A program made the translations under genes and the position numbers. This document shows, in pieces, positions 1 to 64,000 of a DNA stretch of 64,000 bases; within the stretch, counting starts at the first letter, position 1; the number at the start of each line of letters is the position of its first letter. The DNA lies in the NCBI GenBank assembly GCA_947623455.1, contig OX392529.1, forward strand, positions 62,805,686 to 62,869,685. Reading direction: 5' to 3'. Under the pieces are notes generated by a model, which was not told the origin of the DNA, ran no database searches, and saw nothing but the letters and a program-made list of their open reading frames with translations. Origin of the DNA: Mimachlamys varia. Taxonomy: Eukaryota > Mollusca > Bivalvia > Pectinida > Pectinidae.

Positions 1-553
1 TATACATGACTGAAGTAAGAATTCTTGTTAATAAAAATAACTGAAAGTTTGCTCTTTTTTATTTTGTGAAATATCAGACTGTGTGCATGTTTTTTTTATA
101 CAATATAAACTTCATATATTGGAAATTAAAAAAAACAAACATATATATATACATATGCAATATACCAGTACATATAAATATAATTTTTTCAATTTTTTGA
201 GAATGAAAGGCTTCAGGGCTGTTCCAGAATTAACCATGTTGGGAGGGGCCGGAGGCACTTTTTCAGAGACCCTACCATCCATCAGATCTTTAAGTGATTC
301 AATATATAAATAGTATGCAGATCTAGTTTAACCCCACCACCCATGATATATTAATACAGGTCCCTCCCAACTCCCCTACAGGATTAATTATGGACTAGCC
401 ATTATTTCTTTCTCATATACTAAGCATGAATACAAAGAAAGACGAAGACATGCTTCATTTCATTTTGGTTAAGAGTACTGTTTTCAGCTATTTTACGAGT
501 ACCAAAACAATTCAATATGAGTAAGAGGGAGGGTGTAAAGTAAATTAAGTCAC
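1..553 (-). other. STT3B intron 13, partial
   Basis: This stretch follows the donor of STT3B exon 13 (GT at 553-552 read on the minus strand). No exon, RNA gene or repeat is recognised in it. The rest of the STT3B gene, encoding the C-terminal luminal domain, lies beyond the left edge. An open frame at 83-313 has no recognisable similarity and is not called. Confidence 0.6.
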
Positions 554-725
554 CAGTGCTATATGGCTGTTGTTCCAGGTGTTGTTATCCACGAGCGTTG
601 TCCGATTTCCCATGCCAGCTATCTGATACCCGTAGTCCCACCAAGACATAATCCTAGCTTTGTCGTGGGTGTTCTGACGCAACCAGTAATAGGCTTCCCG
701 GAAGTCGTCCAGTATCGTCCTGCTT
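554..725 (-). CDS. STT3B: STT3B exon 13 (WWDYG motif)
   Basis: Encodes the end of G526 to L583: [40 protein letters not shown] and [22 protein letters not shown] (554-558) recognises the +2 Ser/Thr of the sequon. The DK region begins at D572 and continues in the next, unseen exon. Acceptor GTTTACAG|A and donor CTG|GTGACT, phase 0. Confidence 0.95.
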
Positions 726-3700
726 CTGTAAACAAGAGGAGAACGCTGATAAAGAGACAAAACTATAGCTGATGTCACAAGCTGTCACAAAGACATATAC
801 AAGTGTAAATACAATACAACTGTTTTACTGTTAAACTCAGCAACTGTGTAGTCAGGGAGTGAGTCATGTGTAGTCAGGGAGTGAGTTATGGGTAGTCAGG
901 GAGTGAGTTATGGGTAGTCAGGGAGTGAGTCATGTGTAGTCAGGGAGTGAGATATGGGTAGTCAGGGAGTGAGTTATGGGTAGTCAGGGAGTGAGTTATG
1001 GGTAGTCAGGGAGTGAGTTATGGGTAGTCAGGGAGTGAGTTATGGGTAGTCAGATAGTGAGTTATGGGTAGTCAGGGAGTGAGTTATGGGTAGTCAGGGA
1101 GTGAGTTATGGGTAGTCAGGGAGTGAGTTATGGGTAGTCAGGGAGTGAGTCATGTGTAGTCAGGGAGTGAGTTATGGGTAGTCAGGGAGTGAGTCATGTG
1201 TAGTCAGGGAGTGAGTTATGGGTAGTCAGGGAGTGAGTCATGTGTAGTCAGGGAGTGAGTTATGGGTAGTCAGGGAGTGAGTCATGGGTAGTCAGGGAGT
1301 GAGTTATGGGTAGTCAGGGAGTGAGTTATGGGTAGTCAGGGAGTGAGTTATGGGTAGTCAGGGAGTTAGTTATGGGTAGTCAGGGAGTGAGTAATGGGTA
1401 GTCAGGGAGTGAGTCATGGGTAGTCAGGGAGTGAGTCATGGGTAGTCAGGGAGTGAGTTAAGTGTAGTCAGGGAGTAAATTAAGTGTAGTCAGGGAGTGA
1501 GTTATGGGTAGTCAGGGAGTGAGTAATGGGTAGTCAGGGAGTGAGTCATGGGTAGTCAGGGAGTGAGTTATGGGTAGTCAGGGAGTGAGTCATATGTAGT
1601 CAGGGAGTAAGTCATGGGTAGTCAGGGGGTGAGTCGAGTGTAGTCAGGGAGTGAGTCGAGTGTAGTCAGGGAGTGAGTTAAGTGTAGTCAGGGAGTGAGT
1701 TATGGGTAGTCAGGGAGTGAGTTATGGGTAGTCAGGGAGTGAGTCATGGGTAGTCAGGGAGTGAGTTATGGGTAGTCAGGGAGTGAGTCATATGTAGTCA
1801 GGGAGTAAGTCATGGGTAGTCAGGGGGTGAGTCATGGGTAGTCAGGGAGTGAGTTATGGGTAGTCAGGGAGTGAGTCATGGGTAGTCAGGGGGTGAGTCA
1901 TGGGTAGTCAGGGAGTGAGTTATGTGTAGTCAGGGAATGTGTCATGTATAGTCAGGGAGTGAGCTATGTGTAGCCAGGGAGTCATGTTTAGTCAGGGAGT
2001 GAGTCATGTGTAGTCAGGGAGTGAGTCAAGTGTAGTCAGGGAGTGAGGCATGTGTAGTCAGGGAGTGAGGCATGTGTAGTCAGGGATTGAGTTATGTGTA
2101 GTCAGGGAATGTGTCATGTGTAGTCAGGGAGTAAGTCAAGTGTAGTCAGGGAGTGAGTCATGTGTAGTTAGGGAGTGAGTCATTTTTTAGTCAGGGAGCG
2201 AGTCATGTGTAGTCAGGGAGTGAATCATTTTTTAGTCAGGGAGAGAGTTATGTTTAGTCAGGGAGTGAGTCATTTTTTGGTCAGGTATTGAGTCATGTGT
2301 AGTCAGGGAGTGAGTCATTTTTTAGTCAGGGAGTGAGTTATGTGTAGTCAGGGAGTGAGTCATATAAAGTCATGGAGTGAGTCATGTGTAATCAGGGAGC
2401 GAGTCATTTTTTAGTCAGGGAGTGAGTCATTTTTTAGTCAGGGAGCGAGTCATGTGAAGTCAGGGAGTGAATCATTTTTTAGTCAGGGAGCGAGTTATAT
2501 TTAATCAGGGAGTGAGTCATTTTTTAGTCAGGGAGTGAGTCATGTGTAGTCAGGGAGTGAGACATTTTTAGTCAGGGAGTGAGTTATGTTTAGTCAGGGA
2601 GTGAGACATTTTTTAGTCGGGAAGTGAATCATTTTTTAGTCAGGGAGCGAGTTATGTTTAGTCAGGGAGCGAGTCATTTTTTAGTCAGGGAGTGAGTTAT
2701 GTGTAGTCAGGGAGTGAGACATTTTTTTAGTCAGGGAGTGAGTTATGTGTAGTCAGGGAGTGAGTCATGTGTAGTCAGGGAGTGAGTCATTTTTTAGTCA
2801 GGGAGTGAGTCATGTGTAGTCAGGGAGTGAGTCATTTTTTAGTCAGGGAGCAAGTCATGTGTAGTCAGGAAGTGAATCATTTTTTAGTCAGGGAGTGAGT
2901 TATGTTTAGTCAGGGAGTGAGACATTTTTTTAGTCAGGGAGTGAGTTATATTTAGTCAGGGAGTGAGTCATTTTTTAGTCAGGGAGTGAGTTATGTTTAG
3001 TCAGGGAGTGAGACATTTTTTTAGTCAGGGAGTGAGTTATGTGTAGTCAGGAAGTGAGTTATAACATGGGAGAGAGGAATGAAGAGGTATAACGTACCCG
3101 TCGTGGTTGTAGGACGCCAGCACAATACTGGGACTGGAGTAGGCACTGCTTGTTACCCACGTACAGTGCACAGCAAACAACATAAGCAACATGAGCAGGG
3201 CAATGACAATGATGGTCTTCACGTTCATCCCCAGACCATCCTGGTCCTTCGGCTTTTCCTCCTTTACCTTCTTTGTTTTACCCACCTACATAGAAATAAT
3301 GCTTTTCTCATTTTCAGATTACTTTTTCTCCTGTTAGGGCTATTCCATTCAAATATCTACCTGACCCTAGGTCTCCAAAATAAATCACTTCTAACCATGG
3401 TTGGATTTCCTTCCTTTTGCTTCTATGTAATTTAATAAATAAATTCTACGGGTGGTACCCCTTAACAAAACCATGAGTCCTGGGGTGGGATAGATGTTTT
3501 CCTGGACTAGCCCTTAATATTTGTTCTGCTCTGTTAACTAAAAGACATGTACAACATAGATCCTAGATCTTAAAACCCAAGGACTTGGTTTGTCTCTTAC
3601 CTAAAATGGCTTTCACAGGTGAAATATAATGGACACTAAAGTTTGGTATGTAGTGGAGCAATTTTCAATTTGGAATCCCTTCATAGAATGTTTCGAGCCA

Positions 3701-6700
3701 AAATAAGTGAAATACTGTCCAATGGTTTGATTAAATATGTTGATAGACAGGCGACAGGGGCTATGGTGAGGCGTAAAACCAACTTGTTCTTTGAGACAGT
3801 TTTTACCATCAGGTGTAAACCTGTGGGCATAACACAAAAAATATGTTGTCCTACTCGTAAAAAGACCAACAACTCTGCACGCTGTAACAATGCAACATAC
3901 CTTATCATATAGGGTATCGTTTTTATTATCCTGTGTTTTCTTCTCTGTCTCTTTGACACTTGATTTAGGCACATCATCCTTCAGGTAGATTTCAAACGTT
4001 TTGGAGAAGGCAATGGCAGCAAGGACACACACGATGGGGGTGAGAGTTAGCATAAGTCTCACCATAACTCCGGCGAAGTAGCTGGCAAATATGGCATACA
4101 GCACCACTGCAAGTCATAACACACAGTCAGTTACTGACGGTAACAGGTTCTAATTTACTTTATAGATCTGAATCATGGACAGAACCATTGATAACATTTA
4201 ATAGTGATCAATCTACATGCAAGTCACGAGTCTTATACTCATAAAATTAAGATTGGACTCATAGAAATTCTGAAAGTACTTCAATTTAACATTATGGGAC
4301 CCATTGTTTTCAGCAATATGTACTTAAAGGACTCATGAAAATGAATTGTAAATTAATCATTTATAACTGATTTACATCAATTGAGCAGCATCTTCACTCT
4401 CACTGCAACAAATTACTGTGTAGGTTGACCAAAAATTATGATGTCTTAAAGTTTCTTTCTGGTGAAAAGTAAAACTCTCTCAAACCTGTGAAGTACAGAT
4501 ACAGTACTTACCAAACACTCTCTCATCGTTGACATGTTTGACACAGTACCACACACCCACCGGGAAGGCACAAGCTAGGATGTGGAGGTCGAAGAAGAAG
4601 GACACCCACGTGGTAGGCTGGTGTTCCGACACGGAGGCTATGATAGGAATGTGGATCTTGGCGTAACCAGTGTCCCACAGCGAATAGAAACGCCCACTCC
4701 AAGGATGGATGTAACCTGTAAACAACAAACAACATGTGTCTCACAACAGTGTCTCACAACAGTGTCCCACAACAGTGTCCCACAGCGAATAGAAACGTCC
4801 ACTCCAAGGATGGATGTAACCTGTAAACAACAAACAACATGTGTCTCACAACAGTCTCACAACAGTGTCTCACAACAGTGTCTCACAGCGAATAGAAACG
4901 CCCACTCCAGGGATGGATGTAACCTGTAAACATCAAACAACACGTGTCTCACAACAGTGTCTCACAACAGTGTCTCACAGCGAATAGAAACGCCCACTCC
5001 AGGGATGGATGTAACCTGTAAACGTCAAACAACATGTGTCTCACAACTGTTGAAGGAGGGGATTAGGGACTGTTAAACTGAATGAAAACAAAGATCAGTT
5101 GACAGAGATGTCTAAAGTGGGACCAATTTAAGCTTGATTGTACAAACTTCCTGTTTATTTCTTTTGATGTACCTATATAAAGTTTGGGTGAGTAGCTTAC
5201 CTGCCCAGGTGAGTCCGACGACGGCCAGGAAGATGACTCCAGCGGCTGCCGTGGCAGACAGGAAGAAGAAGAGCTTGAACTCAGCTTTGGTGAGGAAAGA
5301 CTGAACGTACCTCAGGATAGCATAGGCATACAGCAGGGCAAACACACCTGTGGTACAGAAATCATAGGCATACAGCAGGGCAAACACACCTGTGGTACAG
5401 AAATCATAGGTAAACAGCAGGGCAAACACACCTGTGGTACAGAAATCATAGGTAAACAGCAGGGCAAACACACCTGTGGATACAGAAATCATAGGTAAAC
5501 AGCAGGGCAAACACACCTGTGGTACAGAAATCATAGGTATACAGCAGGGCAAACACACCTGTGGATACAGAAATCATAGGCATACAGTAGGGCAAACACA
5601 CCTGTGGAACAGAAATCATAGGTAAACAGCAGGGCAAACACACCTGTGGATACAGAAATCATAGGCATACAGTAGGGCAAACACACCTGTGGAACAGAAA
5701 TCATAGGTAAACAGCAGGGCAAACACACCTGTGGATACAGAAATCATAGGTATACAGTAGGGCAAACACACCTGTGGAACAGAAATCATAGGCATACAGT
5801 AGGGCAAACACACCTGTGGAACAGAAATCATAGGTAAACAGCAGGGCAAACACACCTGTGGTACAGAAATCATAGGCATACAGTAGGGCAAACACACCTG
5901 TGGTACAGAAATCATAGGTATACAGCAGGGCAAACACACCTGTGGATACAGAAATCATAGGCATACAGTAGGGCAAACACACCTGTGGTACAGAAATCAT
6001 AGGTATACAGCAGGGCAAACACACCTGTGGATACAGAAATCATAGGCATACAGTAGGGCAAACACACCTGTGGTACAGAAATCATAGGTAAACAGCAGGG
6101 CAAACACACCTGTGGAACAGAAATCATAGGCATACAGTAGGGCAAACACACCTGTGGTACAGAAATCATAGGTATACAGCAGGGCAAACACACCTGTGGA
6201 TACAGAAATCATAGGCATACAGTAGGGCAAACACACCTGTGGAACAGAAATCATAGGTAAACAGCAGGGCAAACACACCTGTGGATACAGAAATCATAGG
6301 CATACAGTAGGGCAAACACACCTGTGGAACAGAAATCATAGGTAAACAGCAGGGCAAACACACCTGTGGATACAGAAATCATAGGCATATAGCAGGGCAA
6401 ACACACCTGTGGAACAGAAATCATAGGTAAACAGCAGGGCAAACACACCTGTGGTACAGAAATCATAGGTATACAGCAGGGCAAACACACCTGTGGATAC
6501 AGAAATCATAGGCATACAGTAGGGCAAACACACCTGTGGTACAGAAATCATAGGCATACAGCAGGGCAAACACACCTGTGGATACAGAAATCATAGGTAT
6601 ACAGCAGGGCAAACACACCTGTGGATACAGAAATCATAGGTATACAGCAGGGCAAACACACCTGTGGATACAGAAATCATAGGTATACAGCAGGGCAAAC

Positions 6701-9700
6701 ACACCTGTGGAACAGAAATCATAGGTATACAGCAGGGCAAACACACCTGTGGAACAGAAATCATAGGTAAACAGCAGGGCAAACACACCTGTGGTACAGA
6801 AATCATAGGTATACAGCAGGGCAAACACACCTGTGGAACAGAAATCATAGGCATACAGCAGGGCAAACACACCTGTGGTACAGAAATCATAGGCATACAG
6901 CAGGGCAAACACACCTGTGGATACAGAAATCATAGGTATACAGCAGGGCAAACACACCTGTGGAACAGAAATCATAGGTATACAGCAGGGCAAACACACC
7001 TGTGGATACAGAAATCATAGGTAAACAGCAGGGCAAACACACCTGTGGATACAGAAATCATAGGTAAACAGCAGGGCAAACACACCTGTGGTACAGAAAT
7101 CATAGGTATACAGCAGGGCAAACACACCTGTGGATACAGAAATCATAGGCATACAGTAGGGCAAACACACCTGTGGATACAGAAATCATAGGTAAACAGC
7201 AGGGCAAACACACCTGTGGATACAGAAATCATAGGTAAACAGCAGGGCAAACACACCTGTGGATACAGAAATCATAGGTATACAGCAGGGCAAACACACC
7301 TGTGGATACAGAAATCATAGGTATACAGCAGGGCAAACACACCTGTGGATACAGAAATCATAGGTATACAGCAGGGCAAACACACCTGTGGATACAGAAA
7401 TCATAGGTAAACAGCAGGGCAAACACACCTGTGGATACAGAAATCATAGGTATACAGCAGGGCAAACACACCTGTGGATACAGAAATCATAGGTATACAG
7501 CAGGGCAAACACACCTGTGGATACAGAAATCATAGGTAAACAGCAGGGCAAACACACCTGTGGATACAGAAATCATAGGTATACAGCAGGGCAAACACAC
7601 CTGTGGATACAGAAATCATAGGTATACAGCAGGGCAAACACACCTGTGGATACAGAAATCATAGGTATACAGCAGGGCAAACACACCTGTGGATACAGAA
7701 ATCATAGGTATACAGCAGGGCAAACACACCTGTGGATACAGAAATCATAGGTATACAGCAGGGCAAACACACCTGTGGATACAGAAATCATAGGTATACA
7801 GCAGGGCAAACACACCTGTGGATACAGAAATCATAGGTAAACAGCAGGGCAAACACACCTGTGGATACAGAAATCATAGGTAAACAGCAGGGCAAACACA
7901 CCTGTGGATACAGAAATCATAGGTATACAGCAGGGCAAACACACCTGTGGAACAGAAATCATAGGTATACAGCAGGGCAAACACACCTGTGGATACAGAA
8001 ATCATAGGTAAACAGCAGGGCAAACACACCTGTGGATACAGAAATCATAGGTATACAGCACGGCAAACACACCTGTGGATACAAAAATCATAGGTATACA
8101 GCAGGGCAAACACATCTGTGGATACAAAAATCATAGGTATACAGCAGGGCAAACACATCTGTGGATACAAAAATCATAGGTATACAGCAGGGCAAACACA
8201 CCTGTGGATACAGAAATCATAGGTATACAGCAGGGAAAACACACCTGTGGATACAGAAATCATAGGTATACAGCAGGGCAAACACACCTGTGGATACAAA
8301 AATCATAGGTATACAGCAGGGAAAACACACCTGTGGACATAGGAATTCAAGTCCTGGTATGTCATAGCAATTCTTCAATTGAGAGTTAAAGTGCACCAAG
8401 AAAGATAACTCCATCTTCCATAGACCAGTTAACGTATAAAGGGTGTATCCCATGGTATATATTATACAGTATCTCTATGAAAGTACCTACTCAGGGGTAT
8501 ATACCAGTCAGCGTTGACTCATCCCAACAGGTAAGTTTGTGTGCTATCATACTGCCTCACCTATCGGTATGTAAGGTATGGGAGATTATTTATCTGATCA
8601 GTACATAGAGGGAGTATGGATATATGTGCCCCTTTAACACCTGACAATAGCCTTCACATCGGGTGGGTGGGGGGGGGGGGGGGGGGGGGGGGGGCAAAGA
8701 TATACTCACCAGCCGATGCCATGTACTCACTAGAGTGGTTATGGGGTGGTGGTTGCAGGTGGGTGACCTCACTCACTGATATACAGTTACCCTACACAAA
8801 GATATACTCACCAGCCGATGCCATGTGTTCACTGGTTTTGATTGGCTGGAATCCCACAAATGGAATCTGCATCGACAGAACTAGTCCCACAATGTAAAAT
8901 GTTGTGTATGCTGAAATAGGAAAAAAAGGACAGCATGAATCCTGATTCAAATATAATGTAATAATTTTATCCTCACACATAGAACGTGCGGTAGTTTTCA
9001 CAAAGACTTGACTAAAAAGACAAAACGGCAACTATACGCTCCCCATGAAACATAAAAAGCTACAAATCAGAAACAAATAGCCTATTGACTAAATATTACT
9101 GACACAGAGCCGAGCCCTGCTACATTGAACCATAGACAGTTACTAAACAGAGTTCATGAATCTTGTTTGTTCTGACACTGGTGGTGTTTAGTTTTTATAA
9201 ACATGGCAACACTATAGCTTTCATAACCAGTTAAAAAGTAGTCTGGAAACAAGGACGGTAAAAAAATACCCACGACAGAAAGTTTTTGTCCAGTGTGTGC
9301 TTACTTCTAATGGGACATGGTACTGTGAAACATTACATAACGGAATAAAAATTGTCAATATCAACAGAAAAGTCACATCTTATGACAATTCTGGAATGAC
9401 AGAGACGCCTTCGATATTCTTTGTGGGAGAACAATTTCACAATCATGATGATTAAGTGGCAAGTTTTTGATAAGAAGGCAAAATGAGTATAAAACAATGA
9501 ATTGAAACAAATTATTGTTTTCTAGTAATCAATAATACATATCTACATCAAAGCTTAAAAGGTACTGATGCAGCACTGAACATATTTAACTTGACTAGAC
9601 ACCACAAACAGTTTATTTTTCACAGAGCCAAATTTGTTTGACAGGTTGTTGAGGAATACAAACCTATGAAAATACGGCGTGAGAATCGGCCCATCAGTAG

Positions 9701-12700
9701 GAGGACGAACACATGGAGTGGGATGAGGTTGATGATGAAGACATAGCCTCCCCAGGCTGATACCTACAAACAGCAAATATATATACATCACAATGTCTGA
9801 TTAGGAGCCAATCACCGATAGTAATTCAAAACAGAAATGAAATAAAAGGCAAAAAGGATCTGTATTACCTGGATATTTCAGAAATTATTTAAGAATCAAT
9901 TCTCAAAGTCAAAGTTCACCAGACATGAGTGCAAACACAAAGCTAGCTGCAGGTGGATACTTTATCTTATATGTCATTCAGGTCTTTTAAAAGAACCATA
10001 CCAAACTGAAGAAATATCTCAGCCTTAGAACCGTTATTTGACACTTTCAACTGTAAGTAATAGTTATCTGTAAATATTTTTTCATACTTTTGTCAATGAT
10101 TCCCCCCCCCCCAACCACATATTTATAGTCACTCACCATATAGAAGTAGGAGAGGGCAGTCAGTATGGACCACATAACAGATCCAGTCTTCACCGATTTT
10201 ATCTACAAAACACGGAAAACCTGTTAAAACAATCCTGGAATAAAAATACTGACAAACTACGACTTTTACAGTTTCCGAGATAAAAGTCTGGTGATGGTTA
10301 CACCATTATACCAAAATTTTATGGCATTTTACAATAACAGATTATCTGATGGCAAACAGACAAACACACACACATACACTCAAAATTTCGTAAAACAAGG
10401 GCGAAAATTCCAGCTCCCAACACAGGCACAAATAGAGGATCTTACACGATTGTCAATGTAATATGTAATTTATTAAACGAGTTCAGTAATTTAATATTTC
10501 ACGAGCCTTTAAATAAGCGTATTAAATTATGTAACGAGTTTAATAAATTCCATATTACATTGACACGAGTGTAAGATTCTATTTATCACATAACTTATAT
10601 TTATGAGATATTACACCAACATTTTCAAATTCATTCTCTATAACAAAGGCAAATTTCTCCCTTGATGGTACAATTTTCGCTACATAGACAATCATATGAC
10701 GTCATAAAGATGTAATTTGTTTATGACATCACAATAGAGTTATTACATGTGTGTAATACCATATTTATGACATGACTGAACGGGTCAGTTATGTGATAAA
10801 TATTGTTATTCTTACTCATATGTAATATGTGAACATTATATTGTAATACTTACCCATAAGTAATATGTGAATATTCCATTGTAATACTTACCCATAAGTA
10901 ATATGTGAACATTCCATTGTAATACTTACCCATAAGTAATATGTGAACATTCCATTGTAATACTTACCCATAAGTAATATGTGAACATTCCATTGTAATA
11001 CTTACCCATAAGTAATATGTGAACATTAACGCAAATATGGCGATACCCTCGTTGTCATAACTGCCTGCTACGGATCTACTGATATACCCTGGGACTAAAA
11101 CATGAAGGTAATCATTTTGTAAGGAAATGTTTTATAATAATTTAATAATAATTCAAGGTTCTTATATACTGCTTTATCATGACCTTAAAGGGCGTCTCAA
11201 AGCGGTTCACAAATTATTATCCGTGGTTATAGGGCCTTAACAACCAGCCAATATTGTTTTCAACTCCCTGGGAAGCATACAACCGGTGCTGCTCACAGCT
11301 AGCATTCTACAATTTCTAGCACTACCCAACCACACACATACTCATTTACAGCTGAGTAGACTAGAACAAGCAGAGTAAAGTATCATGCTCAAGGGTACAA
11401 CACAAGTGCCGTGACCGGAACTCGATCTTGCAACCCTTCGATCATGAGCCCGACATTCTACCACTAGACCACCGTGCCTCCAGTTTCTTCTTCAAAATTT
11501 TGTACAGCAGTTAATTTTTAGATATTAGTAAAGTCTACATTTACATCACTTTAAGGCCCTGGTGTTTTGGCAACAAGAAATGTAAAAAAATCTCTATTAT
11601 TTTTTTATCAATTTTGTTTGGTTAACTGGGCTTAATAGTACAGATTGTTCTCCTAGTGTATGTTAAGATGCTCTTACACAGCAAATAGACATGGCAAAAA
11701 CATAGCATTTTTGATCAAGTTAGCACAGTCAAACAAAAGCTTCCCCATTCACAACCAAACTCTCCTTTTCACAAATGAACACTGGTGTGACAATGACTTA
11801 AACTTTATATGTATTTGTTTGGTGCAATACATGCACACAGTGGCTTTCTAAATTTGAAGAGTGATTAGTTCATTTACCTCAAAATGGCCAACAATGATGT
11901 ATCTAAGTGTTTATAAAAAATTGAAAGGGCAACATCCACTCAGAGGAATTGATTAATATATCCATAAATTCTAGTCTTACAATGTGACCTTATAAAATTA
12001 CCCTAGTTCACATAATACACCTCACGATACATAATACTGTACAATCAGATTGTTGTAAATACTACAACATTTACACTCTATGGTATTTACACTCTACAAC
12101 ATTTACACTCTATAACATTTACACTCTATGGTATTTACACTCTACAACATTTACACCCTACAACATTTACACTCTACAACATTTAACATTTACACCCTAC
12201 AACATTTACACTCTACAACATTTACACTCTACAACATTTACACCCTACAACATTTACACTCTACAACATTTACACTCTACAACATTTACACTCTATGGTA
12301 TTTACACTCTACAACATTTACACTCTACAACATTACACTCTACAACATTACACTCTATAACATTACACCTAACAACATTTACACTCTACAACATTTACAT
12401 TCTACGACATTACACCCTACAACATTTACATTCTACGACATTACACCCTACAACATTTACACTCTACATTTACACCCTACAACATTTACACCCTACAACA
12501 TTTACACCCTACAACATTTACACCCTACAACATTTACACTCTACAACATTTACACTCTACAACATTACACTCTACAACATTTACACTCTACAACATTACA
12601 CTCTACAACATTACACTCTACAACATTTACACTCTACAACATTTACACTCTATGGTATTTACACTCTACAACATTTACACTCTATGATATTTACACTCTA

Positions 12701-15700
12701 CATCATTTACACTCTATGGTATTTACACTCTACAACATTTACACTCTATGGTATTTACACTCTACAACATTTACACTCTACAACATTTACACTCTACAAC
12801 ATTTACACTCTACAACATTACACTCTATGGTATTTACACCCTACAACATTACACTCTACAACATTACACTCTACAACATTTACACTCTACAACATTTACA
12901 CTCTACAACATTACACTCTACAACATTTACACTCTACAACATTTACACTCTACAACATTACACTCTACAACATTTACACTCTACAACATTTACACTCTAT
13001 GGTATTTACACCCTACAACATTACACTCTACAACATTTACACTCTACAACATTTACACTCTACAACATTTACACTCTACAACATGTACACCCTACAACAT
13101 TTACACTCTATGGTATTTACACTCTACATTTACACCCTACAACATTTACACTCTACAACATTACACTCTACAACATTTACACTCTACAACATTTACATTC
13201 TATAACATTTACACTCTACAACATTTACACTCTACAACATTACACTCTACGACATTACACCCTACAACATTTACACTCTACAACATTTACACTCTATGGT
13301 ATTTACACTCTACAACACTTACACTCTACAACATTTACACTCTACGACATTACACTCTACAACATTTACACTCTATGACACTTACACTCTACAAAATTTA
13401 CACTCTACAACATTCCACTCTACGACATTTACACTCTACGACATTTACACTCTACAACATTACACTCTACAACATTTACACTCTACGACATTACACTCTA
13501 CAACATTTACACTCTTTGGTATTTACACTCTACAACATTTACACTCTATGGTATTTACACTCTACAAAATTTACACTCTACAACATTCCACTCTACGACA
13601 TTTACACTCTACGACATTTACACTCTACGACATTACACTCTACAACATTTACACTCTATGACACTTACACTCTACAAAATTTACACTCTACAACATTCCA
13701 CTCTACGACATTTACACTCTACGACATTTACACTCTACAACATTACACTCTACAACATTTACACTCTACGACATTACACTCTACAACATTTACACTCTTT
13801 GGTATTTACACTCTACAACATTTACACTCTATGGTATTTACACTCTACAACATTACACTCTACAACATTTACACTCTACAACATTACACTCTACAACATT
13901 TACACTCTACAACATTTACACTCTATGGTATTTACACTCTACAACATTTACACTCTATGGTATTTACACTCTACAACACTACACTCTACAACATTACACT
14001 CTACAACATTTACACTCTACAACATTTACACTCTACAACATGTACACCCTACAACATTTACACTCTATGGTATTTACACTCTACAACATTACACTCTACA
14101 ACATTTACACTCTACAACATTTACACTCTACAACATTACACTCTACAACATTACACTCTACACCATTACACCCTACAACATGTACACCCTACAACATTAC
14201 ACTCTACAACATTTACACTCTACAACATTTACACTCTACAACATTACACTCTACAACATGTACACTCTACACCATTACACCCTACAACATTTACACTCTA
14301 CAACATTTACACTCTACAACATGTACACTCTACACCATTACACCCTACAACATTTACACTCTACAACATTTACACCCTACAACATTTACACTCTACAACA
14401 TGTACACTCTACAACATTACACTCTACAACATTACACTCTACAACATTTACACTCTACACCATTACACTCTACAACATTACACTCTACACCATTACACCC
14501 TACAACATGTACACCCTACAACATGTACACTCTACAACATTACACTCTACAACATTTACACTCTACAACATTTACACTCTTCAACATTTACACTCTACAA
14601 CATGTACACCCTACAACATTTATACTCTATGGTATTTACACTCTACAACATTACACTCTACAACATTTACACTCTACAACATTTACACTCTACAACATGT
14701 ACACTCTACAACATTTACACTCTACACCATTACACCCTACAACATTACACTCTACAACATTTACACTCTACAACATTTACACTCTACAACATTTACACCC
14801 TACAACATTTACACTCTACAACATTTACACTCTACAACATTACACTCTACGACATTTACACTCTACAACATGTACACTCTACAACATTAACACTCTACAA
14901 CATTTACACTCTATGGTATTTACACTCTACAACATTACACTCTACAACATTTACACTCTACGACATTTACACTCTACAACATGTACACTCTACAACATTT
15001 ACACTCTACAACATGTACACTCTACAACATTTATACTCTATGGTATTTACACTCTACAACATTACACTCTACAACATTTACACTCTACGACATTTACACT
15101 CTACAACATTTACACTCTACAACATGTACACTCTACACCATTACACCCTACAACATTACACTCTACAACATTTACACTCTACAACATTTACACTCTACAA
15201 CATTTACACTCTACAACATGTACACCCTACAACATTTACACTCTATGGTATTTACACTCTACATTTACACCCTACAACATTTACACTCTACAACATTACA
15301 CTCTACAACATTTACACTCTACAACAATTACATTCTATAACATTTACACTCTACAACATTTACACTCTACAACATTACACTCTACGACATTACACCCTAC
15401 AACATTTACACTCTACAACATTTACACTCTATAACATTACACTCTACAACATTTACACTCTACAACATTTACACTCTACACCATTACACTCTACAACATT
15501 TACACTCTACAACATTTACACTCTACAACATTTACACTCTACAACATTACACTCTACAACATTTACACTCTACAACATTTACACTCTACAACATTACACT
15601 CTACAACATTTACACTCTACGACATTTACACTCTACATCATTTACACTCTACGACATTTACACTCTACGACATTTACACTCTACAACATTACACTCTACA

Positions 15701-18700
15701 ACATTTACACTCTATGACATTACACTCTACAACATTTACACTCTATGACACTTACACTCTACAACATTTACACTCTACAACATTCCACTCTACGACATTT
15801 ACACTCTACGACATTTACACTCTACAACATTTACACTCTACGACATTACACTCTACAACATTTACACTCTACGACATTTACACTCTATAACATTTACACT
15901 CTACGACATTACACTCTACATCATTTACACTCTACGACATTACACTCTACAACATTACACTCTACAACATTTACACTCTACGACATTTACACTCTACATC
16001 ATTTACACTCTACGACATTTACACTCTACAACATTACACTCTACAACATTTACACTCTACAACATTTACACTCTACGACATTACACTCTACAACATTTAC
16101 ACTCTATGACACTTACACTCTACAACATTTACACTCTACAACATTTACACTCTACGACATTTACACTCTATAACATTTACACTCTACAACATTACACTCT
16201 ACAACATTTACACTCTACGACATTACACCCTACAACATTTACACTCTACGACATTTACACTCTACGACATTTAAACTTTACACAATTACATGCTATGACA
16301 TTTACTCCACAATATTTACTCTACAACATTACACTCCACAACATTACACTCTTCAGCATGTACACTGTGTGTGTATCTTAGTACTCACCTATAGCTATGA
16401 AACAGGCAGCAAAGAGGCCAGCGCCTGTGTTCCAAATTTCTTTGGTAAAAAAGTAAACTGCTAACGACGTCAAACCACTGAAATACAGACAATGTTCAAA
16501 TACAACTTCCAGGGAATGTGTGGTGTATTATTATATTCTTCTTAAACACTACTTAGAAAGAAGGGAAAGAATATGCATGTAACTTCTCACTTGGGCTACA
16601 CGAGATCATATAAATAATGAATTGAACATCAAATGAATCATATGTATCTCTTACTGTTATGTAATATACAAACGTGATTTATTTTAGAGTAATTACAGAA
16701 ATTTTTTTATCTTTACTTACAAACGATATTAACAAACAAATCACAAACTTATTCAAGTTATTTATAACAATAACAGACTTTGATGACATAAACTCCAGCG
16801 TAACTTATACCAACCTGAATATAGGAGCTAAAAACACACATATATCTCGGATATGGACTGGGATGTTGAGCATACTGAGGAACCAGTGTATAGTGCCTGA
16901 GGTGACCATCAGGCCAGGGTACACCTGTAAACAAACATGGCCATAAGAAACATGGGGTCAGTTTAACATTCCTGCAAAATTTTCATCAAAATCTGTAGAG
17001 GTACAGTCCTTTGGGTCATGGTGAAATTATATTTCAAATATCGGAGTGAAAACTTTTGACCGATCACATCCATATATCTACATGTAAACTTGAAGAACGT
17101 GTGTGCTAGCTGTAGCAACTAAAGGAGTGCAACAGTTTTGTTTTTTTCATTTTCAGCAAAACAGACTTTAAATTTACATATAATGAAATAAAGGTCACTG
17201 GAGAAAACACATATTTTTATTTAGAAAAAAACGAATGAAAATATGACACTGAAATGATAATCTAGCTGAATAAAATGTTGACAATGCAAGAGAAAATATA
17301 ATCGGCTACTGGCATAAATTTATAAATTCTTTCCAACACATTTCTGATTTACAATGTTCACTGAATAGGCCTTAGAATCAAAATTTTGGTGAAACACAAA
17401 TTCCATATCCAAACAGCAGAAATAAGGCAAGCCTTTACCGTGCCCCCCACAATTCTGCCGAGTGGATACCATGCTCTGTCATCAAACCAGTTCAGGAAGT
17501 TGTAGAAACCATTTTCAACCATATAATGGGTGGAGCGATAGTTGAACCTACAAAACAGAAAAAAAAAACTGTTAACCACGATCATAGCACACGATTTCTA
17601 CAAACCCTGAAAAAGATAGAAAAATATGATGTAAAAGTTGTTTTATCATTTATTTCCAATATATCAAAATCTGAAGATTCCACCGGCCAACACTAACAGA
17701 AATATCATTATTCAATGATTGTCTTTTTTTTGTAAAGTTTTAATTATTTTTTCAGGAAAGTCTTCTGAAAAATCTTTTCCATCTAAGCAGTCAGGAGTCC
17801 AGTTACTAAAAGTCAGTCTCACATAGAAAGTCTGGATAGGATTCAAATACATGTACATTTTGTATCTTCATCCCTAAAAGCACAAGATCTTTTATTTTTG
17901 TCTGCCCTTTTTTTATCTCATTTTTATTAATATGTAATAATTGTGATCAATTCTATCACCCCACACAGATCAAACTGATGGGTCTTGGTTACTGATCTTA
18001 CATTTTTAGAGGGCTAAGTTGATGAGAGGGGTACTAAAGAGCTTGAGGTGGGACTGTCTGGTGTTGAGAATGGCCTCAAAATTAACAAGGCATCGCAGAT
18101 GATAATTACTCCCTCGTGCTTCAAACTAATAAACAAGAGGCCCAGAGGGCCTGTATCGCTCACCTGGATACATTGGCATCTAAGTAATCATGATAAAATA
18201 TTTTCTTTTTGGCTCGCCCCTCAGCCCCCTAGGGGGTCAGTCCCACCATTAGTACAATTTTGAATGTTGAGCAGCTAGGGATGCTTCCTGCCAAATAAGG
18301 CTGATTTCCAATCAATGGTTATGGAGAAGAAGTCAATTAAACCAATATAGCTAAATAACCCTTCTTGGCCCCGCCCCTCAGCTCCCTAGGGGGTCAGTCC
18401 TACATTAGTACAATTTTTAATTCTGAGCACCTAGGGATGGTTCCTACCAAATAAGGTTGATTTCCAATCAGTGGTTATGGAGAAGAAGTCGCTTAAACCA
18501 ATATAGCTAAATAACCCTTTTTGGCCCCGCCCCTCAGCCCCCTAGGGGGTCAGTCCCACCATGTGTACAATTTTGAATCCTGAGCACCTAGGGATACTTT
18601 CTGCCAAATAAGGCTGATTTCCAATCAGTGGTTATGAAGAAAAAGTCGCTAATATCAATATAGCTAAATAGTTTTTTATGGCCCCCACCCCTCAACCCCC

Positions 18701-21700
18701 TAGGGGGTCAGTCCCACCATGTGTACAATTTTGAATCCTGAGCACCTAGGGATACTTTCTGCCAAATAAGGCTGATTTCCAATCAGTGGTTATGAAGAAG
18801 AAGTCGCTAATATCAATATAGCTAAATAATTCTTTTTGGCCCCGCCCCCACAGCTCCCTTGGGGGTCAGTCCCACCATGAGTACAATTTTGAATCCTGAG
18901 CAGCTAGGGATGCTTCCTGCCAAATAAGGCTGATTTCCAATCAGTGGTTATGGAGAAGAAGTCGATTAAACCAATATAGCTTTATAATCCTTTTTGGCCC
19001 CGCCCCTCAGCCCCCTAGGGGGTCAGTCCCACCATTAGTACAATTTTGAATCCTGGGCACCTAAGCATGCTTCCTGACAAATAGGGTTGATTACCAATCA
19101 GTGGTTATGAAGAAGAAGTCGCTACTATCAATATAGGTAAATCATTTTTTATGGCCCCACCCCTAAGCCCCCTAGGGGGTCAGTCCCACCATGAGTACAA
19201 TTTTGAATCCTAAGCACCTAGGGATACTTTCTGCCAAATAAGGCTGATTTCCAATCAGTGGTTATGGAGAAGAAGTCGCTTAAACCAATATAGCTAAATA
19301 ACCCTTTTTGGCCCCGCCCTCAGCCCCCTAGGGGGTCAGTCCCACCATTAGTACAATTTTGAATCCTGGGCACCCAAGGATGCTTCCTGCCAAATTAGGT
19401 TGATTTCTTATCAGTGGTTATGGAGGAGAAGTCGTTTAAAGAAATTGTTGACGGACGACGGACGCCACGGTATGGCATAAGCTCACCTCGGTCCTTCGGA
19501 CCAGGTGAGCTAAAAATACTCTCATGCTTCAGTGTGCAAAAGTAATTCATGAAGTTCCATAGACAATAGGTCTATGGACATTTCAAATTACATAGACCCA
19601 AAAAAATGTCCGTAGTCTAAATTTTTATCATCAGTGTCAGCAAACTATTTAAAACAGGATGATCTCTCCTCCTTCAACCGATGTTTGAACAAAAATTAAT
19701 TTGCAACAACAAATTCAGCCAAACAAATCAGGAAATAAACAACATGCAAGACAAATGCAATTGATACGATTAATTCAAACAGTTTTGATTCTTTTTCGAC
19801 ATTCATGAGTACTTAAAATGCTTAGACATCAGGTCTACCGTACTAGCATTTTGCATAGACCGACAGGTTTTCCTGTGGCCTCGGTCTATCGTTACCTTCG
19901 CACATTGTCGCTTCAAACTATTCGAAATACCATCACATTTCAAACTAATAAAAAATTCTTTCACTCTTCAAACTTCTAAGAAATACCCTCGCTTCAAACT
20001 AACAAGAAATATGTATACCCTCGCTTCAAACTAACAAGAAATACCCTCACACTTCAAACTAAGAAATACCCTCACACCTCAAACTAAGAAATACTCTTAT
20101 GCTTCAAACTTCTAAGAAATACCCTCGCTTCAAACTAACAAGAAATATGTATACCCTCGCTTCAAAATAACAAGAAATACCCTCACACTTCAAACTAAGA
20201 AATACCCTCACACTTCAAACTAAGAAATACTCTTACACTTCAAACTAATAAGAAATACCCACATGCTTCAAACTAATAAGTGAAAAGGAAAATGTAAAAG
20301 TGATTCTGAAGAGGTATAATAATTGCTATAAAACAACAAAGAGACTGATAAATCTCTCGATTAGCACACTTGTACAAAATCTTGGATATTTATTCAGTCT
20401 GTCACTTACAACACACAAATGTATATTGTATGTAAATGTATAACAGTAAAGTAGGGCATGTGTACTGGCTGGTGACATGTACCTCTGGGCAATATATACC
20501 CGTCTCTCACACAGCTTAGTGAAACTACTTCCAGTGCTTTAGGGCAATATGCTTTTATCACATGCAGATCGAGCTCAAGGTGGCAATACTTGTGAACACC
20601 CTGCAGCACATGCCAATCAAAGGTCACAGGGGTATTCTATCAGGTTACTTCCTTTTCATATCATATTTAATTCATTTGTCAAAAAAACTTTTAAAGTTTG
20701 CAAAAATATGTAAGGATAAACAATTATTCTTAATAAATAAATATTTTATGTTAAACTGTCAACATTACAGAAAACATGTCACAAATTTGAATTTACAACA
20801 TCCTTGTTTTAGTTGGTGTCTTTACTGTCTTATTAAACTAAAATATGTACATCTAAAACTAATGTATGTCATATTGGTGGGATCCAATTAAATATATAGA
20901 CCCTAGAATTTTCTGTGTTTGGGTAAGATATCTCTGTAATATTGAAATTAATTTGACGAAAAAGACTAGATGCTTTTCTGAATTGCATTTTGTAATTATA
21001 TTACAAATAACACCTTCAACATTGATGAACCTGAAAACATAGATAATTCATGTCAATGTAACATAGACTTATACTATATTGTTACTGCCATTTCCCAGCG
21101 TGATAATCCATGGCTCTGCCAAATGAGCCAAACAAGCATGCAACTGTCAGCTCTAGCGGCATATGGACTGTATTTAACACTATACATTTTTACTGGAAAT
21201 TTCCTCCAGAAAGTTGATCTCAAATGAGACTCGCGCAATACCAACACTGGGTGATTTAGTTAGGTGCCAGTAGGGAAAACATGGAAAAACATATTCCTGT
21301 TGAGTGCTCCAGCCAGGAATCCAACCTGGGTCTCCAACATGCTCTACTTAATTACTTGATCAAAAACGTGCTTCATTAGTCGAGTGTAAAGAAACTGCAA
21401 AACACTATGTACAATGTACAAGCCACACACTGACACAGTCTTTTTATAATACATGTCATATTCAAAAACCTGTAACTATGTGTTGTTGGGAAATTTCAAA
21501 TCGTGATACTAAATTTCGATGCATGTTATACCAGGTAGCATGAAATGGTTTCCTCTGTGTATATTCACCGATGATCATGTCATGATAATAGCATGTACAA
21601 CACTGTAGATGCAATGACATGAAAAACAATATGTTCAGTTAATTTTTTTGCAATCTTATTTAGTAATCAAGACACACCACACATACTAAAGAATTGTGTG

Positions 21701-22193
21701 GATAAAACCAGAGACAACTGTGTTGATAAAATCTCATACATTATTTATTTTCAAGCTGATGAAGGTGAGAGTAGAATTATATCCACGTTGGTTTTCATAT
21801 TGGCTAATGGCAGTAATGCAACAGGCCCGTCAGCTAAATGTGAAATAAATGCAAGTATCTAAGCCATAAACACTGATTATTCTCAAATAACACCGAACCA
21901 TCATGCATAATAGTGGGCGATGTACAATATGACATGAAAATGAAATTCCAGTCCACAACTCGTGGTGCCTGGCAGAGATACGACGAATTTTGTCGCTCAT
22001 GCCGGTAAAAGCAGGTACCTTACCATGGATCAAATTCGTGGATGATGCTTTCAAAACGAATGACAGCAAAAAGTCTTGAGCTAAACCCAACAAGCCATGC
22101 CAACGATAAAATAACGATGGTTAAAAGGCTTTGCCAGCCGCCCGGGTTCCACATTATTGAGCGGATGTCAGGTTTCACACCGGTGTCCGCCAT
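554..22193 (-). CDS. STT3B: STT3B, catalytic subunit of oligosaccharyltransferase (13 exons, 3' end missing)
   Basis: STT3 transfers the dolichol-linked oligosaccharide to Asn-X-Ser/Thr sequons in the ER lumen. Joined exons give residues 1-583 without a stop: 22193-22024, 17547-17439, 16924-16815, 16477-16389, 11094-11006, 10202-10137, 9763-9664, 8910-8812, 5347-5201, 4715-4512, 4106-3901, 3285-3098 and 725-554. All introns are GT-AG and all phases agree. Visible active-site elements are the first acidic motif EFD (53-55), DNE (173-175), SVSE (354-357), the conserved membrane Arg (R411 in VMVRLM), WWDYG (554-558) and the start of the DK region at D572. Sequons N573 and N577 lie in [11 protein letters not shown]3B rather than STT3A is inferred from the N-terminal WQSLL segment, the GLTS segment and the [12 protein letters not shown] stretch. 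Roughly the last 200 residues are outside the window. Introns 4, 5, 8, 9 and 12 are swollen by tandem arrays, several of them built from splice junctions. Confidence 0.96.
838..3062. repeat. 22-24 bp tandem array filling STT3B intron 12
   Basis: About 95 head-to-tail units sharing the core TAGTCAGGGAGTGAGT. Units from 838 to about 2160 end mostly in TATGGG or CATGTG. From about 2180 to 3062 they alternate with variants ending in CATTTTTT, giving two subfamilies in blocks. The array lies 113 bp beyond the exon 13 acceptor on one side and about 36 bp beyond the exon 12 donor on the other. Unlike others in this window, the unit does not visibly contain exon sequence. Confidence 0.95.
3098..3285 (-). 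CDS. STT3B: STT3B exon 12
   Basis: Encodes V464 to D525 plus two bases of G526: a lysine-rich cytosolic linker ([16 protein letters not shown]), the last membrane helix (about 484-502) and [20 protein letters not shown], the entry to the luminal domain. Acceptor ATGTAG|GTG and donor GACGG|GTACGT. Confidence 0.94.
3901..4106 (-). CDS. STT3B: STT3B exon 11
   Basis: Encodes V395 to K463: [20 protein letters not shown], then [20 protein letters not shown] and a charged linker ending [10 protein letters not shown]411 corresponds to the conserved membrane arginine of STT3 proteins. Acceptor ACTGCAG|TG and donor AAG|GTATGT. Confidence 0.95.
4512..4715 (-). CDS. STT3B: STT3B exon 10 (SVSE motif)
   Basis: Encodes G327 to F394 plus one base of V395: [20 protein letters not shown], then [20 protein letters not shown] and onward to [12 protein letters not shown] at 354-357 lies in external loop 5, which closes over the acceptor peptide in STT3 structures. 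Acceptor TTTACAG|GT and donor TTTG|GTAAGT. The acceptor with about 45 exon bases recurs three more times upstream. Confidence 0.95.
4716..5040 (-). repeat. Three extra copies of the STT3B exon 10 acceptor and exon start
   Basis: The junction CTTTACAG|GTTACATCC at 4715/4716 recurs with exon-first-base analogues at 4820, 4923 and 5015 (spacings 105, 103 and 92). Each copy carries about 45 bases of the exon ([13 protein letters not shown]). Between copies are short repeats of the 13-mer TGTCTCACAACAG, itself close to the exon's GTGTCCCACAG. Although 105 is a multiple of three, use of the 4820 acceptor runs into a stop between the copies. Confidence 0.9.
5201..5347 (-). CDS. STT3B: STT3B exon 9
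   Basis: Encodes G278 to A326 plus one base of G327: [20 protein letters not shown] then [20 protein letters not shown] and AVVGLTWA. Acceptor CCACAG|GTG and donor GCAG|GTAAGC. The most exon-proximal acceptor is chosen because it alone gives the family-length protein. About 70 copies of this acceptor with the first 26 exon bases lie upstream. Acceptors at 5389, 5431 and 5473 would add 42, 84 or 126 bases in frame. Confidence 0.93.
5348..8336 (-). repeat. About 70 copies of the STT3B exon 9 acceptor and exon start
   Basis: Units of 42 or 43 bp run from the exon 9 acceptor outward through most of intron 8. On the minus strand each unit reads GATTTCTGTA(T)CCACAG followed by the first 26 bases of exon 9 (G-VFALLYAY or VFALLFTY), so each carries a pyrimidine-poor but AG-ending 3' splice site plus coding sequence. 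The three nearest exon-proximal spacings are exactly 42. The 43-bp form, with an extra A in GGATACAG, dominates farther out. At the distal end (8050-8336) units diverge (CACATCTG, GGGAAAAC). Confidence 0.96.
8669..8694 (+). repeat. Poly(G) run of 26
   Basis: An uninterrupted run of 26 G, preceded by GGGTGGGTG. It lies directly against the duplicated exon 8 donor copy at 8695. On the transcribed minus strand it is poly(C). Length is probably variable between individuals or sequencing runs. Confidence 0.9.
8695..8733 (-). repeat. Second copy of the STT3B exon 8 donor
   Basis: The 30 bases from 8695 match 8797 onward exactly, at an offset of 102. On the minus strand they read ACATGGCATCGGCTG|GTGAG, that is the last exon codons (M-A-S-A) plus the donor and nine or so intron bases. 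The match decays just after (ACTCAC versus GTTCAC). This is a single-copy example of the junction duplication seen as long arrays elsewhere. Confidence 0.88.
8812..8910 (-). CDS. STT3B: STT3B exon 8
   Basis: Encodes A245 to A277 plus one base of G278: [20 protein letters not shown] then [12 protein letters not shown]. Acceptor TTTCAG|CA and donor GCTG|GTGAGT. The exon end with its donor recurs 102 bases further into the intron at 8695-8733. Confidence 0.95.
8911..9663 (-). other. STT3B intron 7, no recognised feature
   Basis: AT-rich intron sequence between exons 7 and 8. No exon, repeat array or transposon was recognised in it. The same holds for introns 6 (9764-10136 region, apart from a short C run), 10 (4107-4511) and 11 (3286-3900). 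Confidence 0.5.
9664..9763 (-). CDS. STT3B: STT3B exon 7
   Basis: Encodes residues 212-244 plus one base of A245: [20 protein letters not shown] then [28 protein letters not shown] is a hallmark STT3 membrane segment. Acceptor TTTGTAG|GTA and donor ATAG|GTTTGT. Confidence 0.95.
10137..10202 (-). CDS. STT3B: STT3B exon 6
   Basis: A 66-base, 22-codon exon encoding residues 190-211: [20 protein letters not shown] then YM. Acceptor TTTGTAG|AT and donor ATG|GTGAGT, phase 0 on both sides. Confidence 0.94.
10439..10574. mobile_element. Foldback element (long imperfect palindrome)
   Basis: The left arm begins CTTACACGATTGTCAATGTA and the right arm ends with its near reverse complement, TACATTGACACGAGTGTAAG. 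The arms pair over about 60 bp through ATATGTAATTTATTAAACGAG. No coding capacity. Probably a non-autonomous foldback or MITE inserted in STT3B intron 5. Confidence 0.65.
10579..10803. mobile_element. MITE-like element with 16-bp inverted ends
   Basis: TATTTATCACATAACT at the left end is the exact reverse complement of AGTTATGTGATAAATA at the right end. Internally TTTATGAGATATTACAC also pairs with GTGTAATACCATATTTATGA. Lies between the foldback at 10439-10574 and the exon 5 donor array. No target duplication was resolved. Confidence 0.6.
10811..11000 (-). repeat. Five extra copies of the STT3B exon 5 donor (38-bp unit)
   Basis: The true donor at 11006/11005 is followed in the intron by five copies at exact 38-bp steps (donor analogues 10968, 10930, 10892, 10854, 10816). 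Each carries the last 22 exon bases (TTCACATATTACTTATGG) and GTAAGTATTACAATGG. The outermost copy has TATGA|GTAAG. A 38-base shift is out of frame, so use of a decoy donor would disrupt the protein. Confidence 0.95.
11006..11094 (-). CDS. STT3B: STT3B exon 5 (second acidic motif)
   Basis: Encodes the end of V160 to W189: [20 protein letters not shown] then [12 protein letters not shown] at 173-175 is the second metal-binding acidic motif. Acceptor TTTTAG|TC and donor TATGG|GTAAGT. Its last 22 bases plus the donor are repeated five more times downstream in the intron (see 10811-11000). Confidence 0.95.
11138..11482 (-). mobile_element. tRNA-derived SINE
   Basis: On the minus strand it begins GGCACGGTGGTCTAGTGGTA (A-box-like) and has CAAGATCGAGTTCCGG (B-box-like) about 45 bases on. 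A central body follows, and a tail near GTATATAAGAACCTTGAATT ending in ATTATTATTAAATT, a LINE-type 3' end. Sits in STT3B intron 4. Confidence 0.75.
12060..16330. repeat. 16-bp satellite in STT3B intron 4
   Basis: About 270 units of acatttacactctaca (16 bp), with a frequent 15-bp form lacking one T. Variants such as CTATGGTAT, CTACGACAT, ACACCCTAC and ACATGTAC appear as blocks and in higher-order order. Because 3 x 16 = 48 without stops, open frames up to 989 codons appear on the plus strand. The array is antisense to STT3B and starts about 60 bp from its exon 4 donor. Confidence 0.95.
16389..16477 (-). CDS. STT3B: STT3B exon 4
   Basis: Encodes S130 to I159 plus one base of V160: [20 protein letters not shown] followed by LFAACFIAI. 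Acceptor ATTTCAG|T and donor ATAG|GTGAGT. The 16-bp satellite of intron 4 begins about 35-60 bases beyond this donor. Confidence 0.95.
16815..16924 (-). CDS. STT3B: STT3B exon 3
   Basis: Encodes residues 94-129 plus two bases of S130: [16 protein letters not shown]..., then [17 protein letters not shown]. Acceptor TTACAG|GTG and donor AG|GTTGGT. It supplies the second membrane helix and the conserved R-D-I/V-C-V-F-L-A-P segment. Confidence 0.95.
17439..17547 (-). CDS. STT3B: STT3B exon 2
   Basis: Encodes the end of W57 to T93: [17 protein letters not shown], then [19 protein letters not shown], the first luminal loop with the near-invariant WYPLGR segment. The acceptor is TTTGTAG|G and the donor ACG|GTAAAG, leaving phase 0. 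Confidence 0.95.
17548..18132 (-). other. STT3B intron 1, exon-proximal part
   Basis: AT-rich sequence between the exon 2 acceptor and the repeat at 18133. Nothing recognised beyond homopolymer-rich intron. Confidence 0.45.
18133..19515. mobile_element. Interspersed element with eight internal 157-bp repeats
   Basis: It starts CAAGAGGCCCAGAGGGCCTG followed by TATCGCTCACCTGG and ends AGCTCACCTCGG...CCAGGTGAGCTAAAAA, so both ends carry the CTCACCTGG motif in opposite orientation around a GGTCC-rich hairpin. Inside, the block around CCCCTAGGGGGTCAGTCCCA recurs at 18231, 18388, 18544, 18692, 18860, 19017, 19174 and 19330 (mostly 156-157 bp apart). A GACGGACGACGGACGCCA segment precedes the end. 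No coding capacity. Class unknown; it looks like a non-autonomous transposon with an expanded central repeat. Confidence 0.7.
19915..20280. repeat. Degenerate short tandem repeat in STT3B intron 1
   Basis: About 15 units built on CTTCAAACTAA(C)AAGAAATA and CCCTC(ACA), 20-28 bp long. A larger block containing AGAAATATGTATACCCTCGC is itself duplicated (about 20000 and 20140). Confidence 0.8.
20281..22023 (-). other. STT3B intron 1, 5' part
   Basis: Mostly unrecognised AT-rich sequence. Around 21243-21372 the minus strand carries TAGAGCATGTTGGAGACC and GGTTGGATTCCTGGC, which resemble the A and B boxes of a tRNA-derived SINE, but the element limits are not clear. Open frames at 20406-20627 and 20562-20891 have no recognisable similarity. 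Confidence 0.4.
22024..22193 (-). CDS. STT3B: STT3B exon 1 (start codon)
   Basis: ATG at 22193-22191 lies in a good initiation context (A at -3, G at +4, aagATGG). The exon encodes residues 1-56 plus two bases of W57: MADTGVKPD..., the first membrane helix (about 23-44) and the luminal [12 protein letters not shown] with the first catalytic acidic motif. The donor is TG|GTAAGG. The leader before the WQSLL segment is short compared with the longer, low-complexity N terminus of vertebrate STT3B. A more upstream start was not found. Confidence 0.94.
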
Positions 22194-22399
22194 CTTGATC
22201 AGTTCGCCACGTCCTGGCTGTCAGCCAATCAAATTACAGCAAGTGCGTCCTGGTCGTTCGGCTACCCTTTTGACTTTACCTCCATATAGTAATAAATTAA
22301 CCTGAATCATTCGAAGGAAAAAACATCAAAGGTGCACACCATTAATACCATGTGAATGTCGTGTTTTAGCCTAAGCTTGCTTGTTATCCATCAAGCTGC

Positions 22400-22760
22400 C
22401 ACTGGTCCGTATACAGTTTATCCGTCCTTAACTGTTTTTGTATTAGTTATTTTTGAAGAATTGCTGGATTGATCCTCTTGGTCCTTAGATGTGCACTTTT
22501 CGTTAAGCTTTGAAAAACAATATGGCCGACAGGCAGCCATCTTGGATTTTAAGTATGAAACTTTGTAATCGCTTTTTCTTGAGTATTACAGGATTAATCT
22601 TTTCCAAATTACACTTGAAGGTTCCAACTTGTCCTTAGTTGAGCCCTTTTGATTTTGCGACTTGTCGGTAAAACAAAATCACTGCCCAGACGGCCATATC
22701 TCTTTCCCCCCACAATCCATATATATAGTTGTGCCCTTTGTACTTTTGGACTGATCAGAA
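22400..22760. repeat. Two diverged copies of a repeat upstream of STT3B
   Basis: Two related stretches run in tandem: AATATGGCCGACAGGCAGCC with flanking GGATTGATCCTCTTGGTCCTTAG-like sequence, then CAGACGGCCATATC with AGGATTAATCTTTTCC and GTCCTTAGTTGAGCCC. They look like two old copies, about 150 bp each, of an unclassified interspersed repeat. Confidence 0.45.
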
Positions 22761-23020
22761 AAAAATGCTAACAGGCAACAATATTCTATTTGACATTTAA
22801 AGACTATTGTTGCTATTTATTTAGAGGAGTTCTCAATAAATAAGAGGAAAGAAGGGAAAAGATCCAACTGTTAAAGAACAAATTTAATGAAGGTTTTCTA
22901 TATATTTAAACACTAACCAGATATACAAATGTATATAATGCCCACTTAACAGACTTCCAACCTTATTTCTCAGAAGAGATTTTCCCTCTATACTTTTAGA
23001 CATTCTTTCCTGTTTTTTCA

Positions 23021-23092
23021 TCGTCAGAAACCCACGGTACACTTCTCTGACGTTTGCAAACGTCAGAGAAGTGTACCGTGGGTTTCCGACGA
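23021..23092. repeat. 72-bp near-perfect palindrome
   Basis: Arms of 36 bases with a single mismatch and no loop. The left arm begins TCGTCAGAAACCCACGGTAC, the centre is GACGTTTGCAAACGTC, and the right arm ends GGGTTTCCGACGA. As RNA or single-stranded DNA it would form one continuous hairpin. Confidence 0.95.
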
Positions 23093-23224
23093 TGTGTTTT
23101 TTAGACTTTATACAATAAAGCTCTCACGGATGAGTACTAAGCGTACATGAATGTAACACCTAGGATATTCAATCGTTTGCGATAGAAATTTTGTGTGATC
23201 ATTTGGTTTGTTTTTTGTTTGTTT

Positions 23225-23412
23225 TAAGTCCCATTAACAGCCAGGTTTTGGAGGCCGGTACCGGTGGAGAAAACCGGAGTACCCAGAGGAAAACCACCGA
23301 CCTATGGTCAGTACCTTGCAACTGCCCCGTGTGGGATTCGAACTTTCAACCCAGAGGACGAGGGCTAGTGGTTGAATGTCGACCACCTTATAACCACTCG
23401 GTCGATAAAAAC
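23225..23412 (-). mobile_element. tRNA-derived SINE
   Basis: On the minus strand CCGAGTGGTTATAAGGTGG (A-box region) and AAAGTTCGAATCCCACA (B box) are followed by GGTTTTCCTCTGGGTACTCC and GGTTTTCTCC. This last block resembles the conserved central domain shared by many invertebrate SINEs. It may be truncated at GGCTGTTAATGGG. Confidence 0.7.
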
Positions 23413-24084
23413 GTTCCACATACTGACGTAAATCTAACTCCAAAACATAGCTGGAAACCTAGACGTTCATGAATACGTTCCAAATCAGCCCCAAAGAGGG
23501 AGAATTCGTGATTTCGGACTTTTCAAGTTTATATTTTCAACCAAATAGTTTGCTAAACTTTTAAAATTTCGTTATATCTTAAATTCTTATGATTTCGTCT
23601 AAAATGAAACTAAGAATATTCTGTTTAAAAGGCTACTTTGTCTTCATTGGGTATATACACACATTTCAGTTGTGTTTTAATTCTGAGCGAGCAGAATTTA
23701 CGCATGGAAATTTCGAAAAGTTGGAAAGTACGGATCGACGTTCAACTGTTGGCAGTGTGGGATGATCACGCGTTGCAATTGTTGCTTATTAGGCCTGTAT
23801 TAACCCACGCAAATTATGATTATGTCTTGAAAATAGAAGGTGGAACTGTCACGAAGACTTGACTATTGCCAACCATTTCAATTGTTGCATCTAAAATAGT
23901 CGAAGAACTTCCATTCGGTAAAGGGATTTATCAGGCAAAATCGGATATTCGGTCAAAAAGTTTTGGTTAGATAGAAACCTTAATCTAAGATTCATCTCCG
24001 ACATACATGTCTCTGAGGAATTTGTTTTCAAAGAATTATTCAACTTGAACACGCGTAAAAACACCGCTCTTGGTACATCCCTAT
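23413..24084. other. Intergenic, no recognised gene
   Basis: Open frames at 23638-23862 (plus) and 23891-24112 (minus) are unrecognised. The right part probably belongs to the same decayed retrotransposon as 24085-24325. Confidence 0.4.
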
Positions 24085-24325
24085 GCGTTTTTTTAAAGCT
24101 GCAGCCACTCATTTCAGAAAGAAAGATAAATCGAAGTCAGAAAACTACCGACCAGTCAGTATTCTAAATATACATTTTTGTAGTGTCCAAAATCCTAGAA
24201 AAAGATGTGTGCAAACAACTGGAGACTATTTTTTATCAGACAATTATCAATCTATTGTATGAATTCAAATCAGGTTTCAGACATTCCATTTCAACAGTCC
24301 CGTGTCTCATTAATCTATCTGGCTG
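24085..24325 (+). pseudogene. Decayed non-LTR retrotransposon reverse transcriptase fragment
   Basis: Conceptual translation across frame changes gives KAAATHFRKKDKSKSENYRP then VSILN, next VSKILEKDVCKQLETIF in another frame, then YEFKSGFRHSISTVPCLINL. These match the order of motifs at the start of non-LTR reverse transcriptase domains: Lys-rich, NYRPVS-L, SK-LEK, GFR-x-STV. At least two frameshifts and a stop break the frame. The rest of the element was not recognised. Confidence 0.8.
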
Positions 24326-24447
24326 ATTACACGTACATAGTCTCAGAGAGCTAAGAGATTGTCACTGGCTGATCACACGTACACAGTCTCAGACAGTTAA
24401 GTGATTGTTACTGGAATTATATAAATGGACCTTCAGAAGGCTTAAAC

Positions 24448-24698
24448 TACGAAAGCCTATTAGGGTCATTTTGAAATGTAAACTAAAAAATTATATCTCG
24501 TTAAAACGCGATAGTTATCTCGTTAAAACGCAATAACTATCTCGTTAAAACGCGTTAGTATGATTTCATCTCGTTAAAACGCGATAACTAACTCGTTTTA
24601 ACGAGATAGTTATCACGTTTTAACGAGATAACTATCGCGTTTTAACGAGATACATATTTTTATTTTACTTTTCAAAATGAACTTAATAGGCTTTCGTA
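24448..24698. mobile_element. Foldback MITE with TTAAAC target duplication
   Basis: Terminal inverted repeats start TACGAAAGCCTATTA and end with the complement TAATAGGCTTTCGTA, and extend about 35 bp through TCATTTTGAAA. TTAAAC flanks both ends (24442-24447 and 24699-24704). The interior is eight alternating copies of ATCTCGTTAAAACGCG, four in one orientation and then four inverted, so the whole 251 bp can fold on itself. Confidence 0.88.
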
Positions 24699-25081
24699 TT
24701 AAACTGACCACAATATTCAGTGTGATACTCTCAAAACCACATTGGTAATTTCCATAGAATTGATAATTTTCCATTTTTAAAATTAATTTTTAAGGTAGTA
24801 TATTAGATCTTTTTCTTTCATTTTTTTTGATATTTTCTCTAGATCCTGAATTAATATCTAGAAAGACAATAAAACTAAACTAATATAAGACTAATTATTG
24901 ATCGATAATATAACAATTCCCTTGCGGATCACTTAGGCAAAACTGAAAGATCAATACTTATCAGGAGAGAAAATCGTCATTAGCTGATTTTTTTTATTGG
25001 AAAACTGAATGACTTACACTAAAAGCAGGGACGTATACTGACTAAAATCTAGAAAAAAACACTTTGTTTAGCACGAAGGAT

Positions 25082-25322
25082 GTGTCGGGTGGTGCAGTGG
25101 ATACCGCACTTGCCAGTCACCAACGCGGCCGGGGTTCGATTCCCCGACCGGACGTGAATTAAAAGGTACTGCCCGATCACGTGGGTTTTCTCCGGTTACT
25201 CTTGTTTCCTCCCACAATAAGACCCCTCTCGCGCTACCTTCCGGGCCGATAAGAATGATTTATATAAGTTGGATAACTTGTTTCATAATTGTTGTAAAAT
25301 AAATAATAAAGTTTATTTATTT
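25082..25322 (+). mobile_element. tRNA-derived SINE
   Basis: The head GTCGGGTGGTGCAGTGGATA (A box) and GGCCGGGGTTCGATTCCCCG (B box) has tRNA-like spacing. It is followed by GTGGGTTTTCTCCGGTTACT and TTTCCTCCCACAATAAGACC, a SINE central domain, and a tail ending AATAATAAAGTTTATTTATT. This looks like the best preserved of the SINEs here. Confidence 0.8.
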
Positions 25323-26110
25323 ATATGATCGCAGGGTTTACGAAGTAAATCAGGCAAAAACTTCAAATAATTCAAAACAAGATTGTACGATTTGAATTAA
25401 ATGTGTGGAATAAGAACAACTTATCATGCTTAACGTAAAATTTTGGTAAAAGCAGATTTAGCTGAATCCTGTTTTCAACATTGTACACGATATATATGCC
25501 TATATAAAATGTATATAGCTATTTTATCTTAGAAAATGTTTCAGTATCAAGGAGAACGATTATAATACAAGAACTAGTCTTATGAATTTTGAAATAAAAA
25601 ACATAAATATCATGAATCTGATTTTGTTCTATATAATGCGGCAAACGACAGAAATAATCTACCAGATAACATAAAATAGAAAATGATAGACACAGATTCA
25701 AAAGACAAGTAAAAAACACTTTTAGAACGTATCAAAGGACGAATTCGAAAATGAATTTATGATTTTGTTAGCAAGTACTCTTAATTTTCATTGGAATGTA
25801 ATTTGTAAATCTCTTTAAACAAATTTAAATAAGTTTTGCTCTGAAATATATTAAAAAATATAAAGTCCCTGTCATAATGTACTTATATTTTGAAGGCTAT
25901 GGCTCATGTTGTATTTTTTAATAATGTCATATACATCTTTTACTTATTTTTCAATATTTTATATAACCATGCATGTACAACGCGTCATTTTTACCTGGAT
26001 TATGTATAATGACAGATTGTCCCCCCATGGCGACCCTATGAATGATTACCCCTGTGAGGCCTCATTTCCTTTCGGACGACAGATGGCAGCACAGGACAAA
26101 CATGGAAGAC
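25323..26110. other. Intergenic, no recognised feature
   Basis: AT-rich sequence with short open frames that show no recognisable similarity. The LNPK promoter probably lies in or just after the right end (about 26000-26200). Confidence 0.4.
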
Positions 26111-26214
26111 GAAAGTAACAGTTGGCGGGTTTTAAATTGAAAAATATTTAATTTAACACTTTTGTGGCAAGACTAAGTATCGATATTAAGAAGTGAAAGG
26201 TTCACGGAATCAAT

Positions 26215-26241
26215 ATGGGTATTCTAATCGCCAAATTTCGA
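26215..26241 (+). CDS. LNPK: LNPK exon 1 (start codon)
   Basis: Nine codons, MGILIAKFR, with A at -3 and G at +4, and donor CGA|GTAAGT. The start is chosen because lunaparks begin Met-Gly followed by a short basic stretch that runs straight into T-K-P-S, exactly the start of the next exon. Gly2 is the expected myristoylation site. Confidence 0.88.
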
Positions 26242-29200
26242 GTAAGTTGCGTTTCTGAAGGACAATTGTCTTAAAAACAAGTTGATTTCCGTCTTGTATT
26301 TTCTCGGTCATCGGCGTGGAGAAGTGAAAATAGAATCTACAAAAAAATGGCACTAATCGTTGAACGCCCCTGTAATTCTTTAAATTTGTGTGTCATAACA
26401 AGCTATGATACGATGCAATATGTACATATATGAACTCTTATAATGACACTGTTTCAAGCGACCACAGGGCTTTTAACAAATATTAAGCGAACACGTATGC
26501 ATACAAAAGTTGCGATAACGGGACTGCTTCTGACGAGACAGAAGGGACTACATGCTACAATATTAGTATAAATATTTTCCCATTAATTTACATGGAAATT
26601 GCCTCACGTGTGAAGGTAGAAGCTTAAGGAAGATCATAATATACATTTAAAACTTTCTACACTATCCTCCCTCCCCCCCCCCCAAAAAAAAAAACCCTAA
26701 CAAAACACATAAACACTATTATCCTAGCTAGGCCTGGTTCTAACTCCCAGCCCAGTCACTAGCCTAAATGGAGAGTTACATGTACTATTTGTAATGATAA
26801 ATGTAATTGAAGTAGTAGTAGTAATGAAGAGTGTGCTGTCGCCTAGGGTGTCAAACTCGTGATCAATAATTAACCTCAATGCGCTGTTGCTGAACTAAAT
26901 TAAAGGATATTCTATACAGTACAGCTTTCATACTTGTAAGGCAACCTAATCCGAATGCACATCTTTTACTCGATTCCCCCTTTATTTCTAAGTAAAAGAC
27001 CTAACCATGAGGTTATTTGGCTCCCTGCCAAATTGCAATTTTCCTTGTCTCGATCCTTTTATTTACTTGAAAAGGGAGAGTCAACGGCACAAGTTGGTAA
27101 TAGATCCCTGCCAGGACTAATTTGTGCTGTTGCTGGGGCTTGTGGCTCTCCAGTTCGATGCTGCTGAGCCAAAGGGAAACTACCTTCAGCTCACACTTCA
27201 GCCCCACCAACCCTAATCTACTGTAACGGGTGTATCTCTGAACGCCAACATTTTTAATTTGCCTACAGGGTAGTTTGTTGTGATAGGGGTTATAGTCTTT
27301 TTCCTTAAAGTAGTCTCAGTTCCAACAGGTAAATTTACCTGTAAAAGTTACCAGTTGGTGCTCAGGCGCAAGTATTAAAAAAAAAATATCATAAATTATC
27401 TTCATGATACTTTTTTTAATCAGAAATATTAAACTGTGTAAGTAATAAATAATGTAACTATTATAAAATTTTTGATTATTAATTAAAATTCAATGCTTAA
27501 GATAACTTTCTAGAAAAAAATAAAACATTGTAATTTACCATTGAATTATTTTATGACTGTAATTCTTACTTTTAAAAGAAACTATTGTAAAAATATTTTT
27601 TTCATATAATTGATTAATTTAACAGGTTTTGATGATTGATTTTTGTAAGGTCTTGATGCCACTTAATATCAAAATTTAATAATTTCATTTTAATTAGTGC
27701 ATTTTTGCTTGAATATGTATGACTTAATTATTAAATTCCAACTTACTCAATAATTCAATACCCATAGAAAATGAGGTTTATTTAATCAAAGATATTGTTT
27801 TCACCAGGTAAGCTCATTAACCATTCAATTCATTTATTACCTCAAACCTTACGGTACAATCCACTGTCGCAATACGTACTAATCCTATTAATTTGATCTA
27901 TTCAGTTTATGAGACGACAATCTGAGTTTTTCTGTTTCTTTAAACCAATAGGTTTTGTTAAATACGGTTTAAAGACAAAACAATTTGTTTCTTATACTAT
28001 CTGTCCACTCAGTGCCCTTTTCAACCACTTCATCGTAACATACAATTGTCTGAGTTTTTAACTTTAAGCAAATATTTGAAAATGATAAACTTTCAAATCA
28101 TGATTAATCATGATATTTGGCGTACTTTTCTTAACCCATAAATTCTCTTACAAAAATTTAGATGTATTTTTTTTCAATATTAGGTGCTTAATAAAACCCT
28201 CGCTCTTCAGATCCATAATTTAAAATGCTACTAAACTTACAAAAGTGTAAAAAAAAATAAGTTGGGTTTCCAAATTGAAATATTTACTTTTAAAAACATT
28301 CATTATTCCAAATAAAGCTTTTCAACTTCAGCTATTTTCTCTTGTGTTGTCAAGAATTTTCTAGTATATATCAACAGAATTCCTAGATAACTGAAACAAA
28401 TTTCTAACAATTTAAGACTAATTACTTTATTGAATAATTTTCTATATTTCTCTTTATTTCTTTAATATATGGTTATCTATGGGTTGTATTTTATTTACAA
28501 TTAAGCGCTGATTACTCATTTGTTAATTTTCTTTTTATTTCTTTATATTTGTATCCTTGTATTTTTGAGAAAAAAAAATGTATAATTTAATGCATTTGTA
28601 GTGCTGACTGTCCACAGTTAAATCTCAGGTAAGGTGAGTTCACAGGTAAATCACAGGTAAGGTGAAAAGGGCAGTTTATATGAAACAGTATATAATTGAC
28701 TTCCTATTGTTCTCAAAAACAACTCCTACCTATTGTTAAAAAAAATGTTGGCTTTCGGAGAACACACCACTGTAACTATATGCTTTACAAAAAATAATTC
28801 ACCTGAAGTGAAAATTACTCAAGTATATAAGGGCCAACAGGCCACCATGATTATGTACATGTACAATCAACGAGCTCCCACACATAAAAGAAAAAAATAT
28901 TTCCAAATTGCAAACAAATATGATAATTATAAAAATTAAACAGCACAATCATGCACTTGTGCAGCATCCTTTAGATTTCAGTGTTTTATAAAGTACACTC
29001 TCATTCACTGTACCCCAGTACTAGTGTATGTACAGTGGACTCCACTTAATATCACTCCTGTTAATATCACATTCCTCTTTATATAATGTTTTTCCCAAGC
29101 ACCATTTTTCTCTTTATATAATGTATGTAATTGTATTTGGTTAATATCATGTAATTTGAGGTGAATTCCTCTTAATATCATGTTTTTTTAACCAATCAGA

Positions 29201-32200
29201 TAAAATATCCAGAAAATGATGTCATTTCCATTGATTTCAGATACAACTTGTACAAAATGTTGCATAGAAAATAAAAAATTACCCCAAAAATGTTTTTAAT
29301 TGAAATAATTTTATCTCTATATTGATACATATTCATATGTACATTGAATAGCTTACTTAATTTTAGTTATGGAGATTGGAAATGCACTAGATTTAGTGGA
29401 AAAAACATGTTTCTCTTAAGGTCACATTCCTGTTAATATCATGTTTTTGGCTGACAAATGCAACATGATATAAAGAAGAGTACACTGTATACATATACCT
29501 GTATGATGACAAGAGTGAAGCTGTAGACTGCAGCTAGTGGATACACCCTACAAGTAAAGTAGTTGAAGCCTTTGATTTACCGCGGTAAATTTAAGGAAAA
29601 CTGATTTTGATGATAAAATGAGCTTTAAATTCATCACAAGATGTGTTGCTTTTCTTGTAATTTGCAGACGACATGTACATGTATTAGCCACAGTCTCAGT
29701 TATTTGTCAGTTTATTTTGCCTGAAATCAAACAAATAGCAAACTTAAAGCCACCCGCCTGTCATGTTGTTATAAATGATATAATATTCCAAGGAATTGAA
29801 GGATGGCAGGGAGGGAGGATACACTGTGATTGGGGCTGCGGTGGCCAAATGATTAAGTTGTATGACATTCTGATACCACTAGCCCTCTACCACTGGGCCA
29901 TGGTGACTATGTGGTTAAGGTGTCTGACATGGTACCATTAGCCCTCTAGCACTGGGTTGTGGTGGCCGAGAGGTTAAAGTGTCTGACATTCTGCTAGCTA
30001 CCACATGCAGTGGGTCATACGATCGAGGCCTATATGTGTGGAACAGCACCCAGGTACTGGCTGTAAACTGAACCCTACATAATGACCAATAGAATATAGT
30101 CTGTGATGTGATATGTCCAAATCTAAAATCTCTACACGAGATGGACAGAGAATTGAACATTGAGGCTCTTGTCAAAGTACTTTGATACAGATAACATGTT
30201 TGTTTTATTTTGTAGACCAAACCATCCACAACTGATGTTTTGGAACAGATTGAAAAGGTAAAATCATAACATCTGTCAAAAATGTTAAATACACTTTTTT
30301 GTTTCTCTTTGATTCATCGTAAATGATTTTAAAATAACTTATAATGCTACATTTTCTGAGGAATATGCGTGCTTTTCGTTTTCTTGACAGCCACACTCAT
30401 CCACTTATGCAGTATAATTATACTATATATTTAAGAATGGTTGTAACAGGTAAAGCTACATGAATATGTGGTTGTTTAACTTGACCACAATCAACACACA
30501 TTGATATGTTAGTTTTATATTTAATTACGCTATATTTTCAGGACATCACCAGCCTACAGAAGTTTCGACTACGTAACCAGCAGCAGCAGAAGAAGTTTAT
30601 CGGTTGCCTAATTTTGTACTCCATTGTTTTGTATATTATGGCTGCCTTAGCTCTATACTTTGTGTACTTCCCGCCCGACTGGAAGAACCGACTTCTGTAC
30701 TCGTCTCCTCTGCTCGTATTTCCTGTGTTGTGAGTATAGGACAGAAATAACTGATATATAGCTTTACAGGTTTTTAGATTCAATAAGACATGTAATCCCA
30801 GGGCTTTATGACCCCTCTTTTTAGGTCCGGTAAATGGACCCATTCCCAATGAAAAAAGGGTGTGATTTTTCCCAATTTCCTCTTAAAAATTCCCAATTCA
30901 AACACTTGAAAAAAACTTGGTTGTTTAACATCGCTTGAGGAGCTTCTTTTGACAACAATTTTAATAAGGAACAAGAAAGATGGCTGTAAATGTCATGGGT
31001 ACTGATCATGACAGTGCTTTAAAAAACTTAGAAAAGAAATAATGTTTTTAGTTGTTATGATTGTGTTTGTCAAATTTTCCCAAATAGCCGTTATGTCGAT
31101 CAATTTTTCCCAATTTCATCTCGGGGTCGGATTCCCGAAACCCCCTGATAAAGCCCTGGATCCTTGTATACCATGCATCATACCAACCTACAACTGTATA
31201 CAATGCATCAAAACAATATTAATTTTACCTTTGAATTGATAATTTTAGAGTTTTTAATCTCCATTTTGGCTAAAAATGTAATGGGTAACATGCCTGAAAA
31301 ATAATAGGATAGGTCTGTAGGTAAGTAAATAAAATGAGAACTGTATCACCTCTAGATTTACTGTATCACTTCTACTGTTTCCTGAAACATACAGAATCAT
31401 GTATACGACATAATTAGTTTTGATAGTTGAACTACTGATGAAAAATTTGAGGTATGTACCTTTGAACACAAGTAATTTGATGTATGTATAATGTGTAACT
31501 GCCCTGATAAATAACCAAAGTTATTCAGTATTTGATGGAATAATATCACTGGCAAGGATTCTAAAAACATTACTCTAATGCTAATCGCAATAAAATCAAG
31601 ACTTAATTAAGCATCAGCATTTATCCATTATATTTGTTCCATTACAGAATTTGGCTGATAAAGAAATTTCTTCATTGGTATTTCGTTAAGAGGATTACAA
31701 AAAATGGTAAGATAATTTTCATGAAAATAAAGTTAGATTTCAGAATTAAACAGCCGCATTTAAATCTTTATAAATGCGTTACAATTCTTTGATAAAGGAT
31801 AATTTTCAAGTTTCATTTTGTCTCAACAATTTGTATGAAGAAATTCACTTTATGTTATTCTTTTGTAGAAAATTCATGTCTGTTTATAAAATATAACGCT
31901 AAAATAGTGGTGATCATACAAAAAGTAATTTCAGCATACTTTAGGATACATAGTTTCTGCTTCCTACGTTTTTGTTTATTATGCTGCTTGTACTGTTGCA
32001 GATCTTGCACTGAATGAATTACGAGAAAAAAGGAAACAAATTGTAAGTATTTTGATTTCGTAAGTAATACTTGCTGATACAGGATGCTTTAAAACCTTTA
32101 CACATATATACCGGGCATGTTTATTTAGCACCATCATGTATTACAAAAACTAGGTGGTAATCAGCGTGTAAAATTGACCATGATGAATTTTAAATATGAA

Positions 32201-35200
32201 TAAATTGAATGAAATGAACTTTTTAAATTGGTGTATATATTTTAAGGTTAACTTTCCATAGCAAAAGGAGTGTTTTATTTTCCCAAAACGAAATAAGTAA
32301 ATATGAAAACTATCTTCCCAAATTCATCTCTTTGACCATCATGGCCACCTAAATCAGTACAATGCTCAACTATGATGAGTTGAACATAAGATCTTGTCTG
32401 ATTACATGACTTACCAAAACAACAATTTTTCTCATTGTATCAATCCTTGTCAGAAAAGTAAAGGAAGTTTTCACATTGTATTTGTCATTGTCAGAAAAAA
32501 TAAAGAAATACTTCACATTGTATCTGTCCTTGTCAGCAAATAAAGAAAACTTTCGCATTCTATCTTCCTTGTCAGAAAAGTGAATGAAGTTTTCGCATTG
32601 TATCCGTCATTGTCAGATGTCACTCCGTTAGGATGAGTGGCCAGATGATTGGCTGTGCCTTTGTCACTAGAAAGTTATTTGTTTTCTTTGTAAAAAATTG
32701 CTGATTAATTAATCAATGATCTTGTATTTATTGTGCCAGTTGGAAGAGGTCATGGAAAAAGAAACATACAAAAAAGCCAGAGAAATCCTACAGAAGTTTG
32801 ATCCTGCCAGATTTAAAGAGTTGGAAGTGAGTGATGTTATCTAGTTGTCAACTCCAGTACAGTAACTGTTGTAATAGAATCTAGTTGGCAACTCCACTAC
32901 AGTAATATATCTAGTTGTCAACTCAAGTACAGTAACTGTTGTAATAGAATCTAGTTGGCAACTCCACTACAGTAATATATCTAGTTGTCAACTCCAGTAC
33001 AGTAATATATCTAGTCGTCAACTCCACTACAGAAATATATCTAGTTGTCAACTCCAGTACAATATATCTAGTTGTCAACTCCAGTACAGTAATATATTAT
33101 TATATCTAGTTGTCAACTCCACTACAGTAATATATCTAGTTGTCAACTCCACTACAGGAATATATCTAGTTGTCAACTCCACTACAGTAATATATCTAGT
33201 TGTCAACTCCAGTACAATATATCTAGTTGTCAACTCCACTACAGTAATATATCTAGTTGTCAACTCCACTACAGTTATATATCTAGTTGTCAACTCCACT
33301 ACAGTAGTATATCTAGTTGTCAACTCCAGTACAATATATGTAGTTGTCAACTCCAGTACAATATATATAGTTGTCAACTCCAGTACACTATATCTAGTCG
33401 TCAACTCCAGTAGAGTAATATATTAATATATCTAGTTGTCAACTTCAGTACAGTAATATATCTAGTTGTCAACTCCAATACAGTAATTTATCTAGTTGTC
33501 AACTCCAGTACAGTAATATATCTAGTTGTCAACTCCAGTACAGTAATATATCTAGTTGTCAACTTCAGTACAGTAATGTATCTAGTTGTCAACTCCAGTA
33601 CAATAATATATCTAGTTGTCAACTCCACTAAAGTAGTATATCGAGTTGTCAACTCCAGTACAATATATATTTACGTCTAATTTTTGCATATTTAGCGAAC
33701 CTACGAAAATCGCAAAAATTAAAGATGGTAAAATTTGCAGACAGGTACATTGACTTTACGAGTTATTTTATTAAGAATTTCAATTGAATTGAGTTATATT
33801 TGTTCACTGGCACTAATTTTATCCTGCTAATCCATTTTGTGACCACTTGTCATAGTTACAGCTACCACTAATTAACCGTAATTAACACCAATATTGCGAC
33901 CCTCTTACTTAATGCCATATTCAAGTTTACGTGATGTGCACTGAACCATGAAAGTGGCTTTGGTTCTGGATTGTTTCCCTCATGGGTTGTCGATTTTGCC
34001 ACAAGGTGACGCTGTGTTTTGGTAAACAAACACATGTCTAATGACTGTTGTAATTATTGATCTACTGTAACAGTTTGATATCATGCATTAATAGGTCAGA
34101 AAGTGTGTTCTGAATCCCACTTTTGACACTTATCAAAACACTGACATAACAATGGACTCAATGAAATGATATTGGTAAGGCGCAAAAATCTGAGAGTTTA
34201 TTTTTACAGTTTGTGTTTATTTTTCCACATCCTTAAACATAGAAATCACAAAAATTGCAAACGGTCTATTTTAATGTTTTTCACAAAAATTGCACATCGT
34301 GAAAATAACCCGATATACAGTTATATCATCTATTTGGCCGCGAATCTGTTTTAGAGAAAGTGAAAGAACATGCCTATACTTGAAGTTGTGTACAATGTTC
34401 TTGTGCTATACAAGAACATATTACAATAGTTAATTCTATTACAATAGTTAATTCTATTACAATAGTTAATTCTATTACAATAGTTAATTCTATTACAATA
34501 GTTAATTCTATTACAATAGTTAATTCTATTACAATAGTTAATTCTATTACAATAGTTAAATGATATTCTATTACAATAGTTAATTCTTTTACAATAGATT
34601 CTATTACAATAGTTAATTCTATTACAATAGTTAATTCTATTACAATAGTTAAATGATATTCTATTACAATAGTTAATTCTTTTACAATAGTTAATTCTAT
34701 TACAATAGTTAATTCTATTACAATAGTTAATTCTATTACAATAGTTAATTCTATTACAATAGTTAATTCTATTACAATAGTTAAATGATATTCTATTACA
34801 ATAGTTAATTCTTTTACAATAGATTCTATTACAATAGTTAATTCTTTTACAATAGTTAATTCTATTACAATAGTTAATTCTTTTCTGCTCGTTGACAGCC
34901 TCCTATTCCAGCCACGCCCACAGTATCCCCTCCAGGGTCTACATTACGACATAGAGGTAATACGTCAGGGGCCAGGGTATCTCCACAGGGGCCACAGAGA
35001 CCTGCCGCCCCTTACACACCAACACAGAGTGGCACTTCAGGTAGACTAGGTTCACAGCTAGGTGTGACCCCAGGAATGAGACCCGGTGTGACCCCAGGTC
35101 AGCGACCAAGCATGACTCCAGGTCCAGGTACGAGCAGGCCTAGTGTCGAGGGCACAGGCATTCGTACACCACTGATGTCCCGACAGGGAAGCCTGCGTCC

Positions 35201-38200
35201 ACGCATGCTTATGACTCCTATGCACAATGGTGTGTACACCTGCCTCATTGTTTTATTGAAATGTATACTTTGTTTAGAGAAAAGTAAATTAAAAAATTAT
35301 CTAGGTCAGTAGTACAATAAGAGTTAAAAATTCCCTTAACTCATAGAAAGGTTTTGTGTCCATATCACTAGAAATTGCTTGGTACCGAGTCTCCATCACT
35401 AGAAATTCCCTGATATCGAGTCCTCATCACTAGAAATTGTTTGGTACTGAGTCCCCATCACTAGAAATTCCCTGGTACCGAGTCTCCATCCCTAGAAATT
35501 CCTTGATACCAAGTCTCCATCACTAGAAATTCCCTGGTACCGAGTCTCCATCTCTAGAAATTCCTTGGTACCAAGTCTCCATCACTAGAAATTCCCTGGT
35601 ACCGAGTCTCCATCACTGGAAATTCTCTGGTAACGAATCTCCATCTCTAGAAATTCCTTGGTACTGAGTCTCCATCACTAGAAAATCCCTTCTACAGAGT
35701 CTCCATCACTGGAAATTCTCTGGTACCGAGTCTCCATCACTAGAAATTCCCTTCTACAGACTCTCCATCACTAGAAATTCCCTGGTACAAAGTCTCCATC
35801 ACTGGAAATTCCTTGGTACCGAGTCTCCATCACTAGAATTCCCTGGTACCGAGTCTCCATCTCTAGAAATTGCCTGGTACCGAGTCTCCACTAGAAATTC
35901 CCTGGTACCGAGTCTTCATCACTAGAAATTGCCTGGTACCGAGTTTCCATCACTAGAAATTCCTTGGTACCGAGTCTCCATCACTAGAAATCTCTGGTAC
36001 CGAGTCTCCATCACTAGAAATTCTCTGGTACCGAGTCTCCATCCCTAGAAATTCCCTGGTACCGAGTCTCCATCAATAGAAATTCCCTGGTACCGAGTCT
36101 CCATCAATAGAAATTCCCTAGTACCGAGTATCCATCACTAGAAATTCCCTGGTACCGAGTCTCCATCACTAGAAATTCCTTGGTACCGAGTCTCCATCAC
36201 TAGAAATTCCCTGGTACTGAGTCTCCATCACTAGAAATTCCCTGGTACTGAGTATCCATCACTAGAAATTCCCTGGTACTGAGTCTCCATCACTAGAAAT
36301 TCCCTGGTACTGAGTCTCCATCACTAGAAATTCTCCTATATCAGGACTTCGATAATTTGATGACTTGAATTGTGGGGAGTTGATTGCATATCTGTATTTA
36401 GTTCTGTACTTGCATGATTGTGTTTTTGATTTTGAGTGAAGTTTGTTAATTTTGCCTTTTTTTTAAAATCATACTCATATTTACCCAGAAGTGCAGTGTA
36501 TTTGCTTGAAATGCTGTATGTCCACCGCACATTTTTGCCATTAAGAGCTTAACACAGGCTTCTATATCTGGCTGTAAAAACTCCTGATCTGAGCCGATAT
36601 TTCAGCTCATCTTCAGACAGTAGGCTGTTTAAACCTTCATTCATCTATGGTTCATCACTAATCAGTCTTATGTAGAGGTTGTAAAGCTAGGGTTGCAGTA
36701 TTGAAATAACTAGACCAAGTCTTCAGTGGCTGGTATGCATCTTCTATCAGATGTATAAAAAAAAACAGGAAAAGAAACTCCAAATGATATAAATTATAAA
36801 AGTTATACCAAATATTTTCTGTCCAAACACGCCTAAAATTATAATGCAAATTGATCACAAATTCAAATTATTTTGCACAATATCTGCATGAATTTATATA
36901 TCTATCACATAATTACGCCCTGAAATACACCACCATATAAACTGTGTGTTACATGTGACTTCAGACAGGACTCCCGGGCCTCCTCTGTCCTGTAGGTATT
37001 AAACTGTATGTTACATGTGACTTCACACAGGACTCCCGGGCCTCCTCTGTCCTGTAGGTATTAAACTGTGTGTTACATGTGACTTCACACAGGACTCCCG
37101 GGCCTCCTCTGTCCTGTAGGTATTAAACTGTATGTTACATGTGACTTCAGACAGGACTCCCGGACCTCCTCTGTCCTGTAGGTATTAAACTGTATGTTAC
37201 ATGTGACTTCAGACAGGACTCCCGGGCCTCCTCTGTCCTGTAGGTATTAAACTGTATGTTACATGTGACTTCAGACAGGACTCCCGGACCTCCTCTGTCC
37301 TGTAGGTATTAAACTGTATGTTACATGTGACTTCAGACAGGACTCCCGGGCCTCCTCTGTCCTGTAGGTATTAAACTGTATGTTACATGTGACTTCAGAC
37401 AGGACTCCCGGACCTCCTCTGTCCTGTAGGTATTAAACTGTATGTTACATGTGACTTCAGACAGAACTCCCGGACCTCCTCTGTCCTGTAGGTATTAAAC
37501 TGTATGTTACATGTGACTTCAGACAGAACTCCCGGACCTCCTCTGTCCTGTAGGTATTAAACTGTATGTTACATGTGACTTCAGACAGAACTCCCGGACC
37601 TCCTCTGTCCTGTAGGTATTAAACTGTATGTTACATGTGACTTCAGACAGAACTCTCGGACCTCCTCTGTCCTGTAGGTATTAAACTGTATGTTACATGT
37701 GACTTCACACAGGACTCCCGGGCCTCCTCTGCCCTGTAGATATTTAACTGTATGTTACATGTGACTTCAGACAGGACTCTCGGGCATCCTCTGTCCTGTA
37801 GGTATTAAACTGTATGTTACATGTGACTTCACACAGGACTCCCGGGCCTCCTCTGTCCTGTAGGTATTAAACTGTATGTTACATGTGACTTCACACAGGA
37901 CTCCCGGACCTCCTCTGTCCTGTAGGTATTAAACTGTATGTTACATGTGACTTCAGACAGGACTCTCGGGCATCCTCTGTCCTGTAGGTATTAAACTGTA
38001 TGTTACATGTGACTTCAGGCAGGACCCCCGGGCCTCCTCTTCCCCGCCCTATTCTGCCTCGGGAGAGGAGCACCACTGATAGACTACTCGAGTACCTCGT
38101 GGGAGATGGTCCTCAGAATAGGTTCGCTCTGATTTGTCGATACTGTCACAGCCACAACGGAATGTCACTCAAGGAGGAATTTGAGTATCTAAGTGAGTAT

Positions 38201-41200
38201 ATCTGTGTCTGAGTATCTAAATGAGTATATCTATATCTGAGTATCTAAGTGAGTATATCAGTGTGTGAGTATCTAAGTGAGTATATCAGTGTCTAAGTAT
38301 CTAAGCGAGTATATCTGTGTCTGAGTATCTAAGTGAGTATATCAGTGTGTGAATATCTAAGTGAGTATATCAGTGTCTGAGTATCTAAGTTAGTATATCA
38401 GTGTGTGAGTATCTAAGTGAGTATATCATTGTCTGAGTATCTAAGTGAGTATATCAGTGTCTGAGTATATAAGTTAGTATATCAGTGTCGGAGTATCTAA
38501 GTTAGTATATCAATGTCTGAGTATCTAAGTGAGTATATCAGTGTCTGAGTATCTAAGTGAGTATATCAGTGTCAAAGTATCTAAGTGAGTATATCTGTGT
38601 GTGAGTATCTAAGTGAGTATATCAGTGTCTGAATATCTAAGTGAGTATATCAGTGTCTAAGTATCTAAGTGAGTATATCAGTGTCTAAGTATCTAAGTGA
38701 GTATATCAGTGTGTGAGTATCTAAGTGAGTTTATCTATGTCTAAGAATCTAAGTGAGTATATCAGTGTCTAAGTGAGTATATCAGTGTCTAAGTATCTAA
38801 GTGAGTATATCAGTGTCTAAGTATCTAAGTGAGTATATCAGTGTCTGAGTATCTAAGTGTGTATATCAGTGTGTGAGTATCTAAGTGAGTATATCAGTGT
38901 GTGAGTATATAAGTGAGTATATCAGTGTGTGAGTATCTAAGTGAGTATATCAATGTCTGAGTATCTAAGTGTGTATATCAATGTCTGAGTATCTAAGTGA
39001 GTTTATCATTGTCTGAGTATCTAAGTGAGTATATCAGTGTGTGAGTATCTAAGTGAGTATATCAGTGTCTGAGTATCTAAGTGAGTATATCAGTGTGTGA
39101 GTATCTAAGTGAGTATATCAATGTCTAAGTATCTAAGTGAGTATATCAGTGTGTGAGTATATAAGTGAGTATATCAGTGTGTGAATATCTAAGTGAGTAT
39201 ATCAGTGTCTGAGTATCTAAGTGAGTATATCAATGTCTGAGTATCTAAGTGAGTATATCAGTGTCTGAGTATCTAAGTGAGTATATCAGTGTCAAGGTAT
39301 CTAAGTGAGTATATCATTGTCTGAGTATCTAAGTGAGTATATCAGTGTCAAAGTATCTAAGTGAGTATATCATTGTCTAAGTATCTAAGTGGGTATATCA
39401 GTGTCTGAGTATCTAAGTTAGTATATCAATGTCTGAGTATCTAAGTGAGTATATCAGTGTGTGAGTATCTAAGTGAGTATATCAGTGTCTAAGTATCTTA
39501 GTGAGTATATCAGTGTCTGAGTATCTAAGTGAGTATATCATTGTCTAAGTATCTAAGTGAGTATATCATTGTCTGAGTATCTAAGTGAGTATATCAGTGT
39601 GTGAGTATCTAAGTGAGTATATCAGTGTCTGAGTATCTAAGTGAGTATATCAGTGTGTGAGTATCTAAGTGAGTATATCAATGTCTAAGTATCTAAGTGA
39701 GTATATCAGTGTGTGAGTATATAAGTTAGTATATCAGTGTGTGAGTATCTAAGTGAGTATATCAGTGTCTGAGTATCTAAGTGAGTATATCAATGTCTGA
39801 GTATCTAAGTGAGTATATCAGTGTCTGAGTATCTAAGTGAGTATATCAGTGTCAAGGTATCTAAGTGAGTATATCATTGTCTGAGTATCTAAGTGAGTAT
39901 ATCAGTGTCAAAGTATCTAAGTGAGTATATCATTGTCTAAGTATCTAAGTGAGTATATCAATGTCTGAGTATCTGAGTGAGTATATCAGTGTCTGAGTAT
40001 CTAAGTGAGTATATCAGTGTGTGAGTATATAAGTGAGTATATCATTGTCTGAGTATCTAAGTGAGTATATCAGTGTCTGAGTATCTAAGTGAGTATATCA
40101 GTGTCAAAGTATCTAAGTGAGTATATCATTGTCTGAGTATCTAAGTGTGTATATCAGTGTCTGGGTATCTAATTGAGTATATTTGTGTCTGAGTATCTAG
40201 TGTGTATATCAGTGTCAAAGTATCTAAGTGAGTATATCAGTGTCTGAGTATCTAAGTGTGTATATCAATGTCAAAGTATCTAAGTGAGTATATCAGTGTG
40301 TGAGTATCTAAGTTAGTATATCAGTGTCTGAGTATCTAAGTGGGTATATCAGTGTGTGAGTAGCTAAGTGGGTATATCAATGTCTGAGTATCTAAGTGAG
40401 TATATCAGTGTCTGAGTATCTAAGTGAGTATATCAGTGTCTGAGTATCTAAGTGAGTATATTTGTGTCTGAGTATCTAAGTGGGTATATCAATGTCTGAG
40501 TATCTAAGTGTGTATATCAGTGTCTGAGTATCTAAGTGAGTATATCAGTGTCAAAGTATCTAAGTGAGTATATCAGTGTCTGAGTATCTAAGTGAGTATA
40601 TCAGTGTGTGAGTATCTAAGTGTGTATATCAGTGTCCAAGTATCTAAGTGAGTATATCAGTGTGTGAGTATCTAAGTGTGTATATCAGTGTGTGAGTATC
40701 TAAGTGGGTATATCAGTGTCTGAGTATCTAAGTGAGTATATCAGTGTCTGAGTATCTAAGTGAGTATATCAGTGTGTGAGTATCTAAGTAAGTATATCAG
40801 TGTCTGAGTATCTAAGTGAGTATATCAGTGTGTGAGTATCTAAGTGAGTATATCAGTGTCTGAGTATCTAAGTGAGTATATCAGTGTGTGAGTATCTAAG
40901 TGGGTATATCAGTGTGTGAGTATCTAAGTGAGTATATCAGTGTGTGAGTATCTAAGTGAGTATATCAGTGTCAGAGTATCTAAGTAAGTATATCAGTGTC
41001 TGAGTATCTAAGTGAGTATATCAGTGTGTGAGTATCTAAGTGGGTATATCAGTGTCTGAGTATCTAAGTGAGTAAATCAGTATCTGAGTATCTTAAGTGA
41101 GTAAATTTATGTCTGAGTATCTAAGTGAGTATATTTATGTCTGAGTATCTAAGTGAGTATATCAGTGTCTGAGTATATCAGTGTTTGAGTATCTAAGTGA

Positions 41201-44200
41201 GTATATCAGTATCTGAGTATCTAAGTGAGTATATCAATGTCTGAGTATCTAAGTTAGTATATCAGTGTCTGAGTATATAAGTTAGTATATCAGTGTGTGA
41301 GTATCTAAGTGAGTATATCAGTGTGTGAGTATCTAAGTGAGTATATCAGTGTCTGAGTATCTAAGTTAGTATATCAGTGTCTGAGTATCTAAGTTAGTAT
41401 ATCAGTGTCTGAGTATATAAGTTAGTATATCAGTGTCGGAGTATCTAAGTGAGTATATCAATGTCTGAGTATCTAAGTGTGTATATCAATGTCTGAGTAT
41501 CTTAGTGAGTATATCATTGTCTAAGTATCTAAGTGAATATATCAGTGTCTGAGTATCTAAGTGAGTATATCAGTGTCTGAGTATCTCAGTGAGTATATCA
41601 GTGTCTGAGTATCTAAGTGAGTATATCAATGTCTGAGTATCTAAGTGAGTATATCAGTGTCAAAGTATCTAAGTTAGTATATCAATGTCTGAGTATCTAA
41701 GTGGGTATATCAATGTCTGAGTATCTAAGTGAGTATATCAGTGTCAAAGTATCTAAGTGAGTATATCAATGTCTGAGTATCTAAGTGAGTATATCAGTGT
41801 CAAAGTATCTAAGTGAGTATATCAGTGTGTGAGTATCTAAGTGGGTATATCAGTGTGTGAGTATCTAAGTGAGTATATCAGTGTCTGAGTATCTAAGTGA
41901 GTATATCAGTGTCAGAGTATCTAAGTAAGTATATCAGTGTCTGAGTATCTAAGTGAGTATATCAGTGTGTGAGTATCTAAGTGGGTATATCAGTGTCTGA
42001 GTATCTAAGTGAGTAAATCAGTATCTGAGTATCTTAAGTGAGTAAATTTATGTCTGAGTATCTAAGTGAGTATATTTATGTCTGAGTATCTAAGTGAGTA
42101 TATCAGTGTCTGAGTATATCAGTGTTTGAGTATCTAAGTGAGTATATCAGTATCTGAGTATCTAAGTGAGTATATCAATGTCTGAGTATCTAAGTTAGTA
42201 TATCAGTGTCTGAGTATATAAGTTAGTATATCAGTGTGTGAGTATCTAAGTGAGTATATCAGTGTGTGAGTATCTAAGTGAGTATATCAGTGTCTGAGTA
42301 TCTAAGTTAGTATATCAGTGTCTGAGTATCTAAGTTAGTATATCAGTGTCTGAGTATATAAGTTAGTATATCAGTGTCGGAGTATCTAAGTGAGTATATC
42401 AATGTCTGAGTATCTAAGTGTGTATATCAATGTCTGAGTATCTTAGTGAGTATATCATTGTCTAAGTATCTAAGTGAATATATCAGTGTCTGAGTATCTA
42501 AGTGAGTATATCAGTGTCTGAGTATCTCAGTGAGTATATCAGTGTCTGAGTATCTAAGTGAGTATATCAATGTCTGAGTATCTAAGTGAGTATATCAGTG
42601 TCAAAGTATCTAAGTTAGTATATCAATGTCTGAGTATCTAAGTGGGTATATCAATGTCTGAGTATCTAAGTGAGTATATCAGTGTCAAAGTATCTAAGTG
42701 AGTATATCAGTGTCTGAGTATCTAAGTGTGTATATCAGTGTCAAAGTATCTAAGTGAGTATATCAGTTTGTGAGTATCTAAGTGAGTATACCAGTGTCTG
42801 GGTATCTAAGTGAGTATATTTGTGTCTGAGTATCTAAGTGTGTATATCAGTGTCAAAGTATCTAAGTGAGTATATCAATGTGTGAGTATCAAAGTGTGTA
42901 TATCAGTGTCAAAGTATCTAAGTGAGTATATCAATGTCTGAGTATCTAAGTGTGTATATCAGTGTCAAAGTATCTAAGTTAGTATATCAGTGTGTGAGTA
43001 TCTAAGTTAGTATATCAGTGTCTGCGTATCTAAGTGAGTATACCAGTGTCTGAGTATCTAAGTTAGTATATCAGTGTCTGAGTATCTAAGTAAGTATACC
43101 AGTGTCTGAGTATCTAAGTGAGTATATCTGTGTCTGAGTATCTAAGTGAGTATACCAGTGTCTGAGTATCTAAGTTAGTATATCTGTGTCTGAGTATCTA
43201 AGTGAGTATATCAGTGTGTGAGTATCTAAGTGAGTATATCAGTGTCTGAGTATCTAAGTGTGTATATCAGTGTCCAAGTATCTAAGTGAGTATATCAGTG
43301 TGTGAGTATATCAGTGTGTGAGTATCTAGGTGAGTATACCAGTGTCTGAGTATCTAAGTGAGTATATCAGTGTCTGAGTATCTAAGTGTGTATATCAGTG
43401 TGTGAGTATCTAAGTGGGTATATCAGTGTCTGAGTATCTAAGTGAGTATATCAGTGTCTGAGTATCTAAGTGAGTATATCAGTGTCAGAGTATCTAAGTA
43501 AGTATATCAGTGTCTGAGTATCTAAGTGAGTATATCAGTGTGTGAGTATCTAAGTGGGTATATCAGTGTCTGAGTATCTAAGTGAGTATATCAGTATCTG
43601 AGTATCTTAAGTGAGTAAATTTATGTCTGAGTATCTAAGTGAGTATATCAGTGTCTGAGTATATCAGTGTTTGAGTATCTAAGTGAGTATATCAATGTCT
43701 GAGTATCTAAATGAGTATATATATATCTGAGTATCTAAGTTAGTATATCAATGTCTGATTATCTAAGAGAGTATATCAGTGTAAGTATCTAAGTGAGTAT
43801 ATCAATGTCTAAGTATATAAGTGAGTATATCAATGTCTGAGTATCTAAGTGAGTATATCAATGTCTGAGTATCTAAGTGAGTATATCAGTGTCTGAGTAT
43901 CTAAGTGAGTATATCAGTGTCTAAGTATCTAAGTGAGTATATCAGTGTCTGAGTATGTAAGTGAGTATATCTAATAATCTATGTCTAAGTATCTAAGTTA
44001 GTATATCTATGTCTGAGTATCTAAGTGAGTATATCAGTGTCTGAGTATCTAAGTGAGTATATCAGTGTTTGAGTATCTAAGTGAGTATATCTTTATCTGA
44101 GTATCTAAGTGAGTATATTTTTATCTGAGTATGTAAATGAGTATATCTTTATCTGAGTATCTAAGTGAGTATATCTTTATCTGAGTATGTAAATGAGTAT

Positions 44201-45894
44201 ATCTTTATCTGAGTATCTAAGTGAGTATATCTTTATCTGAGTATCTAAGTGAGTATATGTTTGTCACTCAGTTTTCAGCCATTTTCTTTAAAGCTTTGTA
44301 AGTTTTAATATATTAATATGATGAAAATTGTACTCTTTTTGTGACATTGAATGTTTCCATTAATTTTGCTTTCTGATACAGTAATGTCTTTCACATAGGC
44401 ATGGCTCGAGTGTACATGTTTCCCCCCCCCCCCCCTTAACACTCCTGTTATATATATCCTCCCCTGTTGTAGGTTTCCGCTGTTGCTATTGCTACCAGAT
44501 GAACCTAGCTAAGAAACAGAAGCCTTACGCTCCAAAACTGGACACTGTTACTCCAACAACTGGTGCTCGATCCTTACAGAAGTCGTCAGGTACAGGTAAA
44601 CATCCACATACTTGAATAGGTTACTAAAACAACCCAGGTTTAGTGTTGCAGTATCTTTGCTGTAGTATTCAAGTGAGGTAGCACTATAAGATGCTGTTGT
44701 AAAGACAGTCTCACTACAAACAGAACACAATACATCTCTAACACACACAGGCATCCACACATAAGGAGATATTAGCCAGGTGGCATATTACTAGTAGTTA
44801 GACCCTTATAAGGTAACTCCTGCAAATTTCTCAGAATTCTATATACTACATATAAATCATATTGACTTTATAAATTATATATGTATACCTGGTATGTACT
44901 GGAAAGTGCTTTCGGCTGGTCTATGTAAGGAAGATAGGAGGCTATATCAGATGTTGTATATTATTATATGACATAGATATGGTGTTAAGCTGGTAGCTTT
45001 CATTGTAAATACAACCTTGACATACTTTTAATGTCATATGGTACATAGCTGGTAGTTTCCTTGGAAGGAGTAAAACTACCGTAAGTTTACAAATAAAAAT
45101 GATGTTGGCCTACTCGAAGGTCACAAGGGTCAACAACTTCTCCTGAAATACAGAGGACATGATATATGGATGGCAGCTTCCTTGGAAGGAGCTGAACAAA
45201 GTTTGCAAAAAAAAAAAAAAAAAACAGAAAAACAATGATCTACTTTCAAGGTCACAGGGGTCAAATATGTCAAAACCTTCAAATGACTTCTTCTGAATAC
45301 CAAAAGGTCTAGAGATATGATATTTGTCTGGTAACTTCCTGCAAAGAAGCAAACAAAATTTGAGAATAAAAATAATCTTTCAAAGTTAAACTATTAGCTT
45401 CAGGTCAGTTTCATTTATGGTCCTCAATTCCTCAACTCACGATACCAAAGATACTTGATTTGTCTTCTGTAGGTGTTTCAAAGCCTGATGATGATGATGA
45501 TGGTGATGAAGAAGACGAAGAAAGTGATTATACAGAAGAAGGTAGTGAAGAAAGCTCTGAAGAAGTAAATGGGGACAATATTGTCACAACCAATAAGCAT
45601 AATACAGAGTCTCTGGAAAGAGTGGCAGAGGTGAAGGGTCAGGTGGCAGAGGTGAAGGGTCAGGGGGCAGAGGTGAGGGGTCAGACAGAGTCCAGAGGTC
45701 AAACAGATTCCAGAGGTCAGGCAGCAGCAGGAGGTGAAGAAGTAGAAAGCCTTACTAGTTCAACAGATAACATAGAAGATGATATGGAAGTAGACGGAGT
45801 GCATGTTTTAGAAGAAGAAGTGGAATCAGATAATGGGAAGAAAGTCGAGGAAACTAGAGTGGATGAAATGCCAAAGGCAGAAGTGTCAGAGTAA
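26215..45894 (+). CDS. LNPK: Lunapark, ER three-way-junction protein (10 exons, complete CDS)
   Basis: Lunapark stabilises three-way junctions of the tubular endoplasmic reticulum. The coding exons are 26215-26241, 30216-30257, 30542-30729, 31648-31706, 32002-32042, 32740-32826, 34899-35229, 38019-38192, 44473-44595 and 45473-45894: 1494 bases, 497 residues plus TAA. Order of parts: Met-Gly (G2 is the family's N-myristoylation site), short coiled coil, membrane hairpin (about 43-66 and 75-98), second coiled coil (106-146), Pro/Thr-rich linker (149-275), DRLLEYLVGDGPQNRFALIC and a zinc ribbon C298-x2-C301...C320-x2-C323, then an acidic tail. Vertebrate LNPK is somewhat shorter, about 430 residues. 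Introns 6 to 8 are dominated by tandem arrays, and exon 8 is flanked on both sides by copies of its own splice sites. Confidence 0.96.
29033..29487. mobile_element. TA-flanked pogo/Tc1-like MITE
   Basis: The ends CAGTGGACTCCACTTAATAT and, reverse-complemented, CAGTGTACTCTTCTTTATAT match imperfectly, and TA sits on both sides. The internal motif TTAATATCA(C/T) is repeated several times near both ends. TA target and CAGT termini point to the IS630-Tc1-mariner group (pogo-like). No transposase remains. Confidence 0.75.
29828..30080 (+). mobile_element. SINE-like element with triplicated tRNA head
   Basis: The A-box-like unit GGTGGCC(A/G)A..GGTTAA(A/G)GTGTCTGACA occurs three times in tandem (starts near 29839, 29898 and 29959). 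The units are separated by TACCACTAGCCCTCTACCAC-type spacers. After the last comes GGTCATACGATCGAGGCC (B-box-like) and a body with CACCCAGGTACTGG. Confidence 0.6.
30216..30257 (+). CDS. LNPK: LNPK exon 2
   Basis: Fourteen codons, TKPSTTDVLEQIEK (10-23), phase 0 at both ends. Acceptor TTTTGTAG|ACC and donor AAG|GTAAAA. It matches the conserved lunapark N-terminal segment that starts the first coiled coil. Confidence 0.94.
30542..30729 (+). CDS. LNPK: LNPK exon 3 (membrane hairpin)
   Basis: Encodes 24-85 plus two bases of L86: DITSLQKFRLRNQQQQKKFI, then GCLILYSIVLYIMAALALYF and VYFPPDWKNRLLYSSPLLVF. The first membrane helix (43-66), the short luminal P-P-D-W turn and most of the second helix are here. 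Acceptor TTTTCAG|GAC and donor TT|GTGAGT. Confidence 0.95.
30799..31158. mobile_element. hAT-like MITE in LNPK intron 3
   Basis: The ends CAGGGCTTTATGACCCC and GGGGG-TATCAGG-type complement (CTGATAAAGCCCTG) form an imperfect terminal inverted repeat. CAGGG termini are typical of hAT elements. The interior repeats TTCCCAATTT(C) in several places. An 8-bp target duplication could not be made out clearly. Confidence 0.55.
31648..31706 (+). CDS. LNPK: LNPK exon 4
   Basis: Completes L86 and encodes IWLIKKFLHWYFVKRITKN (87-105) plus one base of D106, the end of the second membrane helix and the cytosolic basic flank. Acceptor ATTACAG|A and donor AATG|GTAAGA. Confidence 0.94.
32002..32042 (+). CDS. 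LNPK: LNPK exon 5
   Basis: Completes D106 and encodes LALNELREKRKQI (107-119), the start of the second coiled coil. Acceptor TTGCAG|AT and donor ATT|GTAAGT. Confidence 0.94.
32430..32620. repeat. Four 50-60 bp tandem repeats in LNPK intron 5
   Basis: Units share TCACATTGTAT(T/C)(T/C)GTC and CTTGTCAGAAAA(G/A)T with variations (TTTTCGCATTGTATCCGTCA). The copies are diverged. Confidence 0.75.
32740..32826 (+). CDS. LNPK: LNPK exon 6
   Basis: Twenty-nine codons (120-148): LEEVMEKETYKKAREILQKF then DPARFKELE. LEEVMEKETYK is the most conserved part of the lunapark coiled coil. Acceptor GTGCCAG|TTG and donor GAA|GTGAGT. Confidence 0.95.
32836..33665. repeat. About 30-bp tandem array starting at the LNPK exon 6 donor
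   Basis: About 27 units on the core ATCTAGTTGTCAACTCCA(G/C)T with a variable ACAGTAATAT spacer. The first unit begins about 10 bases after the donor (GTGAGTGATGTTATCTAG), so the array abuts the exon without containing the donor itself. Confidence 0.93.
33666..34420 (+). other. LNPK intron 6 middle, no recognised feature
   Basis: AT-rich intron. GCGAACCTACGAAAATCGCA and a related CGCAAAAATCTGAGAG/CACAAAAATTGC stretch near 34180-34310 suggest the two ends of an old inverted-repeat element, which is not resolved. Confidence 0.35.
34421..34884. repeat. 18-bp tandem array ending at the LNPK exon 7 acceptor
   Basis: About 25 units of TTAATTCTATTACAATAG, with longer variants carrying TTAAATGATATTC and TTAATTCTTTTAC. 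The last unit ends about 14 bases before the acceptor GTTGACAG|CC, so the exon-proximal intron end is made of the array. Each unit ends in an AG. Confidence 0.94.
34899..35229 (+). CDS. LNPK: LNPK exon 7 (Pro/Thr-rich linker)
   Basis: Encodes 149-258 plus one base of G259. It is rich in Pro, Thr, Gly and Arg and contains a triple G-V/M-T-P-G repeat (203-223: GVTPGMRPGVTPG then QRPSMTPG). This matches the disordered, poorly conserved linker of lunaparks. Acceptor GACAG|CCT and donor AATG|GTGTGT. Confidence 0.9.
35340..36332. repeat. 31-bp tandem array in LNPK intron 7
   Basis: About 32 units on the core CATCACTAGAAATTCCCTGG and TACCGAGTCTC. It starts about 110 bases after the exon 7 donor and shows no exon sequence. 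Confidence 0.94.
36925..38018 (+). repeat. 17 extra copies of the LNPK exon 8 acceptor (62-bp unit)
   Basis: The true acceptor GTGACTTCAG|GCAGGACCC at 38018/38019 is the eighteenth member of a perfectly phased 62-bp array: first-base analogues run from 36965 in steps of 62 to 38019. Each unit carries TGTTACATGTGACTTCA(G/C), then (A)CAGGACTCCCGGGCC and TCCTCTG, matching the first 25 or so exon bases, and TCCTGTAGGTATTAAACTGT. Use of a decoy would read GAC AGG ACT ... TGT AGG TAT TAA, a premature stop. Confidence 0.96.
38019..38192 (+). CDS. LNPK: LNPK exon 8 (first half of zinc ribbon)
   Basis: Completes G259 and encodes 260-316 plus one base of S317: RTPGPPLPRPILPRERSTTD, RLLEYLVGDGPQNRFALICR and YCHSHNGMSLKEEFEYL. 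C298 and C301 are the first zinc pair. GPPLPRPILPRER and VGDGPQNR are highly conserved in lunaparks and confirm the start despite 17 upstream acceptor copies. The donor is CTAA|GTGAGT. Read-through meets TGA at 38208-38210. Confidence 0.96.
38193..44262 (+). repeat. About 217 copies of the LNPK exon 8 donor (28-bp unit)
   Basis: The unit is GAGTATCTAAGTGAGTATAT plus CAGTGTCT (28 bp), a direct continuation of the exon end GAGTATCTAA|GTGAGTATAT. Nearly every unit therefore carries a consensus-like 5' splice site, AA|GTGAGT. The first downstream copy has AA|ATGAGT, but the next (38248) is intact. Variants TTAGTA, GTGTA, CAAAG and ATATAAG occur in blocks. A 941-bp higher-order repeat is visible, with 41070 onward matching 42011 onward. 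Confidence 0.96.
44263..44472 (+). other. End of LNPK intron 8
   Basis: Unique sequence between the 28-bp array and exon 9. It contains a run of 14 C (44422-44435) that contributes pyrimidines upstream of the acceptor CCCCTGTTGTAG|GT. Confidence 0.6.
44473..44595 (+). CDS. LNPK: LNPK exon 9 (second half of zinc ribbon)
   Basis: Completes S317 and encodes 318-357 plus one base of G358: FRCCYCYQMNLAKKQKPYAP then KLDTVTPTTGARSLQKSSGT. C320 and C323 complete the CxxC...CxxC zinc ribbon. Acceptor GTTGTAG|GT and donor ACAG|GTAAAC. Confidence 0.94.
44596..45472 (+). other. LNPK intron 9
   Basis: Holds three diverged tandem copies of a block of about 110-120 bp marked by GGTAGTTTCCTTGGAAGGAG, CAAAGTTTGCA/TAAGTTTACAAATAAAAAT and AAGGTCACAAGGGTCAA (about 45045-45360). 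There is a run of 18 A near 45208. Confidence 0.65.
45473..45894 (+). CDS. LNPK: LNPK exon 10 (acidic tail and stop)
   Basis: Completes G358 and encodes 359-497 and TAA (45892-45894). It starts VSKPDDDDDGDEEDEESDYT, an Asp/Glu-rich stretch. Then come heptad-like repeats VAEVKGQ, VAEVKGQ, GAEVRGQ, TESRGQ, TDSRGQ (about 408-439), encoded by a 21-bp coding minisatellite, and a second acidic stretch. Acidic, low-complexity C termini are usual in lunaparks. The exact repeat is not conserved in the family as far as I know. Acceptor TTCTGTAG|GT. Confidence 0.9.
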
Positions 45895-45924
45895 ATGACA
45901 ATGTTGAGATGTTATCATCCAATT

Positions 45925-46235
45925 AAGGCTAACTGATTATATAGGGGAGATTTAAGGCTAACTGATTATATGGGGGAGATTTAAGGCTAACTGATTATAT
46001 AGGGGAGATTTAAGGCTAACTGATTATATGGGGGAGATTTAAGGCTAACTGATTATATAGGGGAGATTTAAGGCTAACTGATTATATAGGGGAGATTTAA
46101 GGCTAACTGATTATATAGGGGAGATTTAAGGCTAACTGATTATATAGGGGAGATTTAAGGCTAACTGATTATATAGGGGAGATTTAAAGCTTACTGATTA
46201 TATAGGGGAGATTTAAGGCTAACTGATTATAATTA
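45925..46235 (+). repeat. 29-bp tandem array in the LNPK 3' UTR
   Basis: Eleven units of AAGGCTAACTGATTATATAG plus GGGAGATTT start 31 bases after the stop codon. They will be part of the mRNA if, as usual, the last coding exon continues into the 3' UTR. Confidence 0.92.
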
Positions 46236-46924
46236 TGGGGGAAGTGGCACCTGTATTAATATATAATGAGTGGTGGACTTAAAGCTGGATCTGCCAGCTA
46301 CTGTTCCTTATACCTGCCTGTTTTAATACTTGTTGGGTGTTTGGGCCTCCCATACTGTTTATTCTGGAGTATCCCTTGCCTTATATACAGCACCTGGTTC
46401 TGCTGCCAACTATATCTGTCAGATAAGTCTGCTCTATCCAAACCTACATCAACCCAATCCAGAAATCTGCAAACTTGCCATATAACCTAGTCCCAGCTGT
46501 ACTGTACAGTTAAGATAGCGAAATCTGTGGGGGAAAATGATGTTATCTCGCCTTTAAACATGACTTATATTAATTGAAGAATGGAAAGCAGAAACAATTT
46601 TCAGTTCATAACAAGAAAATAGTGATTTGATAAAAATCAAAAATTCCTGCAAGAAATTTATTCAAGGGATAATTTTCTGAGATTTTATACACAGGTCTCC
46701 ATATTATTTACCATTGGTTTCACAGTTCCCCTCGGTATCAGTTACATAGGTTACCATTTGTTTAGTAACCAATGGTTACCTGTGTAACCATCAGTAACTT
46801 GTGTAACTAATAGGAAGTATGAAACCAATGAGTATTGTGTAACTTACACAGGCTACTTTTGGTTACACAGGCTACTTTTGGTTACACAGTTACCGTGGTA
46901 ACACATGTTGTAGTAATACCATTG
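46236..46924 (+). other. Downstream of LNPK stop, probable 3' UTR
   Basis: No array and no recognised gene. The open frame at 46266-46490 starts inside probable UTR and shows no recognisable similarity. Confidence 0.4.
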
Positions 46925-47850
46925 TTTACGATACTCATTGGTTACACAGATTCCAAATGATTTCACTAGTTACCATTAGTTACATAGTTACCATAAGTTA
47001 CACTAGTTACCATAAGTTACATAGTTACCATAAGTTACACTAGTTACCATTAGTTACAATAGGTTACACTAGATACCATTAGTTACATAGTTACAATAGG
47101 TTACACTAGTTACCATTAGTTACACTAGTTACCATTAGTTACATAGTTACCATAAGTTACACTAGTTACCATTAGTTACATAGTTACAATAGGTTACACT
47201 AGTTACCATAACTTACATAGTTACCATAGGTTACACTAGTTACCATTAGTTGCATAGTTACCATAGGTTACACTAGTTACCATAAATTACACTATTTACC
47301 ATAGGTTACATAGTTACCAGAGGTTACACAAGTAACCATTAGTTACATAGTTAACATTGGTTACACTAGTTACCATAAGTTACATAGTTACCATAAGTTA
47401 CACTAGTTACCATTAGTTACATAGTTACAATAGGTTACACTAGTTATCATAGGTTACACGAGTTACCATTAGTTACATAGTTACCATAGGTTACACAAGT
47501 AACCATTAGTTACAAAGTTACCATATGTTACACTAATTACCATAAGCTACATAGATACCATAGGTTACACTAGTTACCATTAGTTATATAGTTACCATAG
47601 GTCACACTAGTTACCATTAGTTACATAGATACCATAGGTTACACTAGTTACCATTAGTTATATAGTTACCATAGATTACACTAGTTACCATTAGTTACAT
47701 AGTTACCATAGGTTACACTAGTTACCATTAGTTACACTAGTTACCATTAGCTTCATAGTTACCATAGGTTACACTAGTTACCATTAGTTACAAAGTTACC
47801 ATAGGTTACACTACTTACCATGAGCTATATAGTTACCATAGGTTACACAG
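46925..47850. repeat. Tandem array of GTTAC-rich units
   Basis: About 26 units of 35-36 bp, each two half-units GTTACACTAGTTACCATTA and GTTACATAGTTACCATAG. Looser GTTAC-rich sequence precedes it from about 46720. Confidence 0.9.
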
Positions 47851-48196
47851 GTTCCTTTGGGTCCTTTGTTCTTCATAATCTCTTTTGCCTGTATGAAGTG
47901 AGAAGAGTGGGACACAAGACAGTCATGTGTAAAAAGTGGAAAAAAGAATCAGTATTATTTTAATGTTATGTATATGGTGCAATTTTATTAATATGTATTG
48001 ATTATTAAGGTGTAAGCATTATTGTAAAAAAGAAATCTTTGTTTGAAAGCATTGTACTTTTAGTTTACACGAAGCTTATTTATTGTCCTGTTTGGGTTTT
48101 ATTGGAATGATTTGGGAATGTTTTATTGGATCAACTGTTTGAAATTTCATCTTAAAAAAAACATTCATTTGAGGCAAAATGGTACACTTAAAGAGA

Positions 48197-48202
48197 AATA
48201 AA
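48197..48202 (+). other. Candidate poly(A) signal for LNPK
   Basis: AATAAA followed by a GT-rich stretch (GTGTTGTGTGAAAG...TTGGTTTTGTGTG), a plausible cleavage context. It would give a 3' UTR of about 2.3 kb that includes two tandem arrays. Other signals cannot be excluded. Confidence 0.35.
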
Positions 48203-48234
48203 AGTGTTGTGTGAAAGTATTGGTTTTGTGTGTT

Positions 48235-49060
48235 AAGTGCATGTAGGAATAGGGTTTTCTGTGATTGTCGTGTGGTGTGTTCTGTATGTAAGTCTGATTT
48301 TCTGGTATATCATTAATGATTTAGTGGTGAGTTTTCTGTGATTGTCACGTGGTCTATTCTGTATGTAAGCCTGATTACCTGGTATATCATTAATGATTAA
48401 GTGTTGAGTTTTCTGTGATGTTGTGTGGTGTATTCTGTATGTAAGCCTGATTACCTGGTATATCGTTAATGATTTAGTGTCGAGTTTTCTGTGATGTTGT
48501 GTGGTGTATTCTGTATGTAAGTGTGATTACCTGGTATATCGTTAATGATTTAGTATTGAGTACATGTAAGAATAGGGTTTTCCGGATTGTCGCGTGGTGT
48601 ATTCTGTATGTAAGTGTGATTACCTGGTATATCGTTAATGATTTAGTATTGAGTACATGTAAGAATAGGGTTTTCCGGATTGTCGCGTGGTGTATTCTGT
48701 ATGTAAGTGTGATTACCTGGTATATCGTTAATGATTTAGTGTTGAGTACATGTAAGAATAGAGTTTTCCGGATTGTCGCGTGGTGTATTCTGTGTGTTAG
48801 TGTGATTACCTGGTATATCATTAATGATTTAGTGTCGAGTTTTCTGTGATGTTGTGTGGTGTATTCTGTATGTAAGTGTGATTACCTGGTATATCGTTAA
48901 TGATTTAGTATTGAGTACATGTAAGAATAGAGTTTTCCGGATTGTCGCGTGGTGTATTCTGTGTGTTAGTGTGATTACCTGGTATATCATTAATGATATA
49001 GTATTGAGTACATGGTGGAATAGGGTTTTCTGTGATTGTCGTGTTGTGTATTCTAATTGT
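48235..49060. repeat. Tandem array with 93-bp and shorter units
   Basis: About ten units share TGATTACCTGGTATATC(A/G)T, TAATGATTTAGT and GTGGTGTATTCTGTATGTAAG. The full unit is 93 bp and includes GAGTACATGTAAGAATAG. A shorter form lacks that segment. Because 93 is divisible by three, open frames of about 115 codons appear on both strands. Confidence 0.9.
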
Positions 49061-49408
49061 AATTAACAGTGCTGTGTGATTTGTACATCTGACATGGGCT
49101 GGGTATATATTTTGCCCAAGTCTTGTCGATGATTCAGCTCTTCTGATGTTTATATCGTCTTTAACTTCGCTAAACTTAAAGACATGTCTTTAACATCAAA
49201 GAACATCTGAAACATTTGAAGTAAGATTACATGACATGAAGTTAAGCTTTACCTTTGTGCAGCACTAAAGCAATTTTGTGAACCTGTGTTACAAATTTAT
49301 GTAAAAATGTTAAAATCTTCGGGGAAAATCTTTAGATTTTGCAATGTTTATCAATGTGTTAATTATCAATCCAAGTGCTTCACTTTTATATATGATAATA
49401 TGGTATAA

Positions 49409-49568
49409 CCTGTCAAAACCAATTCTTGTCTAATCCGAAACCCCGTCAAGTCTGACATTAACTTTGGGGCCCTGTGTTTGCCTGTTTACTCGTATCCTAC
49501 CTCTACAAACCAGACACCTTTGTTAATTGGTCAACATTTTGAGCCCAGTGACTTCCGGTTTAGACAGG
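49409..49568. mobile_element. Possible MITE with CCTGTCNAAACC ends
   Basis: The left end ACCTGTCAAAACC and the right end, reverse-complemented, ACCTGTCTAAACCGG match imperfectly over about 15 bases, with TA next to both. Diverged and without coding capacity; pogo-like by its ends. Confidence 0.45.
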
Positions 49569-49871
49569 TAATATTGTAGTCATTTTTGTTCCTGCTATAT
49601 TTACCACGGTATGGCATTGCCAACATATATCCCTACTCATTTCAGTTGGCATTCATATAGGCTGTGAAAGCCATGGACCGATTGTTGATGTCCCTCCCTA
49701 TAGCAATGGCTATACGCTCTATCCATTAAACAAATATACCTGGTACACTTTACATAGATTATTTGAACTATAAAATGCTAAATAATGAAAAGTGTCAGTA
49801 ATTTTTTTTTGTTAGTTGAAATGATAAGAAATAACTGTAAATATATGTATTGAACTGTTTCCACATGTATG

Positions 49872-49934
49872 CATTGATCTGCTTTCAGTTGGCATTCATG
49901 CTGCTTATGAATGCCAACTGAAAGCAGATCAATG
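49872..49934. repeat. 63-bp perfect hairpin
   Basis: Two 28-base arms are exact reverse complements around a 7-base loop GCTGCTT. The left arm starts CATTGATCTGCTTTCAGTTG and ends GCATTCAT. A further copy of the inner part, TTCAGTTGGCATTCAT, lies upstream near 49643. Confidence 0.95.
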
Positions 49935-50001
49935 TATAAATTATTTTTATTCAGCAATAATTTGATATCGAGGTACAAAGTGTTACATGTGTGTACTTGT
50001 A

Positions 50002-50177
50002 CAGTTGAACTCGGTTATATTGAAACGCTTGGGGAAAGTCAAAATGCTTCAAATTATCCAGGATTTTAAATTAACGGGTGGATAAATACAAAGAAGTTGT
50101 TGAAATGGGAATTTTGTCTTCTTTCAAATTAAGCGATATTTCAATATATCGGAGTTAAAATTAAGTGGGTTCAACTG
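50002..50177. mobile_element. TA-flanked pogo-like MITE, 176 bp
   Basis: The ends CAGTTGAACTCGGTTATATT and, reverse-complemented, CAGTTGAACCCACTTAATTT form a terminal inverted repeat, with TA at 50000-50001 and 50178-50179. ATATTGAAACGCTT and its partner ATATTGAAATATCGCTT pair further inside. Confidence 0.8.
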
Positions 50178-51066
50178 TATAATTTAGATTTTATAGATTT
50201 TTGGAATGTTTACCAAAAAGTTTACATGAAGCGATAACTGACATACATTGTATGTGGAGTTAGTTGTTACCCCACAGAAATTGTGTGTTGGTTTTACTGT
50301 GTGACACACATGGTGTAGGGTTACACACCAGACTTCTCAGCTGTGCTGAAGTTGTTTATGGGATCACAGATGACCTTTACTTTTATTGATATAGGGTGTT
50401 ATAGAAATGAAAAATGTGGAAGAATATTGTGGAGAGCATGTACTGACAGCATTCATTATAGGTAAGAGTACAATTCACCAGCCGCTCCAACTGATGGCGG
50501 TGTATCTAGTCAGAGTATGTACACTTTGATTTGTTTGGGCAACTCATGATAATTTTTTCACATGATCTTCAAAAAGACGTAGAATATCATATTGTTTATT
50601 TCCTAGTTGAAATGTTTTTACTGAAAATTTTCCATCTTTTCTTAAAAATGTGATCTTAAGCAGTAACACCCATCTGAAAGCTGTGTATTCCACCCACCTT
50701 AGTCAACCAGCCGTCACCCAACAGGCGTAATGTTGGGGAAGGTCGGTGTAGATGACAGAATTGATACAGAGCCACAATGTTGTGTGTGTGTAAACATGTG
50801 TACTCTTCCCAATAATGTAATCGTTTTCAGGAAAGATGTGATTTCTTTTATAATTTGAATTTCCAAATTTGCAAACAGCATTGATACGTTTCAGAACAGC
50901 TTATTTATTGGTTTATTCTCCGATGTTTATTTAAAAACATTCCAAGGAAATACAGCTTGTGTCATCTCCATACAGATAATGTATATTAAACATATAGAAT
51001 AAACACCTTTACATTGTATACAGGTAATGTATATATATATAGGGGTTACACAACGAGTGGTTGTTG
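50178..51066. other. No recognised feature
   Basis: AT-rich sequence without a recognised gene, array or transposon. The same holds for 49061-49408 and 52171-52680. Confidence 0.4.
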
Positions 51067-51578
51067 GATATGGAATTTATTTCACTCAAGTTAATTATTT
51101 TTTTAAAGTTACAAAAGACACGAGCTTTAGCGAGTGTCTTTTGTTACTTTTAAAGGCCCAATATACGTAACTTTCTGCAAAATTTGAAGCGAAAATCAAG
51201 CTTAATAACTTATTATATTTTTAGATTTAGTTAAGATTAACTGATATCAGCAATATTCAAGATGAATTCTTTCGCGGTTACCGGTACAGGAGCATTTGAA
51301 ACACGCTATTTGTAAACACGCGTCCACTTTGAACCGTCTTTTACCTTCAGTTTGTTGTTTAAGTGGGCCCCACCTGAATTATTTTCAATTCTTTGGATTT
51401 TTTTGTAAAGAGTTTCTTGTTAGTTACCGCTCAGGTTTACTTCGTTTTAGGCTTATTTTTGCATGGTTATCAACTGGATTTTTTTCCAGAATTTTTCAGG
51501 ATCACGAAAATTTCCCTGAAGTTACGTATATTGGGCCTTTAACAAATAATTAACTAGAGTGAAATAAATTCCATATCC
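51067..51578. mobile_element. Large inverted repeat with a TTAA-flanked MITE nested inside
   Basis: Outer arms GGATATGGAATTTATTTCAC and GTGAAATAAATTCCATATCC are exact complements and continue through AGTTAATTATTT. Inside, 51154-51538 is bounded by AGGCCCAATATACGTAACTT and AAGTTACGTATATTGGGCCT, exact 20-base inverted repeats with TTAA on both sides (51150-51153 and 51539-51542), the piggyBac-type target. A third hairpin, TTACAAAAGACACGAG / CGAGTGTCTTTTGTTA with one extra T in the right arm, lies at 51110-51146. Confidence 0.85.
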
Positions 51579-52008
51579 AATAACCATGTGACCTGTTTCT
51601 ACCACAATACTGTTCAGTAGCAGTGTTGCTTTCTGTGAACCGCGGATGATATTTGCACGAGAACACATTATTTCGTATATATTCCCGCCAAATTGTGACG
51701 ACGACAACAATCAGCACGTTGCATTGACCCACATGATTTCCGGTCAAAGTTCAACTTCTCAACCAATCAAAAGTCTGGAAGGTCATATTCCACTCGTGGT
51801 ATATAACATATATTTATCCAACAGTCAGCATATTTATACAATGGTCTGAGAGTGGAATAACACAGGGTATTGTGGTAGAAATATAGAATAAACACCTTTA
51901 CATTGTAGGAATGTTTCAGTGATAGCAACAATTAGCATTTAAATACTTATGAAATAAAAACTCTTATCATTTACATAATTATGAAACAAAATCTCTATTC
52001 TTAAAATA

Positions 52009-52168
52009 CAGTTAAACCTTGTTATCTCAAACTTGTAGAACTTAAGATATTTCATTTGTCTTGGCCAGCGTCACACCCAACATTTGATCACACTTATTAA
52101 CACGAATACTCGGATAACTTGAAGTTTTTCCACTGTTCCTTTGACTTGGAGAAAACGAGGTTTAACTT
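52009..52168. mobile_element. TA-flanked pogo-like MITE, 160 bp
   Basis: The ends CAGTTAAACCTTGTTATCTC and, reverse-complemented, AAGTTAAACCTCGTTTTCTC match apart from the first base. TA lies on both sides (52007-52008 and 52169-52170). It belongs to the same end-type as 50002-50177. Confidence 0.7.
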
Positions 52169-55100
52169 TATTATGTTTTATGATATAGAACATATTACTC
52201 CAAGCTAGGGACACTTGGACCCCTAATGTGATATAGGATAATATGAACAATACTTTTCACAGATTTGTTACAAAACATCTACCAAAGTTCTTCAATACCC
52301 ACCTTAATGTTGAATGTAGATCCTTTAGTTTAGTAATACTGTAGACAGATTCCTATTGGGATCCCGTCAATGCTCAGAAATGTCACTCCTCGTTCTGATA
52401 TTGAGATTTTGCATTTTGATTTGTTATATGAAAGGCTCCAAGTCACAATAAAAAGTGCTAATATTTATTGATACATTGTGTTTTACTTTTTAAATTTATT
52501 ATCTGTCTCTCAACTTTTCACTGAAATTGTTCTCTTATAGCTACAAGAGAAAGAACCTACAGGTGATGATGTTTCAAATGATTGGGACTTCTGGGGTCCC
52601 AAAAGGGCAACAAAAACTGGTGATAAGTGATTTAAAAAAAAATCTTCCTGAACAAACTGGCAACCAAATCATTTTGGTGGTAATCATTAAACATGTAGCA
52701 CCCTTGATGTAGCACACTTGGTGTTGATCATAAAACATGCAGCACCCTTGGTGTGGATCATAAAACATGTAGTATCCTTGATGTTGATCATAAAACATGT
52801 AGCACACTTGGTGTTGATCATAAAACATGTAGCACCCTTGGTGTTGATCATAAAACATGTAGCACCCTTGGTGTTGATCATAAAACATGTAGCATCGTTG
52901 ATGTTGATCATAAAACATGTAGCATCCTTGGTGTTGATCATAAAACATATGGTATCCTTGATGTTGATCATAAAACATGTAGCACCCTTGGTACAACATC
53001 ATTAAACATGTAGCACCCTTGGTGTTGATCATAAAACATGTAGCACCCTTGGTGTAAACATTAAAACATGTAGCACCCTTGGTGTAAACATTAAAACATG
53101 TAGCACCCTTGGTGTGGATCATAAAACATGTAGCACCCTTGGTGTTGATCATAAAACATGTAGCACCCTTGGTGTTGATCATAAAACATGTAGTATCCTT
53201 GGTGTTGATCATAAAACATGTAGCGCCCTTGGTGTTGATCATAAAACATGTAGTATCCTTGGTGTAAACATTAAAACATGCAGCACCCTTGGTGTTGATC
53301 ATAAAACATGTAGCACCCTTGGTGTTGATCATAAAACATGTAGTATCCTTGGTGTTGATCATAAAACATGTAGTATCCTTGGTGTAAACATTAAAACATG
53401 TAGCACCCTTGGTGTTGATCATAAAACATGTACCACCCTTGGTGTTGATCATAAAACATGTAGCACCCTTGGTGTTGATCATAAAACATGTAGTATCCTT
53501 GGTGTTGATCATAAAACATGTAGCGCCCTTGGTGTTGATCATAAAACATGTAGCACCCTTGGTGTTGATCATTAAACATGTAGCACCCTTGGTGTTGATC
53601 ATAAAACATGAAGCGCCCTTGGTGTTGATCATAAAACATGTAGCACCCTTGGTGTTGATCATAAAACATGTAGTATCCTTGGTGTAAACATTAAAACATG
53701 TAGCACCCTTGGTGTTGATCATAAAACATGTAGCACCCTTGGTGTTGATCATTAAACATGTAGCACCCTTGGTGTTGATCATAAAACATGTAGCGCCCTT
53801 GGTGTTGATCATAAAACATGTAGCATCCTTGGTGTTGATCATAAAACATGTAGCACCCTTGGTGTTGATCATAAAACATGTAGCACCCTTGGTGTTGATC
53901 ATAAAACATGTAGCACCCTTGGTGTTGATCATAAAACATGTAGCACCCTTGGTGTTGATCATAAAACATGTAGCACCCTTGGTGTTGATCATAAAACATG
54001 TAGCACCCTTGGTGTTGATCATAAAACATGTAGCACCCTTGGTGTTGATAATATAACATGTAGCACCCTTGGTGTTGATCATTAAACATGTAGCACCCTT
54101 GGTGTTGATCATTAAACATGTAGCACTCTTGGTGTTGATCATAAAACATGTATCACCCTTGGTGTTGATTATAAAACATGTAGCATCCTTGGTGTTGATC
54201 ATTAAACATGTAGCACCCTTGGTGTTGATCATTAAACATGTAGCACCCTTGGTGTTGATCATAACACATGTATCACCCTTGGTGTTGATCATAAAACATG
54301 TAGCATCCTTGGTGTTGATCATAAAACATGTAGTATCCTTGGTGTAAACATTAAAACATGTAGCACCCTTGGTGTTGATCATAAAACATGTAGCACCCTT
54401 GGTGTTGATCATTAAACATGTAGCACCCTTGGTGTTGATCATAAAACATGTAGCGCCCTTGGTGTTGATCATAAAACATGTAGCATCCTTGGTGTTGATC
54501 ATAAAACATGTAGCACCCTTGGTGTTGATCATAAAACATGTAGCACCCTTGGTGTTGATAATATAACATGTAGCACCCTTGGTGTTGATCATTAAACATG
54601 TAGCACCCTTGGTGTTGATCATTAAACATGTAGCACCCTTGGTGTTGATCATAAAACATGTATCACCCTTGGTGTTGATCATAAAACATGTAGCATCCTT
54701 GGTGTTGATCATAAAACATGTAGTATCCTTGGTGTAAACATTAAAACATGTAGCACCCTTGGTGTTGATCATAAAACATGTAGCACCCTTGGTGTTGATC
54801 ATTAAACATGTAGCACCCTTGGTGTTGATCATAAAACATGTAGCATCCTTGGTGTTGATCATAAAACATGTAGCACCCTTGGTGTGGATCATAAAACATG
54901 TAGCACCCTTGGTGTTGATAATGTAACATGTAGCACCCTTGGTGTTGATCATTAAACATGTAGCACCCTTGGTGTTGATCATTAAACATGTAGCACCCTT
55001 GGTGTTGATCATTAAACATGTAGCACCCTTGGTGTTGATCATTAAACATGTAGCACCCTTGGTGTTGATCATAAAACATGTATCACCCTTGGTGTTGATC

Positions 55101-58100
55101 ATAAAACATGTAGCATCCTTGGTGTTGATCATAAAACATGTAGTATCCTTGGTGTAAACATTAAAACATGTAGCACCCTTGGTGTTGATCATAAAAAATG
55201 TAGCACCCTTGGTGTTGATCATTAAACATGTAGCACCCTTGGTGTTGATCATTAAACATGTAGCACCCTTGGTGTTGATCATAAAACATGTAGCATCCTT
55301 GGTGTTGATCATAAAACATGTAGTATCCTTGGTGTAAACATTAAAACATGTAGCACCCTTGGTGTTGATCATAAAACATGTAGCACCCTTGGTGTTGATC
55401 ATTAAACATGTAGCACCCTTGGTGTTGATCATAAAACATGTAGAACCCTTGGTGTTGATCATAAAACATGTAGCATCCTTGGTGTTGATCATAAAACATG
55501 TAGCACCCTTGGTGTTGATCATAAAACATGTAGCACACTTGGTGTTGATCATTAAACATGTAGCATCCTTGGTGTTAATCATAAAACATGTAGCACCCTT
55601 GGTGTTGATCATAAAACATGTAGCATCCTTGGTACAAAATCATAAAACATGTAGCACCCTTGGTGTTGATTATTAAACATGTAGCACCCTTGGTGTTGAT
55701 CATTAAACATGTAGCATCCTTGGTGTTAATCATAAAACATGTAGCACCCTTGGTGTTGATCATAAAACATGTAGCATCCTTGGTACAAAATCATAAAACA
55801 TGTAGCACCCTTGGTGTTGATCATAAAACATGTAGCACACTTGGTGTTGATCATTAAACATGTAGCACCCTTGGTGTTGATCATAAAACATGTAGCATCC
55901 TTGGTGTTGATCATAAAACATGTAGAACCCTTGGTGTTGATCATAAAACATGTAGCATCCTTGGTGTTGATCATAAAACATGTAGCACCCTTGGTGTTGA
56001 TCATAAAACATGTAGCACCCTTGGTGTTGATCATAAAACATGTAGCACCCTTGGTGTTGATCATAAAACATGTAGCACCCTTGGTGTTGATAATATAACA
56101 TGTAGCACCCTTGGTGTTGATCATTAAACATGTAGCACCCTTGGTGTTGATCATTAAACATGTAGCACTCTTGGTGTTGATCATAAAACATGTATCACCC
56201 TTGGTGTTGATTATAAAACATGTAGCATCCTTGGTGTTGATCATTAAACATGTAGCACCCTTGGTGTTGATCATTAAACATGTAGCACCCTTGGTGTTGA
56301 TCATAACACATGTATCACCCTTGGTGTTGATCATAAAACATGTAGCATCCTTGGTGTTGATCATAAAACATGTAGTATCCTTGGTGTAAACATTAAAACA
56401 TGTAGCACCCTTGGTGTTGATCATAAAACATGTAGCACCCTTGGTGTTGATCATTAAACATGTAGCACCCTTGGTGTTGATCATAAAACATGTAGCGCCC
56501 TTGGTGTTGATCATAAAACATGTAGCATCCTTGGTGTTGATCATAAAACATGTAGCACCCTTGGTGTTGATCATAAAACATGTAGCACCCTTGGTGTTGA
56601 TAATATAACATGTAGCACCCTTGGTGTTGATCATTAAACATGTAGCACCCTTGGTGTTGATCATTAAACATGTAGCACCCTTGGTGTTGATCATAAAACA
56701 TGTATCACCCTTGGTGTTGATCATAAAACATGTAGCATCCTTGGTGTTGATCATAAAACATGTAGTATCCTTGGTGTAAACATTAAAACATGTAGCACCC
56801 TTGGTGTTGATCATAAAACATGTAGCACCCTTGGTGTTGATCATTAAACATGTAGCACCCTTGGTGTTGATCATAAAACATGTAGCATCCTTGGTGTTGA
56901 TCATAAAACATGTAGCACCCTTGGTGTGGATCATAAAACATGTAGCACCCTTGGTGTTGATAATGTAACATGTAGCACCCTTGGTGTTGATCATTAAACA
57001 TGTAGCACCCTTGGTGTTGATCATTAAACATGTAGCACCCTTGGTGTTGATCATTAAACATGTAGCACCCTTGGTGTTGATCATAAAACATGTATCACCC
57101 TTGGTGTTGATCATAAAACATGTAGCACACTTGGTGTTGATCATAAAACATGTAGCACCCTTGGTGTAAACATTAAAACATGTAGCACCCTTGGTGTTGA
57201 TCATAAAACATGTAGCACCCTTGGTGTTGATCATTAAACATGTAGCACCCTTGGTGTTGATCATTAAACATGTAGCACCCTTGGTGTTGATCATTAAACA
57301 TGTAGCACCCTTGGTGTTGATCATAAAACATGTATCACCCTTGGTGTTGATCATAAAACATGTAGCATCCTTGGTGTTGATCATAAAACATGTAGTATCC
57401 TTGGTGTAAACATTAAAACATGTAGCACCCTTGGTGTTGATCATAAAAAATGTAGCACCCTTGGTGTTGATCATTAAACATGTAGCACCCTTGGTGTTGA
57501 TCATTAAACATGTAGCACCCTTGGTGTTGATCATAAAACATGTAGCATCCTTGGTGTTGATCATAAAACATGTAGTATCCTTGGTGTAAACATTAAAACA
57601 TGTAGCACCCTTGGTGTTGATCATAAAACATGTAGCACCCTTGGTGTTGATCATTAAACATGTAGCACCCTTGGTGTTGATCATAAAACATGTAGAACCC
57701 TTGGTGTTGATCATAAAACATGTAGCATCCTTGGTGTTGATCATAAAACATGTAGCACCCTTGGTGTTGATCATAAAACATGTAGCACACTTGGTGTTGA
57801 TCATTAAACATGTAGCATCCTTGGTGTTAATCATAAAACATGTAGCACCCTTGGTGTTGATCATAAAACATGTAGCATCCTTGGTACAAAATCATAAAAC
57901 ATGTAGCACCCTTGGTGTTGATTATTAAACATGTAGCACCCTTGGTGTTGATCATTAAACATGTAGCATCCTTGGTGTTAATCATAAAACATGTAGCACC
58001 CTTGGTGTTGATCATAAAACATGTAGCATCCTTGGTACAAAATCATAAAACATGTAGCACCCTTGGTGTTGATCATAAAACATGTAGCACACTTGGTGTT

Positions 58101-61100
58101 GATCATTAAACATGTAGCACCCTTGGTGTTGATCATAAAACATGTAGCATCCTTGGTGTTGATCATAAAACATGTAGAACCCTTGGTGTTGATCATAAAA
58201 CATGTAGCATCCTTGGTGTTGATCATAAAACATGTAGCACCCTTGGTGTTGATCATAAAACATGTAGCACCCTTGGTGTTGATCATAAAACATGTAGCAC
58301 CCTTGGTGTTGATCATAAAACATGTAGCACCCTTGGTGTTGATAATATAACATGTAGCACCCTTGGTGTTGATCATTAAACATGTAGCACCCTTGGTGTT
58401 GATCATTAAACATGTAGCACTCTTGGTGTTGATCATAAAACATGTATCACCCTTGGTGTTGATTATAAAACATGTAGCATCCTTGGTGTTGATCATTAAA
58501 CATGTAGCACCCTTGGTGTTGATCATTAAACATGTAGCACCCTTGGTGTTGATCATAACACATGTATCACCCTTGGTGTTGATCATAAAACATGTAGCAT
58601 CCTTGGTGTTGATCATAAAACATGTAGTATCCTTGGTGTAAACATTAAAACATGTAGCACCCTTGGTGTTGATCATAAAACATGTAGCACCCTTGGTGTT
58701 GATCATTAAACATGTAGCACCCTTGGTGTTGATCATAAAACATGTAGCGCCCTTGGTGTTGATCATAAAACATGGAGCATCCTTGGTGTTGATCATAAAA
58801 CATGTAGCACCCTTGGTGTTGATCATAAAACATGTAGCACCCTTGGTGTTGATAATATAACATGTAGCACCCTTGGTGTTGATCATTAAACATGTAGCAC
58901 CCTTGGTGTTGATCATTAAACATGTAGCACCCTTGGTGTTGATCATAAAACATGTATCACCCTTGGTGTTGATCATAAAACATGTAGCATCCTTGGTGTT
59001 GATCATAAAACATGTAGTATCCTTGGTGTAAACATTAAAACATGTAGCACCCTTGGTGTTGATCATAAAACATGTAGCACCCTTGGTGTTGATCATTAAA
59101 CATGTAGCACCCTTGGTGTTGATCATAAAACATGTAGCATCCTTGGTGTTGATCATAAAACATGTAGCACCCTTGGTGTGGATCATAAAACATGTAGCAC
59201 CCTTGGTGTTGATAATGTAACATGTAGCACCCTTGGTGTTGATCATTAAACATGTAGCACCCTTGGTGTTGATCATTAAACATGTAGCACCCTTGGTGTT
59301 GATCATTAAACATGTAGCACCCTTGGTGTTGATCATAAAACATGTATCACCCTTGGTGTTGATCATAAAACATGTAGCACACTTGGTGTTGATCATAAAA
59401 CATGTAGCACCCTTGGTGTAAACATTAAAACATGTAGCACCCTTGGTGTTGATCATAAAACATGTAGCACCCTTGGTGTTGATCATTAAACATGTAGCAC
59501 CCTTGGTGTTGATCATTAAACATGTAGCACCCTTGGTGTTGATCATTAAACATGTAGCACCCTTGGTGTTGATCATAAAACATGTATCACCCTTGGTGTT
59601 GATCATAAAACATGTAGCATCCTTGGTGTTGATCATAAAACATGTAGTATCCTTGGTGTAAACATTCAAACATGTAGCACCCTTGGTGTTGATCATAAAA
59701 AATGTAGCACCCTTGGTGTTGATCATTAAACATGTAGCACCCTTGGTGTTGATCATTAAACATGTAGCACCCTTGGTGTTGATCATAAAACATGTGGCAT
59801 CCTTGGTGTTGATCATAAAACATGTAGTATCCTTGGTGTAAACATTAAAACATGTAGCACCCTTGGTGTTGATCATAAAACATGTAGCACCCTTGGTGTT
59901 GATCATTAAACATGTAGCACCCTTGGTGTTGATCATAAAACATGTAGAACCCTTGGTGTTGATCATAAAACATGTAGCATCCTTGGTGTTGATCATAAAA
60001 CATGTAGAACCCTTGGTGTTGATCATAAAACATGTAGCATCCTTGTTGTTGATCATAAAACATGTATCACCCTTGGTGTTGATCATAAAACATGTAGCAC
60101 CCTTGGTGTTGATCATAAAACATGTAGCACACTTGGTGTTGATCATTAAACATGTAGCATCCTTGGTGTTAATCATAAAACATGTAGCACCCTTGGTGTT
60201 GATCATAAAACATGTAGCATCCTTGGTACAAAATCATAAAACATGTAGCACCCTTGGTGTTGATTATTAAACATGTAGCACCCTTGGTGTTGATCATTAA
60301 ACATGTAGCATCCTTGGTGTTAATCATAAAACATGTAGCACCCTTGGTGTTGATCATAAAACATGTAGCATCCTTGGTACAAAATCATAAAACATGTAGC
60401 ACCCTTGGTGTTGATCATAAAACATGTAGAACCCTTGGTGTTGATCATAAAACATGTAGCATCCTTGGTGTTGATTATAAAACATGTAGCATCCTTGGTG
60501 TTGATCATAAAACATGTAGAACCCTTGGTGTTGATCATAAAACATGTAGAACCCTTGGTGTTGATCATAATACATGTAGCATCCTTGTTGTTGATCATAA
60601 AACATGTATCACCCTTGGTGTTGATCATAAAACATGTAGCATCCTTGGTGTTGATCATAAAACATGTAGTATCCTTGGTGTTGATCATAAAACATGTAGA
60701 ACCCTTGGTGTTGATCATAAAACATGTAGCACCTTGGTGTTGATCATAAAACATGTAGCACCCTTGGTGTTGATCATAAAACATGTGGAACCCTTGGTGT
60801 TGATCATAAAACATGAATCACCCTTGGTGTTGATCATTAAACATGTAGCATCCTTGGTGTTGATCATAAAACATGAAGGACACTTGGTGTTGATCATAAA
60901 ACATGTAGCACCCTTGGTGTTGATCATAAAACATGTAGAACCCTTGGTGTTGATCATAAAATATGTAGCACCCTTGGTACAAAATCATAAAACATGAAGC
61001 ATCCTTGGTGTTAATCATTAAACATGAAGCACCCTTGGTGTTGATCATAAAACATGTAGCACCCTTGGTGTTGATCATAAAACATGTAGCACCCTTGGTG

Positions 61101-62023
61101 TTGATCATAAAACATGTAGCACCCTTGGTACAAAATCATAAAACATGTAGCATCCTTGGTGTTGATCATAAAACATGTAGCACCCTTGGTGTTGATAAAA
61201 AAACCATGTAGCATCCTTGGTGTTGATCATAAAACATGTAGCACCCTTGGTGTTGATAAAAAAACATGTAGCACCCTTGGTGTTGATAAAAAAAACATGT
61301 AGCACCCTTGGTGTTAATCATTAAACATGAAGCATCCTTGGTGTTGATCATAAAACATGTAGCACCCTTGGTGTTGATCATAAAACATGTAGCACACTTG
61401 GTGTTGATCATAAAACATGTAGCGCCCTTGGTGTTGATCATAAAACATGTAGCACCCTTGGTGTTGATCATAAAACATGTAGCACCCTTGGTGTTGATCA
61501 TAAAACATGTAGCATCCTTGGTGTTGATCATAAAACATGTAGCACACTTGGTGTTGATCATAAAACATGTAGCGCCCTTGGTGTTGATCATAAAACATGT
61601 AGCACCCTTGGTGTTGATAAAAAAACATGTAGCATCCTTGGTGTTGATCATAAAACATGTAGAACCCTTGGTGTTGATCATAAAACATGTAGCATCCTTG
61701 GTGTTGATCATTAAACATGTAGCACCCTTGGTGTTAATCATAAAACATGTATCACCCTTGGTGTTGATCATAAAACATGTAGCACCCTTGGTGTTGATCA
61801 TAAAACATGTAGCACCCTTGGTACAAAATCATAAAACATGTAACACCCTTGGTGTTGATCATAAAACATGTAGCATCCTTGGTGTAAACATTAAAACATG
61901 TAGCACCCTTGGTACAAAATCATAAAACATGTAACACCCTTGGTGTTGATCATTAAACATGTAGCACCCTTGGTGTTGATCATAAAACATGTAGCACCCT
62001 TGGTGTTGATCATAAAACATGTA

Positions 62024-62333
62024 GCGCTATCCGAAAAACAAATACTCTGGCCAAATTCAAGAAACTTCTGAAGACGTACCTTTTCACGTCTGCATATTAG
62101 GGACAACTTAGACGTCATGTATATACTGACATTTGTTTATCTACAGTAGATGTAGTTCGTATTTAGATGCAAATTTTTATATTATCACATTAGCTTAGAT
62201 TGTAATAACTTCTTTATTTATGCAGTGTAAGTATCAAATTATTATCTACATGTTGTGAAGCGCTTTAGAGTAATTTTACAAATTATATAGAGCGCTATAT
62301 AAATGTTGTATATTATTATTATTATTATTATTA
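62024..62333 (+). mobile_element. 3' end of a non-LTR retrotransposon inside the satellite
   Basis: Starts GCGCTATCCGAAAAAC. The plus-strand frame reads SAIRKTNTLAKFKKLL then KTYLFTSAY and a stop, which is the usual C terminus of a non-LTR reverse transcriptase. A non-coding tail follows with GCGCTATATAAATGTTGT and ends in (ATT)n. It is 5' truncated to about 310 bp. It sits between GTA and GCACCC of a satellite unit with no clear target duplication. Confidence 0.82.
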
Positions 62334-63750
62334 GCACCCTTGGTGTTGATCATAAAACATGTATCACCCTTGGTGTTGATCATAAAACATGTAGCACCCT
62401 TGGTGTTGATCATAAAACATGTAGCATCCTTGGTACAAAATCATAAAACATGTAACACCCTTGGTGTTGATAAAAAAACCATGTAGCATCCTTGGTGTTG
62501 ATCATAAAACATGTAGCACCCTTGGTGTTGATAAAAAACATGTAGCACCCTTGGTGTTGATAAAAAAAACATGTAGCACCCTTGGTGTTAATCATTAAAC
62601 ATGAAGCATCCTTGGTGTTGATCATAAAACATGTAGCACCCTTGGTGTTGATCATAAAACATGTAGCACACTTGGTGTTGATCATAAAACATGTAGAACC
62701 CTTGGTGTTGATCATAAAACATGTAGCATCCTTGTTGTTGATCATAAAACATGTAGTATCCTTGGTGTTGATCATAAAACATGTAGCATCCTTGGTGTTG
62801 ATCATAAAATATGTAGCACCCTTGGTACAAAATCATAAAACATGAAGCATCCTTGGTGTTAATCATTAAACATGAAGCACCCTTGGTGTTGATCATAAAA
62901 CATGTAGCACCCTTTGTGTTGATCATAAAACATGTAGCACCCTTGGTGTTGATCATAAAACATGTAGCACCCTTGGTACAAAATCATAAAACATGTAGCA
63001 TCCTTGGTGTTGATCATAAAACATGTAGCACCCTTGGTGTTGATAAAAAAACATGTAGCACCCTTGGTGTTGATAAAAAAAACATGTAGCACCCTTGGTG
63101 TTAATCATAAAACATGTAGCATCCTTGGTGTTGATCATAAAACATGTAGCACCCTTGGTGTTGATCATAAAACATGTAGCACACTTGGTGTTGATCATAA
63201 AACATGTAGCGCCCTTGGTGTTGATCATAAAACATGTAGCACCCTTGGTGTTGATCATAAAACATGTAGCACACTTGGTGTTGATCATAAAACATGTAGC
63301 GCCCTTGGTGTTGATCATAAAACATGTAGCACCCTTGGTGTTGATAAAAAAACATGTAGCATCCTTGGTGTTGATCATAAAACATGTAGAACCCTTGGTG
63401 TTGATCATAAAACATGTAGCATCCTTGGTGTTGATCATTAAACATGTAGCACCCTTGGTGTTGATCATAAAACATGTATCAACCTTGGTGTTGATCATAA
63501 AACATGTAGCACCCTTGGTGTTGATCATAAAACATGTAGCACCCTTGGTACAAAATCATAAAACATGTAACACCCTTGGTGTTGATCATAAAACATGTAG
63601 CATCCTTGGTGTAAACATTAAAACATGTAGCACCCTTGGTACAAAATCATAAAACATGTAACACCCTTGGTGTTGATCATTAAACATGTAGCACCCTTGG
63701 TGTTGATCATAAAACATGTAGCACCCTTGGTGTTGATCATAAAACATGTA

Positions 63751-64000
63751 GCGCTATCCGAAAAACAAATACTCTGGCCAAATTCAAGAAACTTCTGAAG
63801 ACGTACCTTTTCACGTCTGCATATTAGGGACAACTTAGACGTCATGTATATACTGACATTTGTTTATCTACAGTAGATGTAGTTCGTATTTAGATGCAAA
63901 TTTTTATATTATCACATTAGCTTAGATTGTAATAACTTCTTTATTTATGCAGTGTAAGTATCAAATTATTATCTACATGTTGTGAAGCGCTTTAGAGTAA
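63751..64000 (+). mobile_element. Second copy of the retrotransposon 3' end (cut by window edge)
   Basis: The visible 250 bases match 62024-62273 with the same left junction and the same surrounding satellite variants, offset 1727. It is therefore a copy made by duplication of the array segment, not a second insertion. Confidence 0.85.

Follow-up and report, generated by a model that had tools for sequence, protein, structure and literature searches.

Tandem arrays whose units straddle an exon-intron border have been described under the name of mirages in a few amphioxus genes. In the portions of this literature that are available, the globin mirages have units of 150-160 bp, present in 6 or 3 copies according to haplotype (PMC3087553), and those of Adh3 have units of 10-72 bp (PMC3087553, citing Canestro et al. 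2002), while further examples are given for PGBD5 and troponin C (PMC3902484). They occur at donors as well as acceptors, many copies carry AG or GT, and regular splicing is reported (PMC3087553); haplotype and somatic instability of their length is reported as well. A related structure is found in human segmental duplications, where the available text describes variable minisatellites of ~30 bp at exon-intron boundaries, with 27 intron modifications; these arrays have ~4 copies and are mainly exon repeats, maybe spliced out as novel introns, and both forms are often transcribed (PMC2812944). In a potato RdRp gene, a duplication spanning an intron-exon border is described as the source of a gained intron (PMC4974935). 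The portions available of papers on a C. elegans minisatellite and on earthworm metallothionein contained no border-spanning repeats that we could find, and in the open-access literature we found no report of border-spanning arrays in molluscs.

Here, the mirage-type structure is extended to molluscs by an analysis of two neighbouring genes of the scallop Mimachlamys varia. As in amphioxus, the scallop units span exon-intron borders, mostly keep AG or GT, and affect both kinds of border. Unlike the amphioxus mirages, they belong to a bivalve mollusc, hence to another phylum, one exon (LNPK exon 8) lies between two arrays, and a rate of occurrence is available from blindly chosen exons. The largest scallop array has ~215 copies over 6 kb, compared with 3 or 6 units in one amphioxus globin gene, a comparison that makes no claim about Adh3. 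A model in which minisatellites arise from short, non-contiguous direct repeats was reportedly proposed by Haber and Louis in 1998; it shares with the scallop arrays a unit bounded by short direct repeats, and differs in being a general one, for any DNA, that makes no connection with splice borders. Turri et al. in 1995 are said to have described a minisatellite in a human interferon-induced gene from which several splice donors are used; its unit, like those of the scallop, carries a splice donor, and the case concerns one gene. As far as the available text goes, the human boundary repeats resemble the scallop arrays in that a minisatellite at an exon-intron boundary alters the extent of an intron, whereas in the scallop existing introns are lengthened by copies with the native splice site. 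The potato and scallop cases share a border-crossing tandem duplication that carries splice signals, which in potato produced a new intron within coding sequence and in the scallop makes an existing intron grow (PMC4974935, from the portion available). An earlier sequence-only reading of this DNA had taken intron expansion by repeated junction copying to be undescribed; this claim to novelty fails, because the structure is already known from the amphioxus mirages (PMC3087553, PMC3902484) and from human border repeats (PMC2812944).

The window, that is, the whole stretch of 64,000 nucleotides analysed, contains STT3B (554-22193, minus strand; coding exons 1-13, the gene extending beyond the left end) and LNPK (lunapark; 26215-45894, plus strand; 10 coding exons), which lie divergently, back to back, on chromosome 3. 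In the exon models, the internal borders of both genes are GT/AG and consistent in phase, and the joined frames are open; the LNPK protein has 73% identity to Pecten maximus lunapark. Human STT3B (6S7T) aligns with residues 15-583 of the scallop protein without insertion at the array-bearing borders. Both LNPK exon 8 borders are kept in 5/5 scallop homologues, again without inserts there, and part of exon 7 is absent in two Argopecten isoforms among these five. LNPK exon 10 has short tandem repeats in frame at 45622-45724, a region variable among scallop homologues (P0001-P0003). According to the portion of the genome report available, the assembly was built from 44-fold PacBio HiFi and Hi-C data, and the alternate haplotype is GCA_947622925.1 (PMC11252643).

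All 43 borders of the two genes were searched for further copies, using a 32-mer of 16 exon and 16 intron bases and requiring at least 26/32 identical positions. Copies were found at six borders, the same six that the sequence-only reading had named, every copy lying within 8 kb; no further junction copy was found by this test at the other 37. Three donors and three acceptors are affected, and the copies sit on the intron side of their border. The STT3B exon 5 donor array (10802-11027, minus strand) has a 38-bp unit of 21 exon bases followed by GTAAGT, with 5 extra copies, or 6 near-full copies in a full-array alignment, in which, here as below, the true junction is included. The donor of STT3B exon 8 (8812-8910) has a single extra copy (8695-8731, minus strand), 102 bp from the true donor. 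The STT3B exon 9 acceptor array (5321-8345, minus strand) has a unit of 43 bp (42 in some copies), made of 15-16 intron bases ending in CACAG and 27 exon bases; of ~70 extra copies, 26 pass the strict cut-off of the 32-mer test, and 71 near-full copies were aligned. The STT3B exon 10 acceptor array (4668-5047, minus strand) has a ~103-bp unit, 48 exon bases inside the array and 3 extra copies by the 32-mer test. LNPK exon 8 (38019-38192, plus strand) has a junction array at each side. The acceptor array (36938-38040, plus strand) has a 62-bp unit with 22 exon bases, and 17 extra copies by the 32-mer test or 17 near-full copies by alignment; the donor array (38182-44258, plus strand) has a 28-bp unit of 11 exon bases followed by GTGAGTAT, and 173 extra copies or 215 near-full copies, respectively.

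These counts bear out the earlier estimates of about 70 copies at the STT3B exon 9 acceptor and about 217 at the LNPK exon 8 donor, and the range from one 102-bp duplication (STT3B exon 8) to 6 kb (LNPK exon 8 donor) was likewise described correctly; array sizes may plausibly represent stages of one process. When four array units were aligned to their junctions, 0/1000 shuffles reached the observed score. Units of different borders are unlike each other, each being built from exon and intron bases of its own gene, and copies within an array differ mutually, with a mean variation of 2-6% per position.

Five neighbouring arrays have no trace of a junction in the same kind of comparison (1000 shuffles each). 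These are a 22-bp array 38 bp beyond the STT3B exon 12 donor (845-3059, minus strand), a 16-bp array 22 bp beyond the STT3B exon 4 donor (12062-16366, minus strand), a 30-bp array 12 bp beyond the LNPK exon 6 donor (32839-33670, plus strand), a 31-bp array 134 bp beyond the LNPK exon 7 donor (35364-36333, plus strand), and an 18-bp array ending 18 bp upstream of the LNPK exon 7 acceptor (34419-34881, plus strand), which comes nearest, with 56/1000 shuffles as good. The idea that the arrays at exons 4, 6, 7 and 12 are decayed junction copies was rejected, the unit-junction match being no better than that of shuffles.

Most of the copied splice sites are intact. GT is present in 6/6 near-full copies of the STT3B exon 5 donor and 208/215 of the LNPK exon 8 donor, and AG in 71/71 copies of the STT3B exon 9 acceptor (true sites included), in all 3 extra copies of the STT3B exon 10 acceptor, and in 12/17 copies of the LNPK exon 8 acceptor. 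In three arrays the splice dinucleotides are less variable than the remaining positions; in the LNPK exon 8 acceptor array they are more variable (0.147 at AG, 0.023 elsewhere), and this loss of AG is a hint of decay at decoys. Splice sites were scored with a small weight matrix for which 19 donors and 18 acceptors in the window served as reference. Among intact donor decoys, 4/5 (STT3B exon 5), 1/1 (STT3B exon 8) and 146/203 (LNPK exon 8) score at least as high as the true site. Acceptor decoys are mostly lower, reaching the true score in 26/70 (STT3B exon 9), 1/3 (STT3B exon 10) and 0/12 (LNPK exon 8) cases, which may favour recognition of the true acceptor. The true acceptors of LNPK exon 8 (-0.7) and STT3B exon 9 (5.4) score lower than any of the 18 reference acceptors (6.9-16.3); these low scores speak against easy recognition, and the border calls at the two sites therefore rest on protein homology. 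If used, 291/294 intact decoys tested would give a premature stop, and only the three innermost STT3B exon 9 acceptor copies (+42, +84 and +126) stay open. Since the homologous proteins have no inserts at the array borders, splicing very probably uses the copy that adjoins the exon. An array open in frame occurs at a myosin locus (L022:3944-4322), where the 75-bp unit of a donor array encodes 25 residues, five times over, and skipping of the donor would add protein repeats.

The arrays are best read as junction-spanning minisatellites of the mirage type, to which we assign a probability of about 0.78. The initial event is a tandem duplication of a segment of ~30-100 bp that by chance crosses a splice border, a step legible in the sequence of the arrays. 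Its likely trigger is mispairing of short direct repeats flanking the border. The duplicate would then expand and homogenise as a minisatellite, through slippage or unequal exchange, as the pattern of copies suggests, while splicing probably stays with the exon-touching copy, as protein homology indicates. With the exon-touching copy kept, further copies would turn into intron, leaving the protein unchanged and adding a row of decoys, and the arrays would be tolerated because the exon-nearest site is retained. Direct repeats (TCACATA, AGTGA, CCTATG, TGTGRGACAC and TGAGTAT) were noted at five of the six window breakpoints, flanking the copied segment and in some cases offset by a few bases, the sixth being unclear; read by eye and with no chance model, they suggest, rather than show, mispairing of short repeats. 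Full-array alignment revealed near-identical copies with shared variants within arrays.

A wider process, beyond these two genes, was assessed in the window and in a blind sample. Five of the 15 intronic arrays detected by TRF in the window straddle a border, compared with 0.97 expected at random placement (P 0.0008), and ten straddle none; this P value is post hoc, the window having been selected for the very feature tested, and the blind sample is the fairer test. The latter comprises 187 exon ends of exons picked regardless of repeats, 147 from myosin-head and 40 from kinesin sequences. The myosin-head part includes all 74 matches, with 147 borders placed and 1 unplaced. The kinesin part includes 20 of 131 matches, taken from the first 26 listed after skipping two that were apparently intronless and four with several stops, seemingly spanning introns; here stretches of ~300 bp per side (94 bp at one end) were used, and the exon ends are match ends, not exactly placed. 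Cases were classified by hand after the arrays were seen, the border positions of the L013 donor and of the L039 donor at 2733-2975 were set by hand, and doubtful cases (L036 twice, L013) were excluded from the count. Eight or more exon bases are copied at the L012 acceptor and the L022, L026, L046 and L039 donors in the myosin part, and at the L070 and L081 donors and the L082 acceptor in the kinesin part. A second L039 donor and both the acceptor and the donor of L041 have 6-7 exon bases copied. As in the window, the junction copies lie on the intron side.

Tandem repeats make up 20.3% of the 200 kb around the myosin genes, similar to the 21.7% given for another scallop in the available text of PMC10225492. 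The random expectation was derived from array density in twenty regions of 10 kb each (71 arrays; 162 kb remain after collapse), which predicts straddling at 0.0112 of borders for at least 8 exon bases and 0.0129 for at least 6. At 8/187 blind ends the copies include the splice site and no fewer than 8 exon bases, compared with 2.09 expected (P 0.0015); when 6 exon bases suffice, the count is 11/187, compared with 2.41 (P 0.00005). Because array-poor exons could make the expectation too low, it was raised by a tenth (P 0.0026 for 8/187) and by a quarter (P 0.0056 for 8/187, 0.0003 for 11/187) as a sensitivity check. The excess resides in the donors, at 6/94 compared with 1.05 expected (P 0.0008); blind acceptors have no excess, at 2/93 compared with 1.04 (P 0.28). 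Thus, the event marks ~4% of blind-sampled exon ends, with donors above the random-placement prediction, and the blind sample lends support to a wider process. The overall enrichment of junction-bearing repeats in the sample is about fourfold. Seeding by splice junctions is only partly supported as a general rule: it agrees with the donor excess, but not with the acceptor counts or with the ten window arrays that straddle no border. A concentration of arrays close to borders, seen in the window (9/15 within 40 bp), was dropped as a general feature, as it did not recur on the intron side in the myosin sample, where the first 40 bp gave 1/66 donors (one more, L013, after hand correction) and 2/71 acceptors.

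The most serious competing explanation is that junctions play no special part, and that abundant young minisatellites cross some borders by chance. Although unlikely, it deserves real weight: arrays are dense, with 71 in 200 kb and many clear of borders, the cases are few, and the blind acceptors are as chance predicts. The profile of array edges points both ways. Just inside the exon at donors it reaches 0.051 per 40 bp (~0.041 without the misplaced L013 donor), compared with 0.015-0.025 in the donor intron bins, and yet the profile is noisy, one acceptor intron bin (80-160 bp, 0.044) being as high as that donor value. What tells against chance is the surplus of blind cases, in the whole sample and in its donors, joined by the post hoc count in the window. 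Far less probable is an assembly artefact in which the same reads were joined repeatedly at borders; long arrays are difficult to assemble, but the HiFi and Hi-C data cited above (PMC11252643, in the portion available), the mutual differences of 2-6% between copies, and the recurrence of the same anatomy at unrelated loci all disagree with it.

Two further explanations assign the arrays a different nature. They could be working regulatory elements or intermediates of intron gain, whose additional sites are occasionally spliced, with slower splicing, in-frame repeats in the protein or the birth of new exons as possible effects. The mostly intact decoy dinucleotides and the existence of open in-frame decoys (the three STT3B exon 9 acceptor copies and the 75-bp unit of L022) agree with this, as do the available accounts of mirage-derived intron gain proposed for amphioxus globins (PMC3087553), of intron gain in one potato gene (PMC4974935) and of border repeats that reportedly change the splicing of duplicated human genes (PMC2812944). 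It is nevertheless improbable, given the premature stops from nearly all intact decoys, the homologous proteins free of inserts, and a dinucleotide variation that falls below that of the remaining positions in three arrays and exceeds it in the fourth. Least credible of all is a mobile satellite family inserting beside splice sites: several arrays do lie within 40 bp of borders with which they share no sequence, but the junction arrays consist of their own gene's bases, and their units differ from border to border.

On the preferred reading of junction-spanning minisatellites, border duplication is one route by which existing introns lengthen while the protein remains untouched, and its frequency can now be estimated: in the small blind sample, ~4% of exon ends are affected. 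The arrays amount to natural experiments in which a true site, donor or acceptor, stands beside up to ~215 near-identical rivals, and ordinary RNA-seq could use them to ask how the true splice site is picked. The short duplications are possible material for intron gain or for in-frame exon growth. A bolder and somewhat doubtful extension would make scallop splice donors hot spots where minisatellites arise, because the exon close by offers the donor motif short direct repeats, with thousands of introns grown by border copying. If this were true, the choice of the exon-touching copy among up to ~215 near-equals would put exon definition to a natural test across the whole genome.

A genome search with a donor-pair pattern returned 356 matches, compared with 16 for the reversed pattern, with ~100 places listed; matches inside one array are not independent, so the search serves as illustration only. 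An apparent exon was present at the array start in 2/10 inspected loci (L055 and L059). At L055 the apparent exon ends in a donor array (705-801) whose unit is 19 bp long, and the exon has a putative resemblance to a ligand-gated ion channel subunit.

Several other repeats were observed in the window. STT3B intron 1 contains a tandem array of 157 bp x 7.9 (18140-19510), edged by short inverted ends similar to AGCTCACCTGG / CAGGTGAGC and resembling the interior of a non-autonomous mobile element. Between STT3B and LNPK lies a near-perfect 76-bp palindrome (23019-23094; 74/76 positions). Downstream of LNPK, an inverted repeat whose arms are separated by a short spacer was noted by eye at 49876-49930, and an 11-kb array with a 30-bp unit and ~368 copies (52693-63752) follows shortly after a possible terminal exon with a stop codon (52541-52630).
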